This document shows, in pieces, positions 1-64,000 of a DNA stretch of 64,000 nt (position 1 is the stretch's first letter; every line of letters begins with the position of its first letter). The position numbers and the translations under genes were made by a program. The stretch comes from Agrobacterium tumefaciens (GTDB lineage: Bacteria > Pseudomonadota > Alphaproteobacteria > Rhizobiales > Rhizobiaceae), in assembly GCF_013318015.2 (NCBI RefSeq), contig NZ_CP115841.1, positions 2,483,501 to 2,547,500 of the forward strand, given 5' to 3'. The notes beneath the pieces were generated by a model, which did no database searches, was not told the DNA's origin, and saw nothing but the letters and a program-made list of their open reading frames with translations.

Positions 1-376
1 AGGAATAGTCTCTGGCTTCCTGCGTCTCCATGGCGGCACGCAAAAGAAAAACGCGGTTAGCAACATTCGCAACCTGCATCTCAAAGCCCAGAAGATCCAT
101 CGTCGACGGCACGATATCGAGGTTCGGAACTGCTGTCGGAACCGCAACTTCGGAAACGGTATGATCACCCACCAGAAGATCATAGGAAGACAGCTTGCGC
201 TCTTTGCGGTCAATTCCCAAACCTGTGCTAGCATTACCCTGCGGATCGAGATCAATGATCAGCACCCGCTCACCAATAGCCGCCAATGCAGTAGCCAGAT
301 TGATGGCCGTCGTTGTTTTGCCAACGCCACCCTTCTGGTTCGCGACTGCGATAATCCGGTTTTTTTCAGAAGTCAT
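1..376 (-). CDS. parA: ParA chromosome-partitioning ATPase (partial, N-terminal part)
   Basis: ParA/Soj-family ATPase that acts with ParB bound at parS to segregate replicated origins. The first 125 or so codons are visible and the C-terminal half lies beyond base 1. The protein opens MTSEKNRIIAVANQKGG and carries the deviant Walker A KGGVGKTTT with its signature first lysine, followed by the LIIDLDPQGNAS motif (Walker A' region). This separates it from ordinary P-loop ATPases. It lies 19 bp downstream of rsmG on the same strand, the classical mnmG-rsmG-parA-parB order, so parB is expected just outside the window. Its nucleoid-binding C-terminus cannot be judged here. The family call is secure. 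Confidence 0.95.
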   Translation of the reverse strand, partial: MTSEKNRIIAVANQKGGVGKTTTAINLATALAAIGERVLIIDLDPQGNASTGLGIDRKERKLSSYDLLVGDHTVSEVAVPTAVPNLDIVPSTMDLLGFEMQVANVANRVFLLRAAMETQEARDYS

Positions 377-395
377 ACCGCACCTGACAAGCTCG

Positions 396-1013
396 TCAGT
401 GCCTCTTAGTGAGGTTACTGATTTCAAGAACAACAGAATCTGCCTCAATGGCACTCTGGTGTTTTATCAGATCAAACTGCCAGCGGCCATGCGCTTTCTG
501 CAGTTCGGATTCATAATCCCTGCCTTTATTGAAATATGCCCTGAGATTTGGATTATTCTGCGCCCACGGGTGAATATATTCGAAAAGTAAATTCATCTCG
601 GCGAGGGCTCTTGCCGAAACCGCATCGCAATTTTCAACGGTTTCAGGCGCTTTTTCAATTCTGACTGGATGAACCGCGCCTCTTGCGCCGGTTTCCTTCA
701 GCGCAATTCGCAAAAACGCAGCCTTTTTATTGTTGCTCTCTACCAGATCGACCCAACCATCACCCAGTTCCGCGAGAAAAATCGCTGTAATGACGCCCGG
801 AAAACCGCCGCCGCTTCCCAGATCAATCCATTTCTGCGGTTGAGGGGCGAGCTGAAATATCTGTGCACTGTCCGCGACATGCCGGCTCCAGAGCTCAGTG
901 AGAGTCGAAGGCGCAACCAGATTTGTGGTTTTGTTCCACTTCTTGAAAAGCTCGACGAAATGCTCGAGCCTCTCCTGTGTTTCACGTGAAACACTCTGGC
1001 CGTTTATCTTCAT
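396..1013 (-). CDS. rsmG: 16S rRNA (guanine-N7) methyltransferase RsmG (GidB)
   Basis: SAM-dependent methyltransferase that methylates N7 of G527 (E. coli numbering) in 16S rRNA. The 205-residue protein has the usual family length. The SAM-binding motif [10 protein letters not shown] lies near residue 65, and the upstream helix segment [11 protein letters not shown] is typical of RsmG. It starts 11 bp after mnmG and ends 19 bp before parA, so the three are probably cotranscribed. Codons 8-12 (SRET region) contain a perfect 16-bp parS palindrome, so the 5' end of this gene also serves as a ParB-binding site. Loss of RsmG is known in other bacteria to give low-level streptomycin resistance; nothing here suggests a defect. 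Confidence 0.97.
978..993. other. parS site 1 (perfect palindrome) inside rsmG
   Basis: TGTTTCACGTGAAACA is a perfect 16-bp palindrome and matches the widely conserved bacterial parS consensus at all 16 positions. It lies within codons near the start of rsmG, about 6.6 kb left of the proposed origin. It is the best of five related sites in the window and is the likely high-affinity ParB nucleation site. Confidence 0.95.
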
Positions 1014-1024
1014 GGTCCGACTCG

Positions 1025-2908
1025 CTATTGGTGCATGCGCAATTTTTCACTTCCTGGTGCGGAGCCTTTCCGCAGAAGTGCGAGAAGCAGCGATATCGCA
1101 GCAGGTGTTATACCGTCAACACGCGCAGCCTGGGCAATGTTCTCTGGACGTGCCTTTTCCAGCTTTTGTTTCAGTTCGTTGGAGAGACCGGACAAAGACT
1201 GAAAATCGAAATCACTGGGAATTTTTCTGTCTTCGTCTCGCTTGATATCGACAATATCCGCGCTTTGGCGCTGCATATAGACAGCGTAACTCGCTTCGAT
1301 TTCCAAAACCTCAGCGACCTTGGTATTAAGCGCCCGTAGCTCCGGCCAATGAGCGGCAAGAGTTTCCATTGTGATATCGGGGTAGGCGAGCATTTCATAA
1401 ACCGAACGACGCTGACCGTCCTGGTTGAGTTTCAATCCCTGTTTAGCAGCCTGGGAGGGACTGATGGAAATGCTCTTCATCAGCTCGCGACCCCGATCCA
1501 GATCGGAGATAAAATCTGCGAAGCGTTTTTGGCGGTCATGCCCGATAATGCCGGCCATCTGACCAATAGGTGTAAGTCGCAGATCAGCGTTGTCAACGCG
1601 AAGTGAAAGCCGATATTCCGCTCTCGACGTAAACATGCGATAGGGTTCGCTGACACCCTTGGAGGTGAGATCGTCGATCATCACACCGATATAGGATTCG
1701 GTACGACTGAAATGAATGGGGTCTGCATTGCCTGCATATAGCGACGCATTCAACCCGGCAACCAGACCCTGGGCGCCCGCCTCTTCATAACCCGTCGTGC
1801 CATTGATCTGCCCTGCCAGGAACAATCCCGGAATTTTCCGGCATTCCAGAGAAGGCTTGAGCTCACGCGGATCGACATAGTCATATTCAATCGCGTAGCC
1901 GGGCTGAATGATGTTGACTTGCTCAAGGCCGGGGATGGTGCGGATAAACTGCTCCTGAACTGAGGCCGGAAGCGACGTCGAAATTCCATTTGGATAAATT
2001 GTGTGGTCATCAAGGCCTTCTGGTTCCAGAAATATCTGATGACCGTCCCGTTCACCGAAGCGTGTAATCTTGTCTTCGATCGACGGACAATAGCGCGGAC
2101 CAACACCCTCGATCTGTCCCGAATACATCGCTGACAGATGAATATTATCCTGAATGATCTTGTGTCCCGCCGGCGTCGTCCGGGTTACGCCGCATTCGAT
2201 CTGTGGATTGACAATGCGATCCGTCATAAAGGAGAACGGAACGGGATCTTCATCGGCCGCTTGCCGATCCACAGCATTCCAATCGATCGTGCGACCATCA
2301 AGCCGGGCAGGGGTGCCGGTCTTCAGCCGGCCCATGGCGAGGCCCAGACGGCCAAGCGTTTCGGAAAGGCCAAGAGACGGTTTTTCACCAACCCGGCCTG
2401 CGGGAATCTTTTCGGAGCCGATATGAATAAGACCGCGTAGAAAAGTGCCGCTCGTCAACACAACAGCACCACAAGGAATCCGGCTACCGTTTGCCATGAT
2501 TACGGCGCAGACCTTATCATCCGCCATTTCAATATCGAAAGCATCACCTTCAATAATGCTAAGGTTTTCAATCGCATTGATTTCCCGTTGCATGGCCCCG
2601 CGATAAAGTCGCCGATCAGCCTGCGTGCGCGGCCCGCGGACGGCGGGGCCTTTTTTGCGATTGAGCATACGGAATTGAATTCCCGCTGCATCAGCAACCC
2701 GGCCCATCAAACCGTCCAGCGCATCAATTTCGCGGACCAGGTGTCCTTTACCGAGACCACCGATTGCCGGGTTACAGGACATCACCCCAATAGTCTCTCG
2801 CTTATGGGTAACGAGAGCGGTTTTAGCGCCATGTCGTGCAGCGGCCGCCGCAGCTTCGCTGCCGGCATGTCCACCACCGATAACAATGACATCAAATGAC
2901 TGGTGCAT
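1025..2908 (-). CDS. mnmG: tRNA uridine-5-carboxymethylaminomethyl synthesis enzyme MnmG (GidA)
   Basis: FAD-dependent partner of MnmE that installs the cmnm5 group on the wobble uridine (U34) of several tRNAs. The 627-residue protein starts with a dinucleotide-binding fold ([13 protein letters not shown], residues 9-21), followed by the family segment [21 protein letters not shown]. The C-terminal MnmE/tRNA-binding helical domain is complete, with YAVYMQRQ and later the D-F-D-F-x-x-L-x-G-L-S motif. Length matches other MnmG proteins. It is followed by rsmG after 11 bp and preceded by mnmE 62 bp upstream, with a parS-like site in that gap. mnmE-mnmG-rsmG-parA is a conserved origin-proximal gene order. 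Confidence 0.98.
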
Positions 2909-2957
2909 ATCCCTGCGCCTTATCCCAAATCATCGGCTTTGCCGTATTGGCCACCAA

Positions 2958-2973
2958 TGTTTCACGTGAATCA
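2958..2973. other. parS-like site 2 between mnmG and mnmE
   Basis: TGTTTCACGTGAATCA matches the palindromic parS consensus at 15 of 16 positions. It spans the mnmG-mnmE junction, about 4.6 kb left of the proposed origin, and touches the stop codon of mnmE. It is the exact reverse complement of site 3 at 9273-9288. Confidence 0.9.
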
Positions 2974-4302
2974 TTTTCCTATGCAGAATTCCGAGAAGAT
3001 CACGCCCAGCAAATCCTCCACATCGACGCGGCCAGTAATGCGTCCAAGCGATGTTGCTGCGAGTCTCAAGTATTCCGACCTTATCGCAAGGTCCATGGTC
3101 TCGGAATTGAGCGCATCACTAACATAGTTCAGCGTCTCTTCAAGTCGTTTTTTGTGCCGGGCGCGGGCAGGGACCAATGTCTGTGCAACACCAACCCTGC
3201 TTTCAATCTCTCGCTTGATCAATAGACGCAATTCGTCGAGACCAACGCCTTCCCTGGCGGAGATGGCGAGATCAAAAACAGCGTCAACTGTAGAAGAGGA
3301 AATCGCGGTTTTTGTCCGTAGATGCAAATGGCGAGCATTTTCCAGCGGAATGATGGATTGTTTCGGTGTCGAATCGTTATCTTGCAATATCAAAATAAGA
3401 TCCGCGGTTTCCGCTGTCAGAACGGCCCGCCTTACACCCTCCTTTTCGACCACATCCTGCGTCTCCCGAATTCCGGCCGTATCGAATATGCGGACCAGGT
3501 AACCGTCGAGATTAATCTCGACGCTCAGCACGTCTCTGGTCGTGCCAGCAATGTCAGTGACAATAGCAACGTCACGGCCGCTCAGAGCGTTAAGAAGCGT
3601 GGACTTGCCAGCGTTAGGCTCTCCCACCAGCGCCACCTTGAACCCGTCACGAATAATCTCGCTGCTTCCGCCGTTCTGGAGATGGCTGGTGATTTCACTA
3701 TGAAGTTGCATCATCGCGTCCCACACCTGCGCGGCAACTGAATCCGGCACATCTTCCTCGTCGGCGAAATCCAGCTCTGCCTCGATCAGGGCGCGAGCAC
3801 GCGTCAACCGGCCTGCCCAGCCATCGTAGAGCGCTGACAGCTTACCAGTGCTCTGCTCAACCGCTAGCCGCCGCTGCATCTCCGTTTCAGCCTGCAGCAG
3901 ATCCGCCAGACCTTCGATCTCGAGAAGATCCATCTTTCCGTTTTCAAACGCTCGGCGGGAGAACTCGCCGGCATCCGCCGGCCGAAATCCTTCGAGCAGT
4001 TCGAGCTCGGCAAAAATTGATGCGACAACCGCGCGGCTTCCGTGGCTGTGGATTTCGATGCAGTTCTCACCCGTAAAGGAATTTGGTGCAGGGAAAACGA
4101 TCATCAGCGCCTGGTCGATGATCTCATTGTTTCGGTTTCGAATCGAACATAGAACCGCCTGCCGCGGTTCTGGAAGGTCACGACCGGTCAAAGTGACAAA
4201 GGCTTCGAACGCGCCGGGCCCACTGATCCTGATAATTGCGACGCCGGCCGGCAATGCTCCACTGGAGAGCGCATAAATGGTATCGGCGGAAGCTGGCATC
4301 AT
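2971..4302 (-). CDS. mnmE: tRNA modification GTPase MnmE (TrmE)
   Basis: GTPase that works with MnmG to form 5-carboxymethylaminomethyl-uridine at tRNA position 34. The 443-residue protein has the family's three parts: an N-terminal formyl-THF-binding domain (DTIYALSSG, then FTGENCIEIHSHGS), a helical domain, and an inserted G domain with G1 GEPNAGKST, the DIAGTTRD switch segment and DTAGIRE. It ends with the conserved C-terminal FCIGK, whose cysteine is required for modification in homologues. Two ATGs lie in tandem (4302 and 4299). The GAGG element sits 3 nt from the first and 6 nt from the second, so the second may be used. The gene follows rho on the same strand. Confidence 0.97.
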   Translation of the reverse strand: MMPASADTIYALSSGALPAGVAIIRISGPGAFEAFVTLTGRDLPEPRQAVLCSIRNRNNEIIDQALMIVFPAPNSFTGENCIEIHSHGSRAVVASIFAELELLEGFRPADAGEFSRRAFENGKMDLLEIEGLADLLQAETEMQRRLAVEQSTGKLSALYDGWAGRLTRARALIEAELDFADEEDVPDSVAAQVWDAMMQLHSEITSHLQNGGSSEIIRDGFKVALVGEPNAGKSTLLNALSGRDVAIVTDIAGTTRDVLSVEINLDGYLVRIFDTAGIRETQDVVEKEGVRRAVLTAETADLILILQDNDSTPKQSIIPLENARHLHLRTKTAISSSTVDAVFDLAISAREGVGLDELRLLIKREIESRVGVAQTLVPARARHKKRLEETLNYVSDALNSETMDLAIRSEYLRLAATSLGRITGRVDVEDLLGVIFSEFCIGK

Positions 4303-4322
4303 TCACCTCGGTTAAAACAGTC

Positions 4323-4352
4323 AAGCCGCATCCGAATGAACGGATGCGGCTT
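4323..4352 (-). terminator. Hairpin after rho (probable terminator)
   Basis: A 12-bp perfect inverted repeat, AAGCCGCATCCG / CGGATGCGGCTT, with loop AATGAA lies 36 bp downstream of the rho stop codon and just upstream of mnmE. The run of T after the stem on the minus strand is weak, so it may be a transcript-stabilising or attenuating hairpin and not a full terminator. Confidence 0.55.
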
Positions 4353-4387
4353 TAAAGCTTTGTCGATGGGACCGGTAAAACTCCGGA

Positions 4388-5653
4388 TCAGGTATTCATC
4401 GATTCGAAGAAATCCGAATTGGTCTTGGTCTGCTTCAACTTGTCGATCAGGAACTCGATGGCATCCATCGTTCCCATCGGCGCGAGAATTCGGCGAAGCA
4501 CGAAAATCTTCTGGAGATCCTGACGCGGCACGAGCAGGTCTTCCTTACGTGTACCGGACTTGAGAATATCGAGCGCCGGGAAGATACGCTTGTCAGCGAC
4601 CTTACGGTCAAGCACGATTTCCGAGTTACCCGTACCCTTGAATTCTTCAAAGATGACTTCGTCCATGCGGCTGCCGGTGTCGATCAGCGCGGTCGCGATA
4701 ATCGTCAGCGAACCACCTTCTTCGATGTTACGTGCGGCACCGAAGAAACGCTTCGGCCGCTGCAGCGCGTTGGCATCCACACCACCGGTCAGGACCTTGC
4801 CGGAAGACGGAACGACCGTGTTATAAGCTCGGCCGAGGCGGGTGATGGAATCGAGCAGGATAACGACGTCGCGGCCATGTTCGACAAGGCGCTTCGCCTT
4901 TTCGATGACCATCTCGGCCACCTGGACGTGGCGTACAGCCGGTTCGTCGAAGGTTGACGACACCACCTCACCCTTGACCGAGCGCTGCATGTCGGTGACT
5001 TCTTCAGGACGTTCGTCGATCAGAAGAACGATCAGGTAACATTCCGGATGGTTAGCCGTGATGGAATGCGCGATGTTCTGCAAGAGAACAGTTTTACCGG
5101 TACGCGGCGGCGCGACGATCAATCCACGCTGGCCCTTGCCAAGTGGCGCGACCAGATCGATCACACGCGACGACAGATCCTTCGATGTCGGAAGCTCCAG
5201 CTCCATCTTGAACCGCTCATTCGGATAAAGCGGCGTCAGGTTATCGAAGTGAACCTTGTGACGGATTTTTTCAGGATCGTCAAAATTGATCGTGTTGACC
5301 TTGAGAAGCGCGAAATAACGTTCGCCTTCCTTGGGTCCACGGATCGGCCCCTCGACAGTATCGCCGGTCTTCAGAGAGAAACGGCGAATTTGCGAGGGCG
5401 AAATGTAGATATCGTCCGGACCCGGCAGATAATTTGCATTTGCGGACCGTAGAAAACCGAAACCGTCCTGCAGGACTTCAACGACGCCTTCGCCGATAAT
5501 TTCGATGTCCTGGCTCGCGAGAACCTTGAGGATTGCGAACATAAGCTCCTGCTTGCGCATGGTGCTCGCATTTTCAACTTCCAGGGATTCAGCAAAAGTT
5601 AGCAAGTCGGTAGGCGATTTGCTCTTAAGTTCCTGAAGCTTCATTTCAGCCAT
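4388..5653 (-). CDS. rho: Transcription termination factor Rho
   Basis: Hexameric RNA-dependent ATPase that ends transcription at Rho-dependent sites. The 421-residue protein is of normal length for the family. It has the N-terminal helical region, the RNA-binding cold-shock-like domain ([17 protein letters not shown] near residue 56), the Walker [14 protein letters not shown] near residue 180, Walker [12 protein letters not shown], and the Q/R-loop segment [13 protein letters not shown]. The start at 5653 gives [11 protein letters not shown]; a second ATG three codons on is possible because no strong ribosome site distinguishes them. It lies between hemJ and mnmE on the same strand. The 185-bp gap before hemJ shows no structure I could recognise. 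Confidence 0.98.
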
Positions 5654-5838
5654 GAAGGAAAGACCGTTTGATAATGTAATGTCGGGGGAGGGCGTGTTCG
5701 CGAATCAGATGCTGAGGGAGAAGCCGCAGATGACTGAATAATTCACATGCCACGAGATGAGTGGTCCGAAAATAGCGATTGAATAGGGCTACTGCAAGAG
5801 GAAAGCACGAATTCCGCGAAATTTATCGTTGCGACCTC

Positions 5839-6384
5839 TTAACCGAAGGGTTTCACAACCACAAGTATGACTATGAGGATCATCAGTACCGTCGGAACCT
5901 CGTTCATCAACCGCCAGTGACGGGCAGGCCTGATATTTTCATCCCGGGCGAACCGTTTGGCACTGCGGGTGAAATAGACGTGGGCGATGGTTAGTAGCAC
6001 CACCAGTGCGATTTTCGCATGTAGCCAGCCGCCGGAAAAACCATAAACCGACCATGCGAGATAAAGCCCTAATATCCAGCTGATCATCATCGCCGGGTTC
6101 ATGATGACCTTGATCAACCGCTGTTCCATCACCTTGAAGGTTTCGGATTGCTGCGAACCGGTGGGTGCATCGGTGTGGTAAATGAACAGGCGCGGCAGGT
6201 AAAAAATCGCCGCCATCCAGGAAATCACCGCGATGATATGAAGCGCCTTGATCCACAGATAGAGATCGGCCGGATCGGCGTAAAACAACAAAGCGACAAA
6301 AGCGGCAAAGACACCGAGCGCCATACCTGCGCGAAGGGCAGCCCTGTTTCCTGAGCGGGCGGAGGTCTGCTTCTCGCCGCTCAT
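5839..6384 (-). CDS. hemJ: Protoporphyrinogen IX oxidase HemJ
   Basis: Membrane protein of the HemJ family, which oxidises protoporphyrinogen IX to protoporphyrin IX, the penultimate step of haem synthesis. The 181 residues hold about four hydrophobic segments. The second carries the conserved [25 protein letters not shown], where the histidine is a proposed haem ligand, and the C-terminal half has [19 protein letters not shown]. Its start codon overlaps the hemE stop in an ATGA arrangement, so translation is probably coupled with hemE. HemG and HemY, the other oxidase types, are unrelated in sequence. The pairing of hemE with hemJ next to rho is common in alphaproteobacteria. Confidence 0.93.
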
Positions 6385-7415
6385 GCCCCGGCTCCGCCGG
6401 CACGCACCCGCTGCACCAGCCTTGCAACGTTTTCCGGATCGGCCTGCGGCGTGATGCCATGGCCGAGATTGAAGATCAGCGGGCCCTGTCCCAGAGCCTG
6501 CAGCACAGCGTCGATACCGTCCTCCAGAGCCTTGCCACCCGCCACCATCAGCATGGGGTCCAGATTGCCCTGTACCGGGCCTTCCTTCTGCAAGTCCCTT
6601 GCGAAACCGAGTGGCACCGACCAGTCGAGGCCGATGGCGTCTGCGCCTGTTTTGCGGCGATAATCCTTCAAAAGATAACCGGCCCCCTTGGCGAAGGCGA
6701 TGATCTTCGCGGAGGGGCGGCGAGCGCGCACCGAAGCGATGATACGGGCGACGGGTTTTACCGCATATTCCTCGAATTCCCTCTCGCCGAGCACCCCGGC
6801 CCAGGAATCGAAAATCTGCACCGCATCGGCGCCGGCATCAATCTGCGCCACAAGGTAGTCGGCGGAAACCTCAGCCAGCAAGGCAAGAAGCTTTTCCATA
6901 GCTGCCGGCTCCCGATAACCGAACAACCGCGCCGGCGCCTGATCAGGCGTTCCGTGGCCGGCAATCATGTAGGTTGCGACCGTCCAGGGCGCACCGCAAA
7001 AACCGAGAAGCGTCGTCTCATCCGGCAAGGTATGGCGCAAACGTGAGACGGTTTCGAAAACGGGTGAAAGATGCGCAATCACATTGCTCGCATCCAGCCT
7101 GTCGATGCCATCCACATCGATCGGATCCATGGCCGGACCCTTTCCCTCGCTGAAGGAAACATTGCGATTAAACCCATCCGGTATCACCAGAATATCGGAA
7201 AAGAGGATAGCTGCATCAAGACCGAACCGGCGAATGGGCTGAAGGGTCACTTCGGTTGCCAGTTCGGGATTATAACAGAGATCGAGGAAACTGCCGGCGT
7301 TCTTTCGCGTTTCCCTGTACTCCGGAAGGTAACGCCCTGCCTGCCGCATCAGCCATATGGGCGGAGGTGTGACCGTCTGCCCGTTCAACACCTTTAAAAC
7401 CTTGCGCTCGCTCAT
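6381..7415 (-). CDS. hemE: Uroporphyrinogen decarboxylase HemE
   Basis: Decarboxylates the four acetate side chains of uroporphyrinogen III to give coproporphyrinogen III in haem synthesis. The first ATG (7415) gives 344 residues starting [12 protein letters not shown]; an in-frame TTG three codons upstream is less likely. Family signatures are [18 protein letters not shown] (residues 16-35), the aspartate-containing [13 protein letters not shown], and [13 protein letters not shown]. The gene faces away from the proposed origin and overlaps hemJ by 4 bp. hemE beside the replication origin is a landmark of alphaproteobacterial chromosomes, known from Caulobacter crescentus and Sinorhizobium meliloti. 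Confidence 0.97.
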
Positions 7416-7440
7416 GCCACCCAACTTCCAAAAAATAAAA

Positions 7441-7474
7441 TCTAAGAGATTTAAAAGATTTTCTATTTCTTAGA
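7441..7474. repeat. Inverted repeat and AAAATCT motifs upstream of hemE
   Basis: TCTAAGA (7441-7447) and TCTTAGA (7468-7474) form a 7-bp inverted repeat. AAAATCT occurs at 7437-7443 and 7495-7501, and as AGATTTT at 7456-7462. The same heptamer recurs at 45054-45060 before pckA. It lies between the AT-rich origin region and the hemE start, so it could be part of the hemE promoter or of the origin. No known regulator is assigned. Confidence 0.4.
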
Positions 7475-7570
7475 GTCGGTGAGTAGCAAGGATTAAAATC
7501 TTTCCAGTCGATATGCCGCAGTCGGGTGTAAGCGCCAAGACCTGAACACGGCATTTCATCGCTTCATCGC

Positions 7571-7627
7571 AATAAATTGGATAATAGATATTTATATAAT
7601 ATTTTCAGATATTTAAGTTATATCCTT
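7571..7627. other. AT-rich block, candidate DNA unwinding element
   Basis: Bases 7571-7620 contain 5 G/C of 50, with runs such as ATATTTATATAATATTTT. It directly precedes the DnaA-box cluster, which is the usual relative arrangement of an unwinding element and its initiator boxes. Confidence 0.75.
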
Positions 7628-7640
7628 TGAAGCCGTTGCC

Positions 7641-7806
7641 TGTGGATCATCTGTGGACAGTTTTGAACAAGTTCAGAGTTTCCAGACAATTCACAGGCAT
7701 GCCTGATAGCAAGGACGCCACTTGCGGATTGTGGAAAAAACCCACTTTATCCACGAGGCGGCTCGGCCCGCGGAACAATTCGGAAGTTTGTCCCGGTTTA
7801 TCAACA
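7641..7806. promoter_or_regulatory. Cluster of DnaA-box-like 9-mers
   Basis: Compared with TTATCCACA or its complement TGTGGATAA: TGTGGATCA at 7641 (one mismatch), TGTGGACAG at 7652 (two), TGTGGAAAA at 7730 (one), TTATCCACG at 7747 (one) and TTATCAACA at 7798 (one). Five such sites in 166 bp of non-coding DNA is far above chance and fits DnaA binding. None is a perfect box, so the strongest site is not obvious. Confidence 0.8.
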
Positions 7807-7822
7807 GCGAGAGAAAAACAGC

Positions 7823-8644
7823 GTGGAGAACAAAAAAAGTTTCTTCCATTTGCACCTGATTTCGGACTCAACAGGAGAGACTCTCATGTCGGCCGGTCGT
7901 GCCGTCTCGGCGCAGTTCCACGCTTCGATGCCGGTGGAACATGTTTATCCGATGATCAGGAACCAGAAGCAGCTCGCCCAGGTGGTGGATCTGATCGACA
8001 AGGAACCGGGCATCGTTCTTTATACGATCGTGGATCAGCAGCTGGCCGAGTTCCTGGATTTGCGCTGCCACGCGATCGGGGTGCCCTGCGTCAACGTCCT
8101 CGAGCCGATCATCGGCATTTTCCAGACCTATCTAGGCGCACCTTCGAGACGGCGGGTCGGGGCGCAGCACGCGCTGAACGCGGATTATTTCGCCCGGATC
8201 GAAGCGCTCAATTTTGCGATGGACCATGATGACGGGCAAATGCCGGAAAGCTATGACGAAGCCGATATCGTCATCATTGGGATCAGTCGAACGTCGAAAA
8301 CACCGACAAGCATCTATCTCGCCAACAGAGGCATAAAGACCGCCAATATACCGGTCGTTCCAAACGTGCCGTTGCCGGAAAGCCTTTATGCCGCCACCCG
8401 TCCTCTGATCGTTGGTCTTGTCGCGACATCGGACCGCATATCCCAGGTTCGTGAAAACCGGGAACTCGGTGCGACTGGCGGATTTGACAGCGGACGCTAC
8501 ACGGATCGCGCCACCATCATGGAAGAGCTGAAATATGCGCGTGCGCTCTGTGCCCGTAACAATTGGCCGCTGATCGATGTTACACGCCGCTCCATAGAGG
8601 AAACGGCCGCGGCAATCCTTGCCCTTCGCCCGAGGACACGATAA
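7823..8644 (+). CDS. ppsR: Pyruvate, phosphate dikinase regulatory protein (DUF299, PpsR type)
   Basis: Bifunctional serine/threonine kinase and Pi-dependent phosphorylase of the DUF299 family, which switches pyruvate phosphate dikinase or PEP synthetase on and off. The 273-residue protein begins at GTG (7823) with [15 protein letters not shown], the family's N-terminal signature. The nucleotide-binding P-loop-like segment [11 protein letters not shown] lies near residues 152-162, followed by [14 protein letters not shown]. In alphaproteobacteria the target is usually PpdK; no ppdK or ppsA lies in this window, so the exact substrate is inferred. It is the first rightward gene after the origin, matching the gene called RP001 in Rickettsia that flanks oriC there. 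Confidence 0.92.
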
Positions 8645-8675
8645 TCCGGATCGCACCATTCGGAGCAGATAGTCG

Positions 8676-9275
8676 ATGAAACAAGAGTTGATCCTCGCCT
8701 CGTCCAGCGCATCCCGTCAGATGTTGATGCGCAATGCGGGGCTGACATTTTCGGCGATCCCGGCGGATATTGACGAGCGCGCGCTCGACGAGCAGCTGGA
8801 AAAAAATGGCGCAAAGCCGGAAGAGGTTGCGCTGGAACTGGCCAAGGCCAAGGCGCTCGCGGTAAGTGCCCTGCATCCGCAAGCACTCGTTCTTGGATGC
8901 GACCAGACGATGGCGCTCGGTGCCCGGGTGTACCACAAGCCAAAAACCATGGCCGAAGCCGAAGCACATTTGCTCTCATTATCCGGCAAGGTTCATCGAT
9001 TGAACAGTGCAGCCGTTCTTGCCCGCGGGGGTGATGTCGTATGGCAGACGATCTCCAGTGCCGAGCTTTCGGTGCGAACTTTGAGCGCCGAATTCGTCTC
9101 CCGCCACCTGCAACGCGTGGGTGAAAAGGCCTTGACCAGTGTCGGTGCCTATCAGCTCGAGGGCGAAGGAATCCAGCTATTTACTTCGATAGAGGGGGAT
9201 TATTTCACCATTCTTGGCCTGCCGCTTCTGCCTCTCTTAATGAAACTGCGCGACATGGATGTCATCGATGGCTGA
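8676..9275 (+). CDS. maf: Maf-family nucleoside-triphosphate pyrophosphatase
   Basis: Maf proteins hydrolyse non-canonical or modified nucleoside triphosphates to monophosphates and so clean the nucleotide pool. The 199-residue protein has the N-terminal signature [19 protein letters not shown] (S-x-S-x-x-R), the catalytic-site GCDQTMAL near residue 70, and the C-terminal GAYQLEGEG followed by [12 protein letters not shown] ribosome site GGAG lies upstream of ATG 8676. The last codons overlap the start of aroE, so the two are translationally linked. Subfamily substrate preference (dTTP/UTP against 7-methyl-GTP) cannot be settled from sequence by eye. Confidence 0.92.
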
Positions 9276-10128
9276 TTCACGTGAAACATTAACTATAAAC
9301 GCCTTCGTTGTCGGTTATCCGATCAAGCACTCCCGGTCACCGATCATCCATTCCTACTGGCTGAAAAAATTCGGGATACCCGGCTCCTATAAGGCCATTG
9401 AGGTTGCCCCCGATGACTTCCCCGATTTCATCTCGGCACTAAAAGAACAGGGACCTGGTGCAGCGGTGGGTGGCAACGTCACCATTCCGCACAAGGAAGC
9501 GGCCTTTAAGTTGGCGGACAGTCCCGATGAGCTGGCGGAGGAACTGGGTGCAGCCAATACCGTCTGGATGGAAGAGGGCAGGCTGCATGCCACCAACACG
9601 GATGGCTATGGCTTCGTTTCCAATCTCGATGAGCGCCATCCCGGATGGGAGAAAACCGACCGGGCGGTGGTGTTCGGAGCCGGCGGTGCAAGCAGGGCCG
9701 TCGTTCAGTCGCTGCGGGACCGCGGCATTGCCGAAATCCACGTCCTGAACCGCACGGTCGAACGTGCCCGTGAAATGGCCGACCGTTTCGGTGCACGGGT
9801 TTTTTCTCATCCTCAGGGCGCACTTCATGAAGTCATGCAGGACGCCGGGTTGTTTGTGAACACGACATCGCTGGGTATGGACGGAACGGAAGCGCCCGAG
9901 ATTGATTTTTCGCCGCTCGCTGCAAGTGCTGTTGTAACCGATATCGTCTATGTGCCGTTGAGAACCCCCATCCTCCAGATGGCGCAGACACAGGGTATTG
10001 CGACGGTCGATGGGCTTGGCATGCTCCTTCATCAGGCAAAACCCGGCTTTAAAAAATGGTTCGGCAAAACGCCGGAAGTTGATGACACTCTTCGTTCCCT
10101 CATCATTGAGGATATGGAGAAACATTGA
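9268..10128 (+). CDS. aroE: Shikimate dehydrogenase AroE
   Basis: NADP-dependent reduction of 3-dehydroshikimate to shikimate, the fourth step of the aromatic amino acid pathway. The protein has the substrate-binding [16 protein letters not shown] near residue 15, the catalytic lysine in [17 protein letters not shown], and the nucleotide-binding [10 protein letters not shown]. Two in-frame ATGs exist, 9259 and 9268. The second gives [16 protein letters not shown] (286 residues) and is preferred because it overlaps maf by only 8 bp; the first gives 289. A parS-like site occupies codons 2-7 of the short form (again encoding SRET). The next gene, coaE, overlaps its stop codon. Confidence 0.96.
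9273..9288. other. parS-like site 3 at the maf-aroE junction
   Basis: TGATTCACGTGAAACA matches the parS consensus at 15 of 16 positions. It starts on the maf stop codon and runs into aroE, about 1.7 kb right of the proposed origin, making it the closest parS-like site to it. Confidence 0.9.
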
Positions 10129-10736
10129 TGATCGTCATCGGTCTCACCGGCTCGATCGGAATGGGAAAAACGACCACGGCGAAACTGTTTGCCGCGGAAG
10201 GGATACCGGTTCTCGATTCTGATGCGGTCGTGCACGACCTCTATTCAGCAGAAGCCGTGCCGATGATCGAAGCCGCCTTTCCGGGCACGACCATTTCCGG
10301 CACGGTCGACCGTCTTGAACTCGCTAACATCCTCAGGGAGAATCCGGCTAATTTTAGAAAGCTGGAAGCAATCGTCCATCCGCTTGTTCGTGAAAGACAG
10401 GAAGCTTTCCTCCGTAAGGCGAGAGAGGAAAATCAAAATTTCGCCGTTCTCGATATCCCGCTACTGTTTGAAACCGGCGGGGAAACGAGGGTCGATAAAG
10501 TAGTCGTTGTTAGTTGCGCGCCGGAAATACAGCGCCAGCGGGTTTTGTCCCGTCCCGGCATGACGGAAGAGAAATTCGAAATGATATTGGCCCGGCAGAT
10601 GCCCGATGCCGAAAAGCGCCGGCGCGCCGATTTTATCATCGATAGCGGAAATGGTGTCGAAGCGGCATGGGATCAGGTAAGAGAAATTCTGCAGAGACTA
10701 AGTGCCGGTTCGGGCAACGGAGAGAAAAATGCGTGA
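10128..10736 (+). CDS. coaE: Dephospho-CoA kinase CoaE
   Basis: Phosphorylates the 3'-hydroxyl of dephospho-CoA in the last step of coenzyme A synthesis. The 202-residue protein opens [21 protein letters not shown], a P-loop (GSIGMGKTT) at residues 8-16, and has the substrate-site segment VLDSDAVVHDLY and the lid region RQRVLSRPGMTEEKFEMILARQMP. The start used here is ATG 10128, whose A is also the last base of the aroE stop; a TTG one codon earlier is possible. The 3' end overlaps dnaQ by 8 bp. It sits in the coupled series maf-aroE-coaE-dnaQ. CoaA, an earlier enzyme of the pathway, is also in this window at 47928. Confidence 0.96.
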   Translation: MIVIGLTGSIGMGKTTTAKLFAAEGIPVLDSDAVVHDLYSAEAVPMIEAAFPGTTISGTVDRLELANILRENPANFRKLEAIVHPLVRERQEAFLRKAREENQNFAVLDIPLLFETGGETRVDKVVVVSCAPEIQRQRVLSRPGMTEEKFEMILARQMPDAEKRRRADFIIDSGNGVEAAWDQVREILQRLSAGSGNGEKNA

Positions 10737-11430
10737 GATCATTTTCGATACGGAAACCACAGGCCTTGAATCGAAACTAGACCGCGTGATCGAAATCGGC
10801 GGCATCGAGCTCAACAACCATTTTCCGACCGGCCGCACATTGCATATTTATATCAACCCGGAAGATCGCAAGGTTCACCCGGACGCGCTTGCGGTGCATG
10901 GCATCACCGACGACTTCCTGAAAGACAAGCCGAAATTCGCCGAAGTCGTCGACGAAATCCGCGAATTTTTTGAAGGTGCCCGCTGGGTGGCGCATAATGC
11001 GACATTCGACATGGGTTTCATCAATGCGGAATTTGCCCGCCTCGGCATTGCGCCGGTCTCATCTGAATTGGTGACGGATACGCTTTCGCTTGCACGCCGC
11101 AAGCACCCGATGGGTCCGAATTCCCTCGATGCACTTTGCCGACGTTACGGGATCGACAACTCCCACCGCACCAAGCACGGCGCGCTTCTCGACTCCGAAC
11201 TGCTCGCCGAAGTCTACATAGAAATGATTGGTGGGCGCCAGACAGCGCTCGGTTTCGGTTCCGGCTCCAAACAGCAAGCGGTCACTATCGAGGATGATGA
11301 TGTCCCGAATGAGCCGTTGCAAAGGCCCCATCCTCTACCATCAAGACTGGATGCGGAGACCATCGCGGCGCACGGCAAGCTCGTTCTCGGCATGGGCGAC
11401 AAGGCGATCTGGAACCGTTACCAGAATTAA
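10729..11430 (+). CDS. dnaQ: DNA polymerase III epsilon subunit (3'-5' proofreading exonuclease)
   Basis: Proofreading exonuclease of the replicative polymerase. The 233-residue protein begins MREIIFDTETTGLE, which is exonuclease motif I with the two metal-binding acidic residues (D-x-E). Motif II is WVAHNATFDMGFINAEF near residue 95, and motif III is HGALLDSELLAEVY near residue 155. The C-terminal tail, needed in the family for binding the alpha subunit, is present. The start at ATG 10729 follows a GGAGAG ribosome site and lies inside the end of coaE; nine upstream codons in frame are unlikely to be translated. It converges on secB across a strong terminator. Confidence 0.95.
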   Translation: MREIIFDTETTGLESKLDRVIEIGGIELNNHFPTGRTLHIYINPEDRKVHPDALAVHGITDDFLKDKPKFAEVVDEIREFFEGARWVAHNATFDMGFINAEFARLGIAPVSSELVTDTLSLARRKHPMGPNSLDALCRRYGIDNSHRTKHGALLDSELLAEVYIEMIGGRQTALGFGSGSKQQAVTIEDDDVPNEPLQRPHPLPSRLDAETIAAHGKLVLGMGDKAIWNRYQN

Positions 11431-11483
11431 GTGCGCCTGGCGCTTAGATGCGCCGTTGAAAAATGACGAGAAGCGTCAAATAA

Positions 11484-11510
11484 AAAACCCGGGCGATGAA
11501 CCCGGGTTTT
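11484..11510. terminator. Bidirectional rho-independent terminator between dnaQ and secB
   Basis: Stem AAAACCCGGG / CCCGGGTTTT, 10 bp and perfect, with a 7-base loop, flanked by A-rich sequence on the left and T-rich on the right. It separates two convergent genes and can work for both. Confidence 0.9.
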
Positions 11511-11550
11511 GTTTTGTGTGAACTCTAAAAAGAGCGGCGTCACGTACAAT

Positions 11551-12033
11551 TCAGTTCGGTACGGCCTGAACCTTGGCTCTGGCCTGTTCCTCGGCAACGC
11601 GCTGCGAAAACATCTGCGCGAAATCGATCGGATCGATCATCAGCGGCGGGAAGCCACCATTGCGGGTGACATCGGCGATGATCTGGCGTGCGAAGGGGAA
11701 CAGCAGGCGCGGGCACTCAATGAACAGCACCGGCAGCATATGTTCCTGCGGGAAACCGGCAATGCGGAACACGCCGCCATAAACCAGCTCGGCTGCAAAC
11801 AGAACCTTGTCGCCATCCTTGGCTTCGGCATTCAGCGTCAGCACAACGTCGAAATCCGAACCCGAAATCGGGTTTGCGTTGACATTGACATTGATGTTGA
11901 TCGACGGCGCATTGTCACGAGCCTGAAGCGAACGAGGAGCACCCGGATTTTCGAAAGAAAGATCCTTGATGTACTGGGTAAGAATGTTGAGGGAAGGACT
12001 AACTGCGCCCTGTGCGCCATTTTCAGCGGTCAT
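11551..12033 (-). CDS. secB: Protein-export chaperone SecB
   Basis: Tetrameric cytosolic chaperone that keeps preproteins unfolded and delivers them to SecA. The 160-residue protein is of family length. It has [19 protein letters not shown] near the N-terminus, the beta-strand segment [53 protein letters not shown], and [17 protein letters not shown] near the C-terminus. It is preceded on the same strand by fxsA, 99 bp away. A Tim44-like protein is encoded just upstream in the opposite direction; both concern membrane or export processes, but no direct functional link is shown. Confidence 0.97.
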
Positions 12034-12132
12034 TACGTTTCCTCGCGGCGTGATTTCGTGGAAGGCGGTCTATCATTTCGACTTGAGCCTTACAACCCTC
12101 GTGCTCTCGGCTCCCTAACCCTTTGCCGTGCT

Positions 12133-12690
12133 TCAGGGTTTGGGCAGGTTGCGATCATCCGGCTTTTGGGACCAGGGAGAATCCTTGGGCCCTTCGCGGT
12201 GAAACTCCTGTTCGTCGAGGTCCACGACCTTGGAGCTACCCTTATTTCCCTGACCATTGCTGAACCCGGAAAAGTCACCGGGTTGCGGCCCGGTCTGGCC
12301 GCCGGGTTGACCCGACTGGCGAAAAGAACCGGCCACGACGACGCGGGGTCCGAGGATCTTCCAGAAAAAACGTCTCACCGTTTTCGACAGAAGCAGGAGA
12401 CCGAGTATATCGGTGATGAAACCCGGGATGAACAGCAGGATGCCCGCCACGACGCGCATGGCGCCATTGACCAGCTCATCGGCAGGCTGGGCGCCGGTAC
12501 GACCTGCGGCCTGAAGATTTCTCACCATGCCGATGCCGCCGAGCCGCAGGATCAGCAACCCCAGAAACGACGTGAACAGGACGAGCGCCAATGTCAGCCA
12601 CAGACCGATTGTCTTGCCGACGATGATGAAACCGGCAATTTCCAGGATTGGCATCATCAGGATGACGATGGGGAGAAAGGAAAAACGCAT
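12133..12690 (-). CDS. fxsA: FxsA-family membrane protein
   Basis: FxsA family (named for suppression of F-plasmid exclusion of phage T7 in E. coli when overproduced); its normal role is unknown. The 185-residue protein begins with FSFLPIVILMMPILEIAGFIIVGKTIGLWLTL, giving two close hydrophobic segments, then LFTSFLGLLILR, and a further pair around GILLFIPGFITDILGLLLL, the family's most conserved stretch. The last 70 residues are hydrophilic and rich in Gly, Gln and Pro, probably cytoplasmic and disordered. It is divergent from the Tim44-like gene, with a shared 141-bp promoter region. Confidence 0.88.
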   Translation of the reverse strand: MRFSFLPIVILMMPILEIAGFIIVGKTIGLWLTLALVLFTSFLGLLILRLGGIGMVRNLQAAGRTGAQPADELVNGAMRVVAGILLFIPGFITDILGLLLLSKTVRRFFWKILGPRVVVAGSFRQSGQPGGQTGPQPGDFSGFSNGQGNKGSSKVVDLDEQEFHREGPKDSPWSQKPDDRNLPKP

Positions 12691-12831
12691 CTTCTAGCCT
12701 TGCGTGTGCATCTCTGGCAGATTGCCGGTTCCCGAGAACACCGATGATTGAATCTGCACATTTGAATGATGATAAGATGCAGACTATATGATGTTCAGGT
12801 TTTTGAATTTAAATGGCGGTTTTGGTAAAAG

Positions 12832-13530
12832 ATGGGCTTTAGCGACTTTATCACATTGTTTTTTCTCGTTGCAGCGGTGCTGATCTTTCTTCAGCTGCGC
12901 AGCGTTCTTGGTCGCCGAACCGGCAATGAGAAGCCGCCATTCGACCCTTACACGCCGCGCGATGTCGCGAAAGGCCCCGTCACGGACGATAACAAGGTCG
13001 TGACCCTGCCCAAACGCTCTGAGGCGGAGGACGAAAACCGCTTTGCCGAGGCGGATGCTCTGGCACCCGTCGATACTGCCTTGAATACATCCCTGCGCGA
13101 GCTGATGACCAAGGACCCGACCTTCCGCCCCAAGGAATTCCTGAACGGCGCCCGCATGGCCTATGAGATGATCGTCATGGGTTTTGCCGATGGTGACCGC
13201 AAGACGTTGAAGAACCTTCTGTCGAAGGAAGTTTTCGACGGGTTCGAGGCGGCCATTTCCGAGCGGGAAAGTCGCGGCGAGGTGGTCAAGTCCACTTTCG
13301 TGGGAATAGAGAAGGCCGATATCACCCAGGCCGGTATCCGCGATTCCGAAGAGCAGATCACGCTCAGAATAGTCAGCCAGCTGATTTCGGCCACCTATGA
13401 CAAGGATGGCAAGCTGGTGGACGGCGATCCCGATGCGGTTGCGGAAGTGGACGACATCTGGACCTTCTCGCGTGATGTCCGCTCGCGCGATCCCAACTGG
13501 AAGCTGATCGCCACTGAATCCGAGCAATGA
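12832..13530 (+). CDS. Tim44-like domain protein (membrane-anchored)
   Basis: Bacterial relative of the C-terminal domain of mitochondrial Tim44. The 232-residue protein has a single N-terminal hydrophobic helix (FITLFFLVAAVLIFLQL, residues 5-21), a charged linker of about 60 residues, and a Tim44-like globular domain from about residue 80 (RPKEFLNGARMAYEMIVMGFADGDRKTLKNLLSKEVFDGFEAAI) to the end, with VDDIWTFSRDVRSRDPNWKLIAT closing it. In alphaproteobacteria such proteins have been discussed as possible ancestors of the mitochondrial import motor; the bacterial role is not established. Its stop overlaps the mltA start in an ATGA, the first of three such overlaps in this operon. Confidence 0.88.
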   Translation: MGFSDFITLFFLVAAVLIFLQLRSVLGRRTGNEKPPFDPYTPRDVAKGPVTDDNKVVTLPKRSEAEDENRFAEADALAPVDTALNTSLRELMTKDPTFRPKEFLNGARMAYEMIVMGFADGDRKTLKNLLSKEVFDGFEAAISERESRGEVVKSTFVGIEKADITQAGIRDSEEQITLRIVSQLISATYDKDGKLVDGDPDAVAEVDDIWTFSRDVRSRDPNWKLIATESEQ

Positions 13531-14639
13531 ATACGCCCTTTTCGTTCGAAGAAGTTTCTTTCGGTGATCTGCCGGGATGGCAGGAGGATGATCCGCGTAA
13601 GCTGTTTCCGGCGATGCGGACGATCCTGTCACATCTTCGGAATTCAAAACCCTACAGGACCGGCGCGCTGGGTCTCACCGCCGGCGAACTGGCCTCGCTT
13701 CTGGAACTGGCCGATGAGGAACAAGCGGATAGTCCCCAGCAGGCCCGCCGGTTTTTCGAGACGAATTGTGTACCTTTCAAAATTTCACCACCCGGCGGAA
13801 AACGCGGTTTTGTAACTGCCTTTTATGAACCGGAGCTTGAGGTATCGTCAGTCCGCGACGATGTCTGGAAGTATCCGCTCTACCGCCGCCCACCGGAGCT
13901 GGTGGATATCGATGACGAAAATCGCCCGAGCGGTTTTGATCCGTCCTATGCTTTTGGCAGAGAGGGCGAGGACGGCATTTCCTATTTTCCCGATCGCCGC
14001 GCGATCGACGAAGGATATCTGCAGGGCAGGGGGCTTGAGATTGCCTGGGCGAGATCGAAGGTCGATCTGTTTTTCGTCCACGTTCAGGGTGCTGCCCGTC
14101 TTCTGTTTCCTGATGGAGAGGTGAAACGCATCACCTATGCCGCCAAGGCCGGGCATCCGTTCTCGCCGATCGGTCGGTTGCTTCTGGATCGTGGGGAACT
14201 GGATCCGAAAACGATCTCGATGCAGACAATTCGCAAATGGCTCGCCGACCATCCGGATGAGGTGGATGGGGTGCTATGGCATAATCGCTCCTATATTTTT
14301 TTCCGGGAGGCTGATGTTGCCGGTCTGGATATGGGACCGATCGCCGCCGCCAAGGTGCCGCTGGTCGCGGGGCGGGCGCTTGCGGTGGACAGGCTCATCC
14401 ACACCTTCGGTTTTCCCGTCTTTATCCATGCGCCGTCATTGACCCACCTGGATAATGGCAAGCCCTTCGCGCGGTTGATGCTGGCGCTCGATACCGGCTC
14501 GGCCATCGTTGGCCCGGCACGCGGCGACATTTTCACCGGCTCGGGTTTCGAAGCCGGGGAACTTGCAGGCACAGTGCGCAACGACGCCGATTTCTATATG
14601 CTGCTGCCGCATGTTGCTGCGAAAAGGTATCGGCGATGA
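13527..14639 (+). CDS. mltA: Membrane-bound lytic murein transglycosylase A family protein (MltA)
   Basis: Cleaves the MurNAc-GlcNAc bond of peptidoglycan, leaving 1,6-anhydroMurNAc. The 370-residue protein has the MltA core: GFVTAFYEPELEVSSVRDD, then YLQGRGLEIAWARSKVDLFFVHVQGAARLLFPDG, and a C-terminal 3D domain (LMLALDTGSAIVGPARGDIFTGSGFEAGELAG) containing three conserved aspartates, the last being the likely catalytic acid. I see no clear signal peptide or lipobox at the N-terminus (MNTPFSFEEVSFGDLPGW), which is odd for a periplasmic enzyme. It overlaps its neighbours by ATGA on both sides. Confidence 0.93.
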   Translation: MNTPFSFEEVSFGDLPGWQEDDPRKLFPAMRTILSHLRNSKPYRTGALGLTAGELASLLELADEEQADSPQQARRFFETNCVPFKISPPGGKRGFVTAFYEPELEVSSVRDDVWKYPLYRRPPELVDIDDENRPSGFDPSYAFGREGEDGISYFPDRRAIDEGYLQGRGLEIAWARSKVDLFFVHVQGAARLLFPDGEVKRITYAAKAGHPFSPIGRLLLDRGELDPKTISMQTIRKWLADHPDEVDGVLWHNRSYIFFREADVAGLDMGPIAAAKVPLVAGRALAVDRLIHTFGFPVFIHAPSLTHLDNGKPFARLMLALDTGSAIVGPARGDIFTGSGFEAGELAGTVRNDADFYMLLPHVAAKRYRR

Positions 14640-15205
14640 AGGGCAGTCGAAAGCTTGGCAAGGAAGAACGCATTCTGTGGGGTAAGGTCGCAAGAACAGC
14701 CAGACCCATCTCCGGCAGGCTGGAAGATTTGCTGGCTTTCGACGATATCGAGGAAGCCGCGGCGGAACCTGTCGTCCCGCAAACGGCAAACGCCGTCTTC
14801 CCTAGGATGCTCGCGGAGCCGGTGGACGTTTCGACCTTTACGCCGGACAAGAAGCCAAAAATTCATCAACCGATGGAAAAGCCGGTTAAGCGCAAGTTGA
14901 CGCGCGGGCGGTTGCCGCTGGAAGGCCGTATCGATCTGCATGGCATGTTTCAGAGCGAAGCCCATGCGGTTCTGCTCGATTTTTTATTGCGGGCGCACGA
15001 ACGGGGCCTCCGGCACGTGCTCGTCATCACCGGTAAGGGTCGCTCCATCGGCAGCGATGGTGCGCTGAAAAGGGCCGTGCCCATGTGGTTCGCCAAACCG
15101 GAATATCGTTACTTGATTTCATCCTATGAGGATGCATCCGCCAATCACGGCGGCGATGGCGCTCTCTATGTCCGTTTGGCGCGCCGCAAGGGTGAAAAAT
15201 CATGA
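14636..15205 (+). CDS. Smr (small MutS-related) domain protein
   Basis: Smr-domain protein, a putative nuclease or nucleic-acid-binding factor. The first ~100 residues are basic and low in complexity (KGSRKLGKEERILWGKVARTARP), which resembles the E. coli YdaL/SmrA type. The Smr domain starts at about residue 100 with RIDLHGMFQSEAHAVLLDFL, whose D-L-H-G is the family signature, continues through RHVLVITGKGRS (the T-G-x-G motif), and ends in DGALYVRLARRKG. Overlaps of 4 bp with mltA and the XRE regulator gene point to one translation unit. The specific substrate is unknown. Confidence 0.9.
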   Translation: MKGSRKLGKEERILWGKVARTARPISGRLEDLLAFDDIEEAAAEPVVPQTANAVFPRMLAEPVDVSTFTPDKKPKIHQPMEKPVKRKLTRGRLPLEGRIDLHGMFQSEAHAVLLDFLLRAHERGLRHVLVITGKGRSIGSDGALKRAVPMWFAKPEYRYLISSYEDASANHGGDGALYVRLARRKGEKS

Positions 15206-15567
15206 CGCCCTTTGCAGAAGCCGTGCGGCTGCTTCGTGAGCGCAAGGGCGTGACTCAGAAGGAGATGGCAGCGGCAATCGGCGTTTCCCCCGCTTATCTC
15301 TCGGCACTGGAGCACGGCAAACGCGGCAAACCGAGCTTCGATCTCCTCCAGCGCATCGCCGGATATTTCAACATCATCTGGGATGAGGCGGAGGAATTGT
15401 TCTTTCTCGCCGGCTCCTCCGACCCCAAGGTGGCGATCGACACGGTCGGTCTGCCGCCGCAATATACGGCTTTTGCCAATCGGCTGGCGCGGGATATTCG
15501 CAAGCTGCCGCTGAGTGTGATAGAGGAACTGTCAGCGGTGCTACAAAAAAGCCGTTCTTGCGATTGA
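15202..15567 (+). CDS. XRE-family helix-turn-helix transcriptional regulator
   Basis: Small DNA-binding protein of 121 residues with one Cro/C1-type helix-turn-helix at residues 5-65 (LRERKGVTQKEMAAAIGVSPAYLSALEHGKRGKPSFDLLQRIA), followed by a helical segment that probably dimerises. It is the last gene of the Tim44-like-mltA-smr operon, joined by an ATGA overlap, and lies 155 bp before gyrB. Its targets are not visible; autoregulation of the operon or control of gyrB would both be simple possibilities. The gene has no phage-like neighbours, so it is not evidence of a mobile element. Confidence 0.88.
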   Translation: MTPFAEAVRLLRERKGVTQKEMAAAIGVSPAYLSALEHGKRGKPSFDLLQRIAGYFNIIWDEAEELFFLAGSSDPKVAIDTVGLPPQYTAFANRLARDIRKLPLSVIEELSAVLQKSRSCD

Positions 15568-15689
15568 AACCCCTCTATCCCCTGCTTTATGCAGCGTTCT
15601 GAGGCATGTGGCCTTTGGGATTGAGTGTAGAATTTCTATAGTCGTATGTCGGATTTGAGTGATTCGCGGGCTTCAGGCCTTCTCACTGA

Positions 15690-18158
<2,469 letters not shown>

Positions 18159-18180
18159 TCCTGTGGGACGTCTCGCGTGA

Positions 18181-18196
18181 CGATTCACGTGAAACG
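18181..18196. other. parS-like site 4 downstream of gyrB
   Basis: CGATTCACGTGAAACG keeps the ATTCACGTGAAAC core and matches the parS consensus at 13 of 16 positions. It lies between the gyrB stop codon and its terminator, about 10.6 kb right of the proposed origin. The three mismatches are in the outer arms, so affinity may be lower. Confidence 0.75.
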
Positions 18197-18207
18197 AAAC
18201 TTTAACG

Positions 18208-18241
18208 AAAGGCCCGGCGGTCAATTTCCGCCGGGCCTTTT
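18208..18241 (+). terminator. Rho-independent terminator of gyrB
   Basis: 13-bp perfect stem AAAGGCCCGGCGG / CCGCCGGGCCTTT with loop TCAATTT, running into a short T tract. It also reads acceptably on the minus strand, for the convergent nitroreductase gene. Confidence 0.9.
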
Positions 18242-18261
18242 GTCATCTGTGTTGTCGGATA

Positions 18262-18864
18262 TCAATCGGCCTTGCCGGTGAACCGCCCCTTGAAAGCTAC
18301 GTCCGAAAGGGGGAGGCGTTTGCTGGGCACTTCCCGTTCTGCCAGATCGTCAGGAAGAACAGCCTTGTCGGTCAATGTGCCGATGGCAACTGCGGCCTCC
18401 ACCTTATATCCATCCGGAACATCAAGCTTTTCCACGATCTGGTCTTTAAATATGCCTGCCATGCCATGGGCGTGGTAACCGAGCAGATGTGCCTGCATGG
18501 CGAGTGAAAACCATGCCGCACCGGCATCGAAGGAATGGGTCGCTGAAGGCTTTTTCTCACCCTCTCGTGAAATATTGTGGTCGCGGGAAAGGATGAAGAG
18601 TAGGACCGAGGCATTTTTTGCCCAGCGCTGGTTTCCTTCCATCAGCAGTTCCACGAAGAGCGGCCAATCCTCGCTATCCTTGTGCGCGTAGACAAACCGC
18701 CACGGTTGCTGGTTGGATGCCGATGGCGCCCAATGCGCGGCATCGAGAATGGTCAGCAGATGCTCGTTTGGCATCGCATCTCCATCGAATGCGCGCGGAG
18801 ACCACCGATCGAGGAAGAGTGGATCGACTGGATATTCGGATTGCCGGGAATTGCTGTTCGTCAC
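18262..18864 (-). CDS. Nitroreductase-family oxidoreductase
   Basis: FMN-dependent nitroreductase-fold protein. The best start is GTG 18864, preceded by AAAGGA at suitable spacing, giving 200 residues; an in-frame TTG 20 codons upstream is less likely. It shows the family's FMN-binding opening RWSPRAFDG (residues 21-29), then APSASNQQPWRFVYA (residues 47-61) and the later DAGAAWFSLAMQAHLLGYHAHGMAGI. Substrate cannot be told from sequence; relatives reduce nitroaromatics, quinones or enones. It is divergent from an FAH-family gene across a 127-bp region containing a short palindrome, which suggests shared control. Confidence 0.88.
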   Translation of the reverse strand: MTNSNSRQSEYPVDPLFLDRWSPRAFDGDAMPNEHLLTILDAAHWAPSASNQQPWRFVYAHKDSEDWPLFVELLMEGNQRWAKNASVLLFILSRDHNISREGEKKPSATHSFDAGAAWFSLAMQAHLLGYHAHGMAGIFKDQIVEKLDVPDGYKVEAAVAIGTLTDKAVLPDDLAEREVPSKRLPLSDVAFKGRFTGKAD

Positions 18865-18935
18865 GGGCGTGTCCTTTTGATTGTCGGGAGGGAAAAGGTA
18901 TTTTTCGAAAGTCGAAGCAGTCAAGGGGTGACAAG

Positions 18936-18954
18936 TATGAATGTATCGTTCATA
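18936..18954. promoter_or_regulatory. Palindrome between nitroreductase and FAH-family genes
   Basis: TATGAA-N7-TTCATA forms a 6-bp inverted repeat about 40 bp before the FAH-family start and 72 bp before the nitroreductase start. Its size and place suit an operator for a TetR/MarR-like repressor, but no such regulator is adjacent and this may be chance. Confidence 0.35.
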
Positions 18955-18991
18955 TATGCATCACCTTGTCTGACAACCGGGAGAGAGTTCC

Positions 18992-19834
18992 ATGAAATTG
19001 ATGCGCGTTGGCCAGCCTGGCCAGGAAAAACCTGCGATCCTCGACGCGGAAGGAAAAGTCCGCGATTTGTCTGCTCATGTCAAAGACATCGGCGGTGAAG
19101 CCATTTCTCCGGAAGGCCTGAAGAAGATTGCCGCCATCGACCTCGGCACTCTTCCCGTAATCTCTGAAGAGCGCATTGGCGCTTGTGTTGCCGGAACCGG
19201 AAAATTCATCTGCATCGGCCTTAATTTCTCTGACCACGCCGCTGAAACCGGTGCGACCGTACCGCCGGAACCGGTCATTTTCATGAAGGCGACCTCGGCA
19301 ATCGTCGGTCCGAACGATAACGTTGTCATTCCGCGCGGTTCTGAGAAGACCGACTGGGAAGTCGAACTCGGCGTCGTCATCGGCAAGACCGCGAAATATG
19401 TATCTGAGGCTGATGCTCTCGACTACGTCGCCGGTTATTGCGTTTCGCACGATGTTTCTGAGCGCGCGTTCCAGACCGAGCGTGCCGGACAGTGGACCAA
19501 GGGTAAATCCTGCGACACCTTCGGTCCGATCGGCCCCTGGCTGGTCACGAAGGACGAAATCACCGATCCGCAGAACCTCGGAATGTGGCTGAAGGTCAAC
19601 GGCCAGACAATGCAGGACGGCTCCAGCAAGACCATGGTTTACGGCGTCGCGCATGTCGTTTCCTATCTCAGCCAGTTCATGTCTCTGCATCCCGGCGACG
19701 TCATTTCCACCGGCACGCCTCCGGGCGTCGGCATGGGCCAGAAGCCCCCGCGTTACCTCAAGACCGGCGATGTCGTTGAACTCGGCATTGAAGGCCTCGG
19801 TTCCCAGAAACAGACCTTCGTTGCCGACATCTGA
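18992..19834 (+). CDS. Fumarylacetoacetate hydrolase (FAH) family protein
   Basis: Metal-dependent enzyme of the FAH superfamily, which cleaves or isomerises C-C bonds of 2-oxo acids (fumarylpyruvate, acylpyruvates, 2-keto-3-deoxy sugars). The 280-residue protein is single-domain: a short N-terminal part, then the catalytic domain from GKFICIGLNFSDHAAETG (about residue 70), PVIFMKATSAIVGPND, DWEVELGVVIGK (with the metal-ligand Glu residues) and GDVISTGTPPGVGMG. Many genomes label such proteins ureidoglycolate lyase, but no purine-catabolic neighbour supports that here. A GGGAGAG ribosome site precedes ATG 18992. A terminator hairpin follows. Confidence 0.88.
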   Translation: MKLMRVGQPGQEKPAILDAEGKVRDLSAHVKDIGGEAISPEGLKKIAAIDLGTLPVISEERIGACVAGTGKFICIGLNFSDHAAETGATVPPEPVIFMKATSAIVGPNDNVVIPRGSEKTDWEVELGVVIGKTAKYVSEADALDYVAGYCVSHDVSERAFQTERAGQWTKGKSCDTFGPIGPWLVTKDEITDPQNLGMWLKVNGQTMQDGSSKTMVYGVAHVVSYLSQFMSLHPGDVISTGTPPGVGMGQKPPRYLKTGDVVELGIEGLGSQKQTFVADI

Positions 19835-19861
19835 TTATCAACAAACGTTCAACTGAAATTG

Positions 19862-19889
19862 AGGCGCCGGAGGGAAACCACCGGCGCCT
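19862..19889 (+). terminator. Terminator-like hairpin after the FAH-family gene
   Basis: 9-bp stem AGGCGCCGG / CCGGCGCCT with a 10-base loop, followed by TCGATTTT, 27 bp after the stop codon. Confidence 0.75.
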
Positions 19890-19959
19890 TCGATTTTGTG
19901 CAGTTGCGAAAAGCTGCTATGGTCAAAAAAAGAGCTTGATCCGCGAGGAGGCGTAATCA

Positions 19960-21192
19960 GTGTTCTACCACCTCTATGAAATGAACCATGCGGCGATGGC
20001 GCCACTGCGCGCCGGTGCCGATATGATGCGCCAGGCATGCAGCAATCCTTTGAACCCGCTTTCCAGCACCGCCTTCGGGCGAAGCCTCGACGCAGGCTTT
20101 GAGGTATTCGAGCGGCTGACGCGCCGTTACATCAAGCCGGAGTTCGGTTTGGCGACTACCACCGTCGATGACCGGACCGTTGCCGTCACTGAAGAGATCA
20201 TCTGGTCGCGTCCCTTCTGTAATCTCGTTCATTTCAAAAAAGAACTCGATGCGGCCCGCAAACCAGATCCTAAGATGCTGCTGGTGGCGCCTATGTCTGG
20301 CCACTACGCCACATTGCTGCGGGGAACGGTCGAGGCGCTGCTGCCATCCGCGGATATCTATATCACCGATTGGATCGATGCCCGCATGGTGCCAGTCACC
20401 GAAGGGACATTCGATCTCGACGATTACATTAGCTACGTCATCGATATGCTGCGCGAGATCGGGCCCGGCGCCCATGTGGTCGCTGTTTGTCAGCCCTCGG
20501 TTCCGGTTCTGGCCGCAGTGTCCCTGATGGAAGCCGATGGTGACGGTTTCGCGCCTGCATCCATGACGCTGATGGGCGGTCCGATCGATACGCGCATCAA
20601 TCCCACAGCCGTCAACGGTCTGGCCACGGCCAAGCCAATCGAATGGTTCCGCGACAATGTCGTCATGCAGGTACCGTGGCCGCAGCCGGCTTTTGGCCGG
20701 AATGTCTATCCCGGCTTCCTGCAATTATCCGGCTTCATGTCCATGAACCTCGACAAGCACATGACCGCACACAAGGATTTCTACCTGAACCTCGTCAAGA
20801 ACGACGGCGATTCCGCTGAGAAGCATCGCGATTTTTACGATGAATATCTGGCCGTGATGGATTTGACGGCGGAGTTCTACCTGCAGACAGTTGAAACCGT
20901 CTTCATCGAACACGCGCTTCCCAAGGGAAACATGCAGCATAGGGGCAGGGCGGTCGATCCCGCTGCCATTCGTAACGTCGCGCTGTTCACCGTGGAAGGC
21001 GAAAACGACGATATTTCCGGTGTGGGCCAGACCAAAGCCGCACACGATCTTTGCCGGAACATCCCCGATGAAAAGCGTGGGCACTACATGCAGCCCGACG
21101 TCGGGCACTACGGCGTTTTCAACGGGTCGCGTTTCCGCAAGGAGATTGTGCCGCGCATGGTGGAATTCATCCGCAAGAACCAAACTGTCTAG
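19960..21192 (+). CDS. phaZ: Intracellular poly(3-hydroxybutyrate) depolymerase PhaZ
   Basis: Mobilises storage polyhydroxybutyrate granules inside the cell. The 410-residue protein starts at GTG 19960 behind GAGGAG. It resembles the Ralstonia PhaZa1 group: MFYHLYEMNHAAMAPLRAGA at the start, a hydrolase core with LLVAPMSGHYATLLRGTV, DWIDARMVP, and the nucleophile-elbow replacement VAVCQPSVPVL, in which Cys177 takes the place of the usual serine of the lipase box. The C-terminal GHYGVFNGSRFRKEI carries the likely catalytic histidine. No other PHB gene is near. It is followed at 69 bp by the ygjP-type gene. Confidence 0.93.
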   Translation: MFYHLYEMNHAAMAPLRAGADMMRQACSNPLNPLSSTAFGRSLDAGFEVFERLTRRYIKPEFGLATTTVDDRTVAVTEEIIWSRPFCNLVHFKKELDAARKPDPKMLLVAPMSGHYATLLRGTVEALLPSADIYITDWIDARMVPVTEGTFDLDDYISYVIDMLREIGPGAHVVAVCQPSVPVLAAVSLMEADGDGFAPASMTLMGGPIDTRINPTAVNGLATAKPIEWFRDNVVMQVPWPQPAFGRNVYPGFLQLSGFMSMNLDKHMTAHKDFYLNLVKNDGDSAEKHRDFYDEYLAVMDLTAEFYLQTVETVFIEHALPKGNMQHRGRAVDPAAIRNVALFTVEGENDDISGVGQTKAAHDLCRNIPDEKRGHYMQPDVGHYGVFNGSRFRKEIVPRMVEFIRKNQTV

Positions 21193-21260
21193 CGCTGGAA
21201 GCCAGGCGATGCCGCGCATTTGCGTGGCCAAGCCGGTGTCGAATCGGCTATGAACAGTCC

Positions 21261-22028
21261 ATGTTTTCGTTCCTCAGAAAATCCGTGAAGTCGCCGGCGC
21301 CGAAAAAGGTAGCGCCCAGCCAACGCACCGTCGAGGTGGCTGGCCGTCATGTGCCCATTACGGTGAAGGAAAATCCGCGCGCCACGCGCATCACCTTGCG
21401 CATCGAACCCGGCGGCCGGGCCATGAAGCTGACGATCCCGATGGGGCTTCACCATGGCCAGGTGGATGATTTTCTCGAAAGGCATCAGGGTTGGATTGAA
21501 GGCAAGCTTTCGAAAATCACCCCAGATGACGGTTTGTGTCATGGTGCGTCGGTTGATATTCGCGGCGTATCCCATCGTATCCATCACACTGGCAGCCTGC
21601 GTGGCCTGACTCATATCTCCAAAGACGAGGACGGCACGGCGGTATTGAAAGTCAGCGGAGCGCCCGAACACCTGCGCAGACGGGTGGCCATGTTTTTGAA
21701 AAAGGAAGCGAAGGCTGATCTGGAGAGGCTTGTTGCGGTTCACGCGAGCGCGGCCGGAAAGCCAGTGCGATCCATCAGCATGAAGGACACCCGCAGCCGC
21801 TGGGGTTCGTGTTCCCATGATGGAAATCTGAGTTTCTCGTGGCGTATCGTCATGGCTCCGGAAAAGGTCATCGATTATCTCGCAGCCCACGAGGTTGCGC
21901 ATCTGCGGGAAATGAACCACGGCCCGAAATTCTGGGCCCTGTGCGAAAAACTCTGCCCGCATACGCAGGAAGCCAAGGAATGGCTGAAGCGTCACGGCTC
22001 TAAACTCCACGCCATCGATTTTGATTGA
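21261..22028 (+). CDS. YgjP/DUF45-type zinc metallopeptidase
   Basis: M48-related metal-dependent hydrolase of the YgjP (DUF45) family. The 255-residue protein has the family C-terminal block: DTRSRWGSCSHDGNLSFSWRIVMAP, then the zinc motif HEVAH in YLAAHEVAHLREMNHGPKFWAL, where the downstream His or Glu would give the third ligand. The N-terminal 50 residues are basic. Function in bacteria is unknown; homologues are often encoded near trp or restriction genes. It stands 102 bp before trpF, with a parS-like site in that gap. Confidence 0.87.
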   Translation: MFSFLRKSVKSPAPKKVAPSQRTVEVAGRHVPITVKENPRATRITLRIEPGGRAMKLTIPMGLHHGQVDDFLERHQGWIEGKLSKITPDDGLCHGASVDIRGVSHRIHHTGSLRGLTHISKDEDGTAVLKVSGAPEHLRRRVAMFLKKEAKADLERLVAVHASAAGKPVRSISMKDTRSRWGSCSHDGNLSFSWRIVMAPEKVIDYLAAHEVAHLREMNHGPKFWALCEKLCPHTQEAKEWLKRHGSKLHAIDFD

Positions 22029-22052
22029 AAGTGGAGGCGTGCATCGCCATCT

Positions 22053-22068
22053 GGATTCACGTGAAACA
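22053..22068. other. parS-like site 5 upstream of trpF
   Basis: GGATTCACGTGAAACA matches the parS consensus at 14 of 16 positions and lies in the gap between the metallopeptidase gene and trpF, about 14.5 kb right of the proposed origin. Confidence 0.8.
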
Positions 22069-22130
22069 TTCCATGGAAAACGGGTGCGATTTGGCTCGAC
22101 TCTTGTCGCATTTCGTGTCAGGTCGCGGGT

Positions 22131-22793
22131 ATGAAACCGGATATCAAGATTTGCGGATTGAAGACACCGGAAGCGCTGGAGCGTGCCGTCAGGCGCGGCG
22201 CCTCCCATGTCGGCTTTATTTTCTTTGAAAAGAGCCCCCGCAACATCGAGCCCGATATCGCCGGCAGGCTGGCGGAAGCCGCCCGTGGCGCCGCAAAGGT
22301 TGTCGCCGTTACCGTCAATGCCGACAATGATGATCTGGACGAGATCGTTGATCTGCTGAGACCGGATATTCTGCAATTGCACGGCAGTGAAAGCCCGGAG
22401 AGGGTGCTGAACATCAAAGCACTCTACGGCCTTCCGGTAATGAAGGCGCTTTCCGTTCGCGACGCCGCTGATCTTGCCAAGATTGATCCCTATATAGGCA
22501 TAGCCGACCGTTTCCTGCTGGATGCCAAGGCGCCTGCGGGTTCCGATTTGCCGGGCGGCAACGGAGTATCCTTCGACTGGACCATCCTGCGCTCTCTTGA
22601 CGGAAGTATCGATTACATGCTTTCCGGGGGATTGAACAAGGACAATGTCGCGGAGGCTCTGGCCGAAACCGGAGCTGGCGGACTGGATTTGTCGTCCGGT
22701 GTGGAGAGCGCGCCGGGCGTCAAGGATCTTGCGATGATTGATGCATTCTTCGATGTGGTGAATGATTGGTCGAAAGGCCCAAAGGGAGCTTGA
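22131..22793 (+). CDS. trpF: Phosphoribosylanthranilate isomerase TrpF
   Basis: Converts N-(5'-phosphoribosyl)anthranilate into CdRP in tryptophan synthesis. The 220-residue single-domain TIM barrel opens [36 protein letters not shown], where the cysteine of KICGL is the catalytic base. [14 protein letters not shown] and [13 protein letters not shown] are the phosphate-binding loops, and [16 protein letters not shown] closes it. It leads the trpFBA cluster, with trpB starting one base after its stop. trpC and trpD are not here; a split trp pathway (trpE(G), trpDC, trpFBA) is usual in rhizobia. Confidence 0.96.
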
Positions 22794-22794
22794 A

Positions 22795-24015
22795 GTGAAC
22801 GACGCGCCAACACCCAATTCTTTCCGCGCCGGTCCCGATGAGGACGGCCGTTTTGGCATTTACGGAGGCCGCTTCGTTGCCGAAACGCTGATGCCGCTCA
22901 TTCTGGATTTGCAGGCGGAGTGGGACAAGGCAAAGACCGATCCCGAATTTCAGGCAGAACTCAAATATCTCGGCGCTCATTACACTGGCCGCCCGAGCCC
23001 GCTTTATTTCGCGGAACGCCTGACGGCCGAACTGGGCGGCGCCAAGATCTATTTCAAGCGCGAAGAGCTGAATCACACCGGCTCGCACAAGATCAATAAT
23101 TGCCTTGGCCAGATCCTGCTTGCCAAGCGCATGGGCAAGACCCGTATCATTGCCGAAACCGGTGCCGGCCAGCACGGCGTTGCCTCGGCGACCGTCGCCG
23201 CACGCTTCGGCCTGCCCTGCGTCGTTTATATGGGCGCGACGGATGTTGCCCGTCAGGCGCCGAATGTTTTCCGCATGAAGCTTCTGGGCGCTGAGGTAAA
23301 GCCGGTAACGGCCGGCCACGGCACTCTGAAAGATGCCATGAACGAGGCGCTGCGCGACTGGGTCACCAATGTCGACGACACCTATTACCTGATCGGCACA
23401 GCTGCCGGCCCGCATCCCTATCCGGAAATGGTTCGCGATTTCCAGGCCGTCATCGGTGAGGAAGCAAAGGCACAGATGCTGGAGGCGGAGGGCCGTCTTC
23501 CGGATATGGTCATTGCGGCTGTCGGCGGTGGCTCGAATGCCATCGGCATCTTCCATCCTTTCCTTGATGACAAGAGTGTCCGTATCGTCGGCGTCGAGGC
23601 TGGCGGCAGGGGTCTTTCGGGTGAGGAGCATTGCGCTTCGATCACGGCCGGTTCGCCGGGGGTTCTGCACGGAAACCGCACCTACCTTCTTCAGGATGCG
23701 GATGGCCAGATCAAGGAAGGCCATTCCATCTCCGCAGGTCTCGATTATCCCGGCATCGGCCCTGAGCATTCCTGGCTGAACGATATCGGCCGCGTGGAAT
23801 ATGTACCGATCATGGACCACGAGGCGCTGGACGCCTTCCAGATGCTCACCCGCCTCGAAGGCATCATTCCCGCTCTGGAGCCAAGCCACGCGCTGGCGGA
23901 AGTCATCAAGCGCGCACCGAAGATGGGCAAGGATGAGATCATCCTGATGAATCTCTCGGGTCGTGGGGACAAGGATGTCCACACCGTCAGCAAGTTCCTC
24001 GGAATGGAAATGTAA
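22795..24015 (+). CDS. trpB: Tryptophan synthase beta subunit
   Basis: PLP enzyme that condenses indole with serine to give tryptophan. From GTG 22795, which follows AAGGGAG, the protein has 406 residues beginning [10 protein letters not shown]; an ATG further upstream inside trpF lacks a ribosome site. Signatures are [15 protein letters not shown], the PLP lysine in [12 protein letters not shown] (near residue 95), [12 protein letters not shown], the phosphate-binding [10 protein letters not shown], and the C-terminal [10 protein letters not shown]. It is followed after 4 bp by trpA, its partner in the alpha2beta2 complex. Confidence 0.98.
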
Positions 24016-24019
24016 GACC

Positions 24020-24859
24020 ATGACTGCACGTATGGACAAGCGCTTTGCCGATCTGCGCGCTGAAAACCGCCCGGCTCTGATTACCTATTTCATGGGCGGC
24101 GACCCGGATTTCGAAACCTCGCTCGGCATCATGAAGGCCCTGCCGGAAGCAGGCGCCGACGTTATCGAGCTCGGCATGCCGTTTTCCGACCCGATGGCGG
24201 ATGGCCCGGCGATCCAGCTGGCAGGACAGCGCGCGCTGAAAGGCGGCCAGACGCTGAAAACCACGCTCGATCTCGCCCGCGAGTTCCGCAAGGAAGACGA
24301 CGCGACCCCGATCGTGATGATGGGATATTACAATCCGATCTACATCTACGGCGTCGACAAATTTCTGGACGATGCGTTGGCGGCTGGCGTCGATGGTCTG
24401 ATCGTGGTCGATCTGCCGCCTGAAATGGATGATGAGCTTTGCGTGCCCGCCTTGGCGCGCGGCGTGAATTTCATCCGTCTCGCCACGCCGACGACGGATG
24501 GCAAGCGCTTGCCGACCGTTCTTAAAAATACCTCAGGTTTCGTCTATTACGTATCGATGAACGGTATTACCGGTTCCGCACTGCCCGATCCCTCGTTGAT
24601 CTCAGGCGCGGTCGGTCGTATCAAGGCGCATACGGAACTGCCGGTTTGCGTCGGTTTTGGTGTCAAGACGGCCGATCATGCCAAAGCGATCGGTGCCGTG
24701 GCGGATGGCGTGGTGGTCGGTTCGGCCATCGTCAACCAGATTGCCGGCAGTCTGACGAAGGACGGGCAGGCAACCGCCGATACCGTGCCATCCGTCACGA
24801 CGCTGGTAAAAGGACTTTCAACGGGCGTGCGTGCGTCGCGCCTTGCCGCTGCGGAATAA
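24020..24859 (+). CDS. trpA: Tryptophan synthase alpha subunit
   Basis: Cleaves indole-3-glycerol phosphate to indole, which is channelled to TrpB. The 279-residue protein from ATG 24020 ([12 protein letters not shown]) has the catalytic glutamate in [19 protein letters not shown], the aspartate-containing [10 protein letters not shown], and the loop [14 protein letters not shown], with phosphate-binding [13 protein letters not shown] and [11 protein letters not shown]. Upstream in-frame codons overlap trpB and are unlikely to be used. accD follows after 27 bp, in the order trpFBA-accD-folC that is common in alphaproteobacteria. Confidence 0.98.
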
Positions 24860-24886
24860 GCGCGCGGCCCAGTCAGGAGTAGTCAG

Positions 24887-25780
24887 TTGAACTGGATCAC
24901 CAATTACGTACGGCCCCGGATCAATTCCATGCTTGGCCGCCGCCCGGAGGTTCCTGAGAACCTGTGGATCAAGTGCCCGGAAACGGGCGAGATGGTCTTC
25001 CACAAGGATCTGGAAGATAACAAGTGGGTCATTCCCGCTTCCGGTTACCACATGAAGATGCCGGCAAAGGCGCGTCTCGTCGATCTTTTCGATGGTGGCG
25101 TCTATGAGGCCTTGCCGCAGCCGAAGGTAGCGCAGGATCCGCTGAAGTTCCGCGATTCCAAGAAATACACCGACCGTCTGCGCGACAGCCGCACGAAGAC
25201 CGAGCAGGAAGATACTATCCTTGCCGGCGTTGGCCTCCTGAAAGGCCTGAAGATCGTTGCCGTTGTGCATGAATTCCAGTTCATGGGCGGTTCTCTCGGC
25301 ATCGCGGCCGGCGAAGCCATCGTCAAGGCGTTCGAGCGCGCCATTTCCGAGCGTTGCCCGCTGGTCATGTTCCCGGCCTCCGGTGGGGCCCGCATGCAGG
25401 AAGGCATTCTGTCACTGATGCAGCTGCCGCGCACCACGGTTGCTGTCAATATGCTGAAAGAAGCAGGCATGCCCTACATCGTGGTTCTGACGAACCCGAC
25501 GACGGGTGGTGTCACTGCTTCCTACGCCATGCTGGGCGACGTGCATATTGCCGAGCCGGGCGCCGAAATCTGCTTTGCGGGCAAGCGCGTGATCGAACAG
25601 ACCATTCGCGAAAAGCTGCCTGAAGGCTTCCAGACATCGGAATACCTGCTGGAGCACGGCATGGTGGATATGGTGATCGATCGCCGCGAAATTCCCGATA
25701 CGCTGGCAAGCCTTCTCAAGATCATGACGAAGGCTCCGGCAGAAGCAAACGCGGTCATTCCGCTTGCGGCTTCGGCCTGA
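24887..25780 (+). CDS. accD: Acetyl-CoA carboxylase carboxyltransferase beta subunit AccD
   Basis: With AccA, transfers CO2 from carboxybiotin to acetyl-CoA to make malonyl-CoA for fatty acid synthesis. The 297-residue protein starts at TTG 24887 behind CAGGAG. The crotonase-fold carboxyltransferase domain is complete ([46 protein letters not shown]). The N-terminal zinc ribbon, C-x2-C...C-x2-C in E. coli, is degenerate: only Cys30 remains, and the other three positions appear as Thr33, Ile49 and Ser52. The enzyme therefore probably lacks the structural zinc. Conserved flanking residues ([12 protein letters not shown]...HMKM) show that this is substitution and not deletion. Confidence 0.96.
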
Positions 25781-25865
25781 CGGAAAAATATGTCGCCCGG
25801 AGGCGGGAAGCGCCTTCGGGATGACGTTACACGTTGCATGATTTCATCTCGGGTGCGGCGGACAA

Positions 25866-27245
25866 ATGGCCAATACAACGCCTGAAAGGCGAACAGAAGA
25901 TATGACGAAGCCCGCAATCGGCGAGGCCGAACAGATCATCGAAAAGCTGATGCAGCTTCACCCCAAGGGTTTTGATCTTTCACTGGACAGAATTTCCCGT
26001 CTTCTGGAAAAACTAGGCAGCCCTCAGAAAAGGTTGCCGCCGGTTATTCATGTCGCAGGCACCAACGGCAAGGGTTCGGTTACGGCCTTTTGCCGCGCAT
26101 TACTGGAGGCGGCAGGACTTTCCGTGCACGTTCACACCTCTCCGCATCTCGTGAACTGGCATGAACGTTATCGCATCGGCGTTTCCGGCGAAAAAGGCCG
26201 TTATGTCGATGATGCCGTCTTTGCGGATGCGCTGCGCCGCATCGAAGCTGCCAACGGCGGCCAGATGATAACGGTTTTCGAAATTCTGACCGCCGCGATG
26301 TTTCTGCTCTTCGCGGAGCATCCGGCAGATGCTGCCGTGGTCGAGGTTGGACTCGGTGGGCGCTTCGATGCGACCAATGTGATCAACAACCCGGCCGTTT
26401 CCGTTATCATGCCGATATCGCTCGATCATCAGGCCTATCTCGGCGACCGGGTGGAATTGATTGCCGCTGAAAAGGCCGGCATCATGAAGTCGGGTTCCCC
26501 TGTCGTCATTGGTCATCAGCAGTATGATGCGGCGCTGGATACCCTCGTTTCCACGGCTGAGCGTCTTGGTTGCCCGGCATCAGTCTATGGGCAGGATTTT
26601 TCCGCCCATGAAGAATTCGGCCGTATGGTCTACCAGGATGAATTCGGCCTGACCGATGCGCCGCTGCCACGTCTTCCCGGTCGCCACCAGCTTGCCAATG
26701 CCGCTGCCGCGATCCGGGCCGTCAAGGCTGCCGGTTTTGAGGTGACGGAGCGGATGATCGAAAAGGCCATGACAACAGTGGAATGGCCCGGCCGTCTTCA
26801 GCGTGTCCTAACCGGAAAAATCGCTGAAATCGCTCCGAAGGATGCGGAAATCTGGATCGATGGTGGTCACAACCCAGGCGCGGGCGAAGTCATTGCCGAG
26901 GCAATGGCGGGGTTTGAAGAAAAGACACCGCGCCCGCTCTTCATCATTGCCGGCATGATCAACACCAAGGATCCGGTGGGTTATTTCAAGGCTTTCGCCG
27001 ATATCGCGGAGTATGTCTTCACGGTTCCAATCGGCGGTACAGATGCCGCGATCGATCCCGTCGTGCTTGCCCATGCGGCCTTTGATGCCGGTCTGGTTGC
27101 GGCACCTACATCTTCGCTGACCGAGGCGCTGGACGAGCTATCGCGTCGCTTCGATCCCGAAGGGCCGCCGCCGCGCATCCTGATTGGCGGCTCGCTTTAT
27201 CTTGCCGGAAACGCGCTTGCATTGAACGGTACGGCTCCCGAATAA
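25866..27245 (+). CDS. folC: Bifunctional folylpolyglutamate synthase/dihydrofolate synthase
   Basis: Adds glutamate to dihydropteroate and further glutamates to folate. The 459-residue protein has the Mur-ligase-like P-loop VAGTNGKGSVTAF near residue 55, the folate-binding SVHVHTSPHLVNWHERYRI, VGLGGRFDATNV, the ribose-binding GYHQ-type region PGRHQLANAAAAI, and DGGHNPGAGEV. Two in-frame ATGs (25866 and 25902) are possible; neither has a strong ribosome site, so the first 12 residues are uncertain. It ends the trpFBA-accD-folC series and converges on trxA. Confidence 0.95.
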   Translation: MANTTPERRTEDMTKPAIGEAEQIIEKLMQLHPKGFDLSLDRISRLLEKLGSPQKRLPPVIHVAGTNGKGSVTAFCRALLEAAGLSVHVHTSPHLVNWHERYRIGVSGEKGRYVDDAVFADALRRIEAANGGQMITVFEILTAAMFLLFAEHPADAAVVEVGLGGRFDATNVINNPAVSVIMPISLDHQAYLGDRVELIAAEKAGIMKSGSPVVIGHQQYDAALDTLVSTAERLGCPASVYGQDFSAHEEFGRMVYQDEFGLTDAPLPRLPGRHQLANAAAAIRAVKAAGFEVTERMIEKAMTTVEWPGRLQRVLTGKIAEIAPKDAEIWIDGGHNPGAGEVIAEAMAGFEEKTPRPLFIIAGMINTKDPVGYFKAFADIAEYVFTVPIGGTDAAIDPVVLAHAAFDAGLVAAPTSSLTEALDELSRRFDPEGPPPRILIGGSLYLAGNALALNGTAPE

Positions 27246-27273
27246 AAAAGCCCGGCATCGCTGCCGGGCTTTT
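27246..27273. terminator. Bidirectional terminator between folC and trxA
   Basis: 12-bp perfect stem AAAAGCCCGGCA / TGCCGGGCTTTT with a tetraloop TCGC, A-rich before and T-rich after. It suits both convergent genes. Confidence 0.92.
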
Positions 27274-27294
27274 CTTTATTCCATGGAAAATTGC

Positions 27295-27615
27295 TTACGC
27301 GGCGCCGGAAATCCAGGCCGAAAGCGCTGTCTTGGGCGCAGCGCCGACCTTGATGTCAGCCACTTCGCCGCTCTTGAAGATGGCAAGAGTCGGGATGGAG
27401 CGAACGCCGAACTGGGCAGCCAGTTCCGGGTTTTCGTCGATGTTGAGCTTTGCGACCTTGACCTTGCCGGCAAGCTCGGACGAAATTTCTTCAAGGCTCG
27501 GCGCGATCATTTTGCACGGACCGCACCATTCGGCCCAGAAATCCACCACGACGGGTTCGGAGGATTCGAGGACTTCGGACTGGAAGTTGGCGGCGTCGAC
27601 TTTTACGGTAGCCAT
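27295..27615 (-). CDS. trxA: Thioredoxin 1
   Basis: Small cytoplasmic dithiol reductant. From ATG 27615, preceded by AAAGGAGAG, the protein has 106 residues starting [16 protein letters not shown]. The active site WCGPCK follows [12 protein letters not shown] near residue 30, and the cis-proline loop is SIPTLAIF. Length and motif match standard Trx1. An in-frame extension of 27 codons upstream has no ribosome site and is not counted. It lies 77 bp downstream of addA, at the end of the divL-to-addA series. Confidence 0.97.
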
Positions 27616-27692
27616 ATCTGGCTCTCCTTTCAGTGAATCTTTTCCACTATCGATGTGATGCGGGCGCGTCGAAATTTCAATGCCCCGGTATC

Positions 27693-30600
27693 TCACTTTG
27701 TCTTTATTGCGGCAAGGGCTTGCATCATGGCATCGTCACCAACCGTCATAAAAGCGGCATTTTCCGTATAAATCAGCGCGCAGACAAATTCCTTGCCGGG
27801 ATAAAGCGGTGACAGAATTTCGCGATAGATGGCAAGCTGTGCCGTGTGGGAGAAGGGTATCTCGTGCGCGTCGCGCGGCGGAACTCGGTTCGTCTTGTAA
27901 TCGACCAGAATGACGCGGTCGCCATCCACTGCCAGCCGGTCGATACGGCCGGAAACCGCATAATGCTGCCTGCCGATCGTCATGGTCCCCATAGTGGAAA
28001 CTTCTGCGCGGCTATTGGGCGAAAATGCCGGCTGCACCGCTGGTTCGGACATGACCCGCAAAACCGCCCGTATCAGATGTTCGCGCTCGGCAGTCGGCCA
28101 GAACCGTGCGGCGCGTTCGGCATAGCGGCGGGCTGCCTCTTCCCGCTCACTCTCGGCAAAATCCGGCAGGGCCTGCAGCATGCGATGCACCAACCGACCG
28201 CGTTGCAATGCCAGTGAGGAGACATCGGCTTTTTCGCCGAAAAGCGGCGAACGCACAGCAAGATCGTCCGCACCGTCATCAATGATGGTGCCCGCGCCGG
28301 AAGGGCTGAGTGGCCTCGGCAATGATGGCAGGGCGGGCAAGGGGGTAAGAAGCCCCGCCGGAAGAGCATATTCTTCTTGCGTCTGTGGTTCAGGCAGCCT
28401 TTGCGGAGCGGGGGTCGAACGAGCATCGGACTTGCGCCAGACAAGCCCCTGCCACTCTTCACCATCGGCCATAAACTGTTGCGGTTGGCAGTGCTTTTCA
28501 TTGTCGGCGAGTGCTGCCTTGACGATGGCGTGCCAGCATTCGGGATTTTCCTTCTGGCCGCGATAACCGCAAACGACCAGATGATCGGCGGCACGTGTCA
28601 TCGCCACATAAAGCAGCCGGCGATATTCGTCTTCCGCGGCCGTCTTCAGGCGTTCCTCATCGGCGCGAATGAGATGATTGGAAAAACCGCTGCCAGGCAG
28701 CCAGACGGGGAAGGCGTCCCCGTCTGCTTCGACGAAGCGCAGTTTAGGGACATGGCTGTGGTTGAAGGCCTTCGAACCGCCATCGACCACAAAAACGACC
28801 GGCGCTTCAAGACCCTTGGAGGCGTGCACGGTCATGATCCGCACTTCACCGCGATCCTTGTCCTGTTCGCGTTTCACCTCCGGCGAATCCGTTTCCAGAA
28901 CGGATAGGAAGGCTTGCAGGCCGGGCAAGCCGGTCCTTTCATGGTCAAGCGCAAAGGACAGGAACTCGTCCAGAACATCGCTCGCCTCGTTGCCGAGACG
29001 ACCCAGGAATTTTTTGCGCCCGTCATGCAGGGTCAGAACCGCAGCGAAGAAATCATGCACCGTTGCCGTTTTCGAAAGCCCGATAAAGTTCTTAAGCTTG
29101 TTGGCGATTGCGAAGAAGCGGCTGTTCTCGTCTTGCGAAAGCGTCTGCAATCTTTGCCACACGCTCTCCGTATCGGATCGCGTGGCAGCGACATCGAAAA
29201 CATCGTCTTCGGAGAGATTGAAAAGCGGGCTTTTCAACAGCGCGGCCAGAGAAAGGTCATCCTCAGGCAGCACGACAAAACGGCCAAGCGCCAGAAGGTC
29301 CTGCACGGCGATGTGATCGGTCAGGCGAAGACGGTCGGCACCGGCGACTGGAATATTCTTGCGCCGTTTCAGCTCACGGGTCAGCGCATTGACGAAAGCA
29401 TGGCGTTTTCTGACCAACACAAGAATATCGCCGGGCTCAATAGCGCGTTCCACGCCCTTTTCGATGATTGTCTGGTTGCCGATCATGCCGGCAATGCGCG
29501 CGGCGATCCGGCGGGCAACGATGGTGGCCGGCGCGCTTTCCCGAAGTGCATCGAAAGGTGCCGTCCAGTCTTCTTCGTCCTCGGCGGTTTCCGGCGCCAC
29601 CATATCCCAGACTTCCACGGTGCCGGGGTGGCCGGCGCGGTTGGAGCGGTGTTCGACTGGCTCGTTATCGGCGCTGAGGCCGCTGGCATTTTTAGGGTCC
29701 GAAAAGACCTGATCGACGGCGGCCAGCACATCTTCCGTGGAACGGAAGGACAGCGGCAGGCGGATGCGGTGAAATGCCTGCTCCACCGAATCGACACGCC
29801 TTTTGGTCTCGTCGCGCTCCTGCGAAAACCGCTCCGGTCGTGCGCCCTGGAACGAATAGATCGATTGCTTTTCATCACCCACGGCAAAAAGCGTGCGCCG
29901 CCCCATGCGGGCGCTCTCGCCGCTGAAGAAGTCCGCCGCCAGCGACTGGATGATCGACCATTGCACAGGGCTGGTATCCTGCGCCTCATCGACGAGAATA
30001 TGGTCGATACCCTGATCTAGCTTGTAATGCACCCAGGCGCCCGCCGTATCGCGGTTGAGGAGATTGGCGGCGCGCTCGATCAGATCCTCAAAATCGAGCT
30101 GGCTTCGCTGCTTTTTCAGATCCTCGAAATCGCCGATCAGTCTCTCAGCCAGAACAAGCGCGCATTTCGTCGCCTCCAGCATTCGCACCAGACGATAGCG
30201 GTTGCGACAGGCCACGACATGGTCCCGCGCAAGCGTCAGCGCGTCGACGAGATCGGGTGCGGATTTCTGCATGCCCTTGTTGATGACATAGGCATCGGAT
30301 TTTTTCTCGCCCTTGGCTGTCAACAGCGCAGCTTCGATGAATTCCATGCGCCGCACGGAATCCGTCTGCCGTTTCGCTTCCCGCAGGGCATAAGCGACAT
30401 CTATGACGCGCGATCCGCCCACTTCATCGGCAAGCGTCAGATAGGTATCGAGGGAAAGCCCCGAGAGACCGGGCAAGGGCCAGAATGCCGCCGCTGCCGT
30501 TTCTTCGGTTTCACCCGCGTCTATCTGCATTGCCTGCCGCAATTGGGCATCGATGCCATCAGCCTGTTTTGCATCGATCAAAAAGGCACGAAGGGCGCTG

Positions 30601-31250
30601 CGATTGGCGATGATGGCGGTGAGTAGCGATTCGAGCCCGCTTTCGTCCGCCAAATCAAGCACATAAGCGAGAGACTGCGCGAGATCGGTGTCTCCCTCCG
30701 TCGAAACCGCCGTTAAAAGCGACCGACGTGCCTCAGCCAGCAGGGTTGTTGCGGCGCGGTCATCAAGCACGGAGAAGTGGCCGGCGACATTGGCCTCCAG
30801 CGGGAACTGATGCAACAAGGCTTCGCAGAAGGCGTGGATCGTCTGGATCTTCAGCCCACCGGGCGTTTCCAGCGCCTTGGCGAACAGCCGCCGCGCTTCG
30901 GCCAGCTTGATGCGATCCGGCATCTTTCCTTCGATGGCAGCGACGCGATCCCCAAGATCGTTATCCGGCAACGTAGCCCATTCCGCCAGACGGTCGAAAA
31001 CGCGGCTCGACATTTCGGACGCCGCTGCCTTGGTATAGGTGAGGCACAGAATTGCGGAGGGTCGGCACCCGGCCAGAAGTAGACGGATGACGCGCTGGGT
31101 CAGCACATGGGTCTTGCCGGAGCCGGCATTGGCCGAAACCCAGGCGGAACTTGCCGGATCGGAGGCGAGCCGCTGTCGGTCGCTCGTCCAGTCTATCCAG
31201 CTTTGCGGGGTGTCCGTGGCAGGCCCGTGATCGATAGGGTCAATCATCAT
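27693..31250 (-). CDS. addA: Double-strand break repair helicase-nuclease AddA
   Basis: Helicase and 3'-strand nuclease of AddAB, the RecBCD-equivalent that resects DNA ends for RecA. The roughly 1185-residue protein starts at ATG 31250 (or 31247) and overlaps the addB stop by 11 bp. It has the UvrD-type motif [25 protein letters not shown], motif Ia [13 protein letters not shown], motif [16 protein letters not shown], motif [16 protein letters not shown], and motif [19 protein letters not shown]. The C-terminal RecB-type nuclease domain is intact ([22 protein letters not shown]). A frame open 89 codons further upstream lies in addB and is not part of it. Confidence 0.97.
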
Positions 31251-34200
31251 CGCCGTCTCCCGGTTCTGCCGTCGACCATTCCGAAACGCGGGCGAGGTGG
31301 TCATATTCCCCACCGTAGGATTGTTGCTCCTCCGGCACCAGCCGCGAGGCAAAGCCGTTTTCGCCATCACGCAGCGAACGCACGAACTTGGCCAGCTGAT
31401 CGATTGATTCGGTTGCCAGCTCAATTGCCGATTTCGGTGCTTTTTTGCCACCCCGGTTGGAGTGTTCGTTGTTAACCTGGTCGGCAAAAAAACGGGTACC
31501 CGGCCGCAGGCGCACATAGATAAGGTTTTCAGGTGTCTGCGAACCCGCCTCGCGGAAGGCGCCCCGCATCAGTGCTGCCGCTTCCAGCGCGAGCTGGGGG
31601 TCGAGCAGCGCGCGCGCCTGATTGACTGAAGGCGCAAGCCCCGTTTTGTAGTCGATAATATCCGCCTGACCGCCGGTCTTGATATCTATGCGGTCGGCGA
31701 TGCCGGTCAGCCTTATTCCTGCCTCGGGGATTTCCTGTCCGGCACGCGCCTCGAAAAAGCTGCGGCGGATGGATGGATGTCGTTCTTTCTCCCAGTCGAT
31801 GAAGGCGCGTGCCACCGCCTCGAATCGCGGGCGCCAGATGACATCGACATGTGCAGGAAGATCTTCCGCGTCGAAACTTTCATCCAGAATACGCTGCATG
31901 GCCTCGAGCGATGCCGGTGTGCCGGGAATATGCCCCTCGCGGGAATAGCGCTCGATGATTGCATGATAGAGCGTGCCACGGTCGGCGGCATTGGGATCGC
32001 GGTTGAAGCCATCAAGCGGGTTGAGCTTCAGGATACGCCGCGCGTAGATCGAATAGGGGTCACGGCGCAGCCTGCCCACTTCGCTGAAGGAATAGCTCTT
32101 CGGCTGCAAGTCGGCCGGCGGTTTGGGGGCAGGGCGCTTTGCTGCTTCCTGGTCGATGCTCGCATCCATCAGGGCTGCCCAGTGGCGATAGGTCTCGCCG
32201 CGCTTCTTCAGCTGGTCGGCAAAATCCTCGCCGCCGAGTGCCAGCAACCGTTGCAGCCAGCGTGATGCGACTGCGGGTGTCGAGCCCTGTCTGAGCGCGC
32301 GGCTGTAGAAAATCTGCCGTGTCCCGTTCGCCATCTCGAAATCGTGCGCCAGCTGGCCGATGCGCCGCTCCGGCGGTTCCAGACCGATGGCTGTCTTCAT
32401 GTTGCGGGACAGAAACGGGTTGTTTGCCGTCTGGCCCGGCCAAAGCCCTTCATTGAGACCGCCGATCACGACAGTGTCGACGCTTTGCAGTCGTGCCTCA
32501 AGGGCACCGAAAATAAAAATGCGAGGATGGCGCATGGATCGCGGCTTGATCGATTCGCCAGCCACCAGTGCCGCGAAGATATCAGCCCATTGCGGACCAT
32601 CCGCATCCAGGATTTCGCCGCTTTCCATCAATTCGCCAAACAGGCCGGAAAGCTTGTCGCCTGCCTCGCCGGACCAGAGAGTGGCAAGATCGTTGTTGTC
32701 ATCCGCGCAGATGGCTTCGATCACCCGGCCCGTCCGCTCGGCCCAATCGGAAAGCGGCAATTTGTCCGTGAAAGACCGGCCTGAGCGGTCGCGACGAACG
32801 AATGCGCTGCCAAGCGGCTCTGTCGAAACGGCGATTCGGCGTGCCAGATCGCGCGCGGCGTCTACGCTTCCCTCGGGCAGTGCCAGCCTCCAGGCAGGCG
32901 GATGCCGGTCATCACGCTGCGCCGCCAGTTGCGCATCGAGAACCGCCTCCAGATTGCCGATTTCGGTTTCGACGCGGCCGCCTCTAAGTGCGATCAATTC
33001 CAGCGCCTTTGATGCTTTTGTATAAGCCTCCAGCGAAAGCCCGAAACGGCTGAGCGGATGTTTCAGAAGGGAAATGACCGGCACCGGATCTCCGGACCTG
33101 AGGATCGCTTCCAGTGCGAGTTGGGTCAGTCCGGCCTGCGGCGTGGCGGAAAGCGGCGTACCGGCGGAATCGTCGGCTTCGATACCGAAGCGCTGCAATT
33201 CCGTCGCCACGCGCCTGGCCAGTCCGCGATCGGGCGTGATCAGCGCGGCCTGAGACGGGCGGCCAGCGCCCGGCGCTTCAAGCGCCAGCCGCAGCGCCAC
33301 CGCAATTGCGGTAGCCTCTTCGCGTTCGTTGGCAGCTTCTATCAGGGTCGCTGCCGCAAAAGCATCGTCGAAAAATCCGGGTTGCTTGTCCTCACGCCAG
33401 CGGTTCCAGTCGCTGGTGGATTTGGCAGGAGCAAGTGCTGCCGAAAAAACCGCCGCGCGTTTTTCAAGATCGCTATCGATAGCGCCGATCTGAACGACAT
33501 CGTCTCGCATGATATCGAGCTTCTGCAACAGCATGTAGAGCCCGTATTGCGAATGGGTGCGGCTTGAAGGATCGGTAGGGTCCTCGGCAATAGCCTCCCA
33601 TTGTCCCTCCGGCATCGTAAGATCGAGGCCCGGAAGCACGACGACGCCCTGGGGCAGGGAGGCGACAGAGGCGATAAGGTCTGCTGCTGCCGGAATTGAG
33701 CCCGTGGAGCCCGCAACGATGATCGGTCCGGTGTCCGGCAGGTTGGCAAGCCGGTTCGCCTCTGCCCTCAGGATACCGTTGCGATGTCGGCCTGCGGAAG
33801 TTCGATTGAGTTCGGCAAGACGGGCGGGCCAGAACACGCTGGCGATTTTCAGGAAATCCGCCGTCAGCTGCCACCATTGGGCGTGATCGCCGGTATCGAG
33901 ATGCGCGAGCGCCTCCCATTCTTTTTCTTCCGTATCCATCGCATCGATCACTTCGCCAAGCGCGCGCGCCAGCCATATGGCGTCGGCAGGGCTGGCGGGG
34001 GCGACCAGTGGTGAGTCCGAATGGATGGCCCTGATGGCGTCCGGCAGGCTGTTGCGCCATGCCAGAATGAGGCGCGCCAGCTCGATTTGCCGGCCGGTGC
34101 CGGAAATCGGCGGCGCCAGATCCATGATCTCAGGATTTTCGATCTCGAAGAAGCCGCTGTCGTCATCGGTTTCGCCGAGCGGCCGGATCAGTGGCAAAAT

Positions 34201-34425
34201 GGCGGAACGGCCGCCCAGAAGATCGACAAACTCTGAGCGCAGCACGCGGGCGGAGCGCCGGGTCGGAACATAGATCGTCACCTTGGCAAGCGAAAGCGGA
34301 TCCGCAGGGTCATATTTATAGCCGGCTGTCAGTGTCCCGTCACACAGCGTTTCCGCGAGCGTTTTGAGGAACGGTGTTCCCGCAGCGATCGTCAGGACGC
34401 GCTTTGCGTGATGGGTCAAAGTCAT
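31240..34425 (-). CDS. addB: Double-strand break repair protein AddB
   Basis: Partner of AddA; in AddAB it recognises Chi and carries the second nuclease. The 1061-residue protein is of the alphaproteobacterial type. I see no Walker A GKT motif at its N-terminus, unlike B. subtilis AddB, so the helicase part is probably inactive. The C-terminal nuclease is intact (SFSEVGRLRRDPYSIYARRILKL, then GIADRIDIKTGGQADIIDYKTG). The cysteines that bind an iron-sulphur cluster in B. subtilis AddB are not evident around DPYSIYARR. It overlaps murU by 4 bp and addA by 11 bp, so it belongs to the same transcription unit. Confidence 0.95.
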   Translation of the reverse strand: MTLTHHAKRVLTIAAGTPFLKTLAETLCDGTLTAGYKYDPADPLSLAKVTIYVPTRRSARVLRSEFVDLLGGRSAILPLIRPLGETDDDSGFFEIENPEIMDLAPPISGTGRQIELARLILAWRNSLPDAIRAIHSDSPLVAPASPADAIWLARALGEVIDAMDTEEKEWEALAHLDTGDHAQWWQLTADFLKIASVFWPARLAELNRTSAGRHRNGILRAEANRLANLPDTGPIIVAGSTGSIPAAADLIASVASLPQGVVVLPGLDLTMPEGQWEAIAEDPTDPSSRTHSQYGLYMLLQKLDIMRDDVVQIGAIDSDLEKRAAVFSAALAPAKSTSDWNRWREDKQPGFFDDAFAAATLIEAANEREEATAIAVALRLALEAPGAGRPSQAALITPDRGLARRVATELQRFGIEADDSAGTPLSATPQAGLTQLALEAILRSGDPVPVISLLKHPLSRFGLSLEAYTKASKALELIALRGGRVETEIGNLEAVLDAQLAAQRDDRHPPAWRLALPEGSVDAARDLARRIAVSTEPLGSAFVRRDRSGRSFTDKLPLSDWAERTGRVIEAICADDNNDLATLWSGEAGDKLSGLFGELMESGEILDADGPQWADIFAALVAGESIKPRSMRHPRIFIFGALEARLQSVDTVVIGGLNEGLWPGQTANNPFLSRNMKTAIGLEPPERRIGQLAHDFEMANGTRQIFYSRALRQGSTPAVASRWLQRLLALGGEDFADQLKKRGETYRHWAALMDASIDQEAAKRPAPKPPADLQPKSYSFSEVGRLRRDPYSIYARRILKLNPLDGFNRDPNAADRGTLYHAIIERYSREGHIPGTPASLEAMQRILDESFDAEDLPAHVDVIWRPRFEAVARAFIDWEKERHPSIRRSFFEARAGQEIPEAGIRLTGIADRIDIKTGGQADIIDYKTGLAPSVNQARALLDPQLALEAAALMRGAFREAGSQTPENLIYVRLRPGTRFFADQVNNEHSNRGGKKAPKSAIELATESIDQLAKFVRSLRDGENGFASRLVPEEQQSYGGEYDHLARVSEWSTAEPGDGDDD

Positions 34426-35159
34426 GCAGAGCGCTTTTCCCTGTATTGCCGGATGATACTTTCGGCATCGTCTATCGCATCGGGAGTGCCGACGGTGATC
34501 CAGTGGCCATCCAGTGAAAGCCCGAAAAGCCGGTCTTTCTCGATGGCGCTGTCGAAATAGATATTCAGGTTGAAAGCATCCCCCGGCGCATCATCCAGCA
34601 GGTGCGAATCCATGGCAATGGCCCCGGCGTAAACCACCGGGTTCGTGTCCCCGTCGCGATACCGCGCCAGTCTACCATCCGACGAGAGGTTGAAATCCCT
34701 CTTGCCGTTATGACCGGTGGTACGGTCCATATCGACGCAGAGCATCGCCATATCCATGCGCGTGGCATCGAAGAATTGCGCAAGCTTGCGCAGGTTGCTG
34801 ACGGCATTCAGCTGTTCGCCAATCCAGAAAAGATCGGCATTCATCACGAAGACGGGACCTGGCTCCAGAAGTTTCAGGCCCTTGGCAAGTCCGCCACCTG
34901 AATTCATCAGCTGCGACCGCTCGTCGGAAATCAGGATTTCGGCGTCGGTACGGGTTTCAAGATGGGCGATCATCTGATCGGCATGGTGATGGACGTTGAC
35001 GACGATCTTCTCGGCGCCGGCCTCGACAAGGGCGTCGAGCGCGTAGTCGATCATCGGTTTGCCGGCGATCTTGACGAGCGGTTTCGGGATCGTATCCGTG
35101 ATCGGGCGCATCCGGGTGCCGAGCCCGGCGGCCAGCACCATCGCGTTCTTGATCGTCAT
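34422..35159 (-). CDS. murU: N-acetylmuramate alpha-1-phosphate uridylyltransferase MurU
   Basis: Sugar nucleotidyltransferase that makes UDP-MurNAc from MurNAc-1-phosphate in the cell-wall recycling route that bypasses MurA. From ATG 35159 the protein has 245 residues starting MTIKNAMVLAAGLGTRMRPIT, with the GLGTRMRP nucleotide-binding signature and the PKPLVKIAGKPMIDYALD segment. GPVFVMNADLFWI carries the metal-binding acidic position. The assignment rests on its position 23 bp after the AmgK-encoding gene, since sequence alone would only give a generic NTP transferase. It overlaps addB by ATGA. Confidence 0.88.
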   Translation of the reverse strand: MTIKNAMVLAAGLGTRMRPITDTIPKPLVKIAGKPMIDYALDALVEAGAEKIVVNVHHHADQMIAHLETRTDAEILISDERSQLMNSGGGLAKGLKLLEPGPVFVMNADLFWIGEQLNAVSNLRKLAQFFDATRMDMAMLCVDMDRTTGHNGKRDFNLSSDGRLARYRDGDTNPVVYAGAIAMDSHLLDDAPGDAFNLNIYFDSAIEKDRLFGLSLDGHWITVGTPDAIDDAESIIRQYREKRSA

Positions 35160-35182
35160 CGTGGTCAACCGTCTTTCAGTCT

Positions 35183-36688
35183 TTAAAATTCCATGCCCAT
35201 ATGGACGCACCAGTCTTTGAGCGGTGCAAGTTCGGGATGCGAAAGCGCTGCGGAAAGATAGCGAAACGTCCTTGGCATATGTTTCATATAACCGGGTTTG
35301 CCATCGCGTTCCAACAGCCTTACCCAGATACCGGCCAGTTTGCAGTTGCGCTGCGCCGACATGATGGCGAAAGCCTTGAGAAAGGACGCCTCATCGAAGG
35401 ACGGCTCGTCTCGTCTAATGTCGAGATAGTGCGAAAGCAGGCGTTCCTGCAGTTCGGGCGAAATGGTAACCCGCGCATCCTGCACGATGGAGGCGAGATC
35501 GTAGGCCGTCGGGCCGATCATCGCGTCTTGAAAATCGATCAGTCCGACTTGCCGGATGCCTGCATTATGCTCTTGCCAGAGAATGTTGGGCGAATGGAAA
35601 TCGCGCAGAAGTAGCCCGCTTTCGCAGCCACTGAGCGCGTCTATCAGGCCGTCCCAGAGAGCATAATAGTCACGCTTCTCGGTATCGGACAGTGATTTGC
35701 CGCGTTTGTGGGGCAGATACCATTCCACCAGCAGCGACACCTCGATCTTCATCGCCGGTCGATCGAAAGGAGGCACTTCGTAGGTGCTGCCGTCACCGAC
35801 CAGCAGCTTGCGCGGTGCCGGAGATTTGTGAAGGGCGGCGAGGCAGGCGACGCTTTGCAGATAACGTTCCTCTATCGGCGTTCCGTCAAGCGCAAGCACC
35901 CCATCCCGCCCGAGGTCCTCCAGGAGGAGAATGCCCTGATCGGTATCCGCCGCCAGTATTTCAGGCGCGCAAAAGCCGCTATTTCGCAGATAATTGCCGA
36001 TCGCCACGAAGGAACGGGCATCCTGGGCAAGATGGGCGATTTCCGCATAGGTCTTGCCATCAGCAACGATCGCACCTCTCAAAGGGCGTCGCCAGTCCAT
36101 CAGGATAAGGTCCGGACCATCGGTGGAAATGATCTCATAGGCGCGTGTGGAAGCATCGCCGCTTAGGAAATGGCGGGTCGCATCGCCCTTGCCATTTTTC
36201 GCAAGAAAATCGCGAATGGCAAAAACGCGCTCAAGCCGTGCTTTCTGTTTCGCGGGAGCATCGATTACAGCCCGACGCCCGTCACCGGAGTGCTCCAGCC
36301 GCAGGCTGATGGTCTGGTTTGGCGGTAGGATGTCGGCGGCAATATCAGGCCACTCGATCAGGCAGATACCGTCTTCCAGCATCTCGTCGATGCCGAGTTC
36401 GTCCAGTTCCGAGACGTCAGACAGTCGGTACAGATCAAGATGGGCAACGGGAATACGTGTTGGATAGGTCTGGATGATCGTGAATGTGGGGCTTGGAACT
36501 TCAAGATCAGGTGCATCCGCCATCGCCCGGATGAAGGCGCGGGCGAGAGTGGATTTGCCCGCGCCGAGATCTCCGATCAGCGCGAGGCAATCGCCAGCTC
36601 CCAAAGCCAGCGCCAGATCTTCGCCTAACCGGATGGTGTCCTTCTCCCCATTAAGGGAAAGGGTGATCGGCAGGATATCGTCACTCAT
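35183..36688 (-). CDS. Fusion of TsaE (tRNA t6A ATPase) and AmgK (MurNAc/GlcNAc anomeric kinase)
   Basis: One 501-residue reading frame with two distinct domains. Residues 1-155 are TsaE, the ATPase that drives threonylcarbamoyl-adenosine (t6A37) formation in tRNA, with Walker A GDLGAGKST (39-47), VPSPTF and HLDLYRL, and DGICLIEWPD. Residues from about 160 to 501 are an aminoglycoside-phosphotransferase-fold kinase of the AmgK type, with LLLEDLGRDGV, the catalytic-loop LLRDFHSPNILW and metal-site LIDFQDAMIGPTAYDLASIVQD. AmgK phosphorylates MurNAc at C1. The gene overlaps divL by 4 bp and precedes murU by 23 bp. The two activities have no obvious link. Confidence 0.92.
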   Translation of the reverse strand: MSDDILPITLSLNGEKDTIRLGEDLALALGAGDCLALIGDLGAGKSTLARAFIRAMADAPDLEVPSPTFTIIQTYPTRIPVAHLDLYRLSDVSELDELGIDEMLEDGICLIEWPDIAADILPPNQTISLRLEHSGDGRRAVIDAPAKQKARLERVFAIRDFLAKNGKGDATRHFLSGDASTRAYEIISTDGPDLILMDWRRPLRGAIVADGKTYAEIAHLAQDARSFVAIGNYLRNSGFCAPEILAADTDQGILLLEDLGRDGVLALDGTPIEERYLQSVACLAALHKSPAPRKLLVGDGSTYEVPPFDRPAMKIEVSLLVEWYLPHKRGKSLSDTEKRDYYALWDGLIDALSGCESGLLLRDFHSPNILWQEHNAGIRQVGLIDFQDAMIGPTAYDLASIVQDARVTISPELQERLLSHYLDIRRDEPSFDEASFLKAFAIMSAQRNCKLAGIWVRLLERDGKPGYMKHMPRTFRYLSAALSHPELAPLKDWCVHMGMEF

Positions 36689-39267
36689 TCTGCGGCGATG
36701 GAATGCGGGTGCACGCCCGAAGGAATGCGGCAGGTGACGATGGTGCCGTTGCCGGGCCGGCTGTCGATGCTGACAGTGCCGTGATGGAGGCTGACGAAGC
36801 TTTCCACTATAGAAAGGCCAAGGCCAGCGCCGGTCCGCCGTCCGCCGTTGCCGCGCGTCTCGAAGCGGTCAAACACGGCCTTGAGCATGTCTTCGGGGAT
36901 ACCCGGTCCCTTGTCTGCCACCGAGAACAGGAAGTCACCCTCGCTGCGCTGGCATGAAAGCTGAACGGAAGACCCTTCCGGCGCAAAATTGATTGCATTG
37001 GTGAGGAGCTTGATGAGGATCTGCTTCAGGCGCTGGTGATCCGCCACCAGACTACCGAGATGCGCGGGTGCGACGATCTCGAGCGAAATACCGCTTTCCT
37101 GTAGCCGGTCGGCAATCTGCACCGAAACGTCATCGAGCAATTCGTTGAGATCGTTTTCCGAATAGTTCAGCTGCATGATGCCAGCATCGACGGTCGCGAG
37201 ATCGAGGATGTCGTTGACGATGGTCAGAAGAACCGAGGAAGAGGTGGAAATATGGTCGAGATATTCTGCCTGCCGGTCCGTCAATTCTCCAATACCCGGG
37301 GTCTTCAGGAGATCGGTGAAGCCAATGATATTGGTCAGCGGCGAGCGCAACTCATAAGAGACGTGCTGCACGAAATCGTTCTTCAGCTCGTCGGCCTTGA
37401 GCAGTGCGTCGTTCTTTTCCTTGAGCGCCCGCTCGGCCCGCACGCTGTCAGTCATGTTGACGAATGTCAGCATGGTCTGCGCATCCGGCAGCGGAATAAT
37501 GGCGTAGTCTAAGACGAGGCCGGAGAGTAGCTCCAGCGTTCCCTGCCTCGACGGGCGTTCATCGTCAAAGCTGGTGATGAACTGGCTGAAAGAGCGCCAG
37601 CCATCCGGCTTGTCGTAGGATTGCGTGCAGGCGGCCTCAACGGCGCGGATGTGGGTTCCAGTTTCCGCCTGCTCGGCGGTAACGCCCCAGAGGGCCCTGA
37701 ATGCCGGGTTGGAAAGGCGAATACGTCCGTCCGCACCAAACACTGCAACACCTTCGGCCAGATGGTCGATGGTTTCGCCCTGCACCTTCACCAAGGTGTT
37801 GTAACGCATCTGCAGATCGACCTGTTCGGTCAGGTTCTCGAAGACCCATGTCGCGCCACCCTGCGGGTGGGCGGTCGCGATAACCCGCAACGTCTGGCCG
37901 TTGGGCAGGTGCCACAGATCGGTCTTGGTATCGAGAGAGCGGTAAACGGAGAGTGCCGTCTCTTTCCAGTTTTTCCAGTTCAGCTGCTCGGGCAATTTGC
38001 CGGCGGTGCGCAGCCTGTCGAGAATCTCGGAATTATCGGGGCCGGATTCCAGGAAAACCAGATCGAATCCCCACAGGCTGGCAAAGGCCTGATTGTAGAA
38101 TTGCAGCCGCTGCCGGCCGTCGAAAATGGCGACGGGCGTTGCGAGATGATCCAGCGTTTCGGCGTGGCTTTTCAGAACCCGTTTCATTTCCTCGCGGGTG
38201 GTTTCCGCTTCGGTAGCATCGATGGCGATGCCTGCAGAACCGCCCGCCGTCTTGATATCGACAACGTCGAAGAAGGTACGGTTTCCGGAAACCACCGTCG
38301 AAATGCGATCGTGATAGGGGGAACTCGGCGTAGCGGCCGCACGTATCTTCTGCCGGGTAACGGTGTTCAGAAGCTCGCGTTTCTCCTGAATGGTCTGTTC
38401 GGCATCGCGCGCATCCACAGCGTGCGCATAGGCGTGGTTCACCCATATGAGTTCGCCTTCGCCATTGCGCCGCCAGACGGGCTGTTCGATCGAATCGAGA
38501 AGTTCCTGAAAGGTGGAGACCGAGGCGATCAGGCGCTCGCGCTCCACCTGCAATTCGGCCAGTTCGGCGCGCAGGTTGTTGAGGGCGACGAACCGCGCGA
38601 AGGCATTGCCGCCGGAAACCCGGCCTTGAACTTCAATGACTTCGCCGCGCTGCGTTTCGATGGTCAGATCGAAACTCTGTGCGTGGCTGCGAAGTTTTTC
38701 GAGGGATTTTTCAAGCTGGCTCGCGGATGATGGCTTCAGCCAGCGCCCGAAGGCCAGAAAATCGTGATCCGCCTGCGGTGCGCCCGTCTCTACGGGCAGT
38801 TGCCCCAGGAATTCGGGGCGCTTGTCCACGCCGTCCCAGATGACGATGCGCCGGCTCTTGTCGGAGATAAGCGCCTCGTATTTCGCGATCTTGTGGTGGG
38901 ATTCTGCCAGCGCCTTGCGGTATTCACCGCTCTCCGCCTCGATATTACCGCGTTGGCGCACCAGCCAGACGACGGAAAATAGCGTGGCCGAAAGCATGCC
39001 GACAAAAAGCGAATAGGTGATGGTTTCTCCGGATGAAAACAGCCGCGCGCCGGTCTTTGCGACAAGACCGTCCTGCGCCAGCGCCACATTTGCAGAGCCG
39101 GCGAGAACCGTGCCGGACATCAGGACGGGAAGCCGCGAAAATCTTGTCCGCACAGCACTGATCGCCAGCCGGCAACGCGCCATGGCCGCGCCCAATGCCA
39201 CGCCAGCATGCGTGTTTTCAACGCGTTGAACTGTCTGCTCGCGCAGATCCGAATTGTGAACCGTCAT
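36685..39267 (-). CDS. divL: DivL-type PAS-domain pseudo-histidine-kinase (Tyr in place of phospho-His)
   Basis: Cell-cycle signalling protein related to Caulobacter DivL, which controls CckA and so CtrA. The 860-residue protein has an N-terminal membrane region (hydrophobic segments near residues 46-66 and 82-103), several PAS-like domains (about 250-610), and a kinase core. In the H-box DFVQHVSYELRSPLTNIIGF the phospho-accepting histidine is replaced by tyrosine, Tyr638 (codon TAT, 37354-37356). The ATPase motifs KLLTNAINFAPEGS, VADKGPGIPEDM and GAGLGLSIV look intact. It lies downstream of ahcY across a strong terminator and overlaps the tsaE-amgK gene by 4 bp. Confidence 0.9.
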   Translation of the reverse strand: MTVHNSDLREQTVQRVENTHAGVALGAAMARCRLAISAVRTRFSRLPVLMSGTVLAGSANVALAQDGLVAKTGARLFSSGETITYSLFVGMLSATLFSVVWLVRQRGNIEAESGEYRKALAESHHKIAKYEALISDKSRRIVIWDGVDKRPEFLGQLPVETGAPQADHDFLAFGRWLKPSSASQLEKSLEKLRSHAQSFDLTIETQRGEVIEVQGRVSGGNAFARFVALNNLRAELAELQVERERLIASVSTFQELLDSIEQPVWRRNGEGELIWVNHAYAHAVDARDAEQTIQEKRELLNTVTRQKIRAAATPSSPYHDRISTVVSGNRTFFDVVDIKTAGGSAGIAIDATEAETTREEMKRVLKSHAETLDHLATPVAIFDGRQRLQFYNQAFASLWGFDLVFLESGPDNSEILDRLRTAGKLPEQLNWKNWKETALSVYRSLDTKTDLWHLPNGQTLRVIATAHPQGGATWVFENLTEQVDLQMRYNTLVKVQGETIDHLAEGVAVFGADGRIRLSNPAFRALWGVTAEQAETGTHIRAVEAACTQSYDKPDGWRSFSQFITSFDDERPSRQGTLELLSGLVLDYAIIPLPDAQTMLTFVNMTDSVRAERALKEKNDALLKADELKNDFVQHVSYELRSPLTNIIGFTDLLKTPGIGELTDRQAEYLDHISTSSSVLLTIVNDILDLATVDAGIMQLNYSENDLNELLDDVSVQIADRLQESGISLEIVAPAHLGSLVADHQRLKQILIKLLTNAINFAPEGSSVQLSCQRSEGDFLFSVADKGPGIPEDMLKAVFDRFETRGNGGRRTGAGLGLSIVESFVSLHHGTVSIDSRPGNGTIVTCRIPSGVHPHSIAAE

Positions 39268-39399
39268 CCCCGGTCTGTCTCCGTCCTATGTGCCGCATCT
39301 TCGACAAGACATCCCATTTCGTCCCCGCCGCCCTATGGCGTGTCCGAATCAAGTTCGATGACAATACCGTCTTCATAAATCTGCGGAAAGGGAGCGCGC

Positions 39400-39437
39400 A
39401 AAAAAGATGCCGTGCGCTTTGTCAAGCGCACGGCATC
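39400..39437 (-). terminator. Rho-independent terminator of ahcY
   Basis: 14-bp perfect stem (39406-39419 with 39424-39437), tetraloop TGTC, followed on the minus strand by six T (AAAAAA at 39400-39405). It lies 38 bp after the ahcY stop codon and separates ahcY from divL. Confidence 0.95.
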
Positions 39438-39475
39438 TACATATTGTGTAATTTCAGTGGATATTAACTATGAAA

Positions 39476-40876
39476 TTAATATCTGTAGTGTTCTGCCTTG
39501 AACGGACCCTGCTTCGAGATGCCGATATAATCAGCCTGAAGGTCGGAAAGTTCGGTCAGGCGCACGCCAAGCTTCTCGAGATGAAGGCGTGCAACCTTTT
39601 CGTCGAGGTGCTTCGGCAGCACGTAGACTTCGTTCTTGTATTCACCCGGCTTGGTGAAAAGCTCGATCTGGCCCAGCACCTGGTTGGTGAACGACGCCGA
39701 CATGACGAACGAAGGGTGACCTGTGGCATTGCCAAGGTTCAGCAGGCGGCCTTCGGACAGCAGGATGATGCGGTTGCCCTTCGGGAACTCGATCATGTCG
39801 ACCTGCGGCTTGATGTTTGTCCACTTGAGGTTACGCAACGAAGCGACCTGAATTTCATTGTCGAAATGGCCGATATTGCCGACGATGGCCATGTCCTTCA
39901 TCTCGCGCATGTGCTCGATGCGGATAACGTCCTTGTTGCCGGTGGTGGTGATGAAGATGTCAGCGGAAGACACAACGTCTTCCAGGCGAACGACCTCGAA
40001 ACCGTCCATGGCGGCCTGAAGCGCGCAGATCGGGTCGATTTCCGTGACCTTCACGCGGGCGCCAGCGCCCTGCAGCGAGGCGGCGGAACCCTTGCCGACA
40101 TCGCCGTAACCGCAGACCACGGCAACCTTGCCAGCCATCATCACGTCGGTTGCGCGGCGAATGCCGTCTACCAGCGATTCCTTGCAGCCGTATTTGTTGT
40201 CGAACTTGGACTTGGTGACGCTGTCGTTAACGTTGATGGCCGGGAAGGGCAGGAGGCCCTTCTTGGCAAGATCGTAGAGACGATGAACGCCTGTCGTCGT
40301 TTCTTCCGTCACGCCCTTCAGCGCGTCACGCTGCTTGGTGAACCAGCCGGGGCAAGCCTTGAGGCGCTTGTTGATCTGCGCGAAAAGAATTTCCTCTTCT
40401 TCCGAACCGGGGTTGGAAAGAACGTCCTCACCGGCTTCGGCGCGCGCGCCGAGCAGAATGTACATTGTGGCATCGCCGCCATCGTCGAGGATCATGTTGG
40501 AGAGGCCGCCATCGGTCCACTGGAAGATCTTGTCGGTATATTCCCAATATTCCGTCAGGCTCTCACCCTTGACCGCGAAAACAGGAATGCCGGCCGCTGC
40601 AATGGCTGCTGCGGCATGGTCCTGCGTCGAGAAGATGTTGCAGGACGCCCAGCGAATGTCCGCGCCCAGTTCCTTCAGCGTCTCGATCAGAACGCCGGTC
40701 TGGATCGTCATGTGAAGAGAACCGGTGATACGTGCGCCCTTCAGGGGCTTGCTCTCGCCGAATTCCTTGCGGCAGGACATAAGGCCAGGCATTTCGGTTT
40801 CGGCGATGTCCAGTTCCTTGCGGCCGAATGCGGCAAGGTTGATATCGGCGATGATGTAGTCCTTCTCAAGGCTCAT
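39476..40876 (-). CDS. ahcY: S-adenosylhomocysteinase AhcY
   Basis: Reversibly hydrolyses S-adenosylhomocysteine to adenosine and homocysteine, relieving inhibition of methyltransferases. The 466-residue protein has the NAD-binding [27 protein letters not shown], the catalytic region [21 protein letters not shown], and the conserved C-terminus ending [10 protein letters not shown]. The insert around residues 150-190 ([30 protein letters not shown]) is typical of the longer bacterial forms. A GGAG element precedes ATG 40876. A palindromic operator lies 92 bp upstream and a strong terminator lies after the stop, so it is probably a one-gene unit. Confidence 0.98.
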
Positions 40877-40967
40877 GAAGTTCTCCAGATCAGAAATGCC
40901 ATGCCTATTGGCCCGGCTTTTAAACGTAGCAGCGGTTTAGCAGGCCAAAAACGATCTGGCAATAACG

Positions 40968-40995
40968 ATATAAAGAAGTCTTTATGTCTTTATAT
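40968..40995. promoter_or_regulatory. Palindromic operator upstream of ahcY (SahR-like candidate)
   Basis: ATATAAAGA (40968-40976) and TCTTTATAT (40987-40995) form a 9-bp perfect inverted repeat. Inside it, ATAAAGA-AG-TCTTTAT (40970-40985) is a second, tighter palindrome. The position, 92 bp upstream of ahcY, suits an operator. In rhizobia an ArsR-type, SAH-responsive regulator (SahR) controls methionine-cycle genes including ahcY, and I recall an ATAAAGA/TCTTTAT-type motif for it; that assignment is from memory and not proved here. Confidence 0.65.
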
Positions 40996-41005
40996 GGGGG
41001 CGGGG

Positions 41006-41281
41006 TCAGGCTTCTTCGCCGAAGCGGTCCGCAACAAGTGCCTCAAGTGCGGCGAGCGCCTCTTCCGCCTGGTTGCCGCTCGCCTCGACATAGACACTGC
41101 ATCCCGGGCTGGCCGCCAGCATCATCAGACCCATGATGGAGGTGCCGCCAACGGTCATTCCGTCCTTCGACACCGTAATCGTCGCGTCGAAACCCTCGAC
41201 CATCTGCACGAATTTTGCAGATGCCCGGGCGTGGAGACCGCGCTTGTTGATGATCGGCAATTCCCGGGAGTGAGGCGACAT
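41006..41281 (-). CDS. ptsH: HPr-family phosphocarrier protein (PTS-Ntr type)
   Basis: 91-residue HPr. The phospho-accepting histidine is in RGLHARASAKFVQ (near residue 17), and the regulatory serine targeted by HprK is in GGTSIMGLMMLAA (near residue 48). Both are intact. It follows the EIIA-Man-type gene after 12 bp, with hprK and chvG upstream, a gene set conserved in rhizobia where PTS components regulate carbon and nitrogen metabolism without transporting sugar. No EIIB or EIIC is encoded here. Naming varies (HPr, NPr, ptsH, ptsO). Confidence 0.95.
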   Translation of the reverse strand: MSPHSRELPIINKRGLHARASAKFVQMVEGFDATITVSKDGMTVGGTSIMGLMMLAASPGCSVYVEASGNQAEEALAALEALVADRFGEEA

Positions 41282-41293
41282 GGGGCTGACTTC

Positions 41294-41695
41294 TTATTTG
41301 CCGCTTAAAACGCGGCTGGCGACGTTGATGTATTTGCGACCGGCGTCGGATGCGTCCTGGAGCGCCTTGTCCATGTTGTCTTCGCTGCGAACGCCTGCGA
41401 GTTTTATCAGCATGGGAAGATTGACCCCGGCGATGACTTCGACATTGCCGTTGTTCATGACGGAGATGGCGAGATTGGACGGTGTGCCACCGAACATATC
41501 CGTCAGAATAATGACGCCATTTCCATCATTGACGCGCGTAACGGCGTCGATGATATCCTGCCGGCGCTGATCCATGTCGTCTTCGGGACCGATACAAACC
41601 GTCTCGATCAATTTCTGGGGACCGACGACATGCTCCAACGCATGGCGAAACTCCTCAGCCAGCTTGCCATGGGTGACAAGCACTAGTCCGATCAT
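41294..41695 (-). CDS. PTS EIIA component, mannose-family type
   Basis: 133-residue EIIA of the mannose family, often called ManX or EIIA-Man in rhizobia. The phosphorylated histidine is probably in LVLVTHGKLAEEF (residues 4-16), and LTDMFGGTPSNLAISV (about 65-80) is the family signature. It receives phosphate from the HPr encoded 12 bp downstream. Without EIIB and EIIC partners it is probably regulatory. It is separated from hprK by 125 bp, which may hold a promoter. Confidence 0.93.
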   Translation of the reverse strand: MIGLVLVTHGKLAEEFRHALEHVVGPQKLIETVCIGPEDDMDQRRQDIIDAVTRVNDGNGVIILTDMFGGTPSNLAISVMNNGNVEVIAGVNLPMLIKLAGVRSEDNMDKALQDASDAGRKYINVASRVLSGK

Positions 41696-41820
41696 GAAAT
41701 GCTCCCTTGCACACGCACTCTCATTGCCGACTATCGCAACGCGGCAATCCTGTCCATCGGTGGGATTTCATCTTGATGAGGAAAATGCGAATCGCAAGCC
41801 TAAAATCGCCTGAATCATGG

Positions 41821-42285
41821 TCACTTCACGTTCGTTTTAAAAAGATTTTGAGCAAGTGCAGCAAATTTTCCATAGGGCGTAAGACTGGAAAGCGGAATAC
41901 GCAGAAGCGGAAGATGCCCGCCGCAGGGCAGCAACAACACCTCGTCATCTTCCGGAAGTCTTGGATTTTCCGGTGAAAGAACTGTCGTAACGGCGAAATT
42001 TAGTCCGGCGCTCGGGACGCTGTTGACGTTAACGATGCCGCTGCCGCGCAATTCCAGTAGTCCGGCTATTGCCTCCGGCCGCTCGGCGATAATGTTTTCG
42101 CCGTCGCGATACACGAAAATCTGATCATCCGCGATCAGTGCCGCCGGCAATCCGCACCGTTGCGCCTCCGTCAGAAAGCTGAAAGCAAGCTCGCTTTTGC
42201 CGCTGCCGGAAGGTCCGGTGAAAAGAATGCCGGTGTTGTCGACGACAATGGCGGTTGCGTGCAGGTTGAAGCGTTCAGCGTTCAT
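41821..42285 (-). CDS. hprK: HPr kinase/phosphorylase HprK (short alphaproteobacterial form)
   Basis: Phosphorylates and dephosphorylates the regulatory serine of HPr. The protein has 154 residues, about half the length of the Gram-positive enzyme (around 310): the N-terminal domain is absent and only the catalytic domain remains. It has the P-loop GPSGSGKSELAF (residues 24-35), ADDQIFVYRDG, and the family signature LLELRGSGIVNV near residue 80. The gene overlaps the chvG stop by 11 bp, which couples it to the acid-sensing two-component system. Confidence 0.94.
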   Translation of the reverse strand: MNAERFNLHATAIVVDNTGILFTGPSGSGKSELAFSFLTEAQRCGLPAALIADDQIFVYRDGENIIAERPEAIAGLLELRGSGIVNVNSVPSAGLNFAVTTVLSPENPRLPEDDEVLLLPCGGHLPLLRIPLSSLTPYGKFAALAQNLFKTNVK

Positions 42286-44065
42286 GGGTTTCGGCCGCCG
42301 GCAGCGACAGGGTGAAGCGCGCGCCTGATATCACGCCGTATTTGTCGACGACATTTTCTGCCCTGAGGCTGCCGCCATGGGCTTCGGCGATCTGGCGGCT
42401 GATGGAAAGGCCAAGGCCGGAATTCTGGCCGAAACCTTCGCTTGCCGGTCGATCGGTGTAGAAGCGCTCGAAAATCCGGTCGATATCCTCGGCCTGAATG
42501 CCGGGGCCATTGTCTTCCACCTGCACGATGCAGCGGTCCTTGTGACGGGAAAGGCGCACGGTGATGCGGCCGCTTTCCTCGGAAACGAAAGAGCGTGCAT
42601 TCTCGATCAGGTTGGTGACAATCTGCCCGATGCGAAGATCGTGACCGTTCACGACGAAGGAGGTTTTGGCTCCCGCCTTCCGGTCGGCGACATAGTCGAT
42701 CGCCACGCTCTTTTTCTTTGTGCTGATCTGGCGGGAGATATCCACCAGACCCTTCATAAGAACGTCGAGATCCAGCGGCGATGCATCGACGCGCGCCAGT
42801 TCGGCATCGAGCCGCGAGGCATCCGAAATATCGCTGATCAGGCGGTCGAGGCGGCGGACATCGTGGAAGATGATCTCGGTCAACCGCTGTTTGGACTCCT
42901 CCGTCTTGGCACGCGGCAACGTTTCCACGGCGCTGCGCAGCGAAGTCAGCGGGTTCTTGAGCTCGTGGCTGACATCGGCGGCGAAACTTTCGATTGCGTC
43001 GATACGGTCGTAAAGCGCCGTCGTCATTTCACGAAGCGCTATGGAAAGGTTGCCGATTTCATCCTGACGCGCCGAAAAGTCCGGTATTTCTTCACGGGTT
43101 CTGGCCCCGCGACGCACGCGGATCGCAGCCGCCGAAAGCCGCCGGAGCGGCGTGGCGATGGTGGATGACAACAAAAGGGAAAGTACGATGTTGACGAGTG
43201 TGGCGATGCCGAACACGCGCATGATGGCAAGGCGCTCCGCATGCACGATCTTGTCGATATCGCCGGCCTGCGTGGACAGGAGCAGAACCCCGAGCACGGC
43301 CCGGAAGCGCTGCACCGGCACGGCGACCGAAACGATCAGCTCACCCTTTTCCGTAACGCGAACGACTGCGCCGCGCACGCCGGTCAGCGCATTCATCACC
43401 TCCGGATAGATCGAGCCGTCGCCACCTGGCGCTTCCTTGTATTGCGGCAGGCTGCTCGGTTGCAGCATGCGGTTGAACATGCTGGTGAACCATTCACCCC
43501 AGGTCTGGGTTTCCGGCGTCACCGGCGGCAGATCGAAGCGCAGGACCTGGCCGCGTGAATAGAGATGGCGGGAATCGAGAAGCAGGTTGGCATCGGCATC
43601 GAAAAGCCGAGCGCGGGTCCGTGTCGGCGAAATCAGCCGGCGCAGCACCGGCGCCACCCGTTCCGGATTGATCGGGAAACTCAAGTCCTCGTCATTGGGG
43701 GCGGGCGTGATGCTTTGCCCCGCCTGCAATTCCAGCAGCTTTTCCGGATTGATGGTGATGGAGTTGGTATCCACCGAGGCGGAGGCCGAGATGGCACCGG
43801 CGATGATCTCGCCCTGCGTCAAAAGGCTTTCCACCCGCGCATCGATCAGCCCCTCGCGGAACTGGTTGAGGTAGAGAATGCCACCGACCAGAACGACCGT
43901 CGCGGCCACGTTGAAGAAGAGGATGCGGCGCGTGAGGCTGGAAAACACAGCATTGCCAAAAATGCGTCGGACGATCGTCAGTGGATGGATACGATGGCGG
44001 CGTTCGCTGCCGCGATCTTCGGCATCGTCACTGTCCGAGACGGTTTCCGGCGTTTTCTTCAACAA
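42275..44065 (-). CDS. chvG: Sensor histidine kinase ChvG (ExoS-like)
   Basis: Membrane sensor kinase of the ChvG-ChvI system, which responds to acidic pH and controls virulence, envelope and exopolysaccharide genes; it is held in check by ExoR in the periplasm. The 596-residue protein has a cytoplasmic N-tail, a first membrane helix (LFFNVAATVVLVGGILYL, residues 49-66), a periplasmic domain of about 200 residues, and a second helix (VFGIATLVNIVLSLLLSS). Then come a HAMP domain, the H-box AADVSHELKNPLTSLRSAVETL, and the ATPase boxes TNLIENARSF, VEDNGPGI and GLGLSIS. It follows chvI after 52 bp. Confidence 0.96.
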   Translation of the reverse strand: MLKKTPETVSDSDDAEDRGSERRHRIHPLTIVRRIFGNAVFSSLTRRILFFNVAATVVLVGGILYLNQFREGLIDARVESLLTQGEIIAGAISASASVDTNSITINPEKLLELQAGQSITPAPNDEDLSFPINPERVAPVLRRLISPTRTRARLFDADANLLLDSRHLYSRGQVLRFDLPPVTPETQTWGEWFTSMFNRMLQPSSLPQYKEAPGGDGSIYPEVMNALTGVRGAVVRVTEKGELIVSVAVPVQRFRAVLGVLLLSTQAGDIDKIVHAERLAIMRVFGIATLVNIVLSLLLSSTIATPLRRLSAAAIRVRRGARTREEIPDFSARQDEIGNLSIALREMTTALYDRIDAIESFAADVSHELKNPLTSLRSAVETLPRAKTEESKQRLTEIIFHDVRRLDRLISDISDASRLDAELARVDASPLDLDVLMKGLVDISRQISTKKKSVAIDYVADRKAGAKTSFVVNGHDLRIGQIVTNLIENARSFVSEESGRITVRLSRHKDRCIVQVEDNGPGIQAEDIDRIFERFYTDRPASEGFGQNSGLGLSISRQIAEAHGGSLRAENVVDKYGVISGARFTLSLPAAETHER

Positions 44066-44117
44066 GTCTATGTCCTCGCCACCACAATTCCGGTGGTCTC
44101 TCCCGATTGCGGCTCGT

Positions 44118-44846
44118 TCAAGCCGCTTCGCGGAAGCGATATCCTACGCCATAAAGCGTTTCAATCATATCGAAGTCACCATCGACCAGTTTGAACTTCT
44201 TGCGAAGCCGCTTGATGTGGCTGTCGATCGTGCGGTCGTCAACATAGACCTGTTCGTCGTAGGCCGCATCCATCAGCGCGTCGCGGCTTTTCACCACGCC
44301 TGGCCGCTGTGCAAGCGAATGCAGGATAAGGAATTCGGTAACGGTCAGCGTCACCGGCTCGCCCTTCCAGGTGCAGGTGTGGCGTTCCTGATCCATGGCC
44401 AGCTGGCCGCGTTCGAGCGTGCGCGCCTGTTGATCAGCCGTCGGCTTCAGCGTGCTGCCGCCGGTCGCAGCGGAAGCCTCGCGGCTGCTGGCGCGGCGCA
44501 GGATGGCCTTGACGCGTTCCACCAGAAGGCGCTGCGAGAAGGGTTTTGTGATGAAATCGTCAGCACCCATCTTCAGGCCGAACAATTCGTCGATCTCTTC
44601 ATCCTTGGAGGTCAGGAAGATAACCGGTATATCCGATTTCTGGCGAAGACGCCGCAAAAGCTCCATGCCGTCCATGCGCGGCATCTTGATGTCGAAAATG
44701 GCGAGCTGCGGCGGACGGGCAATCAGTCCGTCAAGCGCGGAGGCGCCGTCCGTATACGTTTCGACCCGGTAGCCTTCGGCTTCGAGCGCGATCGATACCG
44801 AAGTGAGAATATTCCGGTCGTCGTCGACAAGCGCGATCGTCTGCAT
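44118..44846 (-). CDS. chvI: Response regulator ChvI
   Basis: OmpR-type response regulator partnered with ChvG. From ATG 44846 the protein has 242 residues starting [16 protein letters not shown]. The receiver has the acidic pair in VDDD, the phospho-acceptor Asp52 in [15 protein letters not shown], and the lysine in DDFITKPFS. The winged-helix output domain ends [25 protein letters not shown]. Fifteen further codons upstream are in frame but add nothing conserved. It is divergent from pckA; chvI-chvG-hprK is conserved in Rhizobiales. Confidence 0.96.
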
Positions 44847-45185
44847 GTAGTTGGTCTCCATCGTCATTTTCTCGTAACTCCCGACATCCACCCAGCCAAG
44901 GTTGCGCGCCGCGAGCCACTCTCATGAGTATAAAGGTGGAACAAATTGTGGCAAAGGAAAACTCACAACCAAATCGCCTGGTGTGACTAGGCCAATTCCG
45001 GGAAAACGCCGCAGCTGGATTCTAATGCGTCTTCAACCGATTTAAAAAGAAATAAAATCTTTTAAATCGATTAATATATTGAAATCACTAAGTTATTTAA
45101 AGTTTCACTCTTGCGTTTCTAAAAGCCGCCACGTATTTTCCGTGAAAATTTCAACGGCCTTATCGTCATTTACAAGGAACGCGTC
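44847..45185. promoter_or_regulatory. Divergent promoter region between chvI and pckA
   Basis: 339 bp without a gene. The right half is strongly AT-rich. It contains a 9-bp inverted repeat, CGATTTAAA (45038-45046) and TTTAAATCG (45061-45069), with AAAATCT (45054-45060) inside it, about 120 bp before pckA. This is a candidate operator for pckA; the regulator is not known. I see no small gene or structured RNA in the rest. Confidence 0.55.
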
Positions 45186-46796
45186 ATGAACGAGCTTGGG
45201 GTTCATAATCCTGCCAATGGAGTTGCGGAACTCGGACTGGGCGAGGCCTCCCGCGTCTTTTATAACCTCAACGAAAGCGAATTGTACGAAGAGGCGATCC
45301 GCAACGGCGAAGCCGAGCTGACGGCGGATGGCGCACTTCGTGCCGTTACCGGTCAGCATACGGGCCGTTCTCCGAAGGACAAATTCGTCGTCCGCGACGC
45401 TTCCACCGAAGACACTATCTGGTGGGACAACAACAAGCCGCTGTCGCCGGAAAACTTCGAGCTGCTGCGTCAGGACATGCTTGCGCACGCCGCCGGCAAG
45501 ACGCTCTATGTTCAGGACCTGATCGGCGGTGCCGATGAGGAAAACGCCCTGTCGACCCGTGTCGTCACTGAGCTTGCCTGGCATTCGCTGTTCATCCGCA
45601 ACCTGCTCATCCGCCCGAAGCGGGAGAAACTGGCAGGCTTCAAACAGAAGCTGACCATCATCAATCTGCCGAGCTTCAAGGCTGATCCGGCGCGTCACGG
45701 CGTCCGTTCGGAAACCGTCATCGCCTGCGATCTCACCAATGGTCTCGTCCTTATCGGCGGTACCTCCTATGCCGGTGAAAACAAGAAGTCGGTCTTCACG
45801 GTGCTGAACTACCTGCTGCCGGCCAAGGGCGTCATGCCGATGCATTGCTCGGCCAATGTCGGTCCCGAGGGTGATTCCGCCGTGTTCTTCGGCCTGTCCG
45901 GCACCGGCAAGACCACGCTGTCGGCTGATCCGTCGCGCACGCTGATCGGCGACGATGAGCACGGCTGGGGCGAACACGGCATCTTCAATTTCGAAGGCGG
46001 CTGCTACGCCAAGGCGATCAAGCTGTCGGCCGAAGCCGAGCCGGAAATCTATGCCGCGACCCGCCGTTTCGGCACCGTTCTCGAAAACGTCGTGCTGGAC
46101 GAAAACCGTGTTCCGGATTTCAACGACAACTCGCTGACGGAAAACACCCGCAGTGCCTATCCGCTGCACTTCATTCCGAATGCATCGGAAACGGGCATTG
46201 CCGGTCATCCGAAGACGATCATCATGCTGACTGCGGATGCCTTCGGCGTGCTGCCGCCCATTGCCCGGCTGACGCCGGAACAGGCCATGTACCACTTCCT
46301 TTCCGGCTACACGGCAAAGGTTGCCGGCACGGAAAAGGGCGTGACTGAGCCAGAAGCTACATTCTCCACCTGCTTCGGCGCACCCTTCATGCCGCGCCAC
46401 CCGGCGGAATACGGCAACCTGCTGCGTGAGCTGATCGGCAAGCATGGCGTGGACTGCTGGCTGGTCAACACCGGCTGGACCGGCGGTGCTTACGGCATCG
46501 GCAAGCGTATGCCCATCAAGGCGACCCGCGCGCTTCTGACGGCAGCCCTCACCGGCGAGCTGAAGGGTGCCGAATTCCGCACCGATGCGAATTTCGGTTT
46601 CGCCGTGCCCCTGTCGCTGGAAGGCGTCGATGCCGCGATCCTCGACCCGCGTTCGACCTGGGCCGACGGCGCAGCTTACGACGCGCAGGCGAAGAAGCTT
46701 GTGTCGATGTTCGTTACGAACTTCACCAAGTTCGAAGATCACGTCGACAGCAAGGTGCGCGATGCAGCACCGGGACTGCTGCTCGCGGCAGAATGA
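45186..46796 (+). CDS. pckA: Phosphoenolpyruvate carboxykinase (ATP)
   Basis: Converts oxaloacetate and ATP to PEP, the first committed step of gluconeogenesis from C4 acids. The 536-residue protein has the kinase-1 P-loop [16 protein letters not shown] near residue 235, the metal-binding [23 protein letters not shown], and substrate residues in [14 protein letters not shown]. Length matches ATP-type enzymes. In Agrobacterium and Sinorhizobium pckA adjoins chvI, and C4-acid growth and acid response are linked physiologically. A terminator hairpin follows its stop codon. Confidence 0.98.
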
Positions 46797-46822
46797 ATAA
46801 GCCTCGTTTATGATGAGGAGGG

Positions 46823-46848
46823 GAACCCGGCCTTGTGCCGGGTTCTTT
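46823..46848 (+). terminator. Terminator of pckA
   Basis: 9-bp stem GAACCCGGC / GCCGGGTTC with loop CTTGT, followed by TTTCGTTT, 26 bp after the stop codon. Confidence 0.85.
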
Positions 46849-46908
46849 CGTTTCGTGCCTTGTTTTCATTTTTCTCGATCTGTGGCATCACCGGCGCGGA
46901 GAAAAAAC

Positions 46909-47343
46909 ATGGCCAGCGCCCCGCTTTACATCAGCAACCGAATTACCATCGCCGGCTGGGAGCTGACGGAGCAATTCGTGCTTGCCGGCGGGCCGGGTGG
47001 CCAGAATGTCAACAAGGTCTCGACGGCGGTTCAGCTGTTTTTCGACATCGCCAATTCTCCCTCCCTGCCGGAACGGGTGAAGGCGAATGCCCTGCGTCTG
47101 GGCGGGCGGCGTGTTTCGAAAGAAGGCGTGCTCATGATCGAGGCGAGCCGGTTTCGAAGCCAGGAGCGCAATCGCGAAGACGCGCGTGAACGGCTGAAGG
47201 AACTGATTCTTGAAGCGGCAGCGCCGCCGCCGCCGGTGCGCAAGGCTACCAAGCCGACCAAGGGTTCCGTCGAGCGCCGCCTCAAGGCGAAATCCGGCCG
47301 GTCGGATGTCAAGAAAATGCGTGGCAAGCCGTCAGGCGACTAG
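46909..47343 (+). CDS. arfB: Alternative ribosome-rescue factor ArfB (YaeJ)
   Basis: Peptidyl-tRNA hydrolase that releases stalled non-stop ribosomes. From ATG 46909 the protein has 144 residues starting MASAPLYISNRITIAGWEL. The catalytic GGQ is in LAGGPGGQNVNKVSTAVQLF. The C-terminal tail is long and basic (KATKPTKGSVERRLKAKSGRSDVKKMRGK), as in ArfB, where it inserts into the empty mRNA channel; this separates it from release factors RF1 and RF2. Codons further upstream in frame overlap the pckA terminator and are not used. Confidence 0.94.
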   Translation: MASAPLYISNRITIAGWELTEQFVLAGGPGGQNVNKVSTAVQLFFDIANSPSLPERVKANALRLGGRRVSKEGVLMIEASRFRSQERNREDARERLKELILEAAAPPPPVRKATKPTKGSVERRLKAKSGRSDVKKMRGKPSGD

Positions 47344-47429
47344 GTCGCAGCTGGATGGCAAAATGTTTCGCACTTGTCATAGACCTCCAGATATCGTCTG
47401 GTAGACCTCCTACAACCAAGGAGGGTGCT

Positions 47430-47879
47430 ATGGGTCTGTTCAATTTCATCAAGGAAGCGGGAAAGAAGCTTGGTATCGGTGGAGATGATGCCCCCGATGT
47501 CGAAGCCGTCAAAAAAGAACTCGCTTCCCACGATCTCGGCACCGACAAGGTTCAGGTCGAGGTGGTGAACGATAAGGTCGTTCTGAAGGGCGAAGTGGCC
47601 GACCAGTCGATTTTCGAAAAGGCAGTCATCGCCGTTGGCAATACGCTCGGCATTTCCAAGGTCGAGGCCGGCGAACTGACGGTGGCAGAAGCGCCGGCGA
47701 AGGAACCCGTTTTCTACACGGTCAAGAAGGGCGATAATCTCTGGAAGATCGCTGAGGCCCAGTACGGCAAGGCAAATGGTGGCAAGAACAACATCATCTT
47801 CGAAGCCAACAAACCGATGCTGACCCATCCCGATAAAATCTATCCCGGTCAGGTCCTGCGCATTCCTGACCTTGCCTAA
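47430..47879 (+). CDS. BON-LysM domain protein (YgaU/Kbp-like)
   Basis: From ATG 47430, preceded by AAGGAGGG, the protein has 149 residues. It has a BON domain at about residues 20-90 (VKKELASHDLGTDKVQVEVVNDKVVLKGEVADQSIFEKAVIAVGNTLGI) and a LysM domain at about 97-149 (VFYTVKKGDNLWKIAEAQYG...IYPGQVLRIP). This layout matches E. coli Kbp/YgaU, a potassium-binding protein. No signal peptide is visible, so a cytoplasmic place is likely despite the peptidoglycan-binding reputation of LysM. Confidence 0.9.
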   Translation: MGLFNFIKEAGKKLGIGGDDAPDVEAVKKELASHDLGTDKVQVEVVNDKVVLKGEVADQSIFEKAVIAVGNTLGISKVEAGELTVAEAPAKEPVFYTVKKGDNLWKIAEAQYGKANGGKNNIIFEANKPMLTHPDKIYPGQVLRIPDLA

Positions 47880-47904
47880 TAACGGATTTTAACCGCTGCG
47901 ATGG

Positions 47905-47928
47905 AGATGCCGCTTTTGCGGCATCTTT
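47905..47928 (+). terminator. Hairpin between the LysM gene and coaA
   Basis: 9-bp stem AGATGCCGC / GCGGCATCT with loop TTTT, between two convergent genes. The T run after it is short, so termination may be partial. Confidence 0.65.
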
Positions 47929-48896
47929 CACAACTTGCGAAGCGCCACCGTGTCGATCAGGTGGTTTTTGCCCTTGCGCAGGATAAGATCGGCGCGTGGA
48001 CGCGTGGGCACGATGTTCTGGCGCAGGTTCTTCAGGTTGATGTTCTGCCAGAGGCCCTCGGCAATGCTGAGCGCCGCCTCTTCGCTGATCGACGCATAGC
48101 GATTGAAGAATGAATTCGGGTCTCGGAAGGCGGTTTGTCGCAGATTCATGAACCGGTTCACATACCAGTTGTGAATGAAGTCCTCATCCGCATCGATGTA
48201 GATCGAGAAATCGAAGAAGTCGGAAACGATCGGCACTATCCGCCCGCCCGCCGGCAGGTCGCGTGATTGCAGCACGTTGATGCCTTCGAAGATGAGGATA
48301 TCCGGCTGGTCGATGACAGTGAATTCGTTGGGCAGCACGTCATAGGTCAGATGCGAGTAGCGTGGCGCCTTCACATTCGGCTGGCCCGCCTTGATCGCCG
48401 AGAGGAAACGCAGCAGCGCACCGATGTCGTAGCTTTCCGGAAAGCCCTTGCGCTCCATCAGGTTTTCGCGCCGCAGCACCTCGTTCGGGTAAAGAAACCC
48501 GTCGGTGGTGATGAGATCGACCTTCGGGCTGGAAGGCCAGCGGGCCAGAAGCTCCTTCAAAATACGCGCCGTTGTCGATTTTCCAACCGCCACCGACCCG
48601 GCAATGCCGATGACGAAGGGCGTCTTGTTGACATCCGCCATGTTCAGGAAGCGGTTGCGCTGTTCGAACAGCAGCTGCGATGCTTCCACATGCGATGACA
48701 GCAGGCGCGACAGCGACAGATAGATACGCCGCACTTCGTCCAGATCAATCGGGTCGTCCAGCGAACGCAGTCTTTTGACCTCGTCGGCGGAAAGGGTGAG
48801 TGGTGTGTCGGCGCGAAACTTTGCCCATTCTTCCGAGCTGAAGAAGTGATAGGGCGAATATTCATCCGGGCGGAAATGATCGAGTGTGCTCGGCAT
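47928..48896 (-). CDS. coaA: Pantothenate kinase CoaA (type I)
   Basis: Phosphorylates pantothenate, the first and regulated step of coenzyme A synthesis. From ATG 48896, preceded by GGGGAGAG, the protein has 322 residues beginning [19 protein letters not shown]. It has the P-loop [18 protein letters not shown] near residue 95, then [16 protein letters not shown] and RKGFPESYD, all type I signatures. An alternative ATG at 48929 would overlap the hisE stop as ATGA and add 11 residues. It is the last gene of the his operon here. Confidence 0.95.
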
Positions 48897-48925
48897 GCCT
48901 CTCTCCCCGCTGCCTGCCTTCACAT

Positions 48926-49249
48926 TCATGATGTCGGCCTCGCTGCCTTTTCCGCAAGTCCGGTCTGTCCGGTCCGGCGCTCCAGCTCCGCAAAGACGTC
49001 GGCAAGGGGAATGTCGGCGATCTTCAACACCACCAGCAGGTGATAAAGCAGATCGGCGGCTTCGTTTTTCAGCCCGTCGCGGTCTTTCGCGATGGCGGCG
49101 ATCACGGCCTCAACAGCCTCTTCGCCCAGTTTTTTCGCCGCACGTTCCTGGCCCGCCGCAACAAGTTTGGCCGTCCAGGATTCATCGGGAGAGGCGGCGG
49201 CGCGTGTCGCGACGATGCGTTCCAGATCGGAAAGGGAAAATGCGCTCAT
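48926..49249 (-). CDS. hisE: Phosphoribosyl-ATP pyrophosphatase HisE
   Basis: Hydrolyses phosphoribosyl-ATP to phosphoribosyl-AMP, the second step of histidine synthesis. The 107-residue protein from ATG 49249 ([20 protein letters not shown]) has the MazG-like helices with [17 protein letters not shown] and [13 protein letters not shown], where the acidic residues bind Mg2+. It is a stand-alone HisE, not fused to HisI. It follows hisF after 16 bp. In-frame codons upstream lie within hisF and are not counted. Confidence 0.95.
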
Positions 49250-49265
49250 GGAAAGGTTCCTGCAA

Positions 49266-50042
49266 TCAGTCGAGACGCATGGCGATGCCATGCTCGGCCA
49301 TGTAGCTCTTGGCTTGCCCGATCGAATAGGTGCCGAAGTGGAAAATGGAAGCGGCAAGCACTGCGGTCGCATGGCCATCGCGAACGCCGGCTACCAGATC
49401 ATCCAGCGTTCCGACGCCACCCGAGGCGATGACGGGCACGCGAACCTGATCGGCAATGCTGCGTGTCAGGCCGATATCGTATCCGCTTTTGGTGCCATCG
49501 CGGTCCATCGAGGTGACGAGCAATTCGCCGGCACCGCGTTCGACCATCTTGATGGCAAATTCCACGGCGTCGATTCCGGTTGGCTGACGTCCGCCATGCG
49601 TGAAGATTTCCCAGCGCCCGTCTTCCCCGTCCTTCGAAACCCGTTTGGCGTCGATGGAGACGACGATACACTGGTTGCCGAATTTGTCGGCAGCCTGCGC
49701 GACGAAATCAGGATCTTTCACCGCTGCGGAATTGATGGAGACCTTGTCTGCACCGCAGAGAAGCAGCTTGCGGATGTCAGCCACGGCGCGGACGCCGCCG
49801 CCCACGGTCAGCGGCATGAAGCAATGGTCGGCCGTGCGCGATACCACGTCAAAAATAGTGTCGCGATTGTCGGACGAGGCGGTAATGTCGAGGAAGCAGA
49901 GTTCGTCCGCTCCCGCCGCATCATAGGCCTTCGCCGCCTCGACTGGGTCGCCGGCGTCGATAAGATCGACGAAGTTCACACCCTTGACGACTCGGCCGTC
50001 TTTTACATCGAGGCAGGGAATAACGCGGGCTTTGAGGGTCAT
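49266..50042 (-). CDS. hisF: Imidazole glycerol phosphate synthase cyclase subunit HisF
   Basis: Cyclase half of IGP synthase, joining PRFAR and ammonia made by HisH. The 258-residue TIM barrel starts [23 protein letters not shown] (with the catalytic aspartate), and has [13 protein letters not shown], the phosphate-binding [27 protein letters not shown], the second catalytic aspartate in [15 protein letters not shown], and [13 protein letters not shown]. It overlaps the hisA stop by 4 bp. Confidence 0.98.
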
Positions 50043-50782
50043 GCGCTTACCTCCTTGGCAGCCTTGATGAGGGCGAGCGCCTCGGCAGGATCGATGCGCC
50101 CGTCATAAAGCGCGCGGCCTGAAATTGCGCCCTCTAGCTTTGCGGCATCCGGCTGCAACATGCGCTTGATGTCGTCGATGGAGGCAAGGCCGCCGGAGGC
50201 GATGACGGGGATCGACACGGCATCTGCCAGTTCGAGTGTAGAGGCCCAGTTGATGCCAGCCAGAATGCCGTCGCGATCGATATCGGTGTAGATGATGGCG
50301 GCAACGCCGGCACCTTCGAAACGTTTGGCAAGTTCGATGACGCCCAGTTCTGAGGCTTCCGCCCAGCCCTCAACAGCAACCTTGCCGCCTTTGGCGTCGA
50401 TGCCGACAGCGACCTGACCGGGGAAACGCTTGCAGGCTTCGATAACCAGAACGGGATCGCGCACCGCCACGGTGCCGAGAATGACGCGGGCAAGCCCACG
50501 GCTGAGCCACGCCTCAATATGATCGAGAGTGCGGATGCCGCCGCCAAGCTGCACCGGGTTTGTCGTGGCCTTGAGAATGGCATCGACCGCTTCGCCATTC
50601 ACCGTCTGGCCAGCGAAGGCGCCGTTAAGATCGACGACATGCAGCCACTCGAAGCCTTGGTCCTCGAAGGACTTCGCCTGCGCGCCGGGGTCCGTATTGT
50701 AAACGGTTGCCTGCTCCATATCGCCGAGTTTCAGGCGAACGCACTGGCCGTCTTTAAGATCGATTGCGGGAAAAAGAATCAT
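50039..50782 (-). CDS. hisA: HisA, ProFAR isomerase
   Basis: 1-(5-phosphoribosyl)-5-[(5-phosphoribosylamino)methylideneamino]imidazole-4-carboxamide isomerase, the fourth step of histidine synthesis. The 247-residue TIM barrel has the catalytic aspartates in [15 protein letters not shown] and [15 protein letters not shown], and phosphate loops [18 protein letters not shown] and [16 protein letters not shown]. hisH ends one base before its start. Confidence 0.98.
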
Positions 50783-50783
50783 G

Positions 50784-51434
50784 TCAGGGCTTCCAGCGCA
50801 GGAAATTGGAAATCAGGGCGAGGCCGAGCGTCTGGCTTTTTTCCGGGTGGAACTGCGCGCCAGCCATATTGTCGCGACCAACGAAAGCCGTCATCGCGCC
50901 ACCGTAATTGGTGGTGGCGATGACATCCGCCGGATGTTTCGCCGCCAGATGATAGGAATGCACGAAATAGGCATGCAAGCCGTCAGCGCCGGTTTTGATA
51001 CCGTCGAACAGGGGATGCTGATGCCGGATTTCCAGCGTATTCCAGCCAATCTGCGGGATTTTAAGCGCCGGATCGGAGGGCGTCATTTCAATGACATCGC
51101 CTTCGATCCAGCCAAGCCCCGTGCTGACAGTCTTTTCGAGACCGCGCGAAGACATCAGCTGCATTCCGACGCAGATGCCGAGGAAGGGATGAGCTTTTTT
51201 CTCGACGGCTTCGATAAGCGCCTCATGCATGCCGGGCACAGCTTCGAGACCGGCGCGGCAATCGGCATAGGCGCCGACGCCTGGCAGGACGATGCGGTCC
51301 GCAGATGCGACGTGATCCGGCTTATCGGTCAGGTCAATGGTTGCATTAATGCCGGCTTCGCGGGCGGCGCGCTCGAAAGCCTTGGTGGCCGAACGCAGGT
51401 TGCCAGAACCGTAGTCGATGATCGCGACGCGCAT
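50784..51434 (-). CDS. hisH: Imidazole glycerol phosphate synthase glutaminase subunit HisH
   Basis: Class I glutamine amidotransferase that supplies ammonia to HisF. From ATG 51434 the protein has 216 residues beginning [20 protein letters not shown]. The nucleophile cysteine is in [11 protein letters not shown] (near residue 85), and the catalytic His-Glu pair is in [14 protein letters not shown]. The start lies one base after the DUF2628 stop codon, so the two are tightly linked. Confidence 0.97.
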
Positions 51435-51435
51435 G

Positions 51436-51930
51436 TCAGCGCCTTCCATTCAAGTCGAAAAGAAACGATCCGGAGGGATCGTTGACGAAGTTTTTGTCAC
51501 CGCTCTTCTGCGGCGAGGGGGTCCATACCGGCTGCGACAGCTGTCCCGACGGCTCGGTATTTTCGGAAAGATCGGAGAAATATATCTCTTCGGCACTCGA
51601 AAGATCAGGGGCGGAAATGACCGAGGTCATCTTCCAGCCCTTGCCTATCAGGTGCCGGACGAGAAAATCGCGCCCCTCCAGTGCAGTCATGAGGGCAATG
51701 GCGACGCTGCACAAAATGCCCACCGGTTCGAATCCGGGTAACATTGATGCCCAACCGGCCAGAACAAGAACTGCAAATACGACGATCGCGGCCAGCCACA
51801 GCCGGTTTACGGCCAGCCACAGCCAGGGCGCAATAAGTGCCAGCCAGACGAAACGGTCTGCTATGAAGCGGGTCGTCTTGTGGTCCCTGTCCGGCCCGTT
51901 GGGGGCTTCCAGAACGAGATAGCTTGTCAT
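51436..51930 (-). CDS. DUF2628 membrane protein within the his operon
   Basis: From ATG 51930 the protein has 164 residues beginning [16 protein letters not shown]. Two or three hydrophobic segments (about 30-60 and 65-90: [31 protein letters not shown], then [17 protein letters not shown]) are followed by a short amphipathic part and a hydrophilic tail of about 55 residues. It matches the DUF2628 family, of unknown function. It lies between hisB (23 bp) and hisH (1 bp); this place in the his operon is conserved in rhizobia as far as I recall, but a role in histidine synthesis is not known. Confidence 0.85.
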
Positions 51931-51953
51931 GGGCTTCCTGACAGCTTTGGCGG

Positions 51954-52550
51954 TCAGGCCAGCATGCCCTTTGTCGAGGGAACGCGGCCTGCCTGCCGGG
52001 GGTCGATCTCGGTTGCCGCGCGAAGAACGCGGGCAACGGCCTTGAAGCATGTTTCGGCGATATGATGGTTGTTGGCGCCGTAATGGTTCAGGATATGCAG
52101 CGTGATGCCGGCATTCTGGGCCAGCGCCTGAAAGAATTCGCGCACAAGCTCGGTGTCGAATGTGCCGATCTTCGGCGCGGAGAAGTTGACATTCCACACA
52201 AGGAAGGGACGGCCGGAAATATCCACGGCAGCCTTGGTCATCGTCTCATCCATGGCAAGATCGAGCGAGGCGTAGCGGGTAATGCCGCGCCTGTCACCCA
52301 ACGCCTTCGCGATGGCCTGGCCGATGGCGATGCCGGTATCTTCCACCGTATGGTGATCATCGATATGCAGGTCACCTTGAACCTCGATATCCATGTCGAT
52401 CAGCGAATGGCGGCTCAGCTGGTCCAGCATATGATCGAAAAATCCCACCCCGGTGGAAATTGTCGACTTGCCGGTGCCGTCGATATCCACGCGCACCGAA
52501 ACCGAGGTTTCGTTGGTCTTGCGGATAATCTCGCCTTTACGTTCTGCCAT
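51954..52550 (-). CDS. hisB: Imidazoleglycerol-phosphate dehydratase HisB (monofunctional)
   Basis: Dehydrates imidazole glycerol phosphate to imidazole acetol phosphate. From ATG 52550 the protein has 198 residues starting [19 protein letters not shown]. Metal-binding motifs are [25 protein letters not shown], and [17 protein letters not shown]. The phosphatase domain fused to it in E. coli is absent. It leads the his operon and is divergent from hslV across 203 bp. Confidence 0.97.
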
Positions 52551-52753
52551 CTTTGGCCGCTCCGTGAAAATGTCGCCGTTCCTTATCAGCACGAGACATA
52601 AATATCCAGTTGTTCCATCGTCTTGCATGATCTGCGAAAAACAGTGCAGTGCGGGCAGGATTTGCAATCGTGAAAAGCAAACTTACATAGATGCCGAGAA
52701 GGGCCGGATGCCGGCCCGTTAACCGCAGGCCCGGTAGGGCAGACAGGTGTTTG

Positions 52754-53278
52754 ATGACAACGATTATTACAGTCAGGAAGGGCGGCAAGGTCGTCATGGC
52801 TGGCGATGGTCAGGTAAGTCTTGGCCAGACCGTCATGAAGGGCAATGCCCGCAAGGTTCGACGCATTGGCAAGGGTGAAGTGATTGCCGGGTTTGCCGGC
52901 GCAACGGCGGATGCCTTCACGCTGCTCGACCGTCTCGAAAAGAAACTTGAGCAATATCCCGGTCAGCTCATGCGCGCAGCCGTAGAGCTTGCAAAGGACT
53001 GGCGCACGGATAAATATCTGCGCAACCTCGAAGCCATGATGCTGGTGGCCGACAAATCCACGACACTCGCCATCACCGGTAATGGTGACGTGCTGGAACC
53101 CGAACATGGCGCGATCGCCATCGGCTCCGGCGGCAACTACGCCTTTGCGGCTGCCCGCGCCATGATGGATACGGACAAGTCGGCAGAGGAGGTGGCGCGC
53201 AAGTCGCTCGATATCGCCGCCGATATCTGCGTTTACACCAACCATAACCTCGTCATCGAAACCCTCGACGCCGAGTAA
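52754..53278 (+). CDS. hslV: ATP-dependent protease subunit HslV (ClpQ)
   Basis: Proteolytic core of the HslUV protease. From ATG 52754 the protein has 174 residues beginning [25 protein letters not shown]; removal of Met exposes the N-terminal threonine nucleophile. The longer in-frame reading upstream would bury that threonine and can be ruled out. [35 protein letters not shown] is the conserved core. hslU follows after 87 bp. Confidence 0.97.
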
Positions 53279-53365
53279 GCATATTTCTCACCCCCATTTC
53301 TCACCCAAGGGTCCTGTGGGCCGGGCCAGAATGGCCGGCCGGAACAGGAAAGCCGAGAGGACAGA

Positions 53366-54673
53366 ATGACCACTTTTTCTCCCCGGGAAATTGTCTCGGA
53401 ACTGGATCGCCACATCATCGGCCAGCATGATGCGAAACGTGCGGTCGCGATTGCGCTGCGCAACCGTTGGCGTCGCCAGCAGCTCGATGAGAGCCTGCGC
53501 GACGAAGTGATGCCGAAAAACATCCTGATGATCGGACCGACCGGTGTCGGCAAGACGGAGATTTCCCGCCGTCTCGCCAAGCTTGCCGGCGCGCCCTTCA
53601 TCAAGGTCGAAGCGACCAAATTTACCGAAGTCGGTTATGTCGGTCGCGATGTCGAGCAGATCATCCGCGATCTGGTCGAGATCGGCATTGGCCTCGTGCG
53701 TGAAAAGAAGCGCGCGGAAGTACAGGCCAAGGCGCATCAGAGCGCCGAAGAGCGGGTGCTCGACGCACTGGTCGGATCGACCGCGTCACCCGCGACACGT
53801 GAGAGCTTCCGCAAGAAGCTGCGCGACGGCGAGCTGGACGACAAGGAAATCGACATCGAAGTGGCCGACAGCGGTTCGGGAATGCCCGGCTTTGAAATCC
53901 CTGGCATGCCGGGCGCCAATATCGGCGTTCTCAACCTGTCGGAAATGTTCGGCAAGGCGATGGGCGGACGTACCAAGAAGGTGCGCACCACCGTCTCGAA
54001 ATCCTATACCGAGCTCGTTCGCGACGAATCCGACAAGCTGCTCGATAATGACATGATCCAGCGTGAAGCGGTGAAGTCGGTGGAAAATGACGGCATCGTC
54101 TTCCTCGATGAGATCGACAAGATTGCCGCCCGCGACGGCGGCATGGGTGCCGGCGTCTCGCGTGAAGGCGTGCAGCGCGATCTTCTGCCGCTCGTTGAAG
54201 GCACGACCGTCTCGACCAAATACGGGCCGGTGAAAACCGACCACGTTCTGTTCATCGCTTCCGGCGCGTTCCATGTGGCAAAGCCGTCCGACCTTCTGCC
54301 GGAGCTTCAGGGCCGCCTGCCGATCCGTGTCGAGCTGAAGCCGCTGACGAAGGAGGACTTTCGCCGTATCCTGACCGAGACGGAAGCAAGCCTCATCCGC
54401 CAGTACAAGGCGCTGATGGCGACGGAAGAACTCGATCTCGACTTCACGGACGATGCGATCGACGCTCTGGCCGACGTGGCTGTTCATCTCAACTCGTCGG
54501 TCGAGAATATCGGTGCGCGCCGCCTGCAGACGGTGATGGAGCGTGTTCTCGACGAGATTTCCTTCAACGCACCCGATCGTGGTGGCTCTGCCGTCAAGAT
54601 CGATCAGGAATATGTCAAAAAGCACGTCGGCGATCTTGCCGCCGATACGGATTTGTCCCGCTATATTCTCTGA
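53366..54673 (+). CDS. hslU: HslU (ClpY) ATPase/unfoldase
   Basis: AAA+ unfoldase that feeds substrates into HslV. The 435-residue protein has [34 protein letters not shown], Walker [20 protein letters not shown] near residue 57, the pore-loop [16 protein letters not shown], Walker [17 protein letters not shown], and the sensor region [13 protein letters not shown]. It ends in DLSRYIL, the C-terminal tail that docks on HslV. An intermediate (I) domain lies between about 110 and 240. A clear terminator follows. Confidence 0.98.
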
Positions 54674-54696
54674 ATATCTTGGAGAGCAAAGACACG

Positions 54697-54730
54697 AGAG
54701 TGCGGCCACATTTGCCGCACTCTTTTATTT
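54697..54730 (+). terminator. Terminator of hslVU
   Basis: 10-bp perfect stem AGAGTGCGGC / GCCGCACTCT with loop CACATTT, followed by TTTATTT, 24 bp after hslU. Confidence 0.9.
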
Positions 54731-54861
54731 TACGGCCTTGTCTCGCATTCAGCCCCCTTTTTGTTTATGGGAAAGGCTGCATTCCGGTTGGAACCGCTTT
54801 ATGGAATGGTCCGGTTTTCTCTTGGTTCGGGAGAGGTCGGCTTGAGAAAAGGCATTCGCTC

Positions 54862-55827
54862 GTGCGCAAAACTCTTCTGGCATTTGCCGCCGCTTTGACG
54901 TTCACCGTCGTCTCGTCTTCTTATGCCGAGGCCGCGACGGTCGTCCCGCCTGGCAATCGCAATGCCGAACAGCCGGGCATTCCGGGGGCTTCCGCACGTC
55001 GAACCAAGGGTTCCAATACGTCTTTCGAGCGTAAATACCAGAAGGTGATCGACCTCCTGTCTTCCGACAAGGCACTGATCGGCAAGATCAAGTCTACCGC
55101 CGGGCGCTACGGTATCGATCCGATCCACATGATCGGGGCGATTGTCGGCGAGCATACCTATAACGTCGACGCCTATGACCGCCTGCAATCCTACTACGTC
55201 AAGGCCGCCTCCTATGCCGGCAGCAGCTTCCGTTTCGGCTACAAGGACGAAACCATCGCGCAGTTTCTGACGCATTCGCAATTCGCCAGGTGCCAGTCGA
55301 AAAAGGATTCCTATAGCCTTTGGAACTGTCGGGAAGACGTCTGGGACGACAGCTTCCGCGGCAAGACGGTAGATGGCGTTGACTATCCGAACAATCGTTT
55401 CAGCGCTGTATTTTTCCAGCCCTTTTATGCCGGACAGACCTTCGGTCTCGGCCAGATCAATCCGCTCACGGCATTGATGTTGTCCGACATGGTGTCGAAA
55501 ACCTCAGGTTATGAGAAGCTCGACGAAAACGATGCGACCGCCGTTTATACCGCGATCATGGACCCGGATCGCTCGCTCGCCTTCATGGCAGCTTCCATCC
55601 GCAAATCGATCGACGACTACAGGTCGATTGCCGACATGGATGTTTCCAAAAATCCTGGTGTAACGTCCACGCTTTATAATGTCGGCGGATCCGCGCAGCG
55701 CGCAGCCGCTCTCGCCCAGAAAAATCGTCAGCGCGCCGCAGGTGGAGAACAGCCGCTTTTGCCGGAAGAAAACTATTACGGCTGGCTGGTGAACGATCGC
55801 ATCAAGGATTTGCAGGCGCTTTTGTAG
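54862..55827 (+). CDS. Secreted DUF1402 protein (lysozyme-like fold suspected)
   Basis: From GTG 54862 the protein has 321 residues with a signal peptide (RKTLLAFAAALTFTVVSSSYAEA, probably cleaved after SYAEA). It matches the DUF1402 family, without assigned function. The segment GIDPIHMIGAIVGEHTYN (residues 84-101) resembles the catalytic-glutamate region of soluble lytic transglycosylases, with Glu97 as the candidate acid; TFGLGQINPLTALML (193-207) resembles their GLMQIMPxTA motif. About 95 residues, including two cysteines (144, 156), are inserted between them. It follows the hslVU terminator and precedes glcB. Periplasmic location is well supported; enzyme activity is a guess. Confidence 0.82.
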   Translation: MRKTLLAFAAALTFTVVSSSYAEAATVVPPGNRNAEQPGIPGASARRTKGSNTSFERKYQKVIDLLSSDKALIGKIKSTAGRYGIDPIHMIGAIVGEHTYNVDAYDRLQSYYVKAASYAGSSFRFGYKDETIAQFLTHSQFARCQSKKDSYSLWNCREDVWDDSFRGKTVDGVDYPNNRFSAVFFQPFYAGQTFGLGQINPLTALMLSDMVSKTSGYEKLDENDATAVYTAIMDPDRSLAFMAASIRKSIDDYRSIADMDVSKNPGVTSTLYNVGGSAQRAAALAQKNRQRAAGGEQPLLPEENYYGWLVNDRIKDLQALL

Positions 55828-55948
55828 AAAAAGACGATTATCGTCGGCATTCTTTCCAAAACGGAAATAATATTTGGTTGCCTCTCGCAATTGACGAGCG
55901 CCTGCCTCAGCGTCCAATCTGCGCCCTTAAGATAAAGAGGAGGCGCAT

Positions 55949-58117
55949 GTGAGCCGCACCAATAAATTCGGTCTTTCCATTGATGACAGGCTTTATGCTT
56001 TTTTGACGGATGACGTTCTGCCGGGCACGGGTCTTGATGCAGAAACCTTCTTCGAAGGCTTTTCCGCCATCGTCCACGAGCTTTCCCCTAAGAATCGTGA
56101 ATTGCTCGCAAAGCGCGACGCCTTGCAGGAAAAACTGGATGGCTGGTACCGGCAGAATGGCGCCCCGACGGATTTTGATGTCTATGAGGGCTTCCTGAAG
56201 GAAATCGGCTATCTGCTGCCGGAAGGACCCGGCTTCAAGGTCGAAACCAGCAACGTCGATTCGGAAATTGCCGCTGTCGCAGGCCCGCAGCTTGTCGTGC
56301 CGGTCATGAATGCCCGTTATGCGCTGAACGCCGCCAATGCCCGCTGGGGTTCGCTTTACGATGCGCTTTACGGCACGGATGCCATTTCTGACGCCGATGG
56401 TGCGGAAAAGGGCAGGGGCTATAATCCGAAACGCGGCGAAAAGGTCATTGCCTGGGCGCGGAACTTCCTCAACGAATCAGCTCCGCTCGAAACGGCAGGC
56501 TGGTCGGATGTGACCGGCTTCAAGATCGTTGACGGCCTCTTGCAGCTTGCAATCGGTGACAGCAAAACGGGCCTGAAAGATGCCGAGCAATTCAAGGGCT
56601 TTACCGGCGATGCGGAACAGCCGGCAACGATCCTGCTTGGCAAGAATGGTCTGCACACCGAGATCGTCATCGATCCCTCGACGGAAATCGGCAAGGGTGA
56701 CAAGGCGGGCATCTCGGATGTCATTCTCGAATCGGCGCTGACAACAATCATGGACTGCGAGGATTCCGTTGCCGCTGTTGATGCCGAGGACAAGGTGCTG
56801 GTTTATGGCAACTGGCTTGGCCTGATGCGCGGCGACCTGACGGAGAAGGTTTCCAAGGGTGGTAACACCTTCACCCGTAGTCTCAACCCGGATCGTTATT
56901 ACACCGCCCCCAATGGTGGAGCACTTACTCTGCCGGGGCGTTCCCTGATGCTGGTGCGTAATGTCGGTCACCTCATGACCAATCCGGCGATCCTCGACAA
57001 GGATGGCCGCGAGGTGCCGGAAGGTATCATGGACGCCGTCGTCACAGCGCTGATTGCGCTTTACGATGTCGGCCCCTCCGGCCGTCGCCAGAATTCCCGC
57101 GCCGGTTCCATGTATGTCGTCAAGCCGAAGATGCACGGGCCGGAGGAAGTCGCCTTCGCCAACGAGATTTTCACGCGGGCCGAAAAGCTTGTCGGCATGG
57201 CGCCGAACACCATGAAAATGGGCATCATGGACGAGGAACGCCGCACCACGGTCAACCTCAAGGAAAGCATTCGCGCGGCAAAAGACCGGGTCGTCTTCAT
57301 CAATACCGGCTTCCTCGACCGCACGGGCGACGAAATTCATACCTCGATGGAAGCGGGTCCGATGATCCGCAAGGGCGATATGAAACAGGCGGCCTGGATT
57401 GCGGCTTACGAGAACTGGAACGTCGATATCGGTCTGGAATGCGGCCTTTCCGGCCATGCGCAGATCGGTAAGGGCATGTGGGCCATGCCTGACCTGATGG
57501 CCGCCATGCTGGAGCAGAAGATCGCGCATCCGAAGGCAGGCGCCAACACCGCCTGGGTACCTTCACCCACGGCTGCGACGCTGCATGCCACGCATTATCA
57601 CAAGGTCGATGTCGCAGCCGTTCAGGACGAACTGAAAAGCCGGGGCCGGGCAAAACTCTCCGATATTCTATCGGTGCCGGTCGTGCCGCGTCCCAATTGG
57701 ACGCCCGAGGAAATCCAGCGCGAACTCGACAACAACGCGCAGGGTATTCTGGGATATGTCGTGCGCTGGGTCGATCAGGGCGTCGGCTGCTCCAAGGTGC
57801 CTGACATCAACAATGTCGGACTGATGGAGGACCGCGCCACGCTGCGCATCTCCGCGCAGCATATGGCCAACTGGCTTCGCCATGGCGTGGTTACGCAAGA
57901 GCAGATCGTTGAGACCATGAAACGCATGGCCGCCGTGGTCGATAGCCAAAATGCCGGAGATCCGGCCTATCTGCCGATGGCGTCCAACTTTGAAGGATCG
58001 GTCGCTTTTCAGGCCGCCGTCGAACTTGTGCTGAAAGGCCGGGAGCAGCCTAACGGTTATACGGAACCGGTTCTGCACCGCCGTCGCCTCGAACTGAAGG
58101 CGAAGCAGGCGGCTTGA
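55949..58117 (+). CDS. glcB: Malate synthase G
   Basis: Condenses glyoxylate with acetyl-CoA to malate in the glyoxylate bypass and glycolate use. The protein has 722 residues, the usual length of isoform G, and starts at GTG 55949 behind GAGGAGG. Signatures are [27 protein letters not shown]-like [47 protein letters not shown] (substrate and metal-site), and [17 protein letters not shown]. Isocitrate lyase is not in the window. Confidence 0.98.
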
Positions 58118-58133
58118 GGCCGACAGGCACTCC

Positions 58134-58213
58134 AGAGCACGTCTTGTCTGAACGGAATGTTCGACGTGCTCTACCTTAAAACTGCTATGCACTTTTACTG
58201 GGAATGCTCCAGA
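58134..58213. repeat. Dispersed intergenic palindromic repeat, copy A
   Basis: AGAGCACGTC (58134-58143) and GACGTGCTCT (58163-58172) form a 10-bp inverted repeat. Directly after it, 58178-58213 resembles 59669-59704 at 26 of the first 34 positions, including the block CACTTxTACTGxxAATGCTC. Its style resembles the small intergenic mosaic repeats spread through Rhizobiales genomes. Confidence 0.6.
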
Positions 58214-58217
58214 AACA

Positions 58218-58250
58218 AAAAAGCCGCCGGGAATTCCACGGCGGCTTTTT
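58218..58250. terminator. Bidirectional terminator between glcB and the L,D-transpeptidase gene
   Basis: 11-bp stem AAAAAGCCGCC / GGCGGCTTTTT with an 11-base loop, A-rich on the left and T-rich on the right, between convergent genes. Confidence 0.93.
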
Positions 58251-58269
58251 CTTTGTCTGGTATCTGATC

Positions 58270-58971
58270 TTACTGGATCACGACAACCTTGGTGCTGCGG
58301 CCGGGACGGACGCGGCTGTAAAGGTCGATGACGTCCTGGTTGATCATGCGGATGCAGCCGGAAGAGGCGGCGGTGCCGATCGATGCCCATTCAGGCGAAC
58401 CGTGGATACGGAACAGCGTGTCCTGTCCCTTTTCGTTGAAGAGATACATGGCGCGCGCGCCGAGCGGGTTGGAAAGACCCGGACCCATGCCTGCCTCGAC
58501 ATACTTTGCGACTTCCGGCTTGCGGTCGGCCATTTCCTTCGGCGGATGCCACATCGGCCATTCCTGCTTCCAGGCGACATAGGCTTCGCCGGCCCAGGCA
58601 AAACCAGCCTTGCCAACGCCGATGCCGTAACGAACTGCGCGGTTGCCGGGCAGGATATAATAAAGGAAACGCTCACGCGTATTGACGATGATCGTGCCCG
58701 GCCGTTCGTTATTCTGGAATTCGACGATCTGACGACGGAACTTCTCGTTCACACGATTGATCGGGATGGCGGGCAGCGCATAGCCCGCGTCGGTCACAGG
58801 GCCGTAAACATCGTTGAAGATCTGGACGGTTTCGACCTTTGCCGGAACCGGGTTAGCGACCGGCACTGACGCCGCTACCTGGCCGGATGATTGGGATGTG
58901 GTTTCGGCGCAGCCGGCCAGAGCCAGTGCTGCCGTCAGACCGAGTGCAGTCAATGAGGTACGGATGCGCAT
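58270..58971 (-). CDS. L,D-transpeptidase (YkuD family) lipoprotein
   Basis: Periplasmic enzyme that forms 3-3 cross-links in peptidoglycan or attaches proteins to it. From ATG 58971 the protein has 233 residues: lipoprotein signal MRIRTSLTALGLTAALALAGC with the lipobox LAGC (Cys21), a short linker rich in Ser and Val, then the YkuD domain. The catalytic motif is HGSPEWASIGTAASSGCIRM, with the histidine and cysteine of H-x(n)-S-x-G-C-R. Agrobacterium grows at its pole with an unusually high share of 3-3 cross-links, and carries many such enzymes. Which class this one belongs to is not determined. Confidence 0.92.
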   Translation of the reverse strand: MRIRTSLTALGLTAALALAGCAETTSQSSGQVAASVPVANPVPAKVETVQIFNDVYGPVTDAGYALPAIPINRVNEKFRRQIVEFQNNERPGTIIVNTRERFLYYILPGNRAVRYGIGVGKAGFAWAGEAYVAWKQEWPMWHPPKEMADRKPEVAKYVEAGMGPGLSNPLGARAMYLFNEKGQDTLFRIHGSPEWASIGTAASSGCIRMINQDVIDLYSRVRPGRSTKVVVIQ

Positions 58972-59154
58972 ATCGTTCTCGCGGAAAATTCGCCAAATTG
59001 TGCGAAGGAGTAGGCTTAATTGGATAAATCGGTTATTTTCCATTAAGCCGTTCTTGGCAAGCCGATACGCTGCTGCAGGACGAATGTGACTTTAAAATTG
59101 CCGGTTGATTGCCTTTTTGCAACAATAGGCCAAACGCCTCAGTAGCCTTTATCC

Positions 59155-59640
59155 ATGACTATTCTTTCGCTTACCAACAATAATCCGTTAATCGACGGTC
59201 GCCAGTCGGACAAGGCGATGCTGGTGCGCCGCGGCGTTCAGGTGCTTTTGCACGAGATGCGACATTCGGTTTTGCCGGAACTGCCGCTTGCAAGCGGACG
59301 ACGGGCCGATCTCATCAGCCTTTCGGCAAAGGGTGAAATCTGGATTATCGAAATCAAATCCTCGATCGAGGACTTCCGCGTCGATCGCAAATGGCCGGAA
59401 TACCGCCTGCATTGCGACCGGCTGTTTTTCGCCACCCATCCGGAAGTGCCGGTCGAAATTTTTCCGGAAGAATGTGGGCTTATCCTGTCGGATGGCTATG
59501 GCGCCCATATGCTTCGCGATGCGCCGGAGCATAAATTACCGCCCGCAACCCGCAAATCGGTGATGCTGGATTTCTCGAGAACCGCCGCAACCCGGCTGAT
59601 GCTGGCGGAGTGGACGACCGGGCGCAGCTTCGGAGAGTGA
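59155..59640 (+). CDS. mmcB: MmcB-family DNA repair protein
   Basis: Protein of the MmcB (PF06319) family, named from a Caulobacter SOS-regulated gene involved in mitomycin C tolerance. The 161-residue protein has a PD-(D/E)xK nuclease-like core: RRADLISLSAKGEIWIIEIKSS, with the aspartate of RADL and the E-x-K of EIKSS, followed by DFRVDRKWPEYRLHCDRLFFA. No LexA box was recognised in the 50 or so bases upstream. It converges on actR; the 59-bp gap between them holds a repeat fragment. Confidence 0.88.
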   Translation: MTILSLTNNNPLIDGRQSDKAMLVRRGVQVLLHEMRHSVLPELPLASGRRADLISLSAKGEIWIIEIKSSIEDFRVDRKWPEYRLHCDRLFFATHPEVPVEIFPEECGLILSDGYGAHMLRDAPEHKLPPATRKSVMLDFSRTAATRLMLAEWTTGRSFGE

Positions 59641-59668
59641 TGCCCGGTTCCAGCCCATTTCCAGACGT

Positions 59669-59704
59669 AAAACCGCTTCTCACTTGTACTGTAAATGCTC
59701 TACT
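59669..59704. repeat. Dispersed intergenic repeat, copy B, at the 3' end of actR
   Basis: Bases 59669-59704 match 58178-58213 at 26 of the first 34 positions. The copy runs into the stop codon of actR (CTA at 59700-59702 on the plus strand), so repeat sequence forms the end of that gene. The paired palindrome seen in copy A is not present next to it. Confidence 0.55.
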
Positions 59705-60284
59705 TCGGCGCGCGTTTCGCCAGAATGCGCTGCAGCGTTCTCCGGTGCATGTTAAGCCGGCGGGCGGTTTCCGAGACGTTGCGCTCGCACATTTCATAAA
59801 CGCGCTGAATATGCTCCCAACGCACCCGGTCGGCCGACATCGGGTTTTCGGGCACTTCAGTCTTTTCACCCTTGCGCTGCGTCAGCGCATTGAAGACATC
59901 GTCCGCATCGGCCGGTTTGGCAAGATAATCCAGCGCCCCAAGCTTCACGGCGGTAACGGCGGTTGCGATATTGCCGTAGCCGGTCAGGACGACAATCTGC
60001 GTATCGTCCCGGTACTGCCGGATGGCTTCGATGACCTCGAGACCATTGCCATCCGTAAGCCGCAAATCAACGACCGCATATTTGGGCGGCGCAGCCTTGG
60101 AACGGGCAATGCCTTCGCTGACCGTCTCGGCAGTATCGACGATAAATCCGCGTGTTTCCATGGCCCGGGCAAGCCGGCGCAGGAAGGGACCGTCGTCATC
60201 GACGATCAGCAGCGATCTGTCAGCTCCGATCGGGTCGTCGTCATCCGTTGTCGCGCTGATGGGGGTCTGGTCTTCTGTCGTCAT
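59700..60284 (-). CDS. actR: Response regulator ActR (RegA/PrrA type)
   Basis: Redox- and acid-responsive transcription factor of the RegBA/PrrBA/ActSR system. The 194-residue protein has a receiver with LLIVDDD and phospho-acceptor Asp73 in YAVVDLRLTDGNG, the switch lysine in DYLAKPADADDV, a proline-rich hinge around residue 150, and a Fis-type helix-turn-helix at the C-terminus (ERNVSETARRLNMHRRTLQRILAKR) that is almost invariant in this family. It lies 67 bp after actS on the same strand. Confidence 0.96.
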   Translation of the reverse strand: MTTEDQTPISATTDDDDPIGADRSLLIVDDDGPFLRRLARAMETRGFIVDTAETVSEGIARSKAAPPKYAVVDLRLTDGNGLEVIEAIRQYRDDTQIVVLTGYGNIATAVTAVKLGALDYLAKPADADDVFNALTQRKGEKTEVPENPMSADRVRWEHIQRVYEMCERNVSETARRLNMHRRTLQRILAKRAPK

Positions 60285-60351
60285 GTCTCAGGCCTTTCGG
60301 CAACTTAGTCGGCTTTTTCTTCTTATCGCCGCTTCCACGTGAATGGTAAAG

Positions 60352-61665
60352 TCAACGGTCTCTTTTATCGTCCATAAGCGCTCGAGGCCAGACGATTGTG
60401 ACCCGCGCTCCTGTTCCGCTCAAACCGCGATTTTCGAAGGTAACGGTGGCGCCGGAGCGTTCCAGCAATGTCTTTGCAATGAAAAGCCCGAGTCCCAGCC
60501 CTCCCGCCCGGGTATCGTTGTGACGTTCGGTCACATAGGGTTCACCAATGCGGGCAAGCACGTCATGGGCATAACCCGGTCCATCATCCTCAATGGTGAC
60601 GGCGACATTCTGCGAATCGTAGTCCACGGTCACGGTCACTTTTTCCCGCGCATAGTCCACGCCGTTTTCGATGAGATTGCCCAGCCCGTAAATAACGCCG
60701 GCATTCCGGATGCCGACCGGCTCGTCGATCCGGTTGTTCTTTTCGACGAGATCGAGACGGATGCCGAATTCCCGGTGCGGCGCCATCACCTCCTCAATCA
60801 GCGAGGAAAGCGGCAGGCGACGCATATGCTCCTCATCATCGGTGGAAAGTGATGTAAGGCGGCGCAGAATATCACGGCATCTTTCGCTCTGGCTGCGCAG
60901 CAGCGCTATGTCTTCGCCAAACCTTTCATCATTTCCGAGTTCCCGTTCCATTTCCTTGGCGACGACGCTGATTGTCGCCAGCGGCGTGCCCAGCTCGTGT
61001 GCCGCAGCGGCGGCCAGACCGTCTAGCTGCGAGAGATGTTTTTCCCGCTCCAGCACCAGTTCGGTCGCAGCCAGCGCATCGGCCAGCTGATTGGCCTCGT
61101 GCGAAACGCGATAGGCATAAAAGGCCGCGAAAGAGGTCGTGGCAATGATCGCGACCCAGGTGCCTACATGCAGCAGAAGCTGGATCGGCAGCACCTCACC
61201 GGGATACCACGGAACCGGAAACGGCGAAAAAGCGATTGCCGTCGAGCAGATGACGGCAAAGGCGAGCAGAATAAGCGAGTGCCGAAGCGGCTGCGAGGCG
61301 AAGGCGATGATGACCTGCACGCAGATCAGCGGTGCGAAAGGATTGGAAAGACCACCGGTGATGTAGATGAGCGCCGTCAATTGCAGCAGGTCGAATGCCA
61401 GCAGCAATGTCGCTTCCCACGGCTCCAGACGATAGGTGGAGGGAAAACGCGCAGTGAGAAACAGGTTGGCAAGCGCCAGTGCACCGATCAAAAGGCTGCA
61501 AGCCAGAAGTGGCAGGGGGAAGTTCAAGCCGAAAGCAACAAGCAGGATCGTCGCACTTTGCCCGGCCACCGCCAGCCAGCGCAACCATACGATGGTTTGC
61601 AGCCTTATCCTGCGGCTGGCGCGGCCAAGCCTTGTTGTTTCGATCGGATGGCCAGCCACCTTCAT
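60352..61665 (-). CDS. actS: Redox sensor histidine kinase ActS (RegB/PrrB type)
   Basis: Membrane histidine kinase that phosphorylates ActR. From ATG 61665 the protein has 437 residues. Six hydrophobic segments fill residues 25-185. The quinone-binding heptapeptide GGLSNPF is at 104-110, the H-box AAAAAHELGTPLATI has the phospho-acceptor His223, the redox-active cysteine of RegB is matched by Cys263 in SERCRDILRRL, and GLGLGLFIAKTLLERSG is the G2 box. AAGGAG directly abuts ATG 61665, with zero spacing, while GTG two codons later (61659) has six bases, so the GTG may be the true start. hrpB ends 22 bp upstream. Confidence 0.95.
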   Translation of the reverse strand: MKVAGHPIETTRLGRASRRIRLQTIVWLRWLAVAGQSATILLVAFGLNFPLPLLACSLLIGALALANLFLTARFPSTYRLEPWEATLLLAFDLLQLTALIYITGGLSNPFAPLICVQVIIAFASQPLRHSLILLAFAVICSTAIAFSPFPVPWYPGEVLPIQLLLHVGTWVAIIATTSFAAFYAYRVSHEANQLADALAATELVLEREKHLSQLDGLAAAAAHELGTPLATISVVAKEMERELGNDERFGEDIALLRSQSERCRDILRRLTSLSTDDEEHMRRLPLSSLIEEVMAPHREFGIRLDLVEKNNRIDEPVGIRNAGVIYGLGNLIENGVDYAREKVTVTVDYDSQNVAVTIEDDGPGYAHDVLARIGEPYVTERHNDTRAGGLGLGLFIAKTLLERSGATVTFENRGLSGTGARVTIVWPRALMDDKRDR

Positions 61666-61687
61666 CTCCTTTGTGCTTTCATCGTCA

Positions 61688-64000
61688 TCACGTTCCGCGC
61701 GGTTTTGCGCGGCTGGTCGGCAATGCCGATGCCGGGTCCTCAGGCCATGGATGGCGCGGATACCTCCCGCGCATGTCCGCCCGTACATCTTTCCACGATC
61801 CTGCCCAGAAACCGGGAAGATCGCGTGTCGTCTGTATCGGCCTGTGCGCCGGCGAGGTCAATTCCAGCAGCAGCGGCAACCGCCCCTGCGCGATGGCGGG
61901 ATGAGCCGTCAGCCCGAAAAGCTCCTGCACACGAATGGAAAGCGTCGGTTCGCTGGCATCGTAACGAATAGGATGCCGCTGGCCCGTCGGCGCTTCGAAA
62001 TGCGTCGGCGCAAGCCTGCCGAGATCGCGTGCGACCTCATAAGGCACCAGGGCTAAAAGTCCCTCGGAAAGGCTGCCGGGCCGGATATCCTGAAGGCTGC
62101 GGGCGCCGTGCTGGAAGGGCACGAACCATTCATCCAGCCGTAAAAGCAATGCAGCATCGCTGACATCCGGCCAGGGGTCGCCGATGCTGGCATTCAGAAA
62201 GCCTATCCTGTCGCGCAACTGCTGGGTTTCTTTTGTGAACGGAAGAATTCCGACACCAAATTCCCGAACGCCGTTGGCAAGTGCCTGCGCCGCCTGTTCA
62301 CCCTCCGGGCGGGGCAGGGGCGTTTCGTCGAGGATGATGGCGCCTAGGCGCGTGACGCGGCGTGCACGCGCCTGACCGCTTGCCTTGTCAAACAGCAGCT
62401 GGTCCTGCTGCACAATAAGATGCGGCATCCGCTCTTCTATATCGGTGCGCTCGATGCTTGCTGCGGAAAGGATGCGCGGCTGTGCCGCACGCCCGGTAAT
62501 ATCGGCAACCACCAGCATCCTGCTCGCCGCCAGCCGTTCGGTTTCGGCAAGTTCTGCACCCCGGCCGTTCGCCATCACATAACGACCGCGCGCTCCTCGC
62601 TGAAGCGCAATCCGGTCCGGATAGGCGTGGAGCAGCAAGGGGCCAGCCTCGCTTGGCTGTTCATTCATAGTCTGCGCATCGCCGATCGCATCTAGAAGTC
62701 TCGAAGCCAGCTTGCGTGCCGCTTGCGCTCTTTCGCTTCTCTCGGAAAGAAAGCGGCGCAATCTTTCATCGAGATCAATGTCGGTTCCGCCCAGTCCCTG
62801 TTCCGTCAGCATGACAGCGAGCATCGCCGCCTTTTTTCCCGCACCTTCGCTCCCCGCTGCAATTACCATTGCCGCAAGCCTTGGCGGTAGTGAGAGGCTG
62901 CGCATCAGGTGGCCGCGTCGCGTCAGCGCGCCGCTTTCATCGAGTGCGCCCAGATTTTTGAGAAGCGCGATCGATTCCTTCAATGCCGCTTCGGGAGGGG
63001 CATCCAGAAATGAAAGCGCGGAAGGATCATGAACGCCCCAATGGGCGAGGTCGAGTGCAAGGCCGGAAAGATCACTCGCCAGAATTTGCGGTGGCGTGAA
63101 GGCGTTGAGCGCTGCCGTCTGTCCCGGATGCCACAGGCGGATCGCAACGCCGGGTTCCGTTCGTCCGGCTCGGCCCGCCCGTTGGTCGGCGGAGGCGCGC
63201 GAAACCCGCACTGTCTCCAGTCTCGTGATTCCCGTTGCCGGTTCGAAAACCGGTAGTCGCTGCAACCCGCTATCAATCACCACACGCACGCCATCTATGG
63301 TGATAGATGTTTCTGCGATCGATGTGGCAAGCACGATCTTGCGCCGTCCGGCCGGTGCCGGCTTGATCGCCGCATCCTGCTCCTTTTGCGAAAGATTGCC
63401 GTAAAGCGGGATGATATCTGTATCGTCGGAAAAGCGCCCCTCCAGCCGGTTGGCCGTGCGAGTAATTTCTGCCTGCCCCGGAAGGAAGGCAAGAATGGAG
63501 CCTGTTTCCGATGCATGAGCTTCGGTAATCGCCTTTGTGACTTTCTCGTCGACAGGCACACCCTGCCAGCGGTCCTCGTAGCGGATGTCGATTGGATATG
63601 TGCGGCCGAGGCTCTGAATGACAGGGGCATCGCCCATCAGCGCACTGATGCGTTCCACATCAAGGGTGGCGGACATCACGAGGATGCGCAGATCGTCTCT
63701 CAGTCCCTCCTGAACGTCGAGCGCAAGTGCCAGTCCGAAATCGCCATCGAGTGAACGTTCGTGAAACTCGTCGAAAATCACCGTCGAAACGCCGGCAAGT
63801 TCCGGGTCGTCCAGAACCATCCGGGCAAAGACACCCTCAGTCACCACTTCAATCCGGGTTCTTGAGGAGATGCGATTGTCGAGCCGCATACGATAGCCGA
63901 CGGTTTCTCCAACATTCTCCTGAAGAAGATCAGCCATGCGTCCAGCCGCGGCCCGGGCGGCAAGCCGGCGTGGTTCGAGAAGAATGATCTTGCCGTCGCC
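61688..64000 (-). CDS. hrpB: ATP-dependent RNA helicase HrpB (partial, N-terminus off the window)
   Basis: DExH-box helicase of the HrpB family. The visible part has 770 codons and is open to the right edge, where GDGKIILLEPRRLAARAAAGRMADLL (motif Ia) is read, so motif I lies just outside. Then come motif II FDEFHERSLDGD, motif III VMSATLDVERI, motif V LATSIAETSITIDGVRVVID and motif VI SRASADQRAGRAGRTEPG. The helicase-associated domain and the HrpB-specific C-terminal domain follow, ending at WKDVRADMRGRYPRHPWPEDPASALPT, a family hallmark. The role of HrpB in most bacteria is unclear. Its stop lies 22 bp before actS. Confidence 0.96.
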   Translation of the reverse strand, partial: GDGKIILLEPRRLAARAAAGRMADLLQENVGETVGYRMRLDNRISSRTRIEVVTEGVFARMVLDDPELAGVSTVIFDEFHERSLDGDFGLALALDVQEGLRDDLRILVMSATLDVERISALMGDAPVIQSLGRTYPIDIRYEDRWQGVPVDEKVTKAITEAHASETGSILAFLPGQAEITRTANRLEGRFSDDTDIIPLYGNLSQKEQDAAIKPAPAGRRKIVLATSIAETSITIDGVRVVIDSGLQRLPVFEPATGITRLETVRVSRASADQRAGRAGRTEPGVAIRLWHPGQTAALNAFTPPQILASDLSGLALDLAHWGVHDPSALSFLDAPPEAALKESIALLKNLGALDESGALTRRGHLMRSLSLPPRLAAMVIAAGSEGAGKKAAMLAVMLTEQGLGGTDIDLDERLRRFLSERSERAQAARKLASRLLDAIGDAQTMNEQPSEAGPLLLHAYPDRIALQRGARGRYVMANGRGAELAETERLAASRMLVVADITGRAAQPRILSAASIERTDIEERMPHLIVQQDQLLFDKASGQARARRVTRLGAIILDETPLPRPEGEQAAQALANGVREFGVGILPFTKETQQLRDRIGFLNASIGDPWPDVSDAALLLRLDEWFVPFQHGARSLQDIRPGSLSEGLLALVPYEVARDLGRLAPTHFEAPTGQRHPIRYDASEPTLSIRVQELFGLTAHPAIAQGRLPLLLELTSPAHRPIQTTRDLPGFWAGSWKDVRADMRGRYPRHPWPEDPASALPTSRAKPRGT

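Follow-up and report, generated by a model that had tools for sequence, protein, structure and literature searches.

Probable chromosomal parS sites around the presumed origin of an Agrobacterium-like rhizobium, one of them kept in frame within rsmG

In Agrobacterium tumefaciens, ParB1 has been shown to be enriched at the parS1 sites, and the consensus of these sites is described as identical to the one in B. subtilis (PMC9239152, excerpt). In Caulobacter crescentus, several ParB sites lie some kb off the origin on the hemE/rsmG side, inside essential genes or genes whose loss is costly. The GTGAAA half of these sites is the better conserved one, the five strongest sites fall within 5 kb on one side of the origin, and the weak putative sites were hardly enriched or not enriched at all (PMC5815017, excerpt). 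The words gidB, rsmG and coding were not found in the main text of that paper. The secondary replicons of rhizobia carry palindromic ParB-family centromere sites as well. These repABC parS sites follow the consensus GTTNNCNGCNGNNAAC and lie in or near the repABC operon, and positive selection of sites inside coding sequences has been suggested for them (PMC9040568, excerpt). In Mycobacterium bovis BCG, one parS site lies beside gidB and another within parA; the gidB site is located upstream of the gene, over the promoter and outside the reading frame (PMC2346475, excerpt).

The DNA compared with these systems here, called the window, is a stretch of 64,000 nucleotides (C1:2483501-2547500) from a genome of 6,002,464 bases in 6 contigs, including contigs of 2.80, 2.14 and 0.21 Mb. 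The nearest named contigs, in a list from which the genome's own record is possibly absent, belong to Rhizobium rhizogenes and Agrobacterium salinitolerans, with HemE proteins that are 91-93% identical. According to Pfam matches, the left side of the region reads rsmG/gidB, mnmG/gidA, mnmE, rho and hemE up to the presumed origin. This is followed by the kinase/pyrophosphorylase gene, maf, aroE, coaE, an exonuclease gene, MltA, Smr, a helix-turn-helix protein and gyrB, and beyond gyrB by a nitroreductase, an FAH hydrolase, a PHB depolymerase-like and a YgjP-like protein (Table 1). Among the open reading frames scanned, the long ones at 11509-12747 and 12784-13647 had no Pfam match. The scan of the region for RNA returned no tRNA, and no Rfam family at its gathering score.

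Table 1. Features of the window discussed in the text, numbered from its first base.
Feature	Coordinates	Strand	Remarks
parA, 5' part	1..376	-	remainder left of the window
rsmG (gidB)	396..1013	-	holds site 1; Pfam GidB 3e-36
parS site 1	978..993		perfect palindrome, 0 mismatches; within rsmG/gidB; minus strand GTT TCA CGT GAA ACA = VSRET
mnmG (gidA)	1025..2908	-	Pfam
parS site 2	2958..2973		1 mismatch; mnmE-gidA gap; last three bases = mnmE stop, minus strand
mnmE	2971..4302	-	stop codon within site 2; Pfam
hemE	6381..7424	-	left border of the presumed origin; Pfam
presumed oriC	7425..7822		between hemE and the kinase/pyrophosphorylase gene; putative origin function
kinase/pyrophosphorylase gene	from 7823		right of the presumed origin; Pfam
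maf	8676..9275	+	stop codon within site 3; Pfam
aroE	9268..10128	+	start 9268 or 9259; codons 3-7 counted from 9268 lie within site 3
parS site 3	9273..9288		1 mismatch; first three bases = maf stop TGA; aroE frame = DSRET
parS site 4	18181..18196		3 mismatches, intact core; interval between gyrB and convergent gene; hairpin with T run directly after
parS site 5	22053..22068		2 mismatches, intact core; intergenic, 25 bp past the YgjP-like gene

An origin between hemE and the kinase/pyrophosphorylase gene is plausible. This interval contains an AT-rich stretch at about 7430-7640 and two DnaA-box-like words at 7730 and 7747; two strict patterns gave no other such word in the window. An earlier note on this DNA had described five parS-like sites on both sides of this interval, matching TGTTTCACGTGAAACA at 16, 15, 15, 13 and 14 of 16 positions in order of location, 6.6 and 4.6 kb to its left and 1.7, 10.6 and 14.5 kb to its right. 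Sites, scores and distances were all reproduced. The note had also placed parA at the left edge, where an open reading frame indeed runs from position -418 to 454 of the window, with a probable ATG at about 376. The far end of parA is at C1:2483082, and parB (C1:2482169-2483050) lies just left of the window. The gene parA was named by sequence, and parB by sequence together with a match to structure records.

The five sites were claimed to be too many for chance, and this held in the counts. None of 100 shuffles of the window contained at least five sites (mean 0.28, maximum 3). A search of the whole genome (6.0 Mb) with up to three mismatches returned 13 sites, compared with 7 for a reversed-pattern control. 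The 13 comprise the five in the cluster, one at C1:2475808 and seven scattered ones, a scattered count equal to that of the control; the rest of the genome is thus not populated at equal density. Only three sites in the genome have at most one mismatch, and all three belong to the cluster in the window. The 10-mer core TTCACGTGAA occurs in 6 copies genome-wide, five of which are the sites of the window.

The weaker sites need separate consideration. The three-mismatch score of site 4 is not significant on its own, and the genome yields such sites by chance. Sites with three mismatches are about as frequent elsewhere in the genome as those of the control, as would be expected if at least sites 4 and 5 were chance palindromes. 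Against this, both sites were kept in place with an unchanged 10-bp core in 13 of 13 genus genomes, while their flanks vary (these 13, out of 39 genus genomes searched, are those with listed coordinates). A chance origin is therefore considered extremely unlikely. Sites 4 and 5 share A at position 3 with sites 2 and 3, but have no stop codon there to account for it, which speaks against the reading as parS; A may be a tolerated base at this position.

All five sites of the earlier note thus stand, but the set was incomplete. A further palindrome, TGTCCCACGTGAAACA at C1:2475808, is located 8,670 bases to the left of site 1, beyond the window edge. It was found exactly and in single copy in each of 24 of the 39 genus genomes. 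The five distances computed place it 8.67-8.70 kb from the rsmG site (genomes G001, G003, G006, G007 and G011). This palindrome is likely the sixth parS site of the cluster.

The protein encoded next to the cluster is of the corresponding type. ParB matches Caulobacter ParB (6t1f, 7bm8) with an E value of 3.5e-67. At the specificity positions 173, 179, 184 and 201, aligned with the numbering of PMC7383237 (excerpt), it has R, S, K and G, respectively. Of these, R173 and G201 are parS-type residues in that scheme, and the Noc type, with Q173, K179/K184 and R201, does not fit. K184 might loosen site recognition, since an RTKG variant was reported to be promiscuous (PMC7383237, excerpt).

The palindromes also have the properties by which parS sites are known. 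They are 16 bp long, close to TGTTNCACGTGAAACA (consensus per PMC2346475, excerpt), clustered by the putative oriC and rare elsewhere, with parA and parB nearby. The reading as a chromosomal ParABS system is supported by the adjacent parAB genes, the parS-type ParB, the recurrence of the sites at orthologous places and the published enrichment at parS1 (PMC9239152, excerpt). The likeness to ParB1/parS1 of A. tumefaciens extends to the consensus, the clustering on the origin side and the genus of the nearest named contigs; no difference was found in these features (PMC9239152, excerpt). The locus shares with C. crescentus the ParB family, several sites some kb off the origin on the hemE/rsmG side, sites inside genes and GTGAAA as the better conserved half, but here they occupy both flanks of the origin and span 21-30 kb (PMC5815017, excerpt). 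As in M. bovis BCG, a site is associated with gidB, whereas here it is within the reading frame (PMC2346475, excerpt). The repABC type does not apply, as the core TTCACGTGAA of the five window sites does not fit GTTNNCNGCNGNNAAC (PMC9040568, excerpt).

Could the palindromes instead be operators of a transcription factor that recognises the CACGTG core? Some of the sites do lie in gaps preceding genes. Others are within coding sequence or between convergent genes, and together they form a cluster at the origin next to parAB and match the known consensus of parS (PMC2346475, excerpt), which leaves an operator function exceedingly improbable. Judged by sequence, the sites, parAB and the parS-type ParB together indicate an ordinary ParABS centromere cluster. 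The five sites and the one at C1:2475808 are thus read as the parS sites of an Agrobacterium-like rhizobium, serving the ParABS system of its primary chromosome, the rsmG site being kept as DNA, with a probability of about 0.93.

The mechanism proposed for the cluster draws on what is established for ParABS systems. ParB dimers would bind each 16-bp palindrome via their helix-turn-helix, close as a CTP-dependent clamp and slide to the flanking DNA. Clamps that have slid would jointly build the complex that is moved by ParA, and SMC would also be loaded there. We infer ParB binding, clamp loading, SMC loading and segregation at this locus on these grounds. Multiple sites, graded in strength and spread over about 30 kb, would raise the local amount of ParB close to the origin. 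The ends and starts of genes would double as centromere, namely through VSRET in RsmG, the mnmE stop, and the maf stop with DSRET in AroE.

The site within rsmG was followed in a related sample of 80 named loci, each centred on hemE; two of these loci lie on short contigs. These loci contain 280 sites with at most three mismatches, and 77 of the 80 have at least one. The sites recur at orthologous places, among them the start of rsmG, the gap between mnmE and gidA and the junction of maf with aroE; the flanks covered in these loci end short of sites 4 and 5. In the available DNA of three loci (L087, L088 and L089) no parS site was found; rsmG was not found there either, nor in L025, and was present in the other 76. 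All 76 rsmG genes encode VSRET. The four codons GTT TCA CGT GAA are exact in 75 of them, against 0.23 predicted in total from the codon usage of each locus. The Thr codon of VSRET varies (ACA 44, ACG 23, ACC 6, ACT 3). Because its last base is the outermost parS base, the commonest 12-mer for SRET is shared by only 43 of the 76 genes (57%), compared with 99% for VSRE. Shared ancestry was controlled for with tetrapeptides conserved in 95% or more of these loci. For 68 such tetrapeptides of gidA, the share of the most frequent 12-mer is 11% in the median and never above 25%; for three in mnmE, it is at most 7%. The synonymous positions in rsmG are frozen far beyond both controls, and hence the constraint acts on the DNA.

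The same site was then sought across the class. Of 143 genomes drawn, the present one included, 134 had rsmG, and 100 other rsmG starts were examined (80 from the top of the list, with a few rows skipped, and 20 of the rest). An in-frame site with at most three mismatches is present at the RsmG N-terminus in 85 of the 100. It reads VSRET in 79 cases, VSHET in 3, VPRET in 2 and VSCET in 1. Sixty-one of the 85 sites are perfect palindromes, and 9 are accompanied by an additional site within the 301 bases. Where one half of the palindrome has changed, the other half tends to carry the mirror change, which is suggestive: six mirrored double changes were counted against a shuffle mean of 0.83, a number reached in 0 of 5000 shuffles, with the genomes being related and not independent. 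Five of them affect the outermost pair, and one, TGTTTCGCGCGAAACA, retains VSRET via synonymous codons. A further mirrored variant, TGTTCCACGTGGAACA in L180, lies outside the positions covered by this count and reads VPRGT. It occurs again upstream of gidA in the same genome and twice in another genome (L258, L268).

The 15 genomes without an in-frame site were followed up together with 5 controls over stretches of 4.8-8.6 kb. In all 20, parA and parB are located downstream of rsmG, with parA within about 2.5 kb. A loss of synteny was considered as the cause of the missing in-frame site and set aside, since this arrangement does not vary among the 20. Fourteen of the 15 exceptions have another site with at most two mismatches in the stretch examined. 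In 6 it lies within the rsmG match itself, in 5 no more than 200 bases upstream of rsmG, and in one each just downstream of rsmG, in parA and upstream of gidA. The remaining one, L265, a 4.8-kb stretch from a contig end, has no site with at most two mismatches. The centromere apparently shifts its place locally instead of leaving the region. Outside the class, 40 rsmG starts were taken from 86 matching genomes of other Pseudomonadota, two of them (L236, L243) cut by a contig end. None of the 40 has a site with at most two mismatches. Weak matches with 3-4 mismatches were found in 6 of the 40, and 5 of these end in GAAAAA or TAAAAA after a TTCA word.

It could be argued that VSRET is kept for the function of the RsmG protein and that the palindrome is a by-product. 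The peptide is indeed universal among the named genes and predominant in the class. Against this, the synonymous positions are frozen too, far beyond the gidA and mnmE controls. Moreover, most of the 15 class genes that lack the site at the positions scored lack the peptide as well, the L180 variant shows a changed palindrome with a changed peptide, and the same frame is used again in AroE as DSRET. A protein-function origin of the motif is thus very unlikely, and conservation of the rsmG site as parS DNA is preferred.

A perfect palindrome is open in two frames, as VSRET and as FHVK, and meets TGA in the third, so that a coding perfect parS has two usable frames or sits at a gene end. The FHVK frame was observed as KLFHVKQ in L158. 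Sites 2 and 3 are at gene ends. Read on its own strand, site 2 opens with the TGA that stops mnmE (the protein ends in CIGK). Site 3 opens with the TGA of maf and continues in the aroE frame as GAT TCA CGT GAA ACA. In both sites T at position 3 is replaced by A, the base that a stop codon requires there. DSRET is encoded by 53 of 79 named aroE genes, every time as GATTCACGTGAAAC. It is missing from the Brucella, Phyllobacterium and Aurantimonas relatives sampled, and also from eight rows grouping with the Rhizobiaceae. The DSRET label needs 3 changes on a quickly built gidA tree (75 rows, several of its branches weak), compared with a mean of 20 when shuffled. This is compatible with one gain and two losses of the aroE site. 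Two taxa (L060, L069) show ADRREN and ADPREN where DSRET would be, and these look like remnants of the site. The maf/aroE site of Rhizobiaceae accompanies a longer AroE N-terminus.

The position of the mismatches raised the question of whether parS is polar, with an imperfect half facing the origin that would direct ParB or SMC loading. All four imperfect sites of the window have their worse half toward the origin, and among the 280 sites of the 80 named loci the worse half is proximal in 136 and distal in 54 (57 perfect, 33 equal). These counts, on the other hand, are inherited copies of a few orthologous sites, and the altered half of sites 2 and 3 holds the stop codon of a gene that points away from the origin. 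In the sixth site the worse half points away from the origin, and it is also origin-distal in CGATTCACGTGAAACG of Sinorhizobium and in GGATTCACGTGAAACA, which Brucella and some Phyllobacterium carry to the left of the origin. Polarity is decidedly improbable and was dropped on account of these few inherited, stop-constrained sites and the contrary cases, the sixth site included.

The cluster itself is expected biology and belongs to a known kind of system. The less expected part is the in-frame rsmG site, which is preserved at the codon level in most Alphaproteobacteria of the sample. A search of the literature, including excerpts of PMC6315104 and PMC7383237, found no parS embedded in rsmG in Alphaproteobacteria, and priority is not claimed. 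With moderate confidence, we favour the reading that a long-standing alphaproteobacterial centromere in rsmG dictates VSRET and may hold rsmG beside parAB, that new sites arise in gene ends, and that translation limits where they do so.

Several implications follow for the study of these genomes. VSRET in RsmG and DSRET in AroE should not be taken for functional protein motifs. The frozen codons provide a test of selection on DNA that is separate from selection on protein. A coding parS leaves a peptide signature, VSRET, and therefore the gains and losses of such sites could be traced in class-wide protein sets, so that centromere turnover becomes readable. The coding rsmG site also offers a testable reason for the neighbourhood of rsmG, parA and parB.

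Beyond the five parS sites identified by sequence in the window, the match TGTCCCACGTGAAACA on the same chromosome, to the left of the window, is likely to be a sixth parS. Exact copies of this candidate were found in 24 of the 39 genus genomes searched. The genome search also returned two parS-like matches with two mismatches, both lacking the full 10-bp core, and these were taken as chance occurrences.

Features associated with parS-like sequences (G000 is the genome containing the window; rows with L numbers are loci outside Alphaproteobacteria)
Feature	Position	Basis or placement
Candidate sixth parS, TGTCCCACGTGAAACA	G000:C1:2475808-2475823	sequence match; left of window
ParS-like, 2 mismatches, without full core	G000:C1:2443508	genome search
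ParS-like, 2 mismatches, without full core	G000:C6:88226	genome search
Terminator-like hairpin with T run	window 18200-18230	immediately after site 4
Conserved string like GATTTGGCTCGACTC	window 22069-22110	shortly after site 5
Weak TGATTCACCTGAAAAA-type matches	L220, L224, L227, L234, L238 (rsmG starts)	~130-185 bp upstream of matched rsmG part

Additional sites were observed in related loci centred on hemE. In the mnmE-gidA gap, approximately 4.5 kb from the hemE start, paired sites lie ~26-46 bp apart in L024, L027, L030, L055 and others, and L076 carries more than two. Further sites, at distances of ~3.2 kb and ~1.63 kb from the start of hemE, are present in the Ensifer/Sinorhizobium loci L045, L047, L048 and L074 and missing from the window. 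The same alphaproteobacterial locus is also present in L081, whose record title names Bacillus subtilis SK6B4 although the contig was placed with Brucellaceae in the gidA tree; this record looks mislabelled or contaminated. Outside Alphaproteobacteria, 5 of the 40 regions fetched upstream of rsmG have in common a weak parS match such as TGATTCACCTGAAAAA, with 3-4 mismatches.

Across the fetched genomes of the genus, the terminator-like hairpin comes immediately after site 4 (window 18181), and a hairpin with a T run likewise directly follows the candidate sixth site. The GATTTGGCTCGACTC-like string downstream of site 5 (window 22053) is kept with small changes across the 13 genus genomes fetched, the intervening bases being variable, and is perhaps a promoter.
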